NCBI GenBank assembly: GCA_027596075.1
Contig: JADGJC010000130.1
Coordinates: forward strand, 42,409-106,408
Length of the DNA stretch: 64,000 bases
Source: Rhizophlyctis rosea
Lineage: Eukaryota > Chytridiomycota > Chytridiomycetes > Rhizophlyctidales > Rhizophlyctidaceae
Direction: 5' to 3'
Position 1 is the first letter of the stretch; each line of letters starts with the position of its first letter. This document shows, piece after piece, positions 1 to 64,000 of this stretch. The notes under the pieces are model-generated. The model searched no databases. It was not told the origin of the DNA and saw nothing but the letters and a program-made list of their open reading frames with translations. The position numbers were made by a program, and so were the translations under genes.

Positions 1-1232
1 CGTCTTCAAGCCCGAAGGTGGGAAGTTTCCGCGGAAAGAATACGTGATTGATTGCATACTTCAGTTCCTCTAAAGTAGACATATTGAACGTATGCAAGCG
101 GCAATTGGGCAGACGTTGCAAGGAGGACAGGTGAGAATATTTGAGCCAGATGTGGTACGAATGGACATAAACTTAAAGACAGGGCCGGTGAGTAGATGAC
201 AGCAGAATCGGCTCAAAAACAACTCCTGAATAGCACTGATCTTACCCCAGAGATCGTAAAAGCTCCGAAGCTCTTACGTACTTGCTTTAATGAATACAGG
301 GAAAACAGCTATCTATCTGCTTTCTTCATTCCCGACTTGCGATCTGGCTGACGGACTCGGACGGAGAGACCCAACAGAAGTGAAGGAGATGGACACTTGC
401 ACACCGTTTTGGCACTTTCAGACAAGGAAACGACAGTCTGAGGACATTCGAAGCGGGCAGGTGGAAGAGGCGCAAAGGATAGGTGGGACATGTGAAACCT
501 TCAACCAACAAGTTTCAAGCTGTCAAAGCTGTCAAACGCGGTGTGGTGGGTGGCGGTGTTTTTGGCTGTGCCACCAATAACGATGGAAACAGATCATGGA
601 GATGCATGTGATGATGAATATTGCACACGAAGCATCGACATGTCGCATTGATGGATGGGCTGATATTTTTTTGAGTCCGAGGGCATCCCTGTCATAAGGC
701 TTGTAGTTTATAAATGGTACATTGGCACACCTCTGATTTTTGGGGTGGATTTTAAGACGTTGGTATTGGGTGGGTTACAGCAACGCATTAAGTATTGGTA
801 CATTTTCCCCCCGCTCTTTCCACGAAGAGTCGCTAAGTTCGACCAGTATTGAGTAGAATTGACCATTGCAAGGATCGCACGATACAGTTCTTGAAATGCG
901 CACCTTGCGTACTGCAGACTATCTCATTGAGGAGCTCAGAGCTGCGAACACCTGAACACCAAGGACAGCGAGCCCAATCTGGCTATATTTGGATATCATT
1001 TTGAGGCGACGTCACCGCGATTTGGGAAACTTGACCACATTCCGGCTTACGTCTTCCTCCTTAGCCCACCTGCTCCACCTTGCAAACTCTGCCCAAACTC
1101 ATCTGAAGAAACACACAAAGTGAATACTCCTCCGTTGCCACCAATAAAGCAGCGAACAATACTCATAAACCACTTGTCTCGCTCAGACTTTGACAAAATC
1201 TATCGCACGAATACTGTGTACAAATCTTCAAG
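1..1232. other. Leading stretch, no supported gene
   Basis: Only short overlapping open frames on both strands are visible, none with a recognisable motif. The last 150 bases are probably the promoter and 5' leader of the acyltransferase gene that follows. Nothing else can be supported. Confidence 0.4.
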
Positions 1233-2707
1233 ATGGACCAAGCGACATCTTCCAGCCTCGAAACCTATAAAATCTTTCCAACAAACAAACACAATCGACC
1301 TCCGCCACCTTTCACCCTCGCACTACATGGTTTCGATTTGATGTGCGGTCCAGTTCAAATCAAAAATCATAGATACTTCCATCCTCCACCCGATGCCCTT
1401 CCCGCCGTCATAGCAAATTTGAAATCCTCTTTGGCTGAAGCATTGGAGCTGTATCCGCCGATGGCTGGGACGATCAAGCCAAATGAGCATGGAATAATAT
1501 GCATCATGTTGGATAAGAGGTCCATTCAAGGAACACCATTTCTTGTGGAAAAGAAGAGCACGCCCTTCGAAAAGGATGTAGATGAGGACGTTACTCCTAG
1601 ACCGAATCAGCCCATGCTGCCTTTGGATTCAACCGCACTGGCCGTAAAGGTCACCCAGGTAGAGTGCATTCGCATGCTATATATTGTCTTGCTGTCGGGT
1701 GAGTGGTTACTCATCCAAATTTCTACTTCTCACAGTTTTCCTGCGGGACGCTTTGCGTAGCCACATCTGTCCACCATCAAGTAACTGACCTTGCTGGCTT
1801 CATGGACTTCCTGGAGCTCTGGTCCCTTATCGCCCGCTCCCCTGCAACCCCCATTGACTTTTCTAAAATCCCCTCGGACTGGACTCACACACCTTCCCGC
1901 TTCTTTCCTGGTCTTATCCACTCATCCCCAACCGCTCCCCCACCTCCCGGATATGTCATCCTTCCCAACCCTCCAACCGCTCCCCCTGCCCACCTCATGG
2001 CTGGGTCCGCCATTACCAGATGGAAGCTGACAAAAGCCGATGTAACAAGACTGAAAGACGACTTCTCACCATCCGACAAACAGAGCTGGATTTCTAGCGG
2101 AGATGCTATCGCCACCCTCCTCTGCTCAGCAGTTGCCCGATCTCGTGAACGCGCCTCCATTCCCCGTTATGAAGGCCGCTCCACCCCAGAATCCAATGTC
2201 GAGGTCCTTGCCATGGCTGCCGATGGCCGGGAACGCTCCCCAAACGGTAGCATGCTCAACGGCCAATACCTCGGCAACGTCAACCCACTTTTCTTCACCA
2301 CCCTACCTCGTTCTACCCTTGCATCCTCTACCGCCGAATCCCTTTCCCAAGTTGCAGTCGCAATTCGGACAGAAGTCACCAACCAACTCTCCACCACCGC
2401 ATTAGCCTCCAAGATCTCCTTCTTCGAAAAGCCAGACACGTACCACCCTTGGCGGATTGTCTGGAGCACGGATATCATCATGACGAATTGGTGCAAGTTT
2501 GATTTGAGTGGGCCAAAGCTGGATGTTGGGTGGGGGAAGCCATTTTTGGCAACGAATGGTGGAGGATCGTTCCCGCCTGGATATATTTTGACGACACAGG
2601 AGAAGGAGACGGGAGATATTTCTGCGATGGTCACGGTGGAGGTTGGCGCGTTGGAGGCGTTAAGGGGCGATGAGACTATGAAGAAGTATGCCACTTTGGT
2701 TGAGTGA
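1233..2707 (+). CDS. BAHD-type acyltransferase (transferase family), two exons
   Basis: Coding exons are 1233-1658 and 1736-2707, giving 465 aa. The 77-nt intron starts GTAGAG and ends CACAG. A closer GTGAGT donor at 1699 was rejected because it breaks the frame. The protein shows the two hallmarks of BAHD/transferase-family acyl-CoA-dependent acyltransferases. The first is the catalytic HHxxxD-type motif HHQVTD just after the splice junction, in the context CVATSVHHQVTDLAGF. The second is the structural DFGWG-like motif, here DVGWGKP, near the C-terminus. Such enzymes move an acyl group from a CoA thioester to an alcohol or amine; in fungi they often act in secondary metabolism or toxin modification. 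Length matches the family (about 430-480 aa). No signal peptide is seen, so a cytosolic enzyme is likely. Acceptor and donor substrates cannot be told from the sequence. It stands alone, with no clustered pathway genes nearby. Confidence 0.85.
1659..1735 (+). other. Intron of the acyltransferase gene
   Basis: Donor CAG|GTAGAG and acceptor CACAG|TT. Its 77-nt length restores the frame across the junction and joins the strand leading into the catalytic HHQVTD segment. Confidence 0.8.
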
Positions 2708-3420
2708 TCAACGGGCACTCTGGTGTACCTTATATTGGATTGTGTAATTTAATAGACAGACTGTACTGGTACATAACAAAGTCAAATAAAGACATCAAAT
2801 AGTACATTGATTCGAATGCTCAGAAACGAAAATCAGAGAGATATCTCTGTAACAAAAAGATGATGGGAAATGGCATGACTGTTGCATCGCAGTCGGGGCT
2901 TCACAAAGTAGGATGCCCCTTCTAGCAATAGCTCTCAGGCTTCGAGTACTTTTGACGCCAATTTGCATGGACTACGGTAGTCGCGGCCATCCATCGATGA
3001 ATTGCAATCACATATGTAGACATCAGAGAATCATTGAATCTTACTGTCTGAAAAGTTGTATGAACGGTTCACTCTGAGGTAACTTAGCAAAGTAGCTTTC
3101 GTTTCAGGAGTGGTATCGACAGGTGGTGATAAGGCATACCGCATCTGCCTGAATTTGTACACCGCCACTCAGATTGCCGTCATCTTTCACTGAGAGCAAT
3201 GGTTCAAGTCGTTGAATCAAATTCAGAAGACACATTTCGGCTTTTGTTACTGTGTTCAAGATGTCAACCATGAGAGTCATGAGTGCGATGGGGGGCTGTG
3301 AAGGGATCTTGTGGGTGGCACAGTCCATGAGTGGCTTGTATGACGCGTCTTCGGGTGTGCCTCCAGGGCTCAATCTCAGATAAAATCCACAGTCTGAAGC
3401 ACAGTCCCCATCTCTCGAAG
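2708..3420. other. Intergenic; one weak minus-strand frame
   Basis: This holds the 3' region of the acyltransferase gene. An open frame of 114 codons at 3104-3448 (minus) has no recognisable domain and overlaps the repeat that follows; it could be a decayed exon. Otherwise nothing is seen. Confidence 0.35.
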
Positions 3421-3575
3421 TGGGGCTGGAGCAGGGGGGCTGCGACATTCCCTCCTAACATGCGCGTTTTTCGGCATGCGGAGGGACGCGGTTTCGAGTC
3501 CAGTCGAGTCTCTCCTGCTTGAAACCTATGAGTACAAGTTCGTGGCTCTATCCTGTGCAGCTTCCCAAATTTTTC
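3421..3575 (+). repeat. tRNA-like SINE candidate, copy 1 (type A)
   Basis: A Pol III B-box-like GGTTTCGAGTCC lies at 3490-3501. A hairpin precedes it: CCCTCC (3450-3455) pairs with GGAGGG (3480-3485), and CATGC (3459-3463) pairs with GCATG (3474-3478), enclosing a T-rich loop. A T-run follows about 60 nt after the B box, as a Pol III terminator would. The unit recurs at 13.83-13.99 kb with compensatory base changes in the inner stem. This architecture (A-box region, hairpin, B box, tail, T-run) fits a SINE with a class II tRNA-like head. It is too degenerate to be a working tRNA. Confidence 0.55.
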
Positions 3576-4389
3576 ATTTTGAATTTTGACTGTTTGATAT
3601 ATGGCGGGAAGATGAGACCGTGCGGAGGTATGCGACCGTACTTGGAATCTGGGTATTCAATGTAATTGGGTGATAAAACCCTCCTTCCGACTCCAAAAGA
3701 TATCAACATGGGGTAAAACTTGAATCCCTCAGTAACTTCATGACTATGCCAAATGCACTCCGCATAGATCTACCGGTATGTAAATTTGGATACGGATCTC
3801 ACGCCCTGATGTAGTATTGTAATCATACGACACAAGCCTCAGCAAAGCGACTTCACAAAGCTGGTGGATATCATGAACACCTGAAAGTCTTTCAGCGACT
3901 GCATTTGTATGAACGCAGATGAAAGTTCGGGAGCTACTCCGCAGAGCCCACCAGGTGATGCTTTGCTCCCATCAAGCAACCCTACTTCAAAGGTCTTGCA
4001 CACTATCGATTGCACTTTGACTTTTGATTCCCTCCGCCAAAATTGCTAAGATCTTCAGTGCCTATTGGAAGCTTTGGCACCTCATTCCGGTTGCACAATA
4101 AATAAAATCAATAAATGAAAAACATATCTACAAGCTGCCCCCTCCAGCACTCGGATATGGCGCAAAGCTGATGCTAAATATCATCCCCCCCTCACTATCT
4201 CAGCCCCCAACAAAATACTCAAAACCACAACCTTTCCAGCGATCGTAGCCTCTCAAATCGTCGCATCCCTCACCACCTGATCAACACCCCCAACCCCCAA
4301 GCCCAACAAAAACCTCAACCTCTTCACACCCACCGTCAACACCGCCATGCAACACCATCCGCACCACTCCACTCGTACACATCCCCCAA
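3576..4389. other. Intergenic, no supported gene
   Basis: No coding region can be supported. 4150-4389 is strikingly C-rich on the plus strand and gives long meaningless open frames on both strands. Confidence 0.4.
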
Positions 4390-5043
4390 TCAAAAAAACC
4401 CCCAAGGCACCCTCCTGCCCATACCTCGCCGCAAAGCCACCGTCGCCTCCCGATCCGCCTGCGAAACCGCAAACCTCAAAGTGGAGGGAGAGCCGGTCCC
4501 GCCATTCCAATCGGAACGGGAATCGTTGCCGCACCCTGAGCTGCTGGTTCGTTGGCCAAGATGTTCATCAATGTAGCGCGATGAGCTTCTCGGATTTGTG
4601 ACGCGGCGGCAATGGGTACTGGTTGCGGTGGTGGTGGCGCTGGCAGGAGAGGTTATGGTACGGGTTGGGGAGTAGGGGCCAGGTGCAAGATGTGTGGATG
4701 CGGGAACTGAGCCGGTTGAGGTGGATAATGTGGTAACGTGGACGGGTGCGCTGTTTGATACCGCATAGCTCGCCGCTTGTATTGTTGCTCCTGGAGGTGC
4801 TCCTTGCCCATTCGCGCCCGACCTGCCGATGCCAATCAAGGCTTTGCTGGACATGGCGGTAGCCTCCGCCGAGTCATTGACAGACGCCATGTTTGCCGTA
4901 ATTTGCGCCAACGGTTTCTTTCCAATATCCAGCGCCCCGTGCCCTTTAGATTCATTCCCACCTCTCGTCCCATAATCCGACACCCGTCCGCAGTCAGCTA
5001 TGGCTCCTTCGCCTTCACTGTCTGTTGCCGTTTTGTAACTCAT
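4390..5043 (-). CDS. Hypothetical S/T/A-rich open frame
   Basis: An uninterrupted 217-codon frame on the minus strand starts at an ATG. Its composition is serine-, threonine- and alanine-rich with no motif I recognise. Just upstream on the same strand (about 5130-5230) a different frame reads WHKLSDLPGWNNDD, which looks like a real exon of an unknown protein, so this may be the tail of a spliced or decayed gene. It lies downstream of the eIF2-alpha fragment on the same strand. The C-rich DNA here also makes chance open frames likely. Confidence 0.25.
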   Translation of the reverse strand: MSYKTATDSEGEGAIADCGRVSDYGTRGGNESKGHGALDIGKKPLAQITANMASVNDSAEATAMSSKALIGIGRSGANGQGAPPGATIQAASYAVSNSAPVHVTTLSTSTGSVPASTHLAPGPYSPTRTITSPASATTTATSTHCRRVTNPRSSSRYIDEHLGQRTSSSGCGNDSRSDWNGGTGSPSTLRFAVSQADREATVALRRGMGRRVPWGFF

Positions 5044-5439
5044 TACAACCGCCCATTTCGTGTTTTCCCCGTCGCTTCGCCTTCCGATATCGAATCAATC
5101 ACTGTCTTAATCCACTCACAAATGCCGTGACCATGTAGATTTTGTGTCGTCCTTCGTGAGGGACGCCGTAATCGTCGTTGTTCCATCCTGGAAGATCGGA
5201 TAGTTTGTGCCATTTGATCGCCTGTCACAGACAAGAGACACTTTGTCAATTGGGATTTGACTTGAACCCCAACAATGGAGTGCAACTCACCCCAATTTCC
5301 TTCCTCGTTTGAGAGGCAAACACAGTCATTTCGAACATGCCGAATTGATGTACAATCAGATCCTCTGATCGTTCATCGTTGGTTCCACATATTCGTTTTC
5401 ATGCAAATCAGGACCAATGGTACTTCGAAGTGGGCGAAA

Positions 5440-6085
5440 ACATTTTCGGGGTCGCTGGATGGAAACAAAGATTAGTATGACATTCAACAATGCTGGAACG
5501 ACCCGAGGGGAACACGTACGTGATAGCAATCTTGAAGGCGTCATATGCGTGGCCATACTTCTTTTACAGCGGCCACGTGTATTTGGTATAGAGGTCCTCC
5601 AGGCTGGCGTTGAGCTTCTCGGCGAGGTGACGCATGATGCTATGTACCTGATGAGCACAAATGGGAGGTATGAGTCGACGATCTGGCAAAGATAGGGTAA
5701 AGATCATAACTCACGGCTTTGGACTGCTTAAACTTCTCTTCACACTTTGCAACGTCTCCAGCCGAAACACGATAGATCGATGTATCCTTTTTGTCGAAAA
5801 TGAACATACCGAATAAATATCCCTTGAAAAAGTCATAATTTGTAATCATATTACCGAGAACATACCCTTCTCCTTATCAACCCTAAGCACAATCACAACT
5901 TCATTCCTCCCCAGACGAATCAACTTTTGAGTCGACCTGATACGCCGTCTTGACAGTTTGCTCAACAGGATCATTCCCTCAATGTTGTTGTACTCCATCA
6001 GGTGCACGTGAGCACCCATTTTTACAATCTGCCTGACGTTGACCATGACGAGCGAGTCGACTTCCGGGAAGCGCTTCTCGTACAT
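5440..6085 (-). pseudogene. eIF2-alpha (SUI2-like) gene fragment, broken
   Basis: Reading from 6085 downward, the first exon encodes the S1-type N-terminal domain of translation initiation factor 2 subunit alpha: [29 protein letters not shown] (containing the family's regulated serine) and the strand [18 protein letters not shown] intron (about 5798-5865) follows, then YIDLS, then the helical RVSAGDVAKCEEKF and, after another intron, MRHLAEKLNASLEDLY. Three defects stand out. About 8 nt are missing in the DLSKRR segment, shifting the frame. A stop codon replaces a tyrosine codon in WPLYKKYGHAYDAF (TAA near 5567). The normal initiator region is absent upstream of CRMYE. After the next exon (DPENVFAHFE) homology is lost and the C-terminal half of the factor is missing. 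Introns are kept, so this is a genomic fragment and not a retrocopy. The real gene must lie elsewhere. Confidence 0.8.
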
Positions 6086-6099
6086 GCGGCAGGCGAGAC

Positions 6100-7060
6100 G
6101 GGATTGTTGGGCCGGTGAGAGCGGCGGCTGCGGAAGGTGTCACGGCTGCGGCGGCGGCGGAGGTGGATTGGTCGGCTGGGTCGAGGGGCTTGTCGTTGCC
6201 GAGGGAGCTGTTGCCGAGTTAGTTCGCGAGGGTGGCTACTTCAGGAGATTGGGATCCGATGTCGGAGTCGTTGCCGTTACCAGCAGTAACACCGACAGTT
6301 TTAGGTGGCAACGAATATCCCTCGCATGTTTCGGTGCCGAACGGGAAATGGATGAAGGCTGCGTATCCGAAATCCACCACCGAAACGTCGTCGCGGAAGC
6401 TGAACGTGTAATCTTTATCTCCTTGCCAAAGCTTAGAGTCCGTTGAACTCATCAGCTGTTCAATCCTTATAGTCGGGGATATGACGAAAGTCAAGATGTG
6501 GCGGCCCGTAGTCTGATCATTCAATGGAGTCAAAGGTCTGCCTTTTCCGCTGTCATTGACCGATGGACGGACAGCCGGCAAAGAATCTTCATCCGCTCCC
6601 TTTTTGAGCCACACCACCCCGCGATCAACAAGTACAAAACATTCTGAGCTCAAACAGGACCCCTGCCGTCGACAGGATGGAAATGACGATGTTGGCTCCA
6701 TCCTGCTCCGCTTTCTTCATAGCTTTCCTTGTATCCATTTCGATCGTGTACTTGGACGCCTTCAATGAAGCCACCGGTGAGCATGTGTGAGCGAGGATTG
6801 CATTGGCAGATCGGATGGATTTCGTCAAAATTTGGAACCATAGGCTGTCATGAAGGTGGAACGTCAGCAAGTGCGATCATGTGCTCGGTTGAAAATTCGC
6901 ATACATTTGACTATCCGTCGGCACTCTCACACTTTGACATATCGAACGACTTTTCCCATTCGAAAATACCGTCAAACCAGTTCGGCAGTTGCAGCTAGGG
7001 TTGCGGAGCATTCTTCGACGTCGAGGCGGGTCAGCGTAGGGCAGTGGGCGGCCACGTGAG
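6100..7060 (-). pseudogene. Decayed coding remnant, family not recognised
   Basis: On the minus strand several frames show protein-like stretches interrupted by stops. One near 6870-6750 reads CEFSTEHMIALADVPPS, then, after a stop, CQCNPRSHMLTGGFIEG. Another at 6219-6701 is open for 160 codons. Coding-like text hops between frames, as expected for a decayed multi-exon gene. I do not recognise the family. It lies between the broken exonuclease (7.6-8.3 kb) and the eIF2-alpha fragment, in the same orientation as both. Confidence 0.4.
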
Positions 7061-7593
7061 ACGGGGATATGTCGATGAGAAGGGTAGCGTGGGAGTTCGA
7101 AGGTGTAGATGTGCGGATATGATTTGGTGATTTTGGTTAGGACTGTGAGGCGGCCCAGTGGAAGAATTAGGTATCGGGTGATGATGGGGAGTGATGATGC
7201 CGTGAGCGCAGGTGATGATGATGCTGTTGCGGGCTGTTGTGCTACTATGCTACTATTACTGATATCTCATTGGCTGAAAAAGACTGCAACTTCTGACGGG
7301 CGATGGTTACTATTTGAAAATGGAGTAGTAAAGAGGAGTGCGGGTTGTAAGGGAAGTGGTTCGGGAGGTAAAGGCAGCCTGGAATGATTGAATTAAAGGA
7401 TGGAGAAGGTTAGCAAGCCATCATCACTTGCGACGAATGACGCAGTGGGTCTCGATCCGGCCTGTATCCCCCGCGTCATCACCTTACACTCATATGACCT
7501 TGCCAAGGTCATTTTAGTAAACAGCCGGCTGCCAAATTATAACTCGGGCTGACGTCCATACAAATAGGATCTGCACCAGGACGCGACACATAC
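7061..7593. other. Intergenic, nothing supported
   Basis: A few GATGATG-type short repeats occur around 7180-7230. No gene or structured element is seen. Confidence 0.4.
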
Positions 7594-8324
7594 CTAACAC
7601 CGAGAATGAGCCAACTGCGCCAGCGCGATCTGCCGGTATTCCTCCTTTTGAGCGGGGGAGAGCTGGTTGTGGAGGAATCGGAATACTTCCAATGACGCAC
7701 ATGCATCCAACGCCCCGTATTTGATGGTCTTGATGTGAAGCGGCGCCGTTCGTCCACAAACGCTCGGAAACTTTGGTTTGATCCGGATGCCGAGATACTG
7801 CCGGCAAAGTGCCTTCAGACCAGGGCACGTGGTGGGTTTCGGTAGCTGCTGGACCTTTTCCACATAGTACTGCCAGAGGGGGAATATGTCGATGGCGCCG
7901 TTGACGTGTGGAACTCCGGCTTCCTTCAACACCTCCACATCGTGCGCAATATTCACCCCAGTTTTCAGAACTTCTGACGCCTTCAACAATCTACGCAATG
8001 CGTTCCCATAGTACTTATGTGGGCTGTGTTTGATGAGCACCCTGCCGTTCGGTGCTCCCAGCAACAGGCACTTTCCCCGTTGCCTCTGCCCAAACTCTAT
8101 CTAGCCCAGCAATCCTTTGCTTCCAAACTATCCCCCCCGTTGGGTGTGCGTCTCGTGAAGGTCCTGCGGACCCAGCCGTCCGCCAAGGTCATGTCATTAG
8201 TGACAAAGACTTCCAACCCATCCTTCGGGTACCCGAAGTTGGCAGCCGTTTTTGGCGCGGCTCCTATCGGTGGGAGTCTCACCAAACTGCGCTTAACGTA
8301 GGAGGCGATTACTTTACGCCTCAT
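7594..8324 (-). pseudogene. DEDDy 3'-5' exonuclease-like gene, copy 0 (frameshifted)
   Basis: The gene starts at the ATG complementary to 8322-8324. The N-terminal block FGYPKDGLEVF...ADGWVRRTF is shared with the three other copies. The frame shifts twice. The first shift is in a run of seven G (complement of about 8135-8141) after TPNG. The second is at motif I, where the sequence for GLDxE has lost two bases (GAT-A-GAG). Beyond this the 157-codon frame 8064-7594 is intact. It carries motif II (NIAHDVEVLKEAG) and the motif III YxxxD (YGALDACASLEVF) of the DEDDy nucleases. The family resembles the WRN-exonuclease/RNase D group. As read, no full-length product can be made. It is the only copy on the minus strand, and the fragments downstream of it (7.06-5.4 kb) run the same way. 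Confidence 0.75.
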
Positions 8325-9712
8325 CGTGAGGAGGGTGGTGTGGGAAAGTGGGTGAAGATGGTGGCGTGGGAAGTTCAGTACCACGAGCCGTGGTTGTGGG
8401 AAACCTTTGAGCAGCCAAGGCACGAATCGGCCAATCTGTCCCATCTGGGATATGTTAATCTGTCCTCATTGGTCGCTCTTTCGCGTCCGAAACACTAAAC
8501 TCCCTTTGAGAATCAGTTAATGTTGAATAGATAATTCATCCTATTGTATATTAAGAATGGTTACACCTCATGCCGACATGTCGTACATGGGTGGTACTTA
8601 TGCAAAATGTGTGTTTAATCTAGTGTTTACAACTATGTTGCTAGAAGCAGGAAAACTTGCGTTTCCGAACACTCTAGTGGTGGCACAGCTTCTAGAAGCT
8701 GTGCCGTGGCTGCTGAATAAAACTCATAAAAAAGAGTTTCCGAAAAAGTTTTCAAGCATTTTCACTCCCTTTCCACTGAAACCACCGTAATAATTCTAGC
8801 TCGAGTAGCATCTGTTTTGTATCAACTTTTTACGGCTCTACCACAATTCCGTATTATATTTACTCTGGGAGGTTGGCTGCAGTTGAATATATTCTACTCA
8901 ACTTGAGGGTTGGATGGACCACTCCACGTCACCGAGCTTCACTGGGCTCTATCGAGACACATATGCAACCCGAGTCTGGTCATATGTGCGGTCGTAGGAT
9001 AAAGAGCTAACACAAACTTTCCCAAGTTACGCAACTCCCGTCTTCATATGGCGAAAATGATAGTCCTTGAGTGTGCCGCAAGTGGCTCGCATACTTAAGG
9101 AGTTTGTCCCGCCAGAGTTCCTTGTTTTGAGCTCACGTAGCCTTCCATAAAAGGAGTCGCGCCAACTGATGTTTTCGTTCACGCAAGTATGAACCGATAG
9201 AATTCCTGATTGAAATTCACGTCGTCCCCTCTACCAAGTCAATTGCCTACTCCTTTTGGCATTTGATTTTGCGGGGCGAATGGATCCAAAAGATCACTGT
9301 GATTCACAGGTATGGCTGCTCAAGATTTGGGAGTGCTGTGTTGAACAAATGAACAGTCCATCACTTTGCTTAAGCATCATGATGGACTGTTTTGACCTGA
9401 TCCATGGAAAGCTTGCACCTCATATCTCGAGCCGCCCATAGCTGTACCGCCCAAGGTTGGAAACCCACGTCGTTACTATCATTGCACTCATCGCTCAGGC
9501 GCTTAAGTTTGCATTTTGTGGACATGACTTTGGCTGTCATTGCATGATCAGCAAGGGGCATTCTTCAATTTTTGTGTCAAGAACACTCAGTCAGATTACA
9601 GTACAATGTCCACAGAACTATATACTACAACTGTTTTAAAGGCGTCCGTCCTCTACTCCCCTCAAGCGAGTTTACAGCCCTACCTATTGTACATCTCATG
9701 TTTACGTCTCTA
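8325..9712. other. Intergenic, nothing convincing
   Basis: TTCCCA on the minus strand (8341-8346) lies 16 nt before the start of the exonuclease copy. A 77-codon frame at 8557-8790 (plus) begins with ATG but has no recognised motif. Nothing else is supported. Confidence 0.4.
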
Positions 9713-11696
9713 CTATCTTTGGATGAACTCAATCACAATACCGTCCAACCCGTCCAAATCGTTCTTTGCCTTCTCGGCCTGCGTCTTGTTACCAAACTCG
9801 ACCAACGCAATGTCCTCCCTCCCGGGCACCAAGCGGATTCGTACAAAACCCGGGTATCGGCCGAAAGCTTGATCGAACGGAGGGGTGGTGCATAGCGTGG
9901 GGAGGGCGAGGATGATAAGGAGGTGGGAAGGTGGGTGGTTGTTTTTGTGCTTGGGATACGGGGTTGACAATGTCTCGTCTGAATCCTGAGGCAGTTGCTG
10001 CGCTGGTCCCACCACCCCCACAAGCCCACCAATCCCCTGTCCCTGCCCCTGCCCCTGTTCAGCACCAGAAGGTCCGACTGAGTTCCCTTGTCCTCCTAAC
10101 CCTCCACCACCTTGTTGCAGTTGCGGTAGTGACACTGATGGAGACGGAGCGGGAGACGCAACCGCACCAGGCTGCTGAGGAGCGGGAGCGGATGAGGACG
10201 AGGAGGACGCAGTGAGGGCCCCAAAGGTAATGGGGTTTGCTGTGTTAGCGAAGGAGCTAAACCCGCCAGTTGTTCCGGCACTGGACATGGTAGAACAGAA
10301 TACAAAAGTCAAAACATGAAGCAATAATACCCGCGAAAGTGCGAAACCTCACTCGAACAAAGCAACACACCTCTTCCCAAAACTCGCAAACCCTCCCCTC
10401 CCACCACCACTCCCAAACCCACTCGCTCCACTACCGACCCCACCAACACCCACACCCACACCACCAAACCCCACACTCCCAAACGCAGGCGTTGCCGCCG
10501 CAGCCGAAATTCTCATTCCACTTCCCAAATCTCCAAACTGACCACTCCAAAACGCCAGCGCCGCCCCCGCCGTCCCAGACGCAACCCCACCAGACGCAAC
10601 CCCATTATCGCCCACTGCACCACTACTGGTAGGAGTAGGAGTTCCAACCGCGATTACCGCCGATCCAGCAAAGCGAGGTACAGTCGTTGCCGCGGGCGCA
10701 GGCAAAGTCTGCTGCTGTAGGTTGATAGTTGTTGCGTTTGGCGGGTGCGATGTGGGTGTGGCTGCCGAGGCGCTATCTGTCGGAGATTCCGGAATGGGTG
10801 CGTGAGTGGTGCCCCTTTTTGAAGGACAAACGCGTTGCCCAGATTGCATTACCTGCCAGCTTAACCTTCTTCTTCAATGGTCCTTCCTCCTCATCTGCTT
10901 GTTCTTCATCGTCCGAATCGTCTGTTGACAGGGAAGGTTGTGGTATTGGCGGTGGGAGGCCGCGATTGGTTGTGGGCTGGGGAGGAAGGGAGGAGGCGTG
11001 TTCGCCTACGGTGGTGGAAGGTTGCGGGGATGGAGGTGGTGATATTGAGTTGGCGGTTGCTGAGGAGTCGGAAGTCACCGAGCCGTTATCTGTGTCGTCG
11101 TCGGAATAGACAGCGATAATGGGACCGCTGTGACCAACTCTACTGTTGCGATGTCCAAACCGGTACCAGTAATCCTCGTAAAGCTGTAGTGAGGCGAACG
11201 AGTCAGAGATCAAGTTCGTTGTCATTGTTGAGATTCCCAAAGGAGTGCAGTAATGCGTACCATTGGGTGCGTTGCTGGGAGTTCGTGCATAACGCTATCC
11301 ATGAAAGCAGCCGCGTCGCGAACTCGAGTTTGACGGGTAGGATGAGAGTATTTGGCCGTTATACCGTCCTCGGTGTCGATGGTCATCTCCAGGTTGAAGA
11401 GATGCTGCGTGACAATAATCAACGTTTCGCCGTCATCGGTCATGGGTGGTGTGATATATATGGTTGCTTTTTTTCCGTCTGCAAGTCACTGTTAGCAAAC
11501 TCCAAAACTTTGCCACCAATTGCCATCCATACATATCCTCAACTCACCTCGCTCCAAACTGGCGGGTAAGAGTCGATGAGACACGACTATTTATCAGGAC
11601 GCCGATCAGGTCTGGGCGCGTCTGCCGCATCATTTTCATTTGCTTCTCCTCATGCAGCCGCACAGACCATATCTGACACACTTCGTGGTGCAGCAT
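9713..11696 (-). CDS. Nuclear protein with acidic/NLS region, G/A/F-rich region and C-terminal U1A-like RRM
   Basis: Exons on the minus strand are about 11696-11563 (tentative), 11490-11261, 11183-10853, 10776-10371 and 10280-9713; the last three junctions keep the frame. The middle carries an acidic S/D/E stretch and a basic PLKKKVKL, which resembles a nuclear localisation signal. Next comes an A/G/F-rich part (GGFASFGKSAGTTGGFSSF spans a splice junction). The C-terminus is an RNA-recognition motif whose GRYPGFVRIRLVPGREDIAL...EFGNKTQAEKAK closely resembles the second RRM of U1A/U2B'' snRNP proteins. No N-terminal RRM is visible, so this is not a standard U1A. The first exon (MLHHEVCQIWSVRL..., TRPDLIGVLI) joins the second only if the run of seven A near 11466-11472 (read on the minus strand) is one base shorter. 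That points to a sequence error, a frameshift, or two genes. Role inferred: nuclear RNA-binding protein. Confidence 0.6.
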
Positions 11697-12129
11697 GCTT
11701 CCGGGATCTGGGGACCCTCGTGTAATTCTAGCACGACTATGAATAGTTATGATTGAAGGAATCGTGGCTTCAGACCTTCTCAAAACCTAGCTGTGCTTCC
11801 TTTCCCTACCGCTGATGTGAGTGGTCGCACTGGTCCTGAAAAGGATGTCGAATATGTATTCGAGTAAATTGTAATTTTGAGAAAGCCTTGTATGTTCTCT
11901 CAATCATATTACACAGTTTGACCCTAGACGGCCAATTCGGAAATTGATCAGAAAAAGAACATACCAATATTCGGGCATTTTACAGCAAGATATTGCTTGA
12001 TGTAAACTCGGCAAAATGAAAGGAAGAACAAGAAAATTACGATGTCAAAAAATACGATGGTAAAAACATGTGGTCAGCTGTGTCGGATTGCCACGGAAGA
12101 GCACATGTGAGGGTGTACAAAAATATAAC
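11697..12129. other. Intergenic, nothing seen
   Basis: AT-richer DNA with no coding frame or recognised element. Confidence 0.4.
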
Positions 12130-12236
12130 AAAAAAAGAACCTGGTGGCACGTTCAGGGGTCGAGGTCGAACCTGTGCTCCCAATGAGTGCGCAGTTCCGA
12201 CCCCCGGCGTGTTCCCCACTCTACCAGCGGCTCATA
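12130..12236 (-). repeat. tRNA-derived SINE-like element (type C)
   Basis: Read on the minus strand, an A-box-like TGGTAGAGTGG (complement near 12216-12226) and a B-box AGGTTCGACCTC (complement of 12162-12173) are about 45 nt apart. A run of seven T (complement of 12130-12136) ends the unit, as a Pol III terminator would. It is about 107 nt long with a class II tRNA-like layout but no clean acceptor stem, so a SINE or dead tRNA is more likely than an active tRNA. Confidence 0.5.
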
Positions 12237-13830
12237 CATATACTAAATGTGCTTATGTTTTTGATATTGGCCAAACGCGCTGGCCTCCGGTCTGCAGCTC
12301 CGATGAGTGGCTTAGATATGGGTGGCACCGCGGTGGTGCAGTCAGCCAGATCCCTTCTTTTCAACTTTTTCATACCCGTCGTTTTCCAGAACTTTGAGAG
12401 CCGTGTATACTCCAAAGCCTTGCACACAGCTCGCAACGCTCAAAACGCGGCCTAAGTCTGCACATCGTACTACTGAGAATATAAAATGCGATATACAGAT
12501 GCCGATCCCTAATCATAATTCGGGGGTCAAAAGTTATTTCTCGAGCATGTCCTTCTCCTCAACTGGCATACTGCTTTGGCAGTCTTCTAATTCAACATGG
12601 ACCAAGTGACATATTTTTGAGTTGACATGTTGCCATCGCTTATGTCGCGTGGTGTGCACCTAGAGCTACGCTCTCGTCACGGAATGAATGGGCAGTGCGC
12701 AGCATGTCATGTTGATTGAAGAACGCAACACACATGCTATTTCGTGAAACCCCTTTGTGCCGTCGACGTAATAATGACCGTGTGTGCGTGCTGTCTGCAG
12801 GCAATTGCTTACCAGGATTCCATGTATGGCAGAAGGGGACGTGACCAAATTGTGGATATGAGGGGGGTGTGGTCGGGTTGCGTAAAAAGATGTGTTAAGA
12901 AACGACTTCTTGAGTGCTTTGGTGAAAGCACCTTGGCCTCTCGAAATGCTTGGATGATGTGTTAGCGAAAGGTGAAGATGAGGGAGAATGATGATCGATG
13001 AATGATGAACCGAGGAAGCAAGCTCGCGCAGGGCGTCAAGACCGACCACGTGCACCTTCATTATGGTGCGGCCACATCAATCAGATTTTGCAGCGGTATG
13101 CGACTGCTGCAACTCATTTCAGTGAGTCTAGCTTTACCGTAATCCGAAGAATGGCAGTTTTTCACTCGTGCACTAACATGTGCTCTTGCGCTTGAATTGG
13201 CAATCGATGCTTCAATTGGGCTGAGTCGGGCTTCCGAGCCAGAGTGGTGACGCAGAATGGCAAATGTCAACCCCACCAGCATCGCAGCTTCAATCCATAT
13301 CAGGCGCACTAAGGTGAAGGGGCAATAGGTGTCTATACGGGTGGTAAATAATCTGAAAGTTAGCGCACAAATTTAAGAAGTGCGGCACAAGCCGTCACTC
13401 CTGACGAGCCCGCCGCCAGTGTGCGCATTGTCAAAAGGTCCTATGAATACTATGAATGATTTGTAATACAGAACTTCTGAGCCCAGCTAGCAAATGTACT
13501 ATTGAGCGCTATCCACCGTAAGATTGAAAATTTATATTGAGCGTATTTGCTTCGACCGACCATCAATTTTCCACGGCATTATCTTTGAGTATGGAATCTT
13601 CCACGCATCGAGATGACTGGGCCAAACTACTTTTGCTATCAATTCTTTTGGTGCAAAAATATGAGTTTGAAGGCTTCCGAGACCTACACACAATCCTTGT
13701 TGCATTTTCATATGGAAATTGTTCACCGATTGCTCGAATTAAATGTGAGTGGCACTGCCATGAAGTGGCTTGGCGCGACGCGTCGACTGCGCCAGGCGAG
13801 GTCCTGAAGTGGAAAACTCTTTCTGCTGCT
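12237..13830. other. Intergenic, no supported gene
   Basis: Several 60-130 codon open frames on both strands overlap each other and show no motif. Nothing can be called. Confidence 0.4.
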
Positions 13831-13985
13831 GTGGTGTGTGGTGCAGCGGACACGGCAATACCTCCTGATATGCACGTTTTTCGGCATACGGAGGGACGCG
13901 GTTTTGAGTCCTGCTCCAAGCCTATAAGTACATAAAAGTCGTGCCACCGCTAAACTCACTCCTACCCATTTTTTCCTTCTTTTGC
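13831..13985 (+). repeat. tRNA-like SINE candidate, copy 2 (type A)
   Basis: Homologous to the element at 3.42-3.57 kb. An A-box-like GGTGCAGCGGA is at 13840-13850. A hairpin follows: CCTCC (13861-13865) pairs with GGAGG (13890-13894), and TATGC (13869-13873) pairs with GCATA (13884-13888). Next come a B box GGTTTTGAGTCC (13900-13911) and a T-run near 13971-13976. The inner stem changes C to T on one side and G to A on the other relative to copy 1, keeping the pair. The shared tail reads CCTATAAGTACA. Confidence 0.6.
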
Positions 13986-14445
13986 GAAAACATTTTCTAC
14001 GTCGTCCCCGATGAAGCAGAACTCGCCGGGTGAGAAATCCGGAGTTTGAGAAAGTTGTTTAGCTCGCCCTTCGGGTGTAATATTGATCAATTGCTAGCTC
14101 ACTTGTGGCAGACACCATAGGAAGCAACGACTTCCACATCATTACTGTACAATTGGGGATCTGCTAGGAATTACAAGCTCACGCTTTACACGTCATAAGC
14201 GACTCAAGTGCTTGCTCCTTTGAACGCAGTACGATTGTATCTGCGTGTTGATTTGTTCACAACACTAGTCTTCAATTGAAGGAGACCATAATGAAGGAGA
14301 CCATGCTTGGATAGGCGCGGGGAGGGAAGTACGTTGGTGAGTACAGCTGGTCTTTGTACAGCACATTTTTCCACTTGTTTTCATTCCTTATATACAATGT
14401 GTTGCACCATTCCCGGCTTGCTGCATTCAATCTTTTTGAGCTCGT
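13986..14445. other. Intergenic, nothing seen
   Basis: No coding or structural signal was found. Confidence 0.4.
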
Positions 14446-15744
14446 TTGATTGGGATCCTGACCTGCACCACTAGTTTACGTGACAAAATTGATTGGGTAC
14501 GCAGTGAAATAGGAAATAAGCGGGAGGAGGTCGTACACCTTCGGGAGGAAGCACGAACTCAAAAGCTGGAGTTCATTGGCACGCACTCACACATCGCAGA
14601 GCTCAAGACGGATGCATACAATCAGCAGCGGGAGGCTGCAACGGCACGCTCGGAAGCGACTCGGTTACGTGGGGCGTTAGCGCAGCCAGAAACAGTTGGA
14701 GGACCTCATGCACAACTCAGGATGCGACTGGCGGACCATCAAGTTACGAAAACTGTCCCTCGCCCTGGTAACAGTTCTGAGTATAGCTCCAAAGTTACAA
14801 GGTCCAAACAGACCCAGACTCGCACCGTTGTTGACAACATCAGTAGCATCGGTCTTCAGAAGATTCAATCAGTGGTGTTGAGCAAAGGCGGAAAACCCTA
14901 TGTGACGATATAGAAGGTGGACCGTTTACCGTGTACGAATCTTTGTCAAAGAAGGTAGTGGGGAACTGGAATATGATAGCGGCTTCAGTCCTATCAACAA
15001 AGATGGGAGCCAGCTGATGATAGCGCGGAATGAAGGGGGGCTTCCAAAACCCACCTCCAGGTTGTAGGAGTCGCGACTGATGGGCAACGGATCATGCTGG
15101 CTCGAAACTCCGCTGAAGTTACAGTGATCGCTGCAAATGAAAATTGGTCTCGATTCGTCGGTAGGTTCGCTATTGGGGATATATTGATATTTGGGGGGAA
15201 GGATTGGGAGGTGAAAGCTAGGCTCATGGATTATCCCGAAGCTGAAAGAATACGGTTTATTGATATGAGTTCCATTGGGTATGAAGTTCTTGCACTCTTC
15301 AATAAAAGGGCGAGAGTGTGGGGAGTGGCGGATTAATGGTATATTTACATTGGCAGTCCGGGCTGGCGCCTCGATGCTATGGAAGTGGAGGCAGCGTGCT
15401 TCATTTCCGGACCACACCCACTATTGCTAGTGAGATTTGACAAATCGCCCACAATATTGTGGGGTTATTACGTTGACGGCAATAAGTATAGCTCCATCGA
15501 CAAAAATTGTGGCCTCGAACTGGCTAGAGCAATTGGTGGTGGACCGCATGGCTATATAGGCTTCTATGCCGATGGCACTGTCTGCATCTTGAAATGGACC
15601 GCTCGTGACTTTCAACCGGCAAAACGCTACTATATGGACTATGAAGATCCAATTGGATTCGTCGGCATCAGCGATGATGGACAGTATGCATTGACGGGAA
15701 CACGCAGTGTGATAGCGACGGTCCGGAGAGTTTCTGGTATCTGA
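14446..15744 (+). pseudogene. Coiled-coil plus possible beta-propeller protein, interrupted
   Basis: An open frame at 14446-14913 has no ATG at its start. It encodes a charged, heptad-like coiled coil (KREEVVHLREEARTQKLEF ... QQREAATARSEATRLRGALA). About 180 nt later, one frame continues from 15094 to 15744 with a single TAA at 15334-15336. It reads like beta-strand repeats (ARVWGVAD, TILWGYYVDG, GYIGFYADGTVCILKWTA, PIGFVGISDDGQYALTGT), similar in feel to WD-type propeller blades. The stop in an otherwise protein-like frame and the missing start suggest a broken gene, though unseen introns could explain part of it. No family is assigned. Confidence 0.4.
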
Positions 15745-17211
15745 CCTCTCGGGTGGCAGGGAAAAAAGGTAAGAAATCACAATAAAGCATTTCCATCCAT
15801 GGGAACGGAAACTCACTGACCAGTGACAGGTAATGATTGGCCAGTAGACGTTCGTCACTAGTACGATACCTAGTCTTGGTAACGATGGTGTGGTGAGGGT
15901 CTCACGGTTCAGAACCGATGATCAGAGAACTAGGGGAAAGGTTCTGAGAACGATACAACAAAAGGGCGTTACTATTATGCTAAGTATACACCTGGCATAA
16001 TCCTTGAATTCGAAATTGAACCTCACGCGCATACTACGGTCTTCTTCAATTTGTGCAGTTTCCTCTACGAAAGCCGGGGGGGATGCGTGCATTCTAATAG
16101 GAAGGCAATGCAAATGAATGCAGTGTCCAGAGTTACGACTGGGACATTGCCGTGATTTGTCAATGTTGTAAAGGACTTAGAGTTCCGCAAGATCATGACG
16201 CGAGCCCATGCTGCACGGAGTTCAGCAGCATGAATTGAGTTGCAAGTTCTGTTTATTGAAAGCTTTACTTGAGACGGGCTTTTGTGTGTTGGCATTCTTC
16301 CCCAGAATCCCCACTTTCCCCGCATTCGACTTCAAATGGTACTGAGCAGGCTCAGTAGGCTCCATGTTCGTAAAAGCCTCTAAAGAATTGATCCCCATCT
16401 GATTTCCTAGTTACAGGTGAGCGAGACGGAAGATACCATGAGATTATTTACCAGACCAAGTTGAACGGCAATTTGAGGGAAGGAATCGAAGTGAATCGAC
16501 AATATTTACATGAATTGAAGGATTCGAGTGATTTGAATCCCATCATCATCCCATAAGTAGTAACCCATCAAACCCAAAAAGTTGGATATTGGCGCTTTGT
16601 CCCCAATCAGTTTCATCAACGGCATGCCGCCGCCACTTTGCGCAGGCCCAAACCACGTGAGTGTCACTGAGTGAGTGACTCAGAGTGAGTGAGTGAGTTT
16701 TGAGTCTTGACACGGAACACGGGCGCAGCCGGGCGGGCCATGATGATGGGGGTGGCACTGCTGCTGTGGCCCTTGTGTTCACCGTTCAAGTGCCAAGTTG
16801 CCAACATTCAATCGCCGCTGCGGGGGTGAACTCCAGCTGAACTCTCAGACTCTCTCACCTCGGCTTGCAAGTTGCTTCTGCTTCCACGGTCCACGATTGC
16901 ACTGCGTGCTGGTGTTGATTTCCTCGCTATCAATTGCTTCGTCAGCTGGTACCAGGAGCATACTCGTCCGCCCTGGCATACGGGAATCCCCGGTTGTGTG
17001 AGGTGTAAACAAGCACGCGGGTCCTTTTCTGACCCCGTGCCCTCGGTAGTAGAAGAAGGCATATCGTTTCTTTCACCAGAACTTGCGCGGCAGTATTGCG
17101 TATGCCGAAGTTGCATGCACAATATATAGTCTCATTAATGATTATTGATTGAAAGCAACTTTGGAGCCAAAAGTAAACAAAGACAGACATAAACTCACCA
17201 AATAAGTCACA
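15745..17211. other. Intergenic with a GAGT microsatellite
   Basis: 16660-16705 is a degenerate (GAGT)n tract. The rest shows no coding region. The last 100 bases or so would hold the leader of the channel gene starting at 17212. Confidence 0.45.
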
Positions 17212-20200
17212 ATGTCGTCCGGTACTCCACAAAACTCCAACCTCGATTTATTCGGCGCTCTCGCCGCTCTGGGAATCCAGAGTGGGATTACAGTTGGTAT
17301 GTTGACAATTTCAGTAGCTTGCAGCTTTGACTCATATTTTGCTGTTCGATTCCAGGTTTGATCACACTATTCTCGTTTCTGAGACCCGCAAATAAAGTGG
17401 TATATGAGGCAAGACTAAAGTTCGCTCCTGAAGAGTATGTGAATATCTGTAACTACACATATCATGTCGTGTGATCTAAATCCATATTCGCACTTCCAGT
17501 AAGCGGCCCGCTCCCCTCAAATCCTACCCGCAAGCATGGATCGGACCAACACTCGCAGCCAATGAAATCACCCTGGTCGACAAAATCGGCCTAGACGCCG
17601 TCATGTTCCTCCGCTTCCTCCGCTTCTGCGTCCGGTTCTTTGCCAGCTTGACAGTCGTCGGGATCGGACTTGCAGCCGTCCACTTTTTCTCTGAGAAGAT
17701 CACTGGTCAACAACCTCCCAAATCGAAGACTGCATCTAATCAAAAAACTACCAACACTAACCTTGGTTTCGTGACCTTACCGAATCCTTCAATTCAAGCT
17801 TTAAGTATCAACCAGATGCCGACAAACACGAAGTGGTGGTACTTGCACGCCAGTCTGGTGTGGTTGATCACCTTGTTGGCTATTTGTAAGTTCTTTGCTG
17901 TTATATGCCGGAATGTTCAAAGGAGGGGTCACCCACCTTGTAAGCGAAAAATACCTGACTAAATCCGTGCCTACCCACACCTAGTCTTCATGGTGCGAGT
18001 TTGGAACGACTACATCAAGCAACGACGACTGTGGTTCAAAACACGCGACTATCAGGCCGCGCACCATAACCGCACGATGCTGCTCAGCAATGTCCCTGAA
18101 GACATGCGATCCAAACAACGGATGGAACGCTTTGTATCTCAGTTGAAGTTGAAGCAGCCGCTGCGGCAAGTCGTTTTGGGTCGGGATTTGGGAGAGTTAC
18201 CGGAAATGGTGGAGCAGCATAAGGGGAGGACGCATCTGATGGAGAAAGTCATGATGGATTGTGGGTTTATTTGATTTGATGCTGAAATTTGAGAGGGCAA
18301 GTTATAACATTTTGGCTTGCCCTATTCAGACCTGAAAAGTCCCACCCGTCTTCCCACCAAACGCCCCCGACACAACGAAGGCGCAAGCCTTGGTTGCTGT
18401 GGCGGAGAATCCGTAGACTCAATAGAATGTCACGGTGCCAAGCTCCAGGAACTCGAAGAAGAGATTTACGCCCAACGATCTAAAGGAGATGATCATTTCA
18501 AACCTAACGCGTCCGCATTCATTTCGTTCCCTACCATCAAAGCCGCACATTCCGCGGCACGTAAATTGGGTTCACCTAAAGCCAAATCCGAAGCGTTCCT
18601 GGCTCTTCCGAACGTACGTTTAAGTCCCGATTTTGATGACATCATCTGGAAGAATCTGGGTGTTCCGAGGGCTGTGCGGTATACTAGACGGATCATTGCG
18701 GGAGTTGCTGTGATTGGGTTGACGATTGGGTGGACGGGTTTGCTCAGTGTTGTCGCCACAAGTGGGTTTTCCTTGTCGTTTTGTCGTTGCCTCAATCAGT
18801 TTGCGTTGTTGTGGGAGCCACCTGTATATCATCTATCATTCTGACTCGATGACTCAATAAACGCAATCCAGTCTCAAGCGTGGATACGATCGGGCAAATT
18901 AGTCCCCGGGTCAAGAAGGCGATCACCAACAGCCCTATCCTCACAACATTCTTTACGGCCATTCTGAGTCCCCTCCTGCTTGCCATCCTCAATATGCTCC
19001 TTCCGTACTTTTTGCGCGTGCTCTCCCGCTTGCAGGGATCCTTGAGTGGTGTTGGGGTCGAGAAGTCTGTGCTGAACAAGTTCTTCGCGTTTCAGGTTTA
19101 TCAAGTAAGCTTCCAGTCATTTTAGAGAAGGAGAATAGGGGAGATTTTTAAAGAAGGAGCATGGGGGAGAAGGCATTGGAAGGCAACGTTCTTGAACGAA
19201 AGGCTGATCGAATCATCTACATTATTCAGGTAGCGCTTGTCGTGGGATTCTCGACCGTCATCGGTTATTACAGTCGAGGCGACTGGGACTGGCGAGACCT
19301 GTTCTCGGATCAATTCACGGAGAGTGTTGATGACATTGTAACAGTGCTCATGAAGGGTTTCATCAGCGTATGTGCGACTTCCATTTATCCAACATCCACA
19401 TATCCCTGATGATTGAAATCCGCTTCCAACAGGGCTCCCAACTGTACATCACCTTCCTCGCAACAGGTTTCACATCCTACGGGCTGGAAATTGTGCAAGC
19501 TGCCGGCCTCTTTATGACCTTCATTCGCCGACATCTATTCAAGTTGACGCCTCGCCAGCGGTACGAGGTAAACAAACCTCCCGCGATGAACTTTGCGATT
19601 TATTATGGGGCGTGTCTGGTGGCGTTTTTGGTGGCATTGTGTTATGCGGTTGTGCAGCCGATTATTTTGCCGTTTGCTGCTGGTGCGCTTTGGTCGTTGC
19701 TTGCTTTATTTGAGAGGGTTACAAGGTCTGATTGTTATGGCGGCAGTTTACTTCTTCCTCGCGCGCTTGGTGTTGAAATATCAATGCAACTACGTGATGG
19801 AGACGAGGGTTGAAACTGGCGGATCATGGTTAGTGACTGTGGCTGCGTTTTTCCCCGCATCCCTCCGAGCTCTCCGCTATTTGATTCACACCTTTTCCCG
19901 CTTTTCCCATCAATACAGGTGGCCAAAAGTCTTCAACCTCCTCTGCATCTGTCTTCTAATTTTCCAACTCGTAACCTTTGGTGCAATATTCCTCCTCACA
20001 AAATCCCACAACCAACCCAACACATACCCGGGCCGTCTCGCCTCCTTCATCGTCGCCGGATCCCTTCTCGCCACAGGCTTATTCTGGGTCATCTGTAAGC
20101 AATATTACGGCCCGCGGGCAGAGTATATGAGCGGAAAGGACGAAGACGCAGTATTCGCTGATGAGGATGGGTGGGGAAAGCAGTACCGTGCTCCAGCAAG

Positions 20201-21050
20201 TGTAGTCAACTGGGAAGATGGTGACAGTTTGGAGGACCGGGTTTATAATCCTGCACTTGTGAAACCGCTTTGGAAGGTGTGGGTTGAACCCCAGGCGAAA
20301 GCTACGGCGGACAGTCTTTACAGGCCGAAATATGCGGATTTGGATGATTATATTCGACAGAGGCGTGGGGTTGGGAAGAGCGCAGAGTTGTTTAAGGGAG
20401 CGGATAGTACGTTGAATAGAAACAGTACTAGGGTTACGCAGTACATGCAGCGGCACTCACTGGTTGATATGGGGACCGGGTTGCCGCCAGAAGTCGAGGG
20501 TTTGATGGATGGGCATGGAGGGAGAGTGGTTCCGGTAGTGCATCATTCAAGGACGGATTCGCATGCCACGTACTATGATGGCGGCGAGTATGAGTTGGAG
20601 CAATGGAGGCAGCAAGGAGTTGGGCAGGGGTATGTGGGGTATGATGCGAGGACGTTTGAGGAGCGGCAACCTCAACCGACATATGCTGATCGGGGACGGT
20701 CACCACAATTTGATGAGAGAAGTCAGTATAGTCACAGGAGTCAGTATTCACATGATGCCAGGAGGTATGAAGAGACGAGGCAGTTGAACAATTACTCCCC
20801 GACGTCAACGTATAGGGATGAGCAGGATCGCGGGAGGAGTGAGGGTTATGGGTATGGTGGGCAGGGGCAGGTTCACATGGGTGGGCGCGCCGCGCAGGGA
20901 GCTGGGGGATACGGCGGGTATGGGCGGGGGGAAACGGGACAGTATCAATATGATCAGAGGCGGTATGACGAGGAAGACGTGGACGAAGAGTTGGAGAGGA
21001 GGACGCAGGGGTCGCAAGGATCTAGGCAACCGGGAAGCAGATATAGATAG
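17212..21050 (+). CDS. CSC1/RSN1-type (TMEM63/OSCA family) channel, ten exons
   Basis: Exons: 17212-17296, 17356-17434, 17500-17885, 17985-18260, 18330-18761, 18872-19104, 19230-19367, 19433-19682, 19726-19828, 19919-21050. All junctions are GT-AG and the total is 3114 nt, or 1037 aa. The order of parts is that of calcium-permeable stress-gated (hyperosmolality-gated) cation channels. There is an N-terminal membrane segment with SFLRPANKVVYEARLKFAPE; IGLDAVMFLRFLRF; a cytosolic RRM-like loop (HNRTMLLSNVPEDMR ... FISFPTIKAAHSAARKL); a block of membrane helices (VALCYAVVQPIILPFAAG, VYFFLARLVLKYQ); and ETGGSWWPKVFN. The junctions at 19682/19726 and 19828/19919 restore these signatures exactly. 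The C-terminal 330 or so residues are a charged G/Y/R/Q-rich cytosolic tail. It should act in the plasma or an inner membrane. It is intact and unlike the decayed genes around it. Confidence 0.92.
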
Positions 21051-21787
21051 ATCGAGAACTGAACGATTTTTGTCTCTCGGTGTGTGTTTTGTATAGAGTG
21101 TAGATTTCCGTTGTATAAATGTTGTAATGTAATTTGGTCTTCAATGATGCTGTTCTGTCAGTAGGCTTAAAGCAGATGGATCCTTGTTGCTTTCTAGAGA
21201 GCAAATTGGCATAACTGCCTGAGACTTCAACCCTTTGAATATGCAAGAGGAGTGAATACTACACATCTTGGTCATGGTCTACGCGGGTAATATGAACCAT
21301 TTGGTATCGCTTGCGATCAAGTGGTGAAAAATGCTTGCCGGGTGTTAGAAATCAGGCTTTGAGGAGCAAATACGGTGATGTTTCCATTCCTGAAGCAAGC
21401 AGCCAAACGATACAAATGATTCACAGGATGGCGCAATTGCCGCCGTTATGGCTGGAGCCTGGAGAACAGGACTTGGAATCACCGACAGATTTGAACCAAT
21501 TTTATATGTAAGTTGGCCCGCACACTTGATTGGATTGTCGGTGATTCCAAGGGTAACAGTGGTAAACAGGTAACCCTGTAGATTCTTAGATTGTCCAGAC
21601 GAGCCGACAGTTCAAAGCCGCAATGTATGCTCCGATTCCCGTGAATAACACCATAATTGGCTAAATGAGCGGCCTCGGCGATCGTGGGAGCAACGCTTCC
21701 CATATGCAAAATCTAATACTGTCTCCAAAACTACCTACCTACATCTCCCCTCAAAATTGAACTTGATCAGCGTCCCCACTGCCCAAA
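21051..21787. other. Intergenic
   Basis: 3' region of the channel gene, then sequence with no supported gene. A short frame at 21311-21511 has no motif. Confidence 0.4.
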
Positions 21788-21793
21788 TTCCCA
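21788..21793 (+). promoter_or_regulatory. TTCCCA upstream of exonuclease copy 1
   Basis: TTCCCA lies 19 nt before the ATG at 21813. The same hexamer lies 16, 19 and 24 nt before the starts of copies 0, 2 and 3. It may be a core promoter or leader element kept through duplication; its function is not known. Confidence 0.35.
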
Positions 21794-21812
21794 CCCACAC
21801 CAAACCGTCAAA

Positions 21813-22538
21813 ATGCCGACCGCTCCTCGAAAACCAGTCAAAACGTATCATAAGCACTACTTCTTCCCTTTCCGCCACACCGGGAGGGCCGGCTCACCCA
21901 GCATGACTGGTGCGAGTTTCGGTTACCCGAGGGACGGCATCCGGGTCACCACAACAAACTGCAAGCTGATCGCGGACCGTTGGGTCCGAGCAAACTTCTT
22001 GAGGCCCAAGGGGGGTGGGACGACGGAATGGAGGTGGAGGGCTTGTGGTCTGGACTGTGAATTTAAGAAGAAGGGGACAGCGCGAGTGCTGCAGCTTGCA
22101 GCACCGACGGGACAGGTGCTGGTGCACCACTTTCCCAGGAAGCAGCTGGGCAACACTGTGCGCCGATTGCTGAAGGACCCCTTGGTCCTGAAAGTCGGTG
22201 TTGGAGTCCAGGACGATGCTCGGGCCTTGCGAGTGGCAGGTGTTGAGGTTGCTGGTGCTGTTGACTCACGGACGGTGATTCGTACTCTCAAAGGGTCGGC
22301 ATATGTGGACCACGGTCTGGAGGGGTTTGCGGATCGGTTGCTGGGAATTGCCATTAAACCTGGCTTCACCTCCGCTTGGGGAGAGCCGCGAGAGATCGAC
22401 AATAAGTCATCTGAGTATGCCGCATGGGACGGCTTCGCCTCCCTCGAAACCTTCCGCGTCCCGCTCGGTCAGCTCAATACTAGGCAATTCGCAGAATGGG
22501 AACAAGCTGCTATCAATGACATGGCCTGCTATCAATGA
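21813..22538 (+). CDS. DEDDy 3'-5' exonuclease-like protein, copy 1 (intact)
   Basis: One exon, 241 aa. The N-terminal block shared with the other copies (FGYPRDGIRV, ADRWVRANF) comes before a ribonuclease-H-like exonuclease fold. Motif I is CGLDCE, motif II VGVGVQDDARALRVAG, and motif III EYAAWDGFASLETF, the YxxxD arrangement that marks DEDDy enzymes. The LLGIAIKPGFTSAWGE part matches the WRN-exonuclease/RNase D type. Metal-dependent 3'-5' removal of nucleotides from RNA or DNA is expected; the substrate is unknown. No helicase or HRDC domain is attached. The C-terminus is altered by a 19-bp tandem duplication that brings in the stop. This is the only one of four copies in the window without a stop or frameshift. 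It opens the first Exo-fragments-SINE-novel-gene unit. Confidence 0.85.
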   Translation: MPTAPRKPVKTYHKHYFFPFRHTGRAGSPSMTGASFGYPRDGIRVTTTNCKLIADRWVRANFLRPKGGGTTEWRWRACGLDCEFKKKGTARVLQLAAPTGQVLVHHFPRKQLGNTVRRLLKDPLVLKVGVGVQDDARALRVAGVEVAGAVDSRTVIRTLKGSAYVDHGLEGFADRLLGIAIKPGFTSAWGEPREIDNKSSEYAAWDGFASLETFRVPLGQLNTRQFAEWEQAAINDMACYQ

Positions 22539-22547
22539 CATGGCATT
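22510..22547 (+). repeat. 19-bp tandem duplication at the exonuclease C-terminus
   Basis: GCTATCAATGACATGGC is repeated with a 19-bp period. The first unit supplies the current end (INDMACYQ, stop). The second, in another frame, would read INDMALNQ, stop. It is a recent slippage that changes only the last few residues. Confidence 0.8.
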
Positions 22548-22557
22548 GAACCAGTAA

Positions 22558-23054
22558 TCTGTCAAGTGAGTGTGTAGTGTCAGTCGGCTAGTCACTAGCG
22601 CGCGTAGTATGCAGTCATCATACATCATGTCTGGGGGCCGGTGGTCAGATGTCATTTTTAATCGGTTCGGGATTCAATCACGTCATTACGAACAATTGAT
22701 GGGCCTGGAGACCATCAGTGGACATACTTGTCTGCGCTCGCTAACCTTGAACCTCTTCTTTTGTCCTTGGTCTCGCAGCTACACCTTCTGCCCGCACCGC
22801 TTCCACATCCATCATAACCTTACTTCACCGAAGCCGCCGAATTAGGAAACCGCATAAACGCTCCTCCCCTTCCGTTTTTCGCTCATACCACAATCTTCAG
22901 TATCTTCGTCGAAATCCGTATTTCATTCTAGCAGCTATTTTGTGTCGCAATCTTTGGATATTGGAGAGGAGTCATAAATTGTAGTCAGAACTCCACGGTG
23001 TAAACGATCAACACCGTCCAATAACGTCCACGGACAGACGAAGAAGTCGACGCC
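22558..23054. other. Intergenic
   Basis: No gene is supported between the exonuclease and the kinase fragment. Confidence 0.4.
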
Positions 23055-24672
23055 ATGTTCCCCACCACCAACTACAAAATAATCGTGCCATACGCATCCT
23101 ACATCGTCATCCGCATCTCCATCTCGCAACCACCTCAATGTTTGCATAAGACGGATCCCTCAGATCCGTACGAAATCCCCCATATCATAGGCAAAGACTC
23201 TTTCGGAGAGGTGATGCCGTGCTTTGATTCATTCTCAACTACTTGAGCTGCTCCGTCTCATCCGTTCCATCTCACATCTCAGGTATACAAAGGTGTCCAT
23301 ACATTGACCGGAGAGCAAGTTGCAATCAACATTGATTTCGAAGGTACCTAAAACTGCCTCGCATATTCCTCTTTCTCAATAATCCAACTGTAATTTGATC
23401 CTCATCAACCATCAATATCAGAAACGGAAGACGACGTAGACGACATCCGTCAAGAAATCGCCATCCTTTCCGAACTCGATTCCGAATGGGTGACACGCTA
23501 CTACGGCTCCTTCGTCAAAGGCACCAAGCTATGGATCATAACGGAGCTGTCTTCGGGCGGGTCTTGTCTAGATCTGGTCTCTTCTTCTCCATACAGCAAG
23601 ACCTCGGAACCATCGTACATGCAGAATGCGGCTGCCGTCCGAGCTCTAATTTTTCCTGCACCCACCCGCATCCACAAACCCCAAACCCCAATCTCAAAAA
23701 GCTACCTCTTTTCGAATCCTTCGTGCCGATCTGCCCTTACCTACGCTTCTTACCCGCATCAATTCCAATTTTACACTAGCACGAACTCGTACACCGATCC
23801 CTACGCATACGCAACCGCTCAATACCAAAACCACAGCCACACTCACAAGCAATACACTTACACTTACGCCTACCCTACACCTCCCTTCCGCTCGCCCCAG
23901 TCCCAGCTCCTAGCGTTCAACAATAGCGATAGCGGGACGGCAGGCGCCGGAAACGGTGGTGGTATGAAGTACGTCCCGACACATGACCATGGGCTATGCG
24001 TGGGGTGTTGTTTTTCTGCAGGGAGGTGTGCGGGGCATCATACGAGGAGGAAGAGTGGAGATGAGAAGGGGAGGAAAGGCTGCGTGGATGGGATGGGGGA
24101 TATGGGTGTTGCGGGCGTCTTTGAGGTTGGTGGTAGAGGAAGTAGTGGTGGTGGAGGGCAATTGTCGTCTACCTTGAATACGACAACGGGAGTAGGCATC
24201 GTACCATCCCGCCTCCAAGCGAGCCACATGAACGTGTTCTCCTGGTGGTCAAGGTATCTTTTTCTCAAAATCCGACTTATATGCACTACGCTTCCGACAC
24301 AACCCACAACGGCATATTCGAGTCTCACCCTTCGTCACTATGATCAACCCCGCCAACACCGCTACCACAACTCCGTTCGCACTCAGCACCAACAGCCCTC
24401 CCAAACGCGAACGCTCCGACACCAACCCTCACAACACTAACGCCACTATCCCAACCTCACCTTTCAAAAAGCAAAGGCCAAACTGCCAACCCAAGCTCGT
24501 CCGCCACCAAGCGTCCCACGGCAGCTTCCGCTACTTTTTCTGCGACGGGTGCGGGAAGGCGTTCGTGAGGAAGGATACGCTGGATCGACGTTGGGGGTTA
24601 ATGGTTGATGTGAGAGTGGGAGGGGTGGGGCAGGCAAGAAGGGGGTGCGGAGGTGCAGATGGGTCGGCATGA
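23055..24672 (+). pseudogene. STE20-type kinase N-lobe fused to a Y/S/P-rich region and one C2H2 finger
   Basis: Three exons (23055-23210, 23283-23343, 23422 onward) splice in frame to give the N-lobe of a STE20/GCK-family kinase: DPSDPYEIPHIIGKDSFGEV, YKGVHTLTGEQVAIN, then DIRQEIAILSELDSEWVTRY, YGSFVKGTKLWIITE, LSSGG. The glycine loop is damaged (GKDSFG for GKGSFG). The ATP-anchoring lysine of VAIK is an asparagine codon (AAC). Right after SGGSCLDL homology stops; there is no C-lobe, HRD or DFG. The frame runs on into a tyrosine/serine/proline-rich region to about 24440. In a third frame at 24340-24672 one zinc-finger-like unit reads YFFCDGCGKAFVRKDTLDRR, with arginine where the first histidine belongs. 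This looks like two unrelated broken genes joined. A product could be made from the first part but could not be an active kinase. Confidence 0.7.
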
Positions 24673-25685
24673 GAGGGATTTGAGGATTGGGGGGGGGGGG
24701 GGGGGGGTTGATGGGCGGAGGGGGGAGACGGGTGTTGGGAAGGGATTTGGGGTTGGGGAAGCCGGAGGGGTTGGTTGCTTCTGCTTAGAGAGTATTTGGT
24801 ATTGTCAACTTTTCATGTATCAAATTTCGGGCTCTGCTTTATCTTGTTTGTTAGCTGCCTTTTCTTTAGTAGCGCACGTGTTTCAAAATTTGTTTCTCCA
24901 GCTGTACATAGTTTTAGTAGAGCGCTTTGGGATGCCCTCGGGTGTGTAAAAGCATAGCTAGCTGTAATAATTCTCTCGAACAGAGTGCGGTGTTGAGTGT
25001 AATGGTCCATCGGGCGGCTTGCATCATTCATTTGAGCGCCTTTCACGCATCGAATATGTCTCTGCAAACAACAGTGACATCTGTGAGGCATTGATATGGG
25101 TCTGCTTGAAATATCAATGGCATCTATGCGATGACTCAGCGAGTTTGGAAAGTGGCAATAGTTCGTCGGTCGAGTTGAAATCCTTGTACAAGAAGCTGGT
25201 GTGTCTTTCGCTTGAACAAAGAATAACGGATGTGTTGACACATGACATAATAGCGATGGAAGCAGGACGGATATGTTCGTCATCTGTTCCTACGATTTCC
25301 ACAGGTGGTTTGTGACACACATCAAAGTGATCTGCGAAGGCCTAGGTGGTGGTAAGGTGAGGGGTGAAGTTCTCAACTTCTTAGACATTTCGGACCAGAC
25401 CACTGAGGAATGCTCAATGTCAGCACTATCAACCTTGAGACAAAATATCGTGAGAAGACCTAGCAAGTAGTAGACCTGATTTTGGTTGAAAAGCGGGCTG
25501 TGGTTTTCATATGCATATGCAACGTTTAGCTACGTTTGCATCTTTGCGAGATGTGCTGAACGAAATCTGATCTTGGGCCTGGCGGCCATGACTGTGCTCT
25601 CAGTGGCACAGTGGCCCACGACCAAGGTCAAACGTTTATGTGCCACATAGTTACAATTATGCGAACGCGTTTTGGTCAATATCAG
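24673..25685. other. Poly-G tract and intergenic DNA
   Basis: A run of 19 G lies at 24689-24707 within 170 bases of strongly G-rich plus-strand DNA (24590-24760). Several G-runs there could form a quadruplex or be an assembly weak point. The remainder has no supported gene. Confidence 0.5.
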
Positions 25686-25830
25686 AGCTATGGCGTAGCG
25701 GTATCGCGTTGGATTTCCTGGGCGCCTTGCCTCGAGCAAGGGGAACGCCTGGGTTCAAATCCTCCCTTGTGATTCGGCAGCTGGACCTAGCCTGCTTTTT
25801 TTGCATTTTTTTCGCGTTATTTTTTGACAG
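25686..25830 (+). repeat. tRNA-derived SINE-like element (type B)
   Basis: A-box TGGCGTAGCGG (25691-25701), a D-arm-like GCG...CGC, a class II variable-arm-like hairpin CTTGCCTCGAGCAAG (25726-25740), and a B-box GGGTTCAAATCCT (25751-25763). T-runs follow from about 25796 as a possible Pol III stop. It has the same layout as the elements at 48.3 and 49.6 kb. The acceptor and T stems pair poorly, so it is not called a functional tRNA. It lies between exonuclease copy 1 and novel-family copy 1. Confidence 0.6.
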
Positions 25831-27498
25831 CACACACCACTTGTTCATGCTTGATTGACAGTGGCCTTTGCGTTTAAACCATCTATGACATCAGCTTTCA
25901 TTGATTTTAAAGGGCTTTTGGGCCGTTTTGGCCAATTTTCCCATTATGGGTGTGATTATCTTCGTAATCAAATTTTGGTTTTTGCGTCATGGTTTCACGT
26001 TGGCTTGGCATCTCGGTTGAAGATTTATACTTGGATGATTCTACATCGTTTCGCCCTCTCGCCTTCGTCGTCTGCAAATTTGTTTGAAAGATAATTTCAC
26101 ATATCGACATGGCAAAATGGGTCAGATGGATGCAATGCATACCAATGGATTGACCCGATCCTGGCGCGAAATGAAGTCGATGTGAGTGAAACTTCCCATG
26201 CGCCCAGTCAGTGCTTAATTATTCCAGCAGACAACAATGGGTGGTGTGGAATGGGCAGCATGAAGGTTATGGAAAGGTGGTTCCGTCGATACTCTATGGT
26301 AATGATTCCAAAAAAACGGAAACGGTACATGGGTATTCGCCACTTTCATCATCACTGACACGCATGTTCCTGAAGTTTGGCATGTCCCCGACTATCCGGA
26401 GCCAATACAGCTCTCCACGAAATGAGCAGGAACTTCACCACCTTGCGGCAATTTTTTTTTTTGCGCAACTACTGCGCCCATTGGGAGCTTCGATCCGAAC
26501 CCAGACGTCGGACAACTGGAGGCATTTTCAGCACAAGGATGGAAATGTAGGTTTTGAACGACATTCTCCTGTACAGCTCCTGCGACTTCTTGATGATATT
26601 GCTGTTACATACATATCACATTGGATGCTCTTGATACTTTTTTTTTAAGGTCGCCGTTACAAGCAAATGGACCAGTCTGAAAGTTTTCAATAATGCGCTC
26701 GGGTATCGATAGTCTACGGCTGTTACAGCTGTGAGCTGCCCACACTGTCGTATAAGACCAGATTGGAGTGGGAGACGCCGACTTCAAGTTCCGCATGGTG
26801 CTGGTCCAAGATCGAAGCATATATCAATCCAAATACACCTGACACATGCTAAGGGGCCCACTGATATGATGCAATTGTTGCAGAGTGTCTGTGACTGCTC
26901 ACAATGAGCCATTCGGTGCTCCATTCATCAATCGCAGCAACAGTGGGCAGGGTCCCCCAACTTTCCCCAACTGCATGAGGGACGGACCAGCGCGTTTGAT
27001 TGCTTTTCTGATGGACTCTATCTGTGCCACCAAATACGCAAGCCTGGGTCCACTTGCAACAACAGTATTCACAGTCGCAACATTCCCCTTTCCAAAGTTA
27101 CAGGGCATCATCACATATGTAAAAAGTTACCCCTCTTTCATTTTCCCAGGCCACCGGTAGCTGTGAGCGTACCCACAATCTGCAGCATCTTACCAGTCGC
27201 AACGGAGCTGCTTTAGTGTCTCTATGTCTCCCATCGTGCGGCAATTGCTGAGATCCAACGCAATTGAGCAGTATGCTGGTTGTGTCCAAATATGCTGTTC
27301 AAAAAATAATAGTAATAATGATCCGAATGACAATGGTGACACCAAGCAATCCCCGAAACCTGAAGCTCTTCCCAAAACCCGTGTGAAAGCAAGTTTGACC
27401 TTCTTGAGTTTTCTCAATAAAAGATCTTGGACTGCAAAAAACCACGTCTGCCAGTTCTGCCTTGTAAATGCTTCTCTCTTCCCACCCAACCAACCATC
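25831..27498. other. Intergenic, no supported gene
   Basis: Overlapping short frames on both strands have no motif. The 161-codon minus frame at 27190-27675 is a shadow of the gene that follows. TTCCCA occurs shortly before the ATG at 27499. Confidence 0.4.
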
Positions 27499-29118
27499 AT
27501 GGCCTTGAGAGTCGCTCCATGCGATCATACGCTCGACACAAGCCGGCTTCTTGTCACCCCTCCCGCCAGACTCGTCATAACTCAAATCCCAGAAACCATC
27601 AGCAACGTGAAGTTCAACACCTGGGGATGGCGTCCTGTAGCGAAAATGTTCGCGAAACCCATTTATCACATCCACTTTGACCGCGCGGTGCGCACCACTC
27701 GGAAGAAGGCCAAAGGCTTCGAGTCACTTGACGTGACTTTCAAAAACGGCGGCACAGCGAGAACTATAGCAACAGAGCGTGAGTGGAGGAAGGTATTTGA
27801 TCTGAGGGGTTGCGTGGTACAGGTCATGGATGTTGCCCAGCCTGGGCACTTGGGTGGATCTGGCGGTAGTGGCGGGAACGCGTACGATGATGTGGAGGAG
27901 GCGACTATTGACGTCAGGCCAAATGCCATGGAAGGTGCGTTGAGATATGGAGGTGAAACATGAATTGCGGGGTAACATGATCAATCACATGACAGGGCGG
28001 AAAATGGCATACATAGCCGTGGAGGGACGGCGCACGGTATTCGGTGACAACATTCTGAGACAGCTCGAGACGGATTTCGGCCTGTTGCGTACAGTCGAGA
28101 AAGGTGTCATCTTCTTGACGCACGCTGACGATATGAAAACTTTCAAAGCGACCGAACGATTGGATAGATTGTTGCGCGAGCTCCCCGACGGCAAGGCTGA
28201 GGTATATTTGCCTTCTATGATTGACTGCAAGGAGCACGGCGCATGTGCAGCTCACTTTTCTTTCCTTTGTAGCCGTTCGAAGTTCTGACAGCAGTATACG
28301 GCGAAAGGAACAGTAAAATACCGAACGATGGCACGCAAGTCGGCGACAGCTCCGACGATGAGCCATCCACTAAGAGGTGAGTCCTTCCCTTTCTCGTCAC
28401 CGCTTTCAACTATTCTGACAATACCTTTGATACGCTCCACAGACAGCTCCGAGCCGCGAAAGCTGTCCTGAAGGGTCCCAAACGCAGTGTCATAGACGGG
28501 AAACCGTCTTGGTCCTCATCCTCCTCTTCCTCCGACGACGAATCCTCACAACCCCCTCGAAAGAAACAAAAGGCCACCCACACCCCACACCAGCAACCGC
28601 CTCCTCCTCCCCATCCAGCGCAAAAACCTCAGAAATCAACGCAGCAACCTCAACGCAGTCTACAACACAAACAGCATCTCCGAGCGCAAAAGCACCAGGC
28701 GGGAATAACACATCGTAGGTCTCCTAGAAACACCAATAGTGCGCCAAACCCTTCCTCAGCCCGTTCGACCCCACCCTCCCTCCAACCCCGCGGCTCTAGG
28801 TATCAGCCAAATTCAAGTTCCACAGCCACAAACGCACCACCGCTTCCTCCGCCTCAACCCTCCCATCAACAACGTCCCGTCCCGCCCGCGCAACTACATT
28901 GGCATCCTCGCTTGGATTGGGGAACATACCGTCCAAATCCCTTCAATCCCACTGGATTCGCACAATTCGTCCCCATCACCATCCAATCCGCCCCCCAAGT
29001 CCCTCCTCCCCAACATCCCCGCCCCCCAACAGCTCAACCTCAACCCGCTCAACCTCCTCGTACCACCACGCAGCCTACGCCAGCTGTTGCGGCTCGTGTC
29101 GTCAAGAGAAAGAAGTGA
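27499..29118 (+). CDS. Novel nuclear-looking family, copy 1 (intact, four exons)
   Basis: Exons 27499-27934, 27996-28201, 28273-28376, 28443-29118; 473 aa; intron phases 1, 0, 2. Domain A (about residues 20-115) has PARLVITQIPETI, WRPVAKMF, FESLDVTFKNGGTART and RGCVVQVMD. Domain B (exon 2) has AYIAVEGRRTVFGDNIL, ETDFGLLR, VIFLTHADD. Exon 3 gives a short linker with VYGERNSKIPNDG and an acidic SSDDE. The last exon is a basic patch (PPRKKQK) and a long P/Q/S-rich disordered tail. The same order, motifs and intron phases recur at 38.3 kb, and domain B onward recurs at 50.5 kb. I do not recognise the family. Domain A has a faint RRM-like strand pattern (inference only). A DNA- or RNA-associated nuclear protein is a guess from the basic and low-complexity tail. 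Confidence 0.75.
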
Positions 29119-29920
29119 TTTTTGCGTGTAGGGTCGGGGATGGGTGGTGTGAACGAGGAGGCACGGAAGCGGGGTGTTTTGGTGTTTTTCTGTGGTGATT
29201 TGAGAATGTTTTTTTTGAAGGCGGTTGAGGGGGTATTTGGAGAGGAGGAACGTTCATTGGGGAGACTCCACCTTGATTTGTATGCATAGTTTTCATCCTG
29301 TTTCTTTCTTTCTTTCTTCTTCTTCTTCCCTTCTTTCGTGGAGTACATCCCGGTTGAGATGGACGATTGCTCTTCTTTATTGGACTTTGGTTTCATTTAT
29401 TTTTTCTTCTTCCGTATTTGTAGCGTTGCTGTAGGTGTATATGTAGCTGGATTAGCCGTGGCGGGTAGGATTAAATGTTCTGTTCGAACTTGTACTTTGT
29501 AAATCTGATTGTCGGGATTTAGTTCGTAGCATAATGTATGTCATTATAGGTCGACGTAGTCTATTTTATCTAGCATAGTGTTGGTGTACATTGATATTAT
29601 GTATCTCTTTCAAAAAGATGGCCCATCCCAGCGGAGGAGGCAGGGAATGTGTTTGGGCGGAAGGATTCTATTTTTTTTTTGGTTTCCCTACTTGTTCTGT
29701 TTTTCTCCTTCTTTTCTTTCCCATCTTCCAATTATATCCTATTCTATTTGTGCTCAATCCATCACGTCACCTAGATGCAAGGTGCAATAGGGAACGTTGA
29801 GGCGCACCTCTCGTTACCGCGAAGAGCCATTTATAGTGATTTTGTACCCGATAGGCTTTATCGTCCCCAACTGGGAGGTGCGTGCGTGTCAACGACAGTG
29901 GGGACCGTGTCGGGTTTGGT
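29119..29920. other. 3' flank of novel gene 1, pyrimidine-rich
   Basis: (TTTC)n- and (TTC)n-rich tracts lie near 29300-29335. Part of this resembles the 3' flank of the 50.5 kb copy (CCACCTTGA, TTTGTATG), more weakly than the 39.9/51.8 kb pair. No gene is supported. Confidence 0.4.
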
Positions 29921-29975
29921 TATGGCACCGCCTGCCCTTTGCGGAAGGAGAGGACGCGTAAGCAGTCTGGAGGTG
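29921..29975 (+). repeat. Dispersed repeat R, copy 1
   Basis: The block CTGCCCTTTGCGGA...GACGCGT..GCAG recurs at 44.33-44.43 and 52.71-52.81 kb. It may be a remnant of a longer element or a decayed exon. Confidence 0.45.
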
Positions 29976-31020
29976 ATCTGTCCGGCGATCAGCTTCCACA
30001 TGCGCGATGAGCGAAAGCAACGAAAGTTGAAGTAATAAGTTCACAGGCGATGTTGAACTCATCTCCGCTGACGCAGATATTACGTCGAAAGAGGAAGTCT
30101 CGATGCGCTCTGTGAACATGAGCCCGCACCTATCACCTAGCTCCGCAAATCGCCAGTAAGGAAGGAAGCCGAATATATCAAATGGAATGGCGATTTCAAC
30201 GCCCGGCCTTGTTTTACAGTCCCCAAACACAAATACAAAACAAGACGTTTCCGACTCAATACCCTATGTTACAATTTCATCAAGCCATACATGCTATCAA
30301 AATGGCGTAGAAACGAAGGTGAAACAGAACGGGAAGGAAAGTATTGCTGAAGCGCTACACAATACAATCTCTAACTCATCAATGGATATGGAGTTGGGAA
30401 TGCCAGGGTGGTACCGGGCTTGCATCATTCAAGCACCAATTTAATCCGTCATGTTATTCCGGTGGGAAAAATGAGTTCAGAAAGCAAGGGGTCGGGCAGG
30501 GATTCACCGCCAGACACATCAGCAACACAACATTCTCAGACAATCCAACGTCCAATTGCCGCCGTCGAGTCACGACTACCATTCCATATGAATGGAAATT
30601 CTCTGCCCCATCCGCTAAAGACCTGCTGCAATTGGAATTATGGATCCGATGGCGATTTGGATTCCTCACTATTCCTCATGCCGCACAATTACTTTCAACG
30701 ACCACAACGCCCACATCCTCCCCTCCTCCAGTACAGCCCGTGCATCGGTCGCTGTCGATTCGCCATCGGTCCCTCTCACGTCCACGAGTACCAGCAGCAC
30801 TACCAACAGCATCGATACAGTTGTACCCTTACCTGACTCGGAACCCTCAACCCCACACTCCCATCAGACTCCCCATTACTGTCCCATCTACCACTTCTAC
30901 CTGCATCATCCTGCGCAAGCATCGCATCCTAAGCAGCTAATTCGCGATAGCACTTCTTTAGGATATTTTTTCTGCGTGAAATTGAGCATTCAGGATATGC
31001 AACGGGAGAAAGGAAAGAAT
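29965..31020 (+). repeat. Duplicated segment D, copy 1
   Basis: About 1 kb matches 42.11-43.09 kb in order: GGAGGTGATC.GTCCGGC.ATCAG; TGTGAACATGAGC; GCGATTTCAACGCCCGG; ACTCATCAATGG; GCAAGGGG..GGGCAGG; CAATTGCCGCCGTCGAG; TATGGATCCGA. A shared peptide-like frame reads QRPQRPHPPLLQYSPCI here and QRPQRPHSRLLQYNSCI in the other copy. It may carry a decayed or fast-changing S/T/P-rich gene (frames at 30408-30836 and 30640-31068). The product is unknown. Confidence 0.65.
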
Positions 31021-31254
31021 GAGAAAAGTGACTTTCTGGAGCTAGGAAGTCTTCAAGTTGGGCTGTAGACGAAGGGTGGGCCTGACGCGAGGGGTCCTTG
31101 TGCAACCGCATCGGCACTAAAGCTAAATTTGGCCAAATGATGCTTGGAGTCCAGACTTGGAGGACTCAAGGAGGGTGGGAAAATTGGGAACAAGCAAAGT
31201 GGTTCCCATAGTCCCATATTTCAGACTTCCAATCTCCATGGTTGACCACCATAT
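31021..31254. other. Short intergenic stretch before exonuclease copy 2
   Basis: Leader region of the next gene. The exonuclease frame stays open upstream of the chosen ATG, with an alternative ATG at 31238, but no family similarity is seen there. Confidence 0.4.
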
Positions 31255-31260
31255 TTCCCA
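31255..31260 (+). promoter_or_regulatory. TTCCCA upstream of exonuclease copy 2
   Basis: The hexamer is 19 nt before the ATG at 31280, the same spacing as in copy 1. This supports 31280 over the upstream ATG at 31238. Confidence 0.35.
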
Positions 31261-31279
31261 TCGTGACAGAATCCCCAAT

Positions 31280-32044
31280 ATGAGCCGCACCCGCTTCATC
31301 AGCTCATACTGGTCCAGGCGCCTTGTCCGGCTGCGTCCCTCAAGGGACGGGGCAATGACGGCAAGGGGGTCTTTCGGATACCGACGAAATGGGTTAGACG
31401 TCTTCGCAACCAACGACGTGCTCCTCGCGGATCAATGGATAAAACGCAACTTTGAGATCACGGTCCCAAATGGTGTGCGCCGGTGGAGGCACAAAATCTG
31501 CGGATTGGACTGTGAGAAGGGTCGCAGAGACACATTGAAGTGTGTCCAATTGGCTGCGCCTAGTGGGGACGTACTCGTCTACCACTGCGTCAGGAAGAAC
31601 TTTCCACAAAGCATGCGGCGGCTAATGCAATCCACGGAACTGATCAAGACGGGAGAGGGAGTGGAGCAAGATGCTCAGCTGATGCGACAGGCGGGCTTCG
31701 TACATATCAACGGAATCGTCGAACTCTCCACCGTCGTCAACCTCTATCGCGAACATGTCCTCCAGCAACCTGGACCACATCAACCTCAAAAACTCGTAGC
31801 AATGGCGCATGAGTTCTTAGGAATCTTCATCAAGAACGATTTCGATTCTGCATGGGGCTACACAGACGCCCTCGACGAAGAATCCGTGATATATGCTTCC
31901 CTTGATGCGTTCGCAAGCTTAAAAGTACCACCGCTTGCCGCTTCATGTGCGGCCAATGTTCGAGAGGGCGGCGCGGATCCGCCAGGCTGCATTCCGATAG
32001 GTAAGTTCTTTGTTTACGAAAAGGAGGAGACGAAGTCACAATGA
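31280..32044 (+). pseudogene. DEDDy 3'-5' exonuclease-like gene, copy 2 (C-terminal frameshift)
   Basis: The start was chosen from alignment with the other copies and the TTCCCA spacing. The conserved N-terminal block FGYRRNGLDVF..., motif I CGLDCEKG, motif II GVEQDAQLMRQAG, LGIFIKNDFDSAWG and motif III VIYASLDAFASL are all in one frame. Right after FASLK (about 31923) a 1-nt shift leaves the family frame. The original frame continues as YHRLPLHVRPMFERAARIR and stops at 32000. The annotated frame instead runs to 32044 with unrelated residues. All catalytic positions come before the shift, so a product with a replaced tail might still fold and be active. It opens the second unit. Confidence 0.75.
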
Positions 32045-32499
32045 TAGGTTGTCATCATGACCGGGGGTGATTGGATGCCATGATCACGAAGGATAATGTC
32101 AATAAGTGTCAATCGGGATCCATCGCCTCATCTACAACAATCAGCTGATTTTTCAACTATCGATGGTGTAGCTGAACGTACATTTCTTCACTGACCACGC
32201 CACACTTCCTACAGTTTATTCTTCCTGCTCCCACCATCCTTTTCCCAAAGGGATACGACTTGTTTGGTGGATAGCAACAACGCCCACTTTTCCTCGCATG
32301 TAAACATATACCAAATACCGCACACAACAACAAACACATCTCGCATACATCCTCCACCTTTTCCAACTCTTCCCCGATACTCGCGTCATAGCCCTTCTTT
32401 TCTTCTCCATCTTCACCTTCCTCGACGGCTACATCTACGCCGAAATCGTCAAACCATCGTGCAAGGCATAGCCTACGTCGTCACCAGCGTCGCGGCTCT
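32045..32499. other. Possible 5' part of the tetraspanin-like fragment
   Basis: Frames in this stretch are open but none shows a clear domain. A hydrophobic segment in one frame near 32470-32530 could be a decayed membrane helix. Confidence 0.3.
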
Positions 32500-32885
32500 C
32501 ATGAACATCACAGCTTCATTGGCTTCTTCGGAGCTTCCCTCCATTTCAAGGGCGCCTTGGTCGTCTATGTCGTTCTCATCCTTCCATGCTTGATTGGCGG
32601 CATTGTCCTGGGCTACAACTCGTTCAAGTATGTCCATGATGTCCATTTCGAAACAAACGGGCCGCAGACGTGGCCTGCTATGTATTCGAATAGGTCGATT
32701 GATGCGATTCAGAGTGTGGTACGTATTTGGCCAATGTACAAGTCACCCTTTCCCCGCCAGCACTAAACCACAACTTCCCATCCGTCAATCGCAGCTCCAC
32801 TGTTGCGGCTCCCTCTCTCTCACCATGCAAGTTGGTTCTGGCCGTTGGCTTCGAGCGGTGTTGGTTGTGGTTCAAGGCTGGGTGA
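32500..32885 (+). pseudogene. Tetraspanin-like gene fragment
   Basis: Exon 32500-32718 encodes a membrane helix (GALVVYVVLILPCLIGGIVL) and a loop ending SIDAIQSV. A 76-nt GT-AG intron (32719-32794) joins it to LHCCGSLSLT. The helix followed by an extracellular loop with CCG is the tetraspanin hallmark. The later cysteines and the last helix are missing; sequence after 32885 belongs to other gene pieces. Family assignment is tentative. Confidence 0.45.
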
Positions 32886-33077
32886 GTCTCTTTTTTTTAA
32901 ATCTTGTTGAAGCGTGCTCGGAAAATTAACGCCGTTCGTTGTTCAGCGAAAGCGGCATGTCCAAGCTCACCGACTTGTGCAAGAATGCGAACCCTGAAGT
33001 CGTTGCGGAGTATATCTGGGTTCAAGGCGGCTTCAACGTTTTTGGTTTGGAGTTCGTGGAGGAGATTCGGTGTGGGT

Positions 33078-33530
33078 AGATGGGATATTCAGGCCTCGTG
33101 CCCATGGTTATACACGAGAAGATCAGCGAACTCGCACGGATGTACCAACTCTTCGGCCGAGTTTCCAACGGTCACTCCATGATGCGGACCGCTCTTTCCG
33201 TTCCGGCTAAGGATGTGAATGAGGTATCGGGCGGGCTGGCGCACGGGCTGGATGCATCAGTTTCCAAGCAACGTTCACCGTCCTCTGTGGATGATGACAC
33301 TGCGGGATCAGCGCGAGGCATGGGGGCGGAATCATTTTCTGCGGCCGTAGCACGAGCAGATCCGATCCAGTGGGTGGAGGGCATGTTGGCGTTGAAGCAG
33401 AAGTTTGATATGATTTTGGACAAGGCGTTTGGGATGGACCGGGCGTTCCAGAATGAGATGAACCCGGCGTTGGAGTTTGCAGTAGATCAGGATTTGAAAG
33501 CATTGCGGCTGCGTGGAAGGAGAGGATGAA
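33078..33530 (+). pseudogene. Cullin gene fragment
   Basis: A single frame reads GLVPMVIHEKISELARMYQLF, GRVSNG, then DPIQWVEGMLALKQKFDMIL and KAFGMDRAFQNEMNPALEF. This is the end of the cullin-repeat region of the E3 ligase scaffold, just before the cullin-homology domain. That domain, which binds the RING protein, and the neddylation site are absent. A stop precedes the segment in the frame carrying the upstream exon. It is a piece of about 150 residues out of about 750. Confidence 0.75.
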
Positions 33531-33839
33531 GACGAGTGTTTTCCATTTGGACATATGTCAAGGATCTGAGAAGATGATGGAAGCTCAACTCGAAAAGCTT
33601 GGAGCGGTAAGTTCATGTGGCGAAGTCAAGTTCTAGTGGGAATGGGGGGCGGGAAATATAGGCCGGGTGGGCTGGAGGGAGGAAGCGGGGAAGGGAGGAG
33701 CTAATCAGGTGTGAAGTCAACCTTTCGTGAAAGGGTTCGCCGCCGTAGTCCATGATCAATCTGACTCGATAACGCGTCTCATGTTCAATGCCTAAAATTG
33801 ATCCACACAGATTTTTTACGCAAGCTATTTCAGCAAAGT

Positions 33840-34715
33840 CAATGGCGTCCTTTCGCTATGCAAAGGAATTTGGGGAGCAAGATTGCCGAAATGATCGTCA
33901 TGCCGTGTTATGCGAATTTGGCATCTGATTTGCAAGCGAAGATCTTTGAGCCGACTCCTCCGGGAGCTAGGAAGGTATGTTTTGGCAGGACTTTGCTTGC
34001 ATGATGGATGAGATGTTCATTCCTACCGCGACAGGCCGTCCTCGCTGCAAACATCGCTAAAACGTCCATTACCATTGACGATGTCATGTACGTGATCGAA
34101 CCTGGATTTACCAAACAAAACAGTTACAATTTGCGAACGGGGATGGAGTCTCTTATTGTTGTACCTGTATGTATGCATGCGAGCTAATGGGAAATCATGG
34201 ATGGGTGGCTGAATATATATGCATTTTAGTGCTCGCGTGCTTCCGTAAATCAACGCAAGGGTCGTGCTGGACGCGTCGGACCAGGAAAATGCTTCCGCTT
34301 GTATACGGCTTGGGCGTATCAGAACGAACTGGAGGAGAACACGGTTCCGGACATCCACAGATCGAATATTGGGAACACAGGTTTGCTGCTCCAGGTGAGG
34401 GACCTTCACTTCCATGCTTGGGGCTCCTCATGTCCATCTCACTCTTCTCCGCTCGCAGTCACTTGGAATTAACGACCTGATGAACTTTGACTTCATGGAC
34501 CCACCGCCGGCTGAAACCTTGATCCGAGCGCTTAAGCATCCCTACGCCTTGGGTGCGCTCAACGACAAGGGCGAGCTGACGACGGAGAATGGCCGAGTTC
34601 CCTGTGGATCCCATGCTGAGTAAGACCATCATTGCGGCGGACAAATATGGGTGCACCACAATGAAACATCGGAAGTATGTATGGTTGTGGCATATTCCCA
34701 TAATGGGCTCACCAC
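33840..34715 (+). pseudogene. DEAH-box splicing-type RNA helicase fragment (Prp2/Prp22/DHX8 group)
   Basis: Four exons separated by GT-AG introns read like the second helicase domain of a DEAH ATPase: [32 protein letters not shown] (motif V, with lysine where TNIAET expects glutamate) and [32 protein letters not shown] (motif VI) and [18 protein letters not shown]; and [20 protein letters not shown]. In the last exon the frame shifts before [15 protein letters not shown]. Domain 1 with the Walker motifs and the OB-fold end are missing. It was a genomic copy, since introns remain. Confidence 0.85.
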
Positions 34716-35140
34716 TTACGACGTTCTTACCAAGATGATTACGTTCGTTCATGCGCAACCCCAAATCGTAAACAAACTGTTGACGCATATTGGCACGCCG
34801 GCTATCGCAGATCTTTTGTTGAAGCTGATCAGCATAGAGCACTTGCCGGAGGGACGACGTGGAATCGTTTGGGTAAGCTTTTCGATGTTGATTGCTTTAC
34901 ACGCTTTTCTTGAAATAACATATTTTTGGAATAGTGGTTGGCTGAGGAAGGCTTGATCCCGAATTTGGTTTCAAGACTGGATTCAAATCAAGATCCAGAC
35001 GTGAGAACTGCAGTTTGTAAACTTATTGTCGCCGTAAATTGCTGACGCTTCGTACTCGCAGATACATAATACCGCCTCCCGAACTCTGTTGGACATCATT
35101 GCAGTCAGCTATCAAGACATCGGCTCACTCGAGTAAGTCG
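34716..35140 (+). pseudogene. SAPS-domain (SIT4/PP6 phosphatase-associated) gene fragment
   Basis: Directly after the helicase piece, with no spacer, comes VLTKMITFVHAQPQIVNKLL, GTPAIADLLLKLISIE, PEGRRG. Introns separate this from WLAEEGLIPNLVSRLD and NTASRTLLDIIAVSYQDIG. This is the conserved core of the SAPS family of regulatory subunits for SIT4/PP6-type phosphatases. The rest of the protein (usually over 700 aa) is absent. Confidence 0.8.
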
Positions 35141-35174
35141 TGCCCAGTCTATGCGGGTGCCCAGTCTATGCGGG
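35141..35174 (+). repeat. 17-bp tandem duplication
   Basis: TGCCCAGTCTATGCGGG occurs twice in a row inside the intron-like stretch after the last SAPS exon. Confidence 0.8.
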
Positions 35175-35925
35175 TGAAATCGTCGACACGGCTGAACATC
35201 TAGGCATCACAGTGTGGAATATATCTTGTGAGTACTGTTTTCATTTCTGAAGGCAACTTCTTCTGCAAAGTTGAATAACAATCATCCAAAACGCTCTTTT
35301 CCCTGTAGGGTCTTCTTGCCGTACTCAAAACCTGCCTCCCAACCGACACCATAGCATACCTTCAAGATCGTCTCCGCAACGAAAGCATCTACGGTGTCTC
35401 CACCGCCCACCGCACTAACGGCGTCCGCTTGAACTTTGCATCCCCCTTCGGCGGCAAGGCGAGTTCCGCCCCTCCAAACGTCGATACTTTGCCTGTAGAG
35501 GATGCCACCCAGGTCCACCGCGCGGCCATCGTGAAGGAGTATGACAAGGAACGGGAGGGAAGAAAGTGCCTTGGCCGAGGATCTACTTCAAGGGCGGAAG
35601 GCATCGGAAATGCGTGTTTGCGGTTGGGGATGGGAGGGGGTATGCGAGTGATGAAGACGATAATGACACTTCCCCCGTCTCCCCGCTTCAAAAGTGATTC
35701 TCTCCCTTCCGTGGTTGCCGCTGGTCTTGCCGTCTGCGGTTCGGGTGCGGGTTCGATCTTCTCGCCTTACACCCACCCAACGTGCGCTCATTGGCCCTGA
35801 CTACGCTGCTAAGGGCATCCAGAAATTGGGTTTGGCCCTTACCTTCGTTATCCTTGGTGCCTGCTACTACGTCCTCATGGCATTGCTGCGTTCGCGCTCA
35901 GCATGCTGAGGGTATGACCATCGCT
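35175..35925 (+). pseudogene. Further coding remnants, family not recognised
   Basis: A frame near 35310-35470 reads GLLAVLKTCLPTDTIAYLQD and STAHRTNGVRLNFASPFGG. A separate frame near 35790-35905 gives a membrane-helix-like KLGLALTFVILGACYYVLMA. They look like exons of one or two other genes and end the mosaic. No family is assigned. Confidence 0.35.
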
Positions 35926-36614
35926 GGGTCTCCTGCCGTTGCTGCTTCTGGTTAGGCGATTTCCGAAGATGGTGTTGAAGGACAGACGGAGGGTGTTCCG
36001 AGAACTATCTTGTGAAGGATGAAAGTTCCACGGAGCATGTGAGCAGTCGTGGGTATCGGGAGTGGGCGGGGAGGGTGCATTATTTTCGGGGGATTGATGG
36101 GTTGATTGAGATGTTGGGGAAGGGAGTGGGGGGGGGGGAGGGTGGTGTAATGTATATCGTCTTGTTGAGTTTTATGCTTTATAGCTAGAGTGATTGTGGG
36201 GTGTGGGGAAGGGTGCGTTGGCCATATATATCATTGCATTTTGATCTTGATTAGTATACTCAATAATATACCGTTTCCCGCTTGTTTGCTTATTTGCTCA
36301 AAAACGTTCTCTGAGTTCATCATCTTAGACGTGCAAGCCTACACGAAAAGTACGCAGGAACCGAAAGCGCCAGTCACAGATGTTTATGAGAGACATCCTG
36401 CCTCAATTGATTCGAGCTACATTTCATGTTTTACAGTCTTTTCATGAAGTCAACCAGCAAAATATGTGGTCTACGCGCCAACTGTTTGATTGAAACCTCG
36501 AATGGCGCCTTAGTAGGTATATGGCGTCAATTCAATAACGGCAGCGTGTGGCTGCCGAATCAGACCCCCCAAAAAATGCAACTAATATTGAAGCAAGGCA
36601 AAGACGGAAGAAAA
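35926..36614. other. Intergenic with a G-run
   Basis: A long G-run lies around 36128-36138 in G-rich DNA. Nothing else is supported. Confidence 0.4.
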
Positions 36615-36725
36615 TAGGAAAAAAAGGGCCGCTGAGCTCCATGGCCCGGTATCGAACCTGCGCCCACCCAAGAAGGGGGCAAGGGTCACAGGTGGAAGCC
36701 CTAGCGCATGTGCCAAGTAAGCTAT
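36615..36725 (-). repeat. tRNA-derived SINE-like element (type D)
   Basis: On the minus strand: A-box-like TTGGCACATGCGC (complement of 36704-36716), a hairpin GCCCCCTTCTTGGGTGGGC, a B-box AGGTTCGATACC (complement of 36648-36659), then a run of seven T (complement of 36619-36625). It is placed between exonuclease copy 2 and novel-family copy 2, as the type B element is in unit 1. Confidence 0.55.
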
Positions 36726-38309
36726 GAACATGGGAACATTCATAACTTGTCGACTTGCACTTGTCAATCAATTGCATTCCCCAAGTGGGCTCGGAGCGGA
36801 GGTGGCTTGGACAAATCTTGGGAGATATGCTCTTAGTCAAATGATTGTAATCATTACCGGCAGCGGTTTGCGCGCTAGGGTTCCACCCGCCTCCGAAGAT
36901 TACAGTCACAGTGGGCGCGCGGGTCAGTGATGACATGAGCATGGCCTCTTTCTTTTTGATTTTTCTGGTTGTGTTTGCTGTCGTCTCGCGCACACTTTAC
37001 ATCGATCATTCCTTTCTTCCATTTTATATTCCTGTTTGCTCTCGTCTGGCACACACTTTACTATTATTCCCTTCTTCTCATACAGCATTATATGTTGTTG
37101 CGTATTATTGAAGGCTTGTTTTGCGCCACCTGTAACTCACGCAGTCATTTTGAGAGCCAATGAACTTTCACTTGTGATAACCATCTTCATATTTTTGATG
37201 TGTGCACTATGTGCTGCGTGAATGCATTGACAATGCTGCTTGGAAGTCTTGTGAAAGTATGATAGCTTGTCCAGTACTCGTCTCTTGAAAATTCAGGGAG
37301 TGATGCCGTACGCACATTACCATACATCTGAACAATGCCCCCTATGTAAACGTTCCTGCTATGCTATTTACGACTTTGGCAGTCGTTTGAATCACCTCGA
37401 ATCCATGTGAATGGTAACACTGCCGAGCTTGTTCCAGTCAGAACCTCAATCACCAGTTATTTGGTCCATGCGATCTTGCATCAGTGCGGACATCGGACAT
37501 ATTTCCGATGATTTTCCGCAACCGGTAAGGTAAGCACCCTGAGTACTCTGGATTGCTCTACTTCATCTACCAAAATGTGGGCCTGTAGTTGACTATTCGA
37601 CCTCTGCCTCTGCCGGTGAAGGCACGGACTTTTGGCTGATCGACGCGCCGATATAATGCCTGGACCGGCGTCTCCCCCACGCCACCAATCCTGCGGCCCC
37701 AACAGGCGCCTTGGCTTCACCCAGTCCCATGTACAAATCATGCAGCCACTGTACGTAGTGTACGGGCCTCCTTTCTGACATTGATTGGGCGCGACTGTGG
37801 ATGTAACGCGTTCCCAATTGCAGGACCACTATCCCATTCCTGCCCCCAGGGTGTCCACTCCTCTCTACATCATCAGCTTCTCCACCTGTCATCCTGACAA
37901 ATACTTCAACATAATTGCAAGGGGTTGAGATCCACAATGGTGGGAGCGGAAGCGTAGCACAAGGTGCCAATTTTGCGCAACCCAAAAGAGTATGCAGTAG
38001 ATGCTTCATGCAGAAAGTTGTTGATGCTCGCAGTCAGCAAAAGTCAGCCAGGCTGTGCTGGTTGTGCTCGAATCATGGGAGCCTCAAAACAATCACGAAA
38101 CAAATGGAAATGACGACTTTTGGCCTGCGGAGCAAGGGGGAGAGAGCAATCCACACGCCCCCTTTCCTCTTCGCTGGGGCTAAACAACCCCAAAGGCCCA
38201 TTTTGCATATAAACCCCAATACGAACTCACTTTCAAACCCTGCTGCCGTTTCGTCATTCGTGTTCTTAAACCCTTCCTTGCACCCTTAACCCTTGTCATC
38301 ATCAACATC
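36726..38309. other. Intergenic, no supported gene
   Basis: Short hydrophobic and basic frames appear on both strands but none has a motif. The last 100 bases are the likely leader of the gene at 38310. Confidence 0.4.
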
Positions 38310-39860
38310 ATGGAAGTCGACGCATGGGATGCGTCCCACGACACCAGCGCCCTCATCCCTTCACAACCTGCCCGGCTCATGGTCACTCATCTCCCCAAAT
38401 CTCTGGACGGAAAACCCCTTGCGAGCCTGAAGTGGAGATCGGTAGCCAAGAGGCTGGCCGCGGAGGACTGGTATGAGCATATTGACGTTGCCAAAGGGTC
38501 CATCACGTGCCGGAGGGGGGACAAGTGTGCTAGTCTGGAGGCATATTTTGAAAACGGGGATGCGGCGCGAGAGATCTGTGGTGGGAAAGTTTGGGAAGGG
38601 GACGAGGACTTGAAGGATTGTGTAGTTGGGTTTGAGGATATTCCAGGGGAGTTTAATAAGGTTGGGGTGTATGAGGACTTGCAGGTGGATGAGGCGGCGG
38701 CGACGTTTGATCCGCTGCATGGTAAGCAATTTGATTGGTGGAGTTTGGACTTTGGTAGTGCGTTGACTGATTTTTTCGCGACAGATGGGAAACCACTCTC
38801 CGCCGAAGTTCATGGTCGGATGACGCGGCGAGGCGCCACGGTCATTAAGAGCGCGATTCAAGAGCAAGGCCTATCCGGGCGATCGGAAGGGACGAGATCC
38901 TCGCCCACTCGACCGACCCAGAGCGCACTATAGCCGCCGGAAACGATCTATTGGCCCATGTGGACGCGCTTCAAGGAAATGACCCCGAGGTACGTCACTC
39001 TATACATGTGATGGAGCATTATTTGCATACATACTGACTACCTTATAGTACTGGGATAGCATCTCCGCCAGGCTCGGTCACCGGAACGAGAAACTGCCCA
39101 AGGCGCCGGGGATACATCATCCGCCCAGCTCTGACGATGATGATGACATACCCCACCCAAGAGAGTGCGTATCCACAGTTGTTTCCTTGTTTTTGCCTTT
39201 GTGAATCTAACAAATACAAATAGACGTCGAACGCTGGCGAAAGCAGCTAAGAAAGCCGCGGCCGAACAACGTTCACGCTCCGTTACGTCGACACATGGCC
39301 ATAAACGCAAGGCCTCCACCTCCTCAAACGCCAGCAGCAACAGCAGCACGAGCAAGCACCGCAAGTCCCCTGCTACAAGGCAACAAGCGTCTCAACCACC
39401 ACAGTCTCGCCAAGGTCCCAATTCCGTTAACCCAGCGCAATCCCACCGCTCACCAAGGTTCCCTCCCCAACAAGTGGTAACTCGCAAAAGGCCCAGATCT
39501 AACTCCCCCGTCCCTCCGACCCAATCCTCGCAAATCCGCACACCGCCCTCACGCCAACAGCAACAACCCTCGAACACCATGTCCAGACTCCCCGCTCATC
39601 CCAGCAACGTCTTCCCTCCATCTAAACGTATTCGTAAACTTCCCCCTAGACGCACTATCGTCGACCTTACCTCCTCCTCCTCCTCCACACAACCCTCCAC
39701 CACCAACCCCGCGCAACAATCACATAGCCGTAATGCCACATCAACCGACGATTCCGACATTGACTCCTCGCCCAAATATCCATCCCAACCCGACATCCCG
39801 CCCGCCGCAGACGAAGCTCCCTCGCTCTCGCGTTCCTCCCGCTCGCAGCATAGAAAGTAA
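38310..39860 (+). pseudogene. Novel nuclear-looking family, copy 2 (one frameshift)
   Basis: Four exons: 38310-38721, 38785-38989, 39049-39164, 39224-39860, with intron phases 1, 0, 2 exactly as in copy 1. Domain A: PARLMVTHLPKSLDGK, WRSVAKRL, SLEAYFENGDAAREI, KDCVVGFEDI. Domain B starts with HGRMTRRGATVIKSAIQEQGL. At about 38873 the frame must shift (1 nt lost) to continue as IGRDEILAHSTDPE, matching the homologues. Without the shift a stop comes at 38931-38933. Exon 3 ends in an acidic SSDDDDD. Exon 4 is K/R-rich, then S/P/Q-rich with KRIRKL. A one-base sequencing error could also explain the break. Its 3' flank is duplicated at the 50.5 kb copy. Confidence 0.7.
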
Positions 39861-39879
39861 ATCGCGTTCTTCTACCTTT

Positions 39880-40410
39880 TCGGCGAAATCGATAGTCATG
39901 CTTAGTCTAAAGTTTCCTACGCGGTTTTCTTCTTTTATTCTCTGCTCTATCCTTTCTTCATTTTCACAGCTTAGTGTCATAGTTTCCAGAATAATCCCCT
40001 ACTGCATAGCAGTTTTCTCTCTTTTCTTTCGTTTCCTTCTCTTTTCTTTCCCTTCTCTTCATTCCGTCGTAGCTGTCGACTTTTTCACATCGTCTAGTGC
40101 GCAGCAAACGGCGCCGGATCGGATATCAGTTGTTCTGTAGAATTATGTAGTTTGTATCATACTGAGGGCTGGAGCTGTCGGCGGTGGGAACATGGGCGCG
40201 GGGACGGTGTCGAGACTTGTATATATATCTGATTTGTATGTAGATTTGCACTTATGTAGATTTGCACTTGATCGTTTGACGGGTGGGATTTGGGTTATGC
40301 TCACAGTATAGTGGCGGATAGGTAGCGGGTGCACGGGGACTCACGAAGGTGGTTTTTTTTAGTTTATCTTTCGTATTAGTCTGATGGGTTGTTCCTAGGG
40401 ATGGCGGGCA
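39880..40410 (+). repeat. Duplicated 3' flank, copy 1
   Basis: About 500 bp matches 51.84-52.35 kb in order: CAGCTTAGT, pyrimidine-rich tract, CC.TCGTAGC, GATCGG.TATCAGTTG.TCTGTAGA, TGTATCATA, ACAGTATAGTGG, GGATAGGTAG, GATGGGTTGTTCC, GGGATGGCG. The matching DNA is non-coding, so a segment was copied and not only the gene. Confidence 0.75.
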
Positions 40411-42112
40411 TGAAGGAACAGTTTTCCACTTTTTTTTCACTCCTCAGAGCCGTTGATTGTCTTTCCAAGCTTGAAATCACCATGGGAAGCCGAATGTGGA
40501 TGTGAAAGCAAGGTCTCTTTTGGAATCGGTCGCATCTCAAAGGCCTGCCCTCATGTTTGGCATCTAAAGTTCGTCGAGGCCTCGCCTGGAAGCCCCTGCG
40601 CATGGCAGAAGATTGGGATGGCCTCTTTGGGTCAGGAGCAGATGACGGATATTTGAAACGCATTCTCGACGTCTTCTTCTTCTTTAGGAGCACATGTCTC
40701 TTGCATTACGTACTAGATTGTGCCGCCTGTCGGAACGCAGGGAGAGTTGTCCGTAACACGCTAAACAGAGTACCTTGGCGTGCGCCGTATCTTCTGCAAC
40801 AAGCCCTTTCCATGAAGTGAGGCTGCAATGAATCTCTTGATTATCACTATCCACAGCTAAGAATATCCGTTGAACTATTATCCTGCCAGTAACAGACTTT
40901 GGCGACCTCAAAGAAATGATTGCATGATGGGCCAGCGTCATCTATCCTTCGTAGTGTCTATACTCTTCCGTTCGACTTTTTGGCGAAATTTGGTATGAGA
41001 CTCTTCGTTGATTCATAATCATCAGCATGAAGTTCATGATACTTTCACTCTTAGCAATGGGGATATGAAGACCTTGAGTATGGCATTACAGCATCCTTAT
41101 AATGCAGTAGTGCTTCAAGTCAATGAATGTGGGAGATGTTCATGATTCTATGTCATTGCATTCCTTGTTTTCCGTCAACAGGGATCGAGATAGGCCATCA
41201 GAACATGAATGTGACCCTTCTGGAGCTTCGGAATCTGAACTCTTTGAGGCACATGATCATAGGTTGCTCAGGGTTGGATGGGAATTTGGCGTCGTGCAGT
41301 TCATGTGGACAAGCCGACCTGGGAAAGGGGAACTTACCATGGGAAGTCAGTGACTCAGGGGAAGAGGATGCTAATACCTTCTGCGATTGTAAACGGGGGT
41401 GCGTTATCTTGATCACCATTCACCCCTGACACTGTTGGAGACAATTACTATCGTTTACGTCGAGGTAAACTCCCTTGTTCCAGACGATGCGTCCCCAGCT
41501 GTCAGCAGGGTTGAGGACGAGGCTGACAGCAATAGGCGAGTCTTCATATATTCCGTCATTGCAGCCGTATTTACGTCCACCCGTTTTCAATGGGTCACTT
41601 GAATTTGCAAGCGACAACGGGCGGCGCAAAGGCTTTAAATTGTCCGAAACGGTTTTTCCAACGTACCGCTTCCCTTTCCTTCTCTGATGATACTACAACA
41701 ACAAATTCTACCTGATCCAACCCAGAGCCCTTCACCAATCCAAACAACAGGAACGACATCACTAATGCAGAAGCAAAATGCGGAAGTGACGCATCGCAGT
41801 GCGCTGAGGAAACCCTAAAGCGTCGCTGCCACATCCGCAACCATCACTCCAGCACATCCAGGACGAATACAGCTACTCGGTTCTCCTTCTGTCCACCAAC
41901 CACTCCTCCTTCCCAACTTCCTTCGCAACTGGAAAATGCATGCTGGTCATGGTCGACACAGTCCAGGCACATCCCGACAAGATCAAAGCTGTAAGCTTCA
42001 TCTATATATCAATGGTCATGCATGCCAGCAGCACAGACTACATGGCTCCAGGATAGGAAAAGCACCTCACTCACTCCATATCAATTCACATCAAATTCCA
42101 TCAATTCGTAGG
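40411..42112. other. Intergenic, no supported gene
   Basis: Overlapping short frames only. No motif, RNA or repeat stands out. Confidence 0.4.
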
Positions 42113-43087
42113 CAGACTGGAGGTGATCCGTCCGGCCATCAGATTTCACACATGAACTTGAAGCAGCTCGAGTTGAGAGGTGATGTTTTCATTTCCGCTA
42201 ACGGTTATATTACGTCAGGAAGTTTCCATGACGCTTTGTGAACATGAGCTGATACCTACCTCCGCAAGTCACCAGTGAGGTAGGACACAAATACATCTGG
42301 CTTTGTAAACATGAGCTGATACCTACCTCCGCAAGTCACCAGTGAGGTAGGATATAATTACATCAATTGGACGGGCAATTTCAACGCCCGGAATCATTCC
42401 CTAGTCCCCAAATACAAAGACAAAACGAGACGCTTCAGACTTAACGCTCTATATTACAACTTTCATCAAGATGCACACTATATACTTGAACTGGGCATAG
42501 GAACGAATAACGTGGAAGGGAATGGGAAGGGAAGGATAATGCTGATGTGCTACAAAACAAAACCTACAACTCATCAATGGGTATGATGCCAGGGTAGTAG
42601 CCAGTTGGCATCATTCAAGGACCAATTTATACTGGTTATGTCACCCGGGTGGGGAGTATGAACTTAAGACGCAAGGGGCTGGGCAGGGCGTCTACAAGCA
42701 GACATATCAGCAACGACATCCTCAGAAAAAATCTAACGACGCAATTGCCGCCGTCGAGCCCTGACCACGGCTGGAGATGGATAGAGAATAAGATGCATTA
42801 TGGATCCGACCATGATTTGAATTCCACACTGGCTCCTCATGCTGACAATGATTGCCCTCAACGACCACAACGGCCGCATTCCCGCCTCCTTCAGTACAAC
42901 TCGTGTATCACTTGCCGGCCAGGCGGCCTCACTCATCACCATGACGACCACCATCATCACCAGCACCAATAGCAGCGCCAAGATGACCGAATCTCCGAAG
43001 CAGTTTCCAAACCCTCAACCTCTTTTTCAGACTGATGAATACATTCCCGCATACCCCGCGTCATCTCGCGAATCCATTGCGGCCTGA
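42113..43087 (+). repeat. Duplicated segment D, copy 2
   Basis: Counterpart of 29.97-31.02 kb, same orientation. It differs by the 67-bp tandem repeat at 42.23-42.36 kb. The shared peptide-like frame (YGSDHDLNST, QRPQRPHSRLLQYNSCI) lies at 42649-42972. A second shared frame, NDHNGRIPASFSTTR here and NDHNAHILPSSSTAR in the other copy, lies at about 42857-43087. Confidence 0.65.
42233..42362 (+). repeat. 67-bp tandem repeat, two units
   Basis: Units start at 42233 and 42300. Each contains AACATGAGCTGATACCTACC followed by TCCGCAAGTCACCAGTGAGG. The matching place in segment D copy 1 has a single diverged unit, so the duplication came after the segment was copied. Confidence 0.85.
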
Positions 43088-44329
43088 TAGCTGACTCTTA
43101 ATGATGATATCTTCATTAGCGCGAAGTTGAGCCATCGCAGAATGGAGTGGAAGAGTGGGAAGAAGGGGAGGTCCCGCATGTGGGGAATAGGTCTGAACTT
43201 TTCGTGGATGATTTGTTGGGTGTGGCAGTACAATGTAATATGTCGGGGGAATTCGTGAAGATTTGAGGAAAGAGTCACGGCGTCTTCTTTACGTATATAA
43301 TTTATCTGAATGTGCCTTCCACTGGGGTTTAGGGAGAGTAGTCAGAACGCGATGAGTGCGCTAGAGATGGAACCTTAGCTAACCTTGAGGGCGCCTCGCC
43401 TATACTGGCTGCAACGAAGGCTTCCGGACTGCGTGAGAAATTTGGGTCTTTCTGATTCTTTGTTTGGAATAGCCATCAAAAGTCTCATGATATCTCTTCC
43501 GGCCTAACAAAGGGGCTGGGAACTCTTTGTGTCAAGTCATAGAATGGTACAGCAGCACTTCGGCGTCTCGATTGCACGCTCATCAGTCTGACTTATTGCA
43601 ATCTTCGCAGCCAAGGTAGGTCATCGGAAACTGATTGTGATAAGATCTGACACCTACAAAGCCACGAAATCTCTACTATCTATGGAGATAGCTCGGGAAC
43701 ATCATGAGAATTGCCAACACATATGTCAGATAGATGAGGATCTGGCGACTCCGGCGTCGTGACTGTTGGTATGGTCAAACGGCCTTGAATCCGTGAAAGT
43801 TACCATGGTTATGGAGCGGTCGTGGATTTGTGTGATATGTGGCCACACCTTTGCGTGCAGAATGGATTTGTTGAGCACTGAAGTCTTTACTGATTGAAGT
43901 TTTTTGACTTGAAGTTTTTGATACTTCAGATCGCTGCGCAAAGCATCAAAGTTCAAGGACCCTCTCAGACCCACGCCAGGGTCCACGAACTGCATCAGCA
44001 CTGAACCCAAATTTGGGCATACTATCGCTCTTTTGGTGTTGATTGCAACATTGTGCGACCCAATGAAACGAAAGGAAGGGAAGGTCTTTCAAAATGTCTT
44101 GTCCATTCCTACTTCACTTCATCGTCAACATAAACATGGGCTGGATGATATTCTTTGTGAATTACTTCAAGCGCACCATGGTAACGTGACGGCGTCGTCA
44201 CACCAGCCAGTTTGGGATACCGAAAGGCAGGGTTACAAATTTTTTGCACGTACCATCAAGAGCCATTTGTTTTGATCTTACACCTGATCATCCAACATCC
44301 CCACAATAGTTCATCTTGGTAGGCCTACG
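43088..44329. other. Intergenic, no supported gene
   Basis: A 94-codon minus frame (43726-44010) has no motif. Nothing else is supported. Confidence 0.4.
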
Positions 44330-44425
44330 TACGGGGTGGAGGGAGCGTATGGGAATTATGGTCCTGCAGCGACTGCCCTATACGGACGGAAGTGACGCGT
44401 ACGCAGGACGTTTGGGGAAGCAGGG
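44330..44425 (+). repeat. Dispersed repeat R, copy 2
   Basis: GAGGGAGCGTATGGGAATTA continues through a C/G block to GACGCGTACGCAGGACGTTTG. It matches the repeats at 29.92 and 52.71 kb. Confidence 0.5.
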
Positions 44426-44860
44426 TGATGTACCGCATTCTCCGGCAAGAAGGTGTTCGCGGTGGGTGTTGTGAATGTAGAGTGATTCATCATTAAATCA
44501 CATCTTGTGGGGTCCAGACCGTCCTTTGACGGCCAAAAGTTATATCAACGACTTCAACGTGATGACTTTGTAGATTCAGTACTTGAGTAGTGTGAAGTGT
44601 GAGAGTTGTGAGTTTCCGGTAACAAGGAGTACAGGGTAACTACTGTAACTTTCCCCAAGTCTCCCAATCTCCACCCCGAATAAATATGAGTCCGATCGGG
44701 CGAACTTGTATCACAAACAAAACACTTTGGACAAATGGAGGGAAATTGGGCTCCACATCTGCCAGTGGACTCGGTGGGGTGCTGGCTGCTGACTGCTCAG
44801 TGCTGAGTGTGGGAATTTTTGGGAATTTTGGGCTCTTTCGCTGCGACCCACATTTCTATG
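44426..44860. other. Intergenic before exonuclease copy 3
   Basis: No gene is supported. GGGAATTTT is repeated near 44812-44829. Confidence 0.4.
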
Positions 44861-44866
44861 TTCCCA
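44861..44866 (+). promoter_or_regulatory. TTCCCA upstream of exonuclease copy 3
   Basis: The hexamer is 24 nt before the ATG at 44891. It is the third plus-strand copy of this arrangement. Confidence 0.35.
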
Positions 44867-44890
44867 CTGTCATCGTTGAACAAAGCGACA

Positions 44891-45601
44891 ATGCCTGCAT
44901 ACAGCAAATATCTCGTTGTTTCGCTTCCAATCTCTGACCCCAACCGAGCTGTCACCCCCGCCCAACTTGGTTACGAACGGGATGGGTTGGACGTCCCGTG
45001 CACGTCTGACAAGGTGACGGCGGACAAGTGGGTTCGGGAGACGTGCATCCACACAGCAGCCAATGGAGTTAAGGGGTGGAGGTGGAGGGTGTTGGGACTC
45101 GATGTGGAAATGGGGAAATGAGGAACCGCGAAGTGTCTTCTTCTGGCAACACCTACCGGCCGGGTACTGGTTTTTCACACAGTTAGGAAGCAGTACGGCA
45201 ATACACTGAGGAGGATGCTCAAGGACGTGGCGGTTCTCAAGGTTGGCGAGGGGATTGATCAAGATGTTGAGAGATTGCGACGAGCGGGTGTCGAGATCAA
45301 TGGCGCAGTGGAGCTTCGGACACTTCTAGACATTTACCAGCGGGAAGATCCCGCCAATGCAACCACCACACACCGCCTAAAAGTCGTCTCGCACCACTAT
45401 CTGGGCATCGCTATCAAACCCGACTTCACTTCTGTTTGGGGCAGGACCGCCCCGCTCGACGACATCTCGATTGAGTATGCGGCACTTGATGCCTTTGCAT
45501 CACTGGAAGTCTTCAGGGTGGTATACAACCGTGTATCAGTCCCAGGAAGGGCAGAATGGGAGCAAACAGCCCGTGCCCATATTGCTGCCAACCGCGCTTG
45601 A
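44891..45601 (+). pseudogene. DEDDy 3'-5' exonuclease-like gene, copy 3 (premature TGA)
   Basis: The ATG at 44891 gives MPAYSKYLVV and the shared LGYERDGLDV block. Motif I is LGLDVEMGK, followed at once by TGA (45119-45121) where the intact copy has an arginine- or lysine-type codon. The frame then stays open for 160 codons with GTAKCLLLATPTGRVLVFHT, motif II GEGIDQDVERLRRAG, LGIAIKPDFTSVWG and motif III IEYAALDAFASLEVF. A single stop in an otherwise clean frame suggests recent loss, a sequencing error, or recoding. It opens the third unit. Confidence 0.75.
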
Positions 45602-45978
45602 GGCAAGTTGCACAGTGTGTCTTTACGAATCTTGAAGCCACTGGGTGACTACATGATTGTCATGCTGGTCTGTTGAACCTATGCATCATTGGGTGTCAGT
45701 AGGATGGGTGGCTTGAAACATCAAGGGGAACTCGCGCGCTCGCTAACCTGTCATCTTTCTTCTCCTCTTTTACAGGCGGTCGGCAGCGATGATGGGGAAC
45801 GTGTGTAATTTTAAATTGGGGTTGGCGGGTGGGGTTGATTCGGAGTAGTTAGTTCATATGTGCATATCTTCGTTCCTTCGGCCGCCATCTCATCAGCGGC
45901 ATATGAGTCGTTATCTGTCGTTCGCGATACTTTCATCATCACACATACGTATCCATCACCCGATCGCGGGTTCGCATC
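45602..45978. other. Intergenic
   Basis: Nothing supported. Confidence 0.4.
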
Positions 45979-46510
45979 ATGTTCAACCGAAAGAAAAATC
46001 TTGTGCATCCGATGATGGGGCTCATGGACAACGCAGCGGCGGGCAAAGCGCCGACACCCCAAGCAAACGTATCGAACAGGAACAACAACAACGTCGTCAA
46101 TGGCATCCCGATCAGCAACGAGTCTGATGCAACAGTGGTCATCACGGTTTTGGGCAACGATGGGAAGACTGGGAAGACTGGGCAGCCGGTGGATCTCTCT
46201 AACACCAACTACAAAGTGATTGGGAATGGGTCTTTTAGGGTCGTGTTCCAGGCAAAGATCATTGACACGGGAGAGTACGGAGCAATCAAGAAAGTTTTGC
46301 AGGACAATCTGTTCAAGGTAAGAACCGGCTCGAGCACGCAATCATCAACATATGGGACTTATGGACTTCCACTTAGAATTGCGAACTACACATCGTGCAC
46401 CTGGTATCACATTCCAACATCGTCGCCCTCAAGTATTATTTCTACTCGCACTGTTAGGAGAGACGAAGTGTGCAGGAGTTTCTGCAATTCTTTGCTTGAG
46501 AGGTAAGTCT
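45979..46510 (+). pseudogene. GSK3-type kinase gene fragment
   Basis: Exon 45979-46317 begins with ATG and encodes a Q/N-containing leader, then the start of a glycogen synthase kinase 3 domain: TVLGNDGKTGKTGQPVDL, YKVIGNGSFRVVFQAKI, AIKKVLQD. The ATP-binding lysine is kept but the glycine loop has R for the last G (GNGSFR). After a GTAAGA intron, exon 2 (from 46377) reads NCELHIVHLVSHSNIVALKY, YFYSHC, then TAG. The family's NREL is altered to NCEL. Remnants in another frame (DEVCRSF) follow. All of the C-lobe is missing. It is a genomic copy with its intron. Confidence 0.8.
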
Positions 46511-46689
46511 TCTCATCGTATCTGATGATGCTGGACACATGTGCTCATCACATCATTCTATGATTAAGCTGAACACAGAGCGCAATGAGATTACGGATCT
46601 GTTCAAGGGAGCAAAATGTGAAGCGGTATGTGGATTTGTGCTGTTTTCAGGGTGCTACCTTTGGTACATGTAAGATATACTGATTTGTT

Positions 46690-47220
46690 TGCATGACTTA
46701 GATCGTTGACGTACGGGTTATCTGCGTACAAGGCAGTCTAGCACCGACGTCCGAACATCGGACCAGATATGAACAACCCAACGAGTCCAATGTTGCCAAG
46801 AGATCCGGCATGAGGACGCATTCTGCGGTTGGTGTCTTCTCCTTACCCCTTGCGCAACAGTTCACCATACGAACGTTTCAGTCTTCACCAATTCACTAAT
46901 GTACCAATCCTCCTCTCTCCAAGACCTGACATAGTCCGACCTTGAAGACATCGAAACCTGGCCCGCTTCCCCACGCGCTTTTTGGCTCCAAAGTCACGTC
47001 CGAATTCAACCACCTCAACTCCCTCACCCTCATCGCGCGCGCCCACCAGCTCGTGCAGGAAGGTTACAAGTACATGTTCCCCGACGAGAACCTCGTCACG
47101 GTATGGTGCGCGCCGAATTACTGTTAGAGGTGGGAATGTCGCGAGTATTATGGCTATACAGGGGGGGACGCAGGTCGATGAGCAGAGCTTCAAGATCTTA
47201 TCAGTACCCCGTATTTCTTG
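46690..47220 (+). pseudogene. PP2A/PP4/PP6-type phosphatase catalytic subunit fragment
   Basis: Decayed text IVDVRVICVQGSLAP stands for the family's IIDGRVLCVHGGLSP near 46702-46746. Then come [14 protein letters not shown] in one frame and [16 protein letters not shown] in another. Next is [15 protein letters not shown] and [10 protein letters not shown], followed by a stop and frameshift where YRCGNVASIM should follow; GNVASIMA continues in the next frame. These are the C-terminal signatures of PP2A-like serine/threonine phosphatases, closest in wording to PP6/SIT4. At least three frame breaks are present. The first half with the metal-binding GDxHG and GNHE motifs is absent. Confidence 0.8.
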
Positions 47221-47978
47221 TAGGGGGTTGTGGTGGGTGGGTGTTGGGTCGATGTGTGTGATGGTAGGGGTGACGGCTTACGTTATATATTTGCAAGGTG
47301 GGGGAGATAAGCTATCTTACGTTATGAGGTTGTGTACTTTGTTTTAGTCTCTATTTTGTATGATATTGGTTTGGTCGAAAAAGATGATATTGATATGGCA
47401 TAATTGTCAAAAAGATGGTGCATAGTCCATTCTTAGTTGGAGATTCGGCTGCAGTTCGAATCGCCAATTGGACGGCGGTTGGTCGAGGACATTGGTTAAC
47501 GCCATCTCCAAAAGAACGTGCTGTTCTTCTACACTGAAATACTCGGTAACATGCAAAGTTATGTCAGTGGCATTGGACGATGAAGATAGAATCAGGGGGG
47601 CTGACGTCACGAGAAAAGGTAGGAATAAGGTTCAATTACTTATCTTCATTGTTGGACGGATTGCCTACACCAATATACAGCAGCATATCTCCCATGGATG
47701 GGGGCAACGGACAGCTTGTTGTTAAATCATGTCTGAGTGCTGTCGATATGCGGCTACTGCTAAGCAAGCATCCGGTCCGTTAGTGAGGTTGATGAGGGGA
47801 CGGGCGAGGATTCAAGTTTTACTCAGTCATTCTATTGGGTTGGAAGCAGCGGAGTGATTTAGTAATTGTGATGATGGGAGTGCTTCGGTGGCGAGTTTGG
47901 GGAGTGATGTTAATGAAGGGGTTTTTTTTCTCGTACCTATGTTTGTCCTTCCAACGGTGAATTGTAGAAATCAATGTA
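47221..47978. other. Intergenic, nothing supported
   Basis: Short frames on both strands without motifs. Confidence 0.4.
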
Positions 47979-48285
47979 TCGGCATCTTAACTAGAAAAGC
48001 ATGTCATGCCCGATTTGGAGGCATATGGATTGCAGTCGTGAAGTCAATTCACAGGCAACTTAATTCGAAGCCTGATGTTGAGGCATATGGATTGCAGTTA
48101 TGGACAATGTGTGGTGCGGGAACCGTCAATGAAGGTCCACGCATGCAAGGAAATGAAGTGAATTCACCGGCATCTTAAGTTGAAGAGGATGTCATCCCCG
48201 ATGTTGAGGCATATGGATTGCAGTTATGGACAATGTGTGGTGCGGAACCGTCAATGAAGGTCACCGCATGCAAGGAAATGAAGGG
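47979..48285 (+). repeat. Minisatellite-like tandem array, about 118-bp unit
   Basis: Three units share GAGGCATATGGATTGCAGT. Units 2 and 3 also share TTATGGACAATGTGTGGTGC and CATGCAAGGAAATGAAG. Unit 1 lacks the inner part. The array ends against the SINE-like element at 48288. Confidence 0.8.
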
Positions 48286-48287
48286 GG

Positions 48288-48396
48288 AAAAAAAAAGGCT
48301 CACGGGTCCAACTGAGGGATTCAAACCCAGGCTTCTCGATCATGCGAGCGTGTCTGGCAACGAAGTCCAACCTGCTACCCACTGCGCGATGAGCCA
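48288..48396 (-). repeat. tRNA-derived SINE-like element (type B), copy 2
   Basis: On the minus strand, GGCTCA (complement of 48390-48395) can pair with TGAGCC (complement of 48297-48302) as an acceptor-like stem. Between them are an A-box region GCGCAGTGGGTAGC, an anticodon-arm-like TTGG...CCAG, a variable-arm hairpin CTCG-CATGAT-CGAG and a B-box GGGTTTGAATCCC. A run of nine T follows directly (complement of 48288-48296). The extra 12 or so nt between the T-arm and the acceptor argue against a working tRNA. It is nearly identical, inverted, to 49642-49765. Confidence 0.65.
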
Positions 48397-49641
48397 ATTA
48401 CACAATCGAAACAACGCGCGATTTACTTCTCAATCAAACCCGTAACGTATTCCCCAGGGTCCATCAGCCAAGTCGAGTGGCGCAGGAATGTGGCACAGTC
48501 ATAACAATCTTCGGATCCAACGATGGAAGTTGAACTTTTCCTGTAGCTTCCTGTTCAATACTTTGGAGAAGGACCGTGGACAGTGTAGACGCTATGTACA
48601 CAGAGACGCGAGGCAATTGAACCAAACCCAACCTGAGCGTCATGAAATTCATGAGTGGTCCAAATGGCCTGGTTAGCGCAACATCACGGTTGAGTGAACA
48701 CTCTGCCAGGACCGTTCGCCGCTTCTGAGCTGTTCAACTCCGATTTCTGAAGTCACAAAACCTCTGAAGGTCTTCGCGCTCGGATCGATTTTGTGGTCCG
48801 GTAAGCAGGTAATTGCTAACAGTTGCTTCCGCGCATTGACTCGATTGTAAACAATTTCTTGCGATGTTGTGAGTGGTCAGCACCAGATCGATGTCAGGGG
48901 CAAATCTCTCAAAGACGTCCACGGATAATGGTCGGTTGAAGCCGAAGACGTTGACATGAATTCGTCAAATAAGTGTGGTCATTTTTTGCATCATTATGCA
49001 CGCGGAAATCATCCATGCCCCCCAGTACAGCAAGGCGGAGGTTTGGGGAGCTCCTCAATGTGGGTGGGCAAGTTCATCACCTTCTTCTCAAATTTGAAGG
49101 TCTCCATTTCGAGGTGATGCATACACGGCAGACATGAATAGAATCAATATTTGTGCCACCTTCTTGACCGTGCCCAATTTGAATCACTTGATGGGTGTTT
49201 GGATTCACGTGTCAGTGTGTTTGATTCCCAAATGTGATCGGCGGTGGATGTGAACGTTCAGGCCTCTTCGTTATCACACAATGCGGAGAGTTCACAGACT
49301 CGCAAGGGCTACTGGGGTGGCATGAGTCTCGTTGATATATTCATGTCGTCGGCTAAAAAAGTGAAAACAATGGTGGTTTCCGGAAATTTCCAAGGGGACT
49401 TGGGCAATACCTGCTGCTGTAACATCAAGTAAAATCCCCCCAAACCCAGCAAAGGGCGGAGAAGAGAATGGGAAGTTTAAAGATTGTGATGAATCCGACT
49501 GTTGAGGGCGAAGGGTTGAGACTCCACTCGTGTCCACTGAACCCCAAAGTGGCACAGTCATAATAAGGCTGTGTCAAGTGCTGACCAATCCGTTTTGGCC
49601 AGTTAGGGACAGTATTAAGTTACGGGTTTCAGTTTTCAGTA
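48397..49641. other. Intergenic between two inverted SINE-like copies
   Basis: GTGGCACAGTCATAA occurs upstream of both SINE-like copies, on the same strand at 48499 and 49551. No gene is supported. Confidence 0.4.
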
Positions 49642-49765
49642 CGAGTCATGGCGCAGTGGGTAGCAGGTTGGATGTCGTTACCAGAGACGCTCGCATGATC
49701 GAGAAGCCTGGGTTTGAATCCCTCAGTTGGACCCTCATGATTCTTTTGATTTTTGTTTTTTTGCA
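49642..49765 (+). repeat. tRNA-derived SINE-like element (type B), copy 3
   Basis: A-box GCGCAGTGGGTAGC near 49651, hairpin CTCGCATGATCGAG, B-box GGGTTTGAATCCC (49710-49722), T-runs from 49750. The end stem (GAGTCATG with CTCATGATTC) has diverged from copy 2 but can still pair with G-T wobbles. It shares about 85 nt of near identity with copy 2. Confidence 0.65.
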
Positions 49766-50472
49766 TACGAACATCCAAAGGACCCTCATGTTCTTTTCCT
49801 TTTTTGATTCTGCATGCAAACATAGAAAATGTATTCAAATATATGCGCTTTTTGGCAATATTCGAACCTCTTCCAAGGCCTTCCGTTGATATACCCAACT
49901 GCACGGCTGTCAACTCTGCGAGTTGGGAATTACCATCTAATGCGGAATTCTGTATTCCCTACCCATGGAAAGTTTTCACAATGCAGTTCCTTTCAAGCGG
50001 TATGTTGTAATATGTGGCAGCAACCGAATCATGGCATGGAAAAGACGCAGGGTCGGTCAGCAACGAGTCAAATGCAATGGGCGCGGATGGAAAATGGGCC
50101 TCAGCCACTGTCATTACTGACGATGCAGTTTCTAAGTTCGATCCCCGCAGATTGCGAGGTGATCAAAGTCGCGATAAACTCTTCAACATCTGCACCGTGC
50201 CACTTTTCATCGAGGACCAGCACCACTTGACCGCAAAAAGCAATCCGTCATGACATAATGCCACGCGTACGTGCCCCCTTTTGCGCGTTCTGGGCCCAAG
50301 GATGAGATTCCTTAGCTCAGGCGGGAATTGAGGGGCAAGTCAAAGCTATCAACCAGCCGCGCCCACAAGATTTGGGTCGGGGCGTCACTGGGGTCCCTCA
50401 CGATTATAGTACCAAACTGCGTAGTGCGAACGCATAGTTGCATTGGGGGGGATTGTGTTGCAAAAAGGGGAA
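49766..50472. other. Intergenic upstream of novel-family copy 3
   Basis: No recognisable domain A exon of the novel family is found here, although copies 1 and 2 have one. Confidence 0.4.
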
Positions 50473-51771
50473 ATGGAGCCCCGCCATCAAGTCCTTGTTG
50501 ACGTGCCAAGTCATTTGCGAGGGTGGACAGTCCACAAGATCCGTGATTGCAAGGACAGCGCCTATATCAAGATTGAAGGGCATCGGACTGCCCGCGGTGA
50601 CACGATCCTAGAGCGGATCACAAAGTCATATGGCCTGTACCGCTACAAGGAAGAGGGAGACGAGATCGAACTGCGGCATCCAACAGATGATAATAAGGTG
50701 TTTGAAGCGGGAGAGGAATTTGCCACCGAGTGGAAGTCGGTCCCCAAGACAGAGCCAAGGTGAGACATCACTACTCGTGGTTTGACATATGGTTAGGTAT
50801 CTCAGTATGACTTCCCATCAGCCATACGCGAGTTTTATGACGTTCCACGGCAGTCGGCAGTATCGGATACATAATGACGGAAATCCGGTGGATGACTCGG
50901 GTGACGATGACAATGAGCCACAGCGAGAGTTCGTATCAGACAATTGATATTTTCCCATTCTCGCCGTCATCGTCAACTTTGAGTAGGTTTACTAACAAGC
51001 TGAAATAGGCCGCGCAAGCGGAAGTTCGATGGCCAAGGCACGCAGCAATTTGCTCCCTCCTCAACCTCGACACAAGCGAATCCTGCAAAACGACAGCGTA
51101 CCAACAACCAGCAACAACCACCACCATCAACCCACTCGCAACTTCCTACTCACTCCGCTCGCGGTAGAGGGCGCGGACGTCAACCTACAACAACCTCCCA
51201 CCAGCACCAACAACAACAGCAACAACACGCACAACAAAACCAGCAGCACTACCCATCACACGCGCAACAGCACCACCACTCATACCCAATTCCGGGAGTA
51301 GGAAATGCATTCTACTTCTCAGGCGTTCAATCTTTCTTCGCGCCCAACTACACAGCAGCATTCTATCCCTCCTCCGCCTACGTACCTTCAACTTATTGGA
51401 CGACCACCGCATATCCACCTCCATGGGCGGCCCCAACCCCTCCACAACCGACTCCCTCCACCCAACCCGCAACCCCCGCCCAATCCGCTCCCTCCGGGCC
51501 CTCCGTGCTCGAACTATTGAAAAATGCGTATGGATCAGACGATGAGGACGACACCGCAGCACCACCTCCCTCCTCGCAACCGCCCACCACACCCACGACG
51601 GCCCCGCCCTCCTCCTCCTCCACTACGGCTCACGCCGCCGTCGCAGCAGAACCAGCTGCAGCCTCCACCACTCAAAGTACCACCAACAGCGGGAAGAGCA
51701 ATACTGTAGATGGGACCAACATTCCAAACCCACCTCCAAACCCTCAATCCCCGCCAACGGCCGACGAATAG
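50473..51771 (+). CDS. Novel nuclear-looking family, copy 3 (domain A missing)
   Basis: Exons 50473-50759, 50806-50928, 51009-51771; 390 aa. The acceptor at 50805 (CTCAG) was preferred to the one at 50821, which gives a stop. It starts MEPRHQVLVDVPSHLRG, which may be a remnant of domain A's first strand, then goes straight into domain B: AYIKIEGHRTARGDTILERI, TKSYGLYRY, DEIELRHPTDD. Next are FHGSRQYRIHNDG, an acidic SGDDDNE and PRKRKF. A long H/Q/N/P/S-rich tail ends near an acidic SDDEDD. The second intron has the same phase (2) as in copies 1 and 2 but an unusual GTTCGT donor. The frame is intact. Function is unknown; the order of parts suggests the same role as copy 1 with a shortened N-terminus. 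Confidence 0.7.
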
Positions 51772-52350
51772 TGGTGATACTCGTCTCAACATCCCGTGAA
51801 ACAAATGCCTCACACGCGGATGCACTCGTATAGTATAGGACTTGGCTTTTCATTCTTCCTTTCCCTATTTTCTTTTCTTCTTTCTTTTTCATAGCTTAGT
51901 ACACAGTCTTTAGAACAATATCGTTCTGTACAGTAGTCTTCCTTCTTCCTTTTTCTTCTTTCTTCTTCTCTCTTTTCCGTCCTCCTCATCCCGTCATAGC
52001 AGTCGCGCATTCGGGCTCTTTCCACGTCCGGATAGTGCATGGCGGGCGGTGCTGGATCGGGTATCAGTTGAATCTGTAGACGTATGTGGTGTGTATCATA
52101 GGGCTAGCACCATTTTGCAGTGAGCTGGTGGGGACGTTCATCCACCTTGAATGGTGCTTTGTTTGTATGTATGTATGTTTTCGGTTGATGGCGGGGAGGG
52201 TTCGGGGTTTGTGCATAGTATAGTGGTCGGATCGAGATAGGTAGTGGATTCATGGGGGACTTACGTTTGGTGGTTTTTCTTTAGCTTATCTTTTACAGTA
52301 TGCTGATGGGTTATTCCCACTTCGGAGGGATGGCGTGGGAGGGTTAGTTC
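51772..52350 (+). repeat. Duplicated 3' flank, copy 2
   Basis: Matches 39.88-40.41 kb over about 500 bp of non-coding DNA (GCTTAGT, GGATCGGGTATCAGTTG, GTGTATCATA, CATAGTATAGTGG, GCTGATGGGTTATTCC). It includes a (TGTA)n tract near 52163-52178 that the other copy lacks. Confidence 0.75.
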
Positions 52351-52712
52351 GGAGAGAGTATGTAGTATTTCCGTAGTATCGTTTCATCTCTTTGATTTTT
52401 CTGTTTCTTTTTTCGTTTTCTGTTTTTCGTTCCTTTTTTTTTTCTTTCGAATAGTATCTGTGTTCTTTCTGTCTTTCAAATGTACGCATTTGTTGACTGA
52501 GTGGACGAGCAGAAGCCACGTCTACGCGGCGCATTGTCGACCGACCACACGCCTCACGGAGTTACACAAAGGAGCGGAGCGGGTGGGGAAGAATACGTTC
52601 TTCCGCTTTCCAGCCAACGAGACCCCCGAAGAACCGAACTTCAAGCTGCTGCCGAAGTTCACACCTGATCATGCTACATCACCACGATGGACATGAAACA
52701 CCGGTCTGGGGG
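52351..52712 (+). other. Pyrimidine-rich DNA and a short open frame
   Basis: T-rich tract at 52390-52450, then a frame to 52696 reading ERVGKNTFFRFPANETPEEP; no family recognised. It may be the end of a broken gene that includes repeat R. Confidence 0.3.
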
Positions 52713-52805
52713 TTGAAGGAAGCGTATGATGGTTTCGTCCGGCAGCGGTTGCCCTTTGCGGATGGACGGGACGCGTCAGCAGGACGTTTGAAGAAGGATG
52801 ATAAG
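52713..52805 (+). repeat. Dispersed repeat R, copy 3
   Basis: GAAGGAAGCGTATGATGGTT through TTGCCCTTTGCGGATGGACG to GACGCGTCAGCAGGACGTTTG. Best preserved of the three. Its frame reads VWGLKEAYDGFVRQRLPFAD, which might be coding. Confidence 0.5.
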
Positions 52806-53106
52806 GTAGTGATGAATTCAATCACAACACTCTGCATTGTCGTGCAGCTTCATGCCCAACGTGTAGGAAGGGGACAAACAATTGCAAGTACAAGACGAAA
52901 TCAGCTTCCATCATGATACATGACGAAGCCAGACAAACACAGGTCCACAGAAAATACACAGTGAAATAGGTTTCAGAAAACGATAACTCTATGTTACAAA
53001 AACACACAAACGATGCTTTGATAAAAAAAGACAGAGGAACAGACGGACATGGGATGGAATGGGAAAGGACGGGGAAATAAAACGCTAAACAAGACTAACC
53101 AACCCC

Positions 53107-55548
53107 TTACAACTCATCATGCCCCTCCCCCTCCTCCTTCTTCCCGTCCTCCTCAACGACCTCCTCCTTCTCCTCAACCTCAACCTCAACCTCCTCCCCA
53201 TGCACCGCATTCTCCTTCAAGAACTTTGCCAAACTCTCCAAGCTCCGGTCACCCTCGTAGTTAACCACCTCGTTCGTCTCGGCCTTGATGAGTTTAAGAG
53301 TGGGGAAACCTTGAATTTGGAAGGGAGCGTCGGCAGGGAGGTCGTTTTCGGTAGCATCCATCTTAGCGATGACGATCCCGTCGATGGACTTGAACTTGTC
53401 GCCGAGTTCTTCCCAGATGGGGGCGAGGCGTTTGCAGTGGCCGCACCAGGCTGTGTTTGGCGGAAAGGGCAGGTAAGTAATCGAACGGAAGACAAACAGG
53501 GAGTCACAGCGCAATTGAGGTAACAGGGCGATAACTTACGTGCGTAGAACTCAATGAAGACGTCTCTCTTTTTGTCGTTAACAATCTCCTCGTAGTTCTT
53601 ACCAACAACAACCTTGACGGCGTCATCGTTCTTCTCGGGGATAGCCTCAGACTTGAGCGAAGGCTCAAGCTTACCGTCAACGAAGGACTTGACGAAGGAC
53701 TCGATGGCAGACACGTCGGTGAGGGAAGCTTCTTGGTCGTACGGGTATTTAAGGTTTTGCTTGGGTTCAGAAAGAGCGAAAGCGGGCCATTGGTCCTCCT
53801 TCAGGTTCAAGTTCTTTCCGTGGGCGCCGTACTTGGTGGTGTCGAGGTAGACAAAGTTGATCTTGCCCTTGTACTGCTTGGCGAGGGGCTCGAAGATGGG
53901 GCCGAGCTCCTTGCGCTCGGCGTCGGAGGAGACGAAGAGGTAGGCGAGGGGGAGGCCGGAGTCGACGTAGGTTTGGAAGTTGTCGGGTCCGACGTCGTCC
54001 ATGTTGGGGACGGAGTTGGTCTTGACGAAGGATTCGACGGCTTCGGCGGTGATGGAGTCGGTGAAGACGTTCTTGCCTTCGTCGAACTTCTTGTAGAGGA
54101 CGACGCTGGGGATGGAGGCGCCGGCGGCCTTGGCGGCGGCGGCGTCGGTGGAGTAACCGAAGACGAAGTCGTCGCGGTGCTTGTTGGCGACGGAGGAGTA
54201 GGTCTTGAACTCGGCAGAGTCGGCTTCGACGAAGGCGATGACGACGACGCGGTCGGAGGTGGAGAAGGATTCGATCTTGTCGGCGGTCAACTCGGACACC
54301 GCGGGGAGGGCTTGCCTATTTTGCGTGAGATGGATGTTGAGTTGGACGTTCTCACAATGTGTTCCCACGGTGTGTTCCGAAGCAATGTGTTCCCACGGTG
54401 TGTTCCGATGTCCCAACTTCCCAAGTGAAATAAACAAACACGCTTCACATGACCAGTTCCATCTGGATCCATTCTCATATGAACCACACTTTCAAACCAC
54501 CTTCCATCTCTTTTGTTTCAACTGTTCGCTGTCGCTCATGAATGTGTTGCCTTTGCGCATGGATAATGTGCGCTGCGCGCACTTGTGCAAGCTCCGCTCG
54601 CAAACTGTTCGCTGTCGCTCACGCATGTGTTGCGTTTACGCTACAGAAAATGTGCGCCGCAGCGCACTTGTCCGAGCTTCGCTCGGGAACTGTTCGCTAA
54701 CGTCCACTACCAACCCAAACCTTGCTGACACCTTCTCCATCCATGCCTTCGGCATGGTCTCTCAACCCACCCACTCACCCACCACTCACCCACCCACCAG
54801 CGCTTCGCACATATATAGCCAGCTCCGCTGGCCCACCCACCCACTCACAACGCAAACTACTCACTTCTTCATGGTAGAAACAATAGAATCAGCCTTACGC
54901 TGACCCTTGAATTCGGAAGCGGCACCGGAGCGGAAGATCTTGAGGGTGGGGAAACCCTGAACCTTTTGCTCCTCGCAGATCTCGGTCTCGACGGTACAGT
55001 CGACCTTGGCGATGGGGATGTCATCGGCCTTCAACTCGGTGGCGGCCTTCTCGTATTCGGGGGCGAGAGCTGGTAAGGTGATTGAGGTATATTAGTTGGA
55101 TTGAAAAAGAGATAAGGGATGGGGGAATGCGGTAAAAGTGTGTGAAGGTGCATACCCTGGCTGAAGGAGCGAGAACGGGTTAGATATGAAACATCAAGAC
55201 AAAGATAAACAAAAGAGATTATGAGAAATGTGATTCTTACCAGTGACCACACCAAGGAGCGTAGAACTCGATGAGAGACAAGGGCTTGGCGGCGAAGTCG
55301 GTGAAGTTGGCTGTCAACGATGCAAAAACAACGTTCCATCATGTCAGTAAACAATTATTACTGGATAAGCCCACCCCGGGCCTACTGCAAAGACTTCACC
55401 CTCCAAACTCCCAATTTTCCCACACTGATAACTCACCCTTGCCGAGAACGACGACGTCAGAGTCGACGGGAGCAGCGGCAGACTCTTCAGCGCGGCCAGA
55501 GGCAGCGAAGGCGAGGAGAGCGACCAAAAGGTTAGCAGAGGTCTTCAT
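53107..55548 (-). CDS. Protein disulfide isomerase, six exons including a 5-nt microexon
   Basis: Minus-strand exons: 55548-55437, 55310-55241, 55160-55156, 55069-54865, 54315-53540, 53450-53107. They total 1512 nt, or 503 aa, the normal PDI length. The protein begins with a signal peptide (MKTSANLLVALLAFAASGRA). The first thioredoxin domain has APWCGHC, split by the microexon. Two inactive thioredoxin-like domains follow (ITAEAVESFVKTNSV, INFVYLDTTKYG, WPAFALSE). The second catalytic domain has FYAPWCGHCKRLAP, split by an 89-nt intron. An acidic E/K tail ends in the ER-retention signal HDEL. It should form, break and shuffle disulfides in secretory proteins in the ER lumen. Conserved FPTLK follows both active domains. 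The fourth intron, 549 nt, is far longer than the others and full of repeats. The gene is intact. Confidence 0.93.
54316..54864 (-). repeat. Repeat-filled 549-nt intron of PDI
   Basis: Contains a 28-bp direct repeat with two units (54355-54409); an 83-85-bp tandem repeat with two full units and a partial third (54520-54705) starting AACTGTTCGCT; and a C/A-rich (CCCACCCACTCA)n part (54760-54850). Small hairpins with TTCG or TCCG loops recur: CATGCC-TTCG-GCATG, CAGC-TCC-GCTG, CGAGC-TTC-GCTCG. Other introns in the window are about 40-125 nt, so this looks like an inserted and expanded hairpin element. Confidence 0.75.
55156..55160 (-). other. 5-nt microexon of PDI
   Basis: The exon is CCAGG on the minus strand, between a CAG acceptor and a GTATGC donor. 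It supplies the last base of the second active-site cysteine, a glutamine, and the first base of alanine. Leaving it out joins exons 2 and 4 out of frame, so it is needed to read WCGHCQALAPEYE. Confidence 0.8.
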
Positions 55549-58500
55549 GGTTGGAGGTAGGTAGGGAGGGGTAGGGATGAGTGATCGAGATCTTGACCAG
55601 GGGGTTGGTAAGGTTGTTGTTGCTTTTATAAGATCTTCTTCCCCTTGCAATTGGATGGGATACCAGTGCCAGTGTGTGGATTTCAAAAATAGTCTCCACC
55701 AAGAGAGAGTGTGTGTATGTGTACCACCACCGTCTCGTGTCAAGTGGAGATCTCCCAGTTCAGGGCCCCCACCCCGCCACACTGCTCTCTCCGGGCCAGT
55801 CAACGCCAGGCGCGAATGGCCTTCTGTCGCCACACAACTGACCAATTCACCAAATTAGTACAGATTGTTGCCCCCGTGGCAATGGAGGATCCTGTCGGCA
55901 TTCGCTGATTGGCTGGGAATGAGGGTGGTACAAGGAAGAGCCACAAGCCTCAATTACTAATAAATGGTATAAGCAAATTTATCAGCGAGAGATCACATGG
56001 ACTGTGCCTCCCTTTGTCCTCTTTCCCCCAAATGAGGGGAAGCATAACGGGCGGCGTCGTGGGTGCCTCCTGCTTCAACCGCTGGTTGGGCTCAAAACCG
56101 TCCGTCTCATTTTACTGTGACGACTATAGCAGTGATTAGATCCGAAATTGATCAATTCCTATCAACCAATTCGAGTATTTATACCTTTTTAAGATTGACC
56201 TCCGCAACCTACACAAGAACACAAAAGAAGATACCAATCATTATCGTGAAAGTCAGTACACCACCCCAGTTCCCGACGGGTAGCCGAACATGTTATTCAC
56301 CGTGCTGATAAGAGTACGGTCTGCGAGGTATGCAACTCGAGAGCTACCCATGCAAGTCATGTTGACAGGTCTAGAAACAATGGACCGAAGACATAAAGGG
56401 GCAGAGGCGATGCCGAAAATCCATGCGCAAGCCGGTGGCAATCCCGAACGAGGCAACCGCAGCTGGATCAACCAATCCCCTTTCGTAGCCTCTCCTATTT
56501 TCTGAAACTCTCACACCAATTATTTTGACGGGAATGGATTCGCATGATAGGCAATTTCTCGAACATTTGATGCTCTCGTGACGTTCTTTTTGTCACAATG
56601 TTCCACTGACAGGAGTATGGAACATGAATCTTGACTGAACGACGCTGGGTCCAAGGATCATGGGATGGTGACCCTCAGGACCTCCCGAAATTATCAATGC
56701 AGCACAAGCATGCTGGAATGTTCATCTGTAGTCGTCCAGTTCTCATTTGGAACACATGTGGGTTTTGCATAATTGAACGAGGAAACCATAATCTCAGACG
56801 AACGACGCCCAGCGCCTCGAAAAGAGAAGTCATCCAAAGTGCGAGTAATCGCACATACTCTCATTGATGGGGCTGATCAGTGCTCTTCACAATGAAGGGA
56901 TTCGGTCCCACATTGGCCAAGGAGAATTGAGTTCTGAGCAGAGTTGGATCAACACTGTGGACCGAAAATATCGATTTGTCGGAAAATCCTTCTTTTTACG
57001 CTTTGGACGAGCAGGTCACCTTTGATTCAAATCAGGAACTTCAGGAATTCCAGGAAGTTCGGAAGTGCATCAACTCCCCATGCTAATGAAAGTGTGAGGC
57101 TTTTCCAGCCTTCGATGGTAAACTCAGAGGCGCGACAGCGCCAGTGCATGTGTGTATGGGGCGATGCCCTTCTTCATCACTTCAACACGAGCAAAAAGGG
57201 TGGGAAATGAGGGCTAAGACGATATAATGTTTCACCCGACATTCGATGGATCGCGGGCATACTGTGCACTAAGACCCGTTCACTCCGTTCCTACGGACTT
57301 CCTCAAAAGGTTTCAAAATGCCAGACATCGGGGAAAAAGGTATACCAACGACGCCGAACATAAGAGAGTTCCATTTGAGTCGACGACTCGACGACTAAAG
57401 GAATCATGGCTATACAAAGCATACTAGGTCACCGAAGTGAGTCCTGTTCCCGCCTAAGCCAGCACTAACTTGTACTCCGATACCCAGCGTCATAGTGCAT
57501 AATGATGTACGACTTCCCGATGTCGAACATCCTAAGAGATTATGCTGCAATACCATCGTGAAAGAGGTCGTACCTCAACACTCATCATCCAAAATGCGGG
57601 GGACTTATGTCTCATTCCCAAAGAAGTTTCAGACTCTGCTGCTCGTCTTATAACGCGGCTGTCAACAATCTGGCTGACAGATATAGCAAGTAGGACGCTA
57701 TGACAACTATCAAATGAATGATGCTAAACATTGAAGGATGACTGTTGCGTCCACATCCCACCTCTCCTTTGAGTGCTTAGCAGGTCCTGTTCTTTTGTTT
57801 CACTTCTTCCAAGGTTCTGTGTTGCGTCAACCGCAGTCTGCGAGATAAGCAAACAATAAAAGTCTTTTGTTTGGTTTTCCTGTGTCCTGATAGCTGTTGA
57901 GGCATCATGCTGTTTTCTCGTGCTCTACGTCTCACTCTTTTTCCCAACCGGGTATGAATCGTATGTTGTCGTCGGCATCGAAATCATCGCCTTTCATTAG
58001 CCAGATTGAAGAATCGTGGACACATTCTGGTCATGGAGATGTTGCAATGGCGGTCAGAGAAGGCCTTGACCACATTCAATTTCCGAAAGAAGTTTTTTTT
58101 TGGGATCGTCACACTCCAATACCTGCAAACAAATGCATTCAAAGCTTCACAGATCGAAATGCGATACCAAACCATGCAGAGGACAAATCAATGGGTTTCT
58201 GCTTCCAATTGTTCCGCAATGACATTCGATGTCATTCCGCAGCCCGGCACAAAATGCGTTCTTTTTTTGCGAGTTCTGGTGTTGCGGACAAACTTACTCG
58301 CGAACCACTATGAAAGCTAGATCAATCATTTTTTCCATACGTCCAGAAAAAAATATCCAGACGGTCCTTCGCAATATCATGATGGGCTTTTCGGGCACAT
58401 TATGATGAGTACGATGTGGTTCCGACAGGAGATAGCTGAGTGCAAAGTGAACTTGAATGTCTATCGACCCCTATTCTGCTTTCGCGCTCAGGTTCGCCAT

Positions 58501-59592
58501 TCAAGAGTGAAGGTCATCATGATGTACCGGCATATATGCCATTCTCTTCCACAAGACAAAACAAAAAAATCATGCGATTACAAAGACCATTGGTATCTCC
58601 AACAGCCATCTGGTTTCTTGACCGGAATGGAAAATACAACATCGCCGCATCAGAGTTGTTTGAACTCGCGTTGAACGGGAGCCAGCTCCCCATGCACACG
58701 CAATTTCTGCTTGAGTTTGAGGATCTGGAGAAGAAAGGGAACAAAAGAGCGATCCCGATTGCATGCCTCGGGAGGATGTGAAAAAGATGATTGCTGACTG
58801 TTCCGAAAGTTCCGAACACACCTGTTCGGGGACGAAGTTGTTCAAAACTGTGTATCTCATCACAGATAATTGCAATTTCTACCTAGAGTAACGGTAGAGC
58901 GGATGCCTCTCCCCATCTCCCCATCATGCCGGTCGGAATGGATCTACGACCTACGCGCTGACGCTCGGCATTGCTGTGATTCCCCCTGAGACATCGCTTG
59001 GTACGTGCAATCAGCCAAAATGAGCTGCTCCCATTCTTTTTCCTATTGCCTAAAAATTTGACTAGGCCTCACGCATGTGCATCAGCCGCTTCCCATAAAA
59101 TATACAAGATGTTTTCAATCAAGAAAAAGAAATGATTGACTGGAAAAAACCCCGGTATGCCCACCGTATTGAAGAAGGGAAGGTGTCATCGTGATACAGT
59201 GATATCACTGAGAAGGTCCAATTCCTCATTAGTAGAGCATAAGGACCAAGGAGTATATTAAGCATGCTCCTGCTACCGAGAGTTCCGAGTGGGTGACTTA
59301 TGAACAAGAATAGCATATCATTATAAGAAAAAGCGCAATGAGAGATATATTCTTGCACCAGCAAACTCTTCACCCATAAATATCAAGACGTGCTATATTC
59401 TAAACACCTAACCAAAATTTCCCAAACCTCGCACCAATATCTAATCAAAATCACCATACTAATAGATGCTTGTCCGAATCAACCGCTCCATCTGAAATGA
59501 AGCTATCTCGAAACCCCACATACAGAAGGACAAATCCGTGCGCGCCAAGCACCCCGGAAAGCAACTACCCCCAAAAAAAGGGGCCAAACTAG
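55549..59592. other. Long stretch without a supported gene
   Basis: The first 300 bases are the PDI promoter region. Open frames at 57897-58313 and 58440-58781 (plus) begin with possible starts. The second ends with a protein-like NGKYNIAASELFELALNGSQ. Neither has a recognised domain. Other frames overlap on both strands and are probably chance. Confidence 0.4.
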
Positions 59593-60009
59593 CTAAGCGT
59601 TCTGAATAGGGCCGTTACACATGCCAACCCTGCACCCCGCACACCGGAACCGGGGCCCAAGATCGCAAGTGGTGAAACCGGCCGCACCCTGAACTGGCAA
59701 AACCAAGTAGGCATTGCCGAATGTACATTCGTTCGAGAGGTCCAAGGAGATGCCGCAGTAGACGCCTGGGTCGATTGGGGCGACGACTCTGCAGGCGGGG
59801 CTGGGGTTGCAGACGGTGTTTGGGGTGGTGTCGGAGTTTGTTTGGGATATGGCGAGGTAGGAGATGGGGTCGGTGTTGGGGTCCGTTTGGGCAGTGTTGA
59901 CTGTGTCAGGGAGGAGAGCGGGGGCTGTGCCGGGGATTGTTTGGGCCATGGCGAGATAAAGGATGGTAAGGATGAATGCGAGGTAGATGTTGAACTTGGT
60001 GAGTTTCAT
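59593..60009 (-). CDS. Small secreted cysteine-rich protein
   Basis: 138 aa from the ATG complementary to 60007-60009. The frame is open further upstream, but this start puts a clean signal peptide first (MKLTKFNIYLAFILTILYLA, cleavage likely near MAQ). A proline/threonine/aspartate-rich spacer follows. The C-terminal half has eight cysteines (VCNPSPAC, VYCGISLDLSNEC, TTCDLGPRFRC, GCRVGMC). The even number and spacing suggest disulfide bonds in an extracellular protein. The pattern does not clearly match a hydrophobin, LysM or CFEM domain. It could be a cell-surface or effector-like protein; function is unknown. PDI lies about 4 kb away, with no implied link. Confidence 0.6.
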   Translation of the reverse strand: MKLTKFNIYLAFILTILYLAMAQTIPGTAPALLPDTVNTAQTDPNTDPISYLAISQTNSDTTPNTVCNPSPACRVVAPIDPGVYCGISLDLSNECTFGNAYLVLPVQGAAGFTTCDLGPRFRCAGCRVGMCNGPIQNA

Positions 60010-61794
60010 GATGGTGGATTGGGTGGGAAAAAGTATTGGTGATAGAGGCTGCGCTGTGACTATTGGCACTGAATGGTTGGGTCGACAAGGAAGTTGTCTT
60101 GGTTGATTATGGTTATCCAATGCAAGTGGAGGGTGGAAGCGCTTGGAATGGATAACGCACGTCTTATCTCGAGACGTTGGATTACACGATTTCTTCTGAG
60201 GGCGGGGAGGAATTGTGAGTGACTTTATATTCGCAGCAACATCTCCAAATGAACCATCTGATGTAATCGAGACACGTCAGAAGTTGTGGCCTGAGAATTA
60301 AACCACTCTTTCGCAAACCCTGCTTGCGACTTTGCAACGTGACTTTCTTCCGTTGGGGGTTTCAGCATGCTGGCGGACACTAGTGGCTACTCGCTTCGCT
60401 GGCTGTTCAGAAACCAAAGGAGTTGATACGCATCGGATGACACTGAGCAATAGTAAATGAGACTGGGCAGCACCGACTTCGCGTGCTTTCCCAAGGTTTG
60501 GAACCGTCTCAAAACCATACCCTTCATTTTCGCGGTGGCAAGAGGAAAAGTTGGAATGAAAGTCCAACGGGTTTGTGAAAGACGATGGCATGTCGTTTGT
60601 CAATGCTTCACATAAGTAATGGTCTCCGCTTTTTCTCTGTCCACAAGACTATGTTGAACCGTTCTACTATGGACGGTGTTCTTCAGTACACCAGGGTGAG
60701 GTCATTCGAACGGACGCATTGTTCATATGTGAAATTGAGCGCATCTGACGAAGACTCTGGTGGATCTACCTAGGTCAGTCGGACGCCTCTCTCCTTCGCT
60801 CTTTTGTGGGAACAGTCATAGGAAGTGGCAGGCAAAGCCCGGCGAGTCAATCTGATATGAGCATGTCCGGCACCCACACCCACCGGAAAGCTACACTTGG
60901 AGGAATCGCCACATCCGCTGCACTCACATGGCTTCATCGGAAGTCCGCCAGATGGGAATTTGGCGGAAGGTGAGGGTTGTATCTTACAGGAATAAGAGAG
61001 AGGCGTTATCACTCAACAGGAGCATTTAATAGTGAGCACCAGTCCTTTTTCCTGTTACTTCAATGAATCTATAGCATTACTGATACACCTATCGCCGACA
61101 AGCCATTGACCCACCACACAACATATCCTCACCTCATTAACTGTCATGGAACCTTTCAGTTGTGGTTGAATCTTCACCATACACTGCCTTTTTTCGTTTG
61201 CTTTTATAAAATTTGCAGCAATCAGTCATTGGGCGTCCTTTTCGGTTCTACGTCACTTTGCAACACCTTCGATCGTTCCACAAAGCTTCGAATCAGACAA
61301 AAAAAAATCGACAATGATGGGGCGCTGGCTGATTGCAATGACGTTGCTCGTTCAAAGTCACTCGCACGTTGCTGAGGTTAATGGGTTCCTAAAGTCATAA
61401 GGCAGGGGTGGACTATTGATTGTGCTCAAAGATACACACACGCAATTGAAAAAAGAAATTGCTCCTACCGGGAAGGCTCTGTGAGCAGATTTTGATGCTC
61501 GTTCAACGCACACACATTTATCGATTCAGCTCTCCCCAATGAAAATGAAGCAAGGAATAAGAAAACGGAGCAATCGCCAGAATAAAGTATGTGAACAACC
61601 AAAAAGCGCAAATCATCCATATAAGAGAAAAGGTTGGAGATGACGATTGTCGAACCCACATGAGTGATCGTTCATCAAATGGACATCCAATGTCATGTTC
61701 GGACCCTAACATCTCAAATTCATGGAACGTCCACTTCACGTAAACAAGATATACAACAATGCATTTTGTACAACACGTCGTCCATCCCTGTTCA
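60010..61794. other. Intergenic, nothing supported
   Basis: Short overlapping frames only. Confidence 0.4.
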
Positions 61795-62952
61795 TCATGA
61801 CCGCCTAATACTAAACCTCTCCCCTCCCTGACGCCCCCACACCCCAACAAACGGCTTCTCACCCACCAACACCCTCAACGCCCTAACCCCAGCATTCATA
61901 CTGTCTTCCAACCCACTGTTCCGCCTCCGCACATCATTGATCCCAACCCACCGCATCTCCGTTCCAGACGGGTACGCTTTATTGCCTCCTATCGGTGCTG
62001 GTATCCATTCTTCAGTGTCCGTTAGTCTCCCGGTTGTCTTAGATTTGTGAATCCGGGGCAGCGAATCTTCGACATCCCGCTTGGCGCGTCGTATACGTCG
62101 TAGGACATCTAATAGGACGACGTACCGAAATGAACGGGATATTGTGCCGACGCGGACGAGAGTGTCGTTTGGGATGTATGTAGCGATGATTTGGGAGAGC
62201 AGATCTTGTGGGAAGGGATCCGTCCGTGGATGATCGTACTGGATCAACCGTCCCGTGGTTGTCGTCCTCTCATGCAAGATCTGGATCAACTTCCCAGCAC
62301 TTTCGACGGCAGTGGTGACGGACCATGTGAGGTTTTGCCTGGGTATGAGGAGGTGGTCTAGGAGTGTTGTGTCTGAGTAGTATCCTGGGGATCGACCAAT
62401 TTCGATGGTGGAGATTTCGAGGGTGGGCGTTATTTCGAGGATGGCGGGCCACATTCCGCCGGGGATGGCGAGGCCGAGGGATTTGGCGAGGGTTAGGTCT
62501 GGGTCGGGGATCCAAGGGGTTTGGGATATTAGGGGGTTTTCGGGAATGGGAGATGGGTTGTCGGGTGTGGAGGTTTCGGAAATTGACGTGTCCCATCCTG
62601 CGTCACGTCGGACGTTGACGAGGGCTTCAGCGGGACCGGGACATAGGATTAGGAATCTGGCGTCGTGGGATAGGAGGAGGGAGTTTACTTGGCGGTGTTC
62701 TCGGGAGACGCTTATAGCGATATTGGGGAGGAGGGTGTCTACCAGTTCGGAGGGTTGCGGATTCGAAGAGAAACCTAGGAAGGAGAGGCGACGGAGGAGT
62801 TCTGGACAGACGGGACACCACGGTGCTTTTAGGGTGATGAGAATCAGGGTGTGAGATTGGGCTAGGGAGAGGACGTCAACGGTGTTTCCAAAAATGTCTG
62901 TTACGGCGGGTGGGAATCGAGCACTCGGGTGGACTCTTGGACGGACGATCAT
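61795..62952 (-). CDS. Thioredoxin-fold protein with F-box-like C-terminal segment
   Basis: One exon, 385 aa, start AAGATGATC. The N-terminal 130 or so residues resemble the peroxiredoxin/thioredoxin-like fold: DIFGNTVDVLSL, then LILITLKAPWCPVCPELLRR with a CPVC redox-type motif, and later ARFLILCPGPAEALVNVRRD. No second thioredoxin domain is seen. Around residues 255-295 is PFPQDLLSQIIATYIPNDTL, then RVGTISRSFRYVVLLDVLRR, the LP..(L/I)...I..Y.P...L......S..F pattern of an F-box. An F-box would tie it to an SCF ubiquitin ligase. The redox-fold plus F-box pairing is unusual but known in some fungi (from memory; not checked). No signal peptide. The frame is intact. Confidence 0.6.
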   Translation of the reverse strand: MIVRPRVHPSARFPPAVTDIFGNTVDVLSLAQSHTLILITLKAPWCPVCPELLRRLSFLGFSSNPQPSELVDTLLPNIAISVSREHRQVNSLLLSHDARFLILCPGPAEALVNVRRDAGWDTSISETSTPDNPSPIPENPLISQTPWIPDPDLTLAKSLGLAIPGGMWPAILEITPTLEISTIEIGRSPGYYSDTTLLDHLLIPRQNLTWSVTTAVESAGKLIQILHERTTTTGRLIQYDHPRTDPFPQDLLSQIIATYIPNDTLVRVGTISRSFRYVVLLDVLRRIRRAKRDVEDSLPRIHKSKTTGRLTDTEEWIPAPIGGNKAYPSGTEMRWVGINDVRRRNSGLEDSMNAGVRALRVLVGEKPFVGVWGRQGGERFSIRRS

Positions 62953-63620
62953 CTTTTTTGGCGGGGGACGACTAACGATTTGGAAGTCGAGAGGGGTGAG
63001 TGAACCCCTCCAAGTGTGACCCGTATTTTGCAGTTGTGATAAGTAATCAGTTCCCAGCGTGCTGGTTAGGAGTCAGTTCTAACCACGTCGCTGAACGTGG
63101 TGCGGTTGCAAAAACGGCAGCACAGTGGCGAGAGGAAGTGTGGGAATCTTCTTGACGGAATGAAGAAGAATGGGAAATCCCCACTCCGATTGCGCTGCTG
63201 TACTGGGATGACGTTGCAACGTACGCGCGTAATTAAAAGACTCACGTGACTGGTCATTAAATAGCTAAGGGGGAACATCTGGGCAATCGCGTTGACGGTT
63301 GCTGGTCGTCGACTTTGGTCTCTCCCCCTCCTCCTTTTCGCCTTCCTTGCCGCACTCTCTTCCCACCTTCACCCACAAAAGCAAGTCCTTGTCGGAAAGT
63401 GCCGTCCACTGTTCAACCCAACTCCAGTTATCTGACCTCGTCAGAGGCCACACTGCTGCACACTTGGCTCTCAAGGCGGGTCTGTGTTGTTGAACCGTGC
63501 AGCAAGGCTCATACTGGACGACGCTAAGAACAGCGGGCAACACTTGGGCCGGTGCGCAATCCCCCTCACTCACAATCCAGTACCTTACTCGAGCCCGTAC
63601 ATACTCTGCTGGCGCCGTTT
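62953..63620. other. Intergenic, nothing supported
   Basis: Leader of the gene on the minus strand, then no recognised element. Confidence 0.4.
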
Positions 63621-63721
63621 ACCGGGACAGCAGAGTGGGCTGCGTTTGCGCTTCAAACCATGCTGGATGGTGTTTGTTGGTGGGGGTTTTGCGCAAGTGG
63701 GTTCGATTCCCACCAAGGACC
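63621..63721 (+). repeat. tRNA-like element with a perfect T-arm
   Basis: A-box CAGCAGAGTGG (63628-63638) sits in a D-arm-like CAGC-AGAGTGG-GCTG. GTTTG-CGCTT-CAAAC is an anticodon-arm-like hairpin. The T-arm GTGGG-TTCGATT-CCCAC (63697-63713) pairs perfectly. The acceptor strands do not match and the putative anticodon loop lacks the usual U33, so a tRNA-derived element or tRNA relic is preferred. No nearby T-run terminator is seen. Confidence 0.4.
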
Positions 63722-64000
63722 ATAAGGAGGTTATGTCGACCCTGTGGCAAGACAGCGGGCGGAGCGCCCGGGAGCATACCGGTTTGTTCGACCAACTACT
63801 CTCGCCTTTATGAACAACGGAATATACTACAGGGATTACATAGGTACAACCTGCCTATCCTGCCCCTCCAAAAACCCAAATTATATACAATCTCCCAACT
63901 GACCACCACCTAACCAACCACACCCCTTACACACCCCGCCCCGGGCCGGGGGCGGGGCCCGCGGGGGGCGCGGGCGGGGCGGGCGGGGGCGGCGCGGGCG
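63722..64000. other. Window end with low-complexity G/C
   Basis: From about 63936 the sequence is almost only G and C (GGGCGGGG-type repeats) and unlike anything else here. No telomere-type repeat is present. This may be a contig-edge artefact. Confidence 0.5.

Follow-up and report, generated by a model that had tools for sequence, protein, structure and literature searches.

The capture of host-gene pieces is commonly attributed either to transposons or to break repair that is blind to orientation. Human TSIPs of class 2 (templated sequence insertion) are described as short pieces of distant loci, with the donor intact, no target-site duplication, and microhomology at the junctions; the experimental insertions of the same work are described as enriched for transcribed sequence (PMC5110952). 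Distant templated insertions at yeast breaks are reported as nuclear pieces taken in via end joining, some events comprising at least two pieces (PMC11724301, PMC10802722). Among transposons, Helitron filler-DNA capture is described as building a mosaic of gene pieces stepwise at the DNA level (PMC6544945, PMC3288121, PMC4289320), and TIR transduplication in Pyrenophora tritici-repentis is reported as a fungal composite carrying gene pieces (PMC3538342).

The window analysed here is a 64,000-nucleotide stretch of contig C36 of Rhizophlyctis rosea (labels such as C16 and C31 denote contigs of the same genome). R. rosea is a free-living soil chytrid. On the plus strand of the window, the order exonuclease, host-gene fragments, orphan gene occurs three times. 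This three-fold order, claimed in the first-pass annotation, holds, and its repetition is beyond chance: pairs of exonucleases match at E 2e-26 to 6e-46, and pairs of orphans at E 6e-16 and 1e-10. The framework of the locus is as follows.

7597..8465, minus strand: inverted exonuclease copy, in two frames (frame break and TAG)
17206..21047, plus strand: channel gene in exons (RSN1_TM, PHM7_cyt, RSN1_7TM; Pfam), which we take to be CSC1/OSCA-like by its common name; left neighbour of unit 1
21813..22538, plus strand: exonuclease copy 1 (DNA_pol_A_exo1, WRN/EXD2-like), open frame, DEDDy residues kept (profile, alignment)
27499..29115, plus strand: orphan copy 1, with domain 1 (27499-27960), domain 2 (27944-28285) and low-complexity tail; end approximate
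29957..30746, plus strand: start of unit 2, a decayed remnant including the CSC1-like 3' tail, repeated at 42107-42909
31157..32044, plus strand: exonuclease copy 2, belonging to HDV00_001605; the frame is open but has lost its C-terminus
38310..39034, plus strand: orphan copy 2, with a break of frame within domain 2, judged by eye
39946..40395, plus strand: flank 3' of orphan copy 2, repeated at 51871-52317 (67%)
42107..42909, plus strand: start of unit 3, a remnant including the CSC1-like 3' tail
about 44846..45598, plus strand: exonuclease copy 3, with a single in-frame TGA
50425..51768, plus strand: orphan copy 3, second domain and low-complexity tail recognised
51871..52317, plus strand: flank 3' of orphan copy 3

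The array arose by old tandem duplication of the exonuclease/orphan pair. DNA repeats (29957-30746/42107-42909 and 39946-40395/51871-52317; E down to 1e-63) place the repeated flanks about 12 kb apart, in register between units, and the flanks common to units are now 67-69% identical. The decayed tail of a CSC1-like gene is likewise common to units (tail match E 5.6e-9). A second linked pair lies on C279: orphan at C279:162666 and exonuclease at C279:164605, on the same strand, with 1.6 kb between the matched stretches and the orphan upstream of the exonuclease. Host-gene fragments were looked for by eye in this pair, and none were seen. The serially duplicated locus that the first reading had offered as one option is thus supported by the common CSC1-like tail, the common flank after the orphan, and the linkage on C279.

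The exonucleases that had been placed at 21.8, 31.3 and 44.9 kb, and inverted at 7.6 kb, are all present. PF01612 (DNA_pol_A_exo1) profile scores are 24.9 and 24.8 bits against a curated cut-off of 23.6. The DEDDy catalytic residues align in copies 1 and 2; copies 3 and 4 are broken. Likeness to the WRN/EXD2-type 3'-5' exonucleases (PF01612) thus consists of the domain match and these residues, but the R. rosea copies are short and carry no helicase. RNase_T (PF00929) is the wrong family, with 0 of 5 matches on C36. Protein searches among candidates preselected by shared words (at most 8000 of them in one search) found relatives from R. rosea alone, and none were confirmed in viral contigs.

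The novel-family gene reported at 27.5, 38.3 and 50.5 kb is also there, the third copy recognised by its second domain and tail only. Four copies were found in the genome, by a search that copies without the first domain could escape. With copy 2 as query, no homologue appeared in viral contigs or in the protein collection, a search that also missed the orphan's own record and in which length limits may hide relatives; nor does the protein match Pfam significantly. The order of strands and helices in its predicted structure fits a ferredoxin-like fold (pLDDT 59). An RRM identity, suggested by the strand order, is not supported by fold comparison with the PDB: no match reaches E <0.001, and none of the 50 matches listed is called RRM.

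One patch of host-gene fragments lies 3' of each exonuclease, the inverted copy included. Across these four patches, 24 aligned pieces from 18 host genes cover 8,635 of 9,690 bp (89%); gaps aside, they are 79-92% identical to their sources. The fragments span 4479-7232, 23025-24625, 32824-36136 and 45861-47882.

4479..7232, minus strand: patch 0, with pieces of C436, LRR (C173), C90, eIF2-alpha (C34) and DCP2 (C613), all sense to the inverted exonuclease
23025..24625, plus strand: patch 1, with pieces of SF3B1 (C62), a STE20-type kinase (C16) and a C2H2 zinc-finger gene (C31, three pieces), sense
32824..33056, plus strand: patch 2, piece from an unknown gene (C94), its sense called from the ORF alone
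33064..33502, plus strand: patch 2, cullin piece (C158), sense
33502..33647, plus strand: patch 2, DBF4 piece a (C177), sense; similarity continues into a source intron to 33700
33818..33856, plus strand: patch 2, SAPS piece, left part (C631), sense
33855..34657, plus strand: patch 2, PRP2/DHX16-like DEAH helicase piece (C616) with introns, within the SAPS piece, sense
34658..35144, plus strand: patch 2, SAPS piece, right part (C631), sense
35175..35666, plus strand: patch 2, DBF4 piece b (C177), sense
35666..35972, plus strand: patch 2, MFS transporter piece (C434), between the collinear DBF4 pieces b and c, sense; weak match after 35906
35991..36136, plus strand: patch 2, DBF4 piece c (zinc finger, C177), sense
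45861..46471, plus strand: patch 3, GSK3 piece (C630), sense
46472..46652, plus strand: patch 3, ubiquitin-specific protease (USP) piece (C73), abutting GSK3, sense; weak UCH match, named by motif
46698..47566, plus strand: patch 3, PP2A catalytic subunit piece (C63), sense; about 310 bp beyond the source stop codon
47715..47882, plus strand: patch 3, ABC transporter piece (C233), sense

Two pieces in patch 0 are in two parts: C90 (610 bp of source missing) and DCP2 (170 bp missing). Outside the count of 24 stand the left SAPS piece (39 bp); far MFS and eIF2-alpha pieces; C159 (24810-24963, 70%, no coding strand assigned) and C629 (8504-8684, 81%); matches to C354 and C374; repeat matches to C120; and paralogue or overlapping matches to C11, C312, C265, C608, C268 and C433.

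Broken housekeeping genes had been described here. Fragments they are, of a wider range than described, including the eIF2-alpha piece already noted 3' of the inverted exonuclease (5427-6279), which sits beside DCP2, C90 and LRR pieces. They are not, however, themselves genes that broke: each copies a source stretch located on another contig (stretches, rather than whole genes, were compared), which supports the proposed uptake of host-gene pieces.

Strikingly uniform orientation marks these pieces. All 18 source genes are represented in the sense direction relative to their own exonuclease, the inverted unit included. The call rests on a domain or structure match for 15 genes (weak for USP and the STE20-type kinase) and on ORF length for three, C436 and C90 of patch 0 among them; the two-sided chance is 8e-6 for 18 of 18, and 6e-5 for the 15 backed by domain or structure. 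Introns are kept in the DEAH, eIF2-alpha, GSK3, USP, PP2A, DBF4 and SAPS pieces, as judged by eye from reading frames. None of the fragments was seen to be precisely spliced; retrocopies of spliced mRNA are rejected because introns are kept.

The mismatch with sources is 10.1, 7.0 and 16.8% at codon positions 1, 2 and 3 (17 of 24 fragments). This reads as the pattern of an unconstrained copy of a constrained gene, the pieces themselves appearing free of constraint. Transfer from the working genes of a relative is rejected, since change has reached codon positions 1 and 2 as well. Could the fragments instead belong to genuine multi-exon or fusion genes, or be an artefact of assembly? The deposited annotation does join exonuclease copy 2 to downstream fragment pieces (P0005). 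Nevertheless, the many source contigs, the 8-21% substitution, gaps that are not multiples of three and the apparent lack of constraint argue against a gene, and mis-assembly would join near-identical sequence; either is hardly credible. Substitutions show an overall excess of C>T (228/2191) over G>A (152/2261). As a mark of sense transcription this asymmetry was discarded: it is gone at codon positions 1 and 2 (49/786 vs 49/876, p 0.60).

The DEAH piece was inserted cleanly into SAPS: once the SAPS flanks are rejoined, they match their source except for about 3 missing bp. In the DBF4 source, about 390 bp separating piece a from b and 362 bp separating b from c go unrecognised, so those two insertions were not clean. 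Six junctions abut, with overlaps of 0-4 bp; many other neighbouring pieces are spaced by 7 to about 110 unassigned bases. No target-site duplication was seen by eye at junctions, which 8-21% divergence blurs.

These features bear on chimerism at the RNA level, in which a reverse transcriptase on the exonuclease transcript would jump to nascent pre-mRNAs and the chimeric cDNA would recombine into the locus. Sense orientation would then be automatic. The genic origin of the pieces also speaks for it, as do the short overlaps at junctions and the collinear skips, all forward, in C90, DCP2, C2H2 and DBF4. Re-entry into SAPS at almost the same base after the DEAH piece is, however, hard to achieve by template jumping, and no piece is spliced. 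We regard this course as quite unlikely.

Fungal Helitrons and TIR transduplication are on record (PMC4289320, PMC3538342), so capture by such a transposon, with the exonuclease as cargo or enzyme, deserves weighing. The stepwise mosaic resembles Helitron filler-DNA capture, but Helitron ends, copies and (in the proteins scanned) a Rep-helicase were not found here; P. tritici-repentis transduplication, as described, needs TIRs and many copies, and neither was found in R. rosea. No TIR frames a patch, the only arms being 14-20 nt at 80-93%. Helitron 3' ends (CTRR plus subterminal hairpin) number 11 in the window versus 10-15 in five shuffles, and none followed by T (AT target) occurs in the four patch 3' flanks. 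No transposase, Rep or reverse transcriptase domain was found among 30 window proteins scanned (a subset of the ORFs), and no second copy of any mosaic among the genome matches listed. Transposon capture therefore seems very improbable. Likewise, given that the scans turned up neither ends nor copies nor enzymes, the composite mobile element once suggested as owner of both genes is not supported; in addition, only four orphan copies were found by the search described above, the exonucleases are far more diverged than the fragments, and the C279 pair is fragment-free by eye.

Nor did a SINE-like element recurring in each unit survive as a constant part. Stretches at 25.7 (plus), 36.65 (minus), 48.3 (minus) and 49.65 kb (plus) can be read as tRNA-like, but only the inverted pair at 48.3 and 49.65 kb aligns mutually (94%). 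The pieces are not one family; ARAGORN called no tRNA, and Rfam no family at gathering score.

The anatomy of the locus is firm, and from it we infer a mechanism. That the pieces all point the way of their exonuclease, and that some are nested, suggests that transcription governs either their arrival or their survival. Our tentative reading, at somewhat under even chances, is that breaks were patched repeatedly with fragments of transcribed genes and that antisense inserts were either kept out or purged. The old tandem array came first and the pieces long after its copies separated: unit flanks at 67-69% identity, against 79-92% for fragments, imply that the insertions postdate the duplications. 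The region 3' of each exonuclease would have been broken and patched repeatedly with short copies of host genes; at least one of these did later receive another inside. Capture may have relied on end joining, in the manner of class 2 templated sequence insertion. Transcribed units would be the origin of the pieces, either through reverse transcription of unspliced RNA or through DNA that transcription lays bare; in line with this, as far as frames show, pieces start at most about 120 bp 5' of a start codon, and PP2A alone runs beyond a stop codon. Kept introns are equally compatible with genomic DNA and unspliced RNA, and the roughly 310 bp of PP2A beyond its stop codon tell against the RNA route. 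R. rosea has Argonaute genes (22 Piwi matches). Because end joining by itself favours neither orientation, the model needs a second factor: read-through from the exonuclease would turn antisense pieces of essential genes into silencing RNA, and only sense inserts would therefore persist.

The human and yeast insertions share features with this break-patching. Class 2 insertions are likewise short pieces of distant loci whose donors stay intact, and their junctions may be comparable, but their description concerns individual insertions and, in that account, leaves orientation unmentioned (PMC5110952), whereas the R. rosea pieces pile up at four homologous places, partly nested, all sense, and with introns kept. 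The yeast insertions resemble the patches in their nuclear pieces and multi-piece events, but are reported to draw on the whole genome, with inverted pairs frequent in some mutants and no sense bias described in those accounts (PMC11724301, PMC10802722).

The yeast sources also lend weight to plain patching at the DNA level, by which strand annealing or end joining would let in random genomic pieces, with selection against antisense as the whole cause of the sense bias (PMC11724301, PMC10802722). Kept introns, the 0-4 bp overlaps at abutting junctions and the Argonaute genes of R. rosea agree with this, as does the PP2A piece, which runs beyond the stop codon. A sense-only filter should, however, leave many intergenic pieces, yet nearly all recognised fragments derive from gene bodies, a scarcity that may count against this rival. 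Noncoding sequence of such age is still alignable, the PP2A stretch beyond the stop codon being about 83% identical outside gaps. Purely DNA-level patching is accordingly doubtful in our estimate.

A bolder reading, which we judge unlikely, is a transcription-coupled sink, in which nascent unspliced host transcripts would be rewritten in sense into the exonuclease 3' regions. The acceptor would be read-through transcription of the exonuclease, and perhaps also the exonuclease itself. If true, what the mosaic preserves, much like fossils, would be past events of RNA-templated DNA repair in the germline of a fungus.

Together, unspliced pieces of 18 genes, every one in sense and each group placed alike with respect to its gene copy, of which there are four, provide a testable case for transcription deciding which patches enter or persist. 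Moreover, with junctions mapped in an early-diverging fungus, RNA-templated repair and the purging of antisense inserts could be separated there.

The 44.1-Mb Rhizophlyctis rosea genome is assembled in 634 contigs, and the window (C36:42409-106408) runs to its contig's right-hand end. Four exonuclease genes lie within it, three of them (units 1-3) each with an orphan gene of a novel family:

8465-7597, minus strand, inverted exonuclease
21813, plus strand, exonuclease copy 1
27499, plus strand, orphan gene of unit 1
31157, plus strand, exonuclease copy 2
38310, plus strand, orphan gene of unit 2
about 44846, plus strand, exonuclease copy 3
50425, plus strand, orphan gene of unit 3

The exonucleases are related at the protein level (main pairs, E 2e-26 to 6e-46 within the window). 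Copies 1 and 2 narrowly exceed the Pfam cut-off for DNA_pol_A_exo1 and retain intact DEDDy residues; a search with the family profile picks up structures of WRN and EXD2 (E about 1e-10). A recorded R. rosea protein, HDV00_001605, is near-identical to copy 2. Its deposited model (31157 to about 33100) joins the exonuclease to downstream mosaic pieces, a fusion that is probably spurious. Coding genes in R. rosea contain introns, so single open frames understate them. At the window edges are a PF02458 transferase gene (1233-2707) and a thioredoxin-domain gene (53110-55091), which we take to resemble protein disulfide isomerase.

Copies of gene pieces, drawn from many sources, lie 3' of every exonuclease in the array; they are sense, unspliced, partly nested, and unconstrained. 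They form four mosaics (patches), each starting about 260-780 bp past an exonuclease. Twenty-four fragments from 18 source genes were aligned, at 79-92% identity outside gaps; many of the gaps are not multiples of three. With patch edges defined by the fragments themselves, the fragments cover 8,635 of 9,690 bp. Genome DNA searches used 56.9 of the window's 64 kb (omitting 17001-22538, 31151-32044, and 38251-38933), and in the searched part none of the 24 fragments lies elsewhere in the window. The remaining matches are short ones (contigs C629, C354, C374, and C159), a tRNA-like repeat matching C120, tandem repeats, and dispersed repeats. The tRNA-like (SINE-like) element forms an inverted pair (48304-48392 and 49646-49734, 94% alike). 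A small local array of 40-70 nt repeats (47967-48283) adjoins the third patch.

Domain matches identify sources encoding cullin, DBF4, MFS, C2H2, eIF2-alpha (S1 domain), SF3B1, kinase/GSK3, LRR, ABC, SAPS, and DEAH HA2 domains; further identities are DCP2, PRP2/DHX16-like, PP2A, and GSK3. Three matches fall under Pfam cut-offs: the PP2A phosphatase domain (21.1 vs 21.5 bits), USP (E 0.013), and a STE20-type kinase (E 0.1). The last two pieces carry putative names, given by motif. The submitted frames of one source, C90, have no Pfam match. Among the matches listed, no source gene is common to two patches.

All 18 source genes are sense to the preceding exonuclease, including those in the patch of the inverted copy. 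A domain or structure match gave the coding strand of 15 genes (weakly so for USP and STE20); for the other three the longer open frame alone decided it (C94, C90, and C436; the C94 margin is small, 478 vs 432 codons). If the pieces are independent, the two-sided chance of an all-sense outcome is 6e-5 for the 15 genes and 8e-6 for the 18.

Six junctions abut, with overlaps of 0-4 bp:

33502, cullin/DBF4
33855, SAPS/DEAH
35666, DBF4/MFS
46471/46472, GSK3/USP
6624, internal join in C90
4744-4747, internal join in DCP2

Between the other neighbouring pieces, stretches of 7 to about 110 bases are unassigned. An exon within the SAPS piece of patch 2 harbours the DEAH piece; once joined, the two SAPS flanks fit the source with about 3 bp absent. 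SAPS in turn is flanked by two collinear DBF4 pieces, a and b: on its left the DBF4 match enters a source intron (to source position 1106), and it resumes at 1501, leaving about 390 bp of source unrecognised. Pieces b and c of DBF4 flank MFS, and 362 bp of source are unrecognised there. From this collinearity we infer that SAPS and MFS are nested within DBF4. The internal gaps of C90 (610 bp) and DCP2 (170 bp) both end at short shared bases and, as far as frames show, do not reflect splicing. Introns are kept in at least seven pieces, judged by eye from reading frames. The first-pass annotation had raised composite mobile elements as one alternative; no terminal inverted repeats frame the patches, and no Helitron-like ends stand out.

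DNA repeats spaced about 12 kb apart (29957-30746 vs 42107-42909; 39946-40395 vs 51871-52317) share 67-69% identity, and a decayed remnant matches the 3' tail of the CSC1-like gene located before unit 1. The repeats and the tail remnant show that the units arose by tandem duplication, which supports the serially duplicated locus, one of the two alternatives proposed earlier. These shared flanks are far more diverged than the fragments. The pieces therefore came in later than the duplications, independently for each copy. Mismatches by codon position (164/1625, 113/1626, and 272/1619; 17 of 24 fragments, exon limits set by eye) are as expected for a freely drifting copy and a source changing mostly silently.

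The two families are also paired at one other locus: on C279, orphan and exonuclease matches lie on the same strand, orphan first, with 1.6 kb between matched stretches. The linkage of the pair is thus genuine, and orphan followed by exonuclease may be the natural order. Joint inheritance is the sole demonstrated tie between the two. The orphan query gave three genome-wide matches (two in the window, one on C279); a third window copy, from within-window protein comparison, brings the total to four, and copies without the first domain could escape. The orphan protein has no significant Pfam match, and copy 2 as query found no homologue in a protein search. An AlphaFold model from three sequences (pLDDT 59) has an alpha/beta order resembling a ferredoxin-like fold; Foldseek returned nothing at E below 0.001.

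The exonuclease query gave 14 genome-wide matches, and the 3'-5' exonuclease family seems expanded in R. rosea. Diverged members cluster on C47 (38310, 41133, 80777, and 89637) and C625 (46771, 91775, 99486, and 105314). A DNA search of a 7-kb control on C218, with another exonuclease, found no gene mosaic: it contains a multi-copy 106-bp element, a local repeat, a 123-bp match at 86% (C113), and one weak match. The 106-bp element (about 8682-8787 of the C218 stretch L052), up to 99% conserved in at least 12 genome copies, is perhaps a young SINE. Within the window, DNA searches of 53-64 kb found two dispersed repeats only, and those of 8.7-17 kb two matches of 111-128 bp; a third, of 181 bp, lies just upstream of the inverted exonuclease. 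The dispersed repeats (54514-54850, lying around an 83-bp tandem repeat, and 63373-63727) have many partial genome copies (at least 48 matches combined). Reading by eye, which is insensitive, found no housekeeping pieces at C279, C618, or C218, or in a 20-kb part of C36 to the left of the window, and no clear fragments in the roughly 1.5 kb that follow each of 16 other exonuclease matches. WD-repeat-like frames near an exonuclease match in another stretch, L013, may belong to a native gene.

No literature on a locus of this kind, whether from R. rosea or from another chytrid, was found by title, most subscription papers lying outside the search. The mosaics would have originated by break patching. 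Assuming at least 18 of 20 sources genic and gene densities of 50-80%, illustrative probabilities are 2e-7 to 0.02 for random DNA with a sense-only filter, and 2e-4 to 0.2 with no filter. The PP2A piece extends about 310 bp beyond the stop codon, which is either 3' UTR or a sign of DNA templates. Transcription is suggested both by the gene-body bias of the sources and by their sense bias. RNA-derived patches, as in the class 2 templated insertions described in PMC5110952, would account for the gene-body bias. The genome carries several Argonaute genes, with 22 Piwi matches spread over 11 contigs (some with internal stops), and RNA silencing that purged antisense inserts would account for the sense bias.
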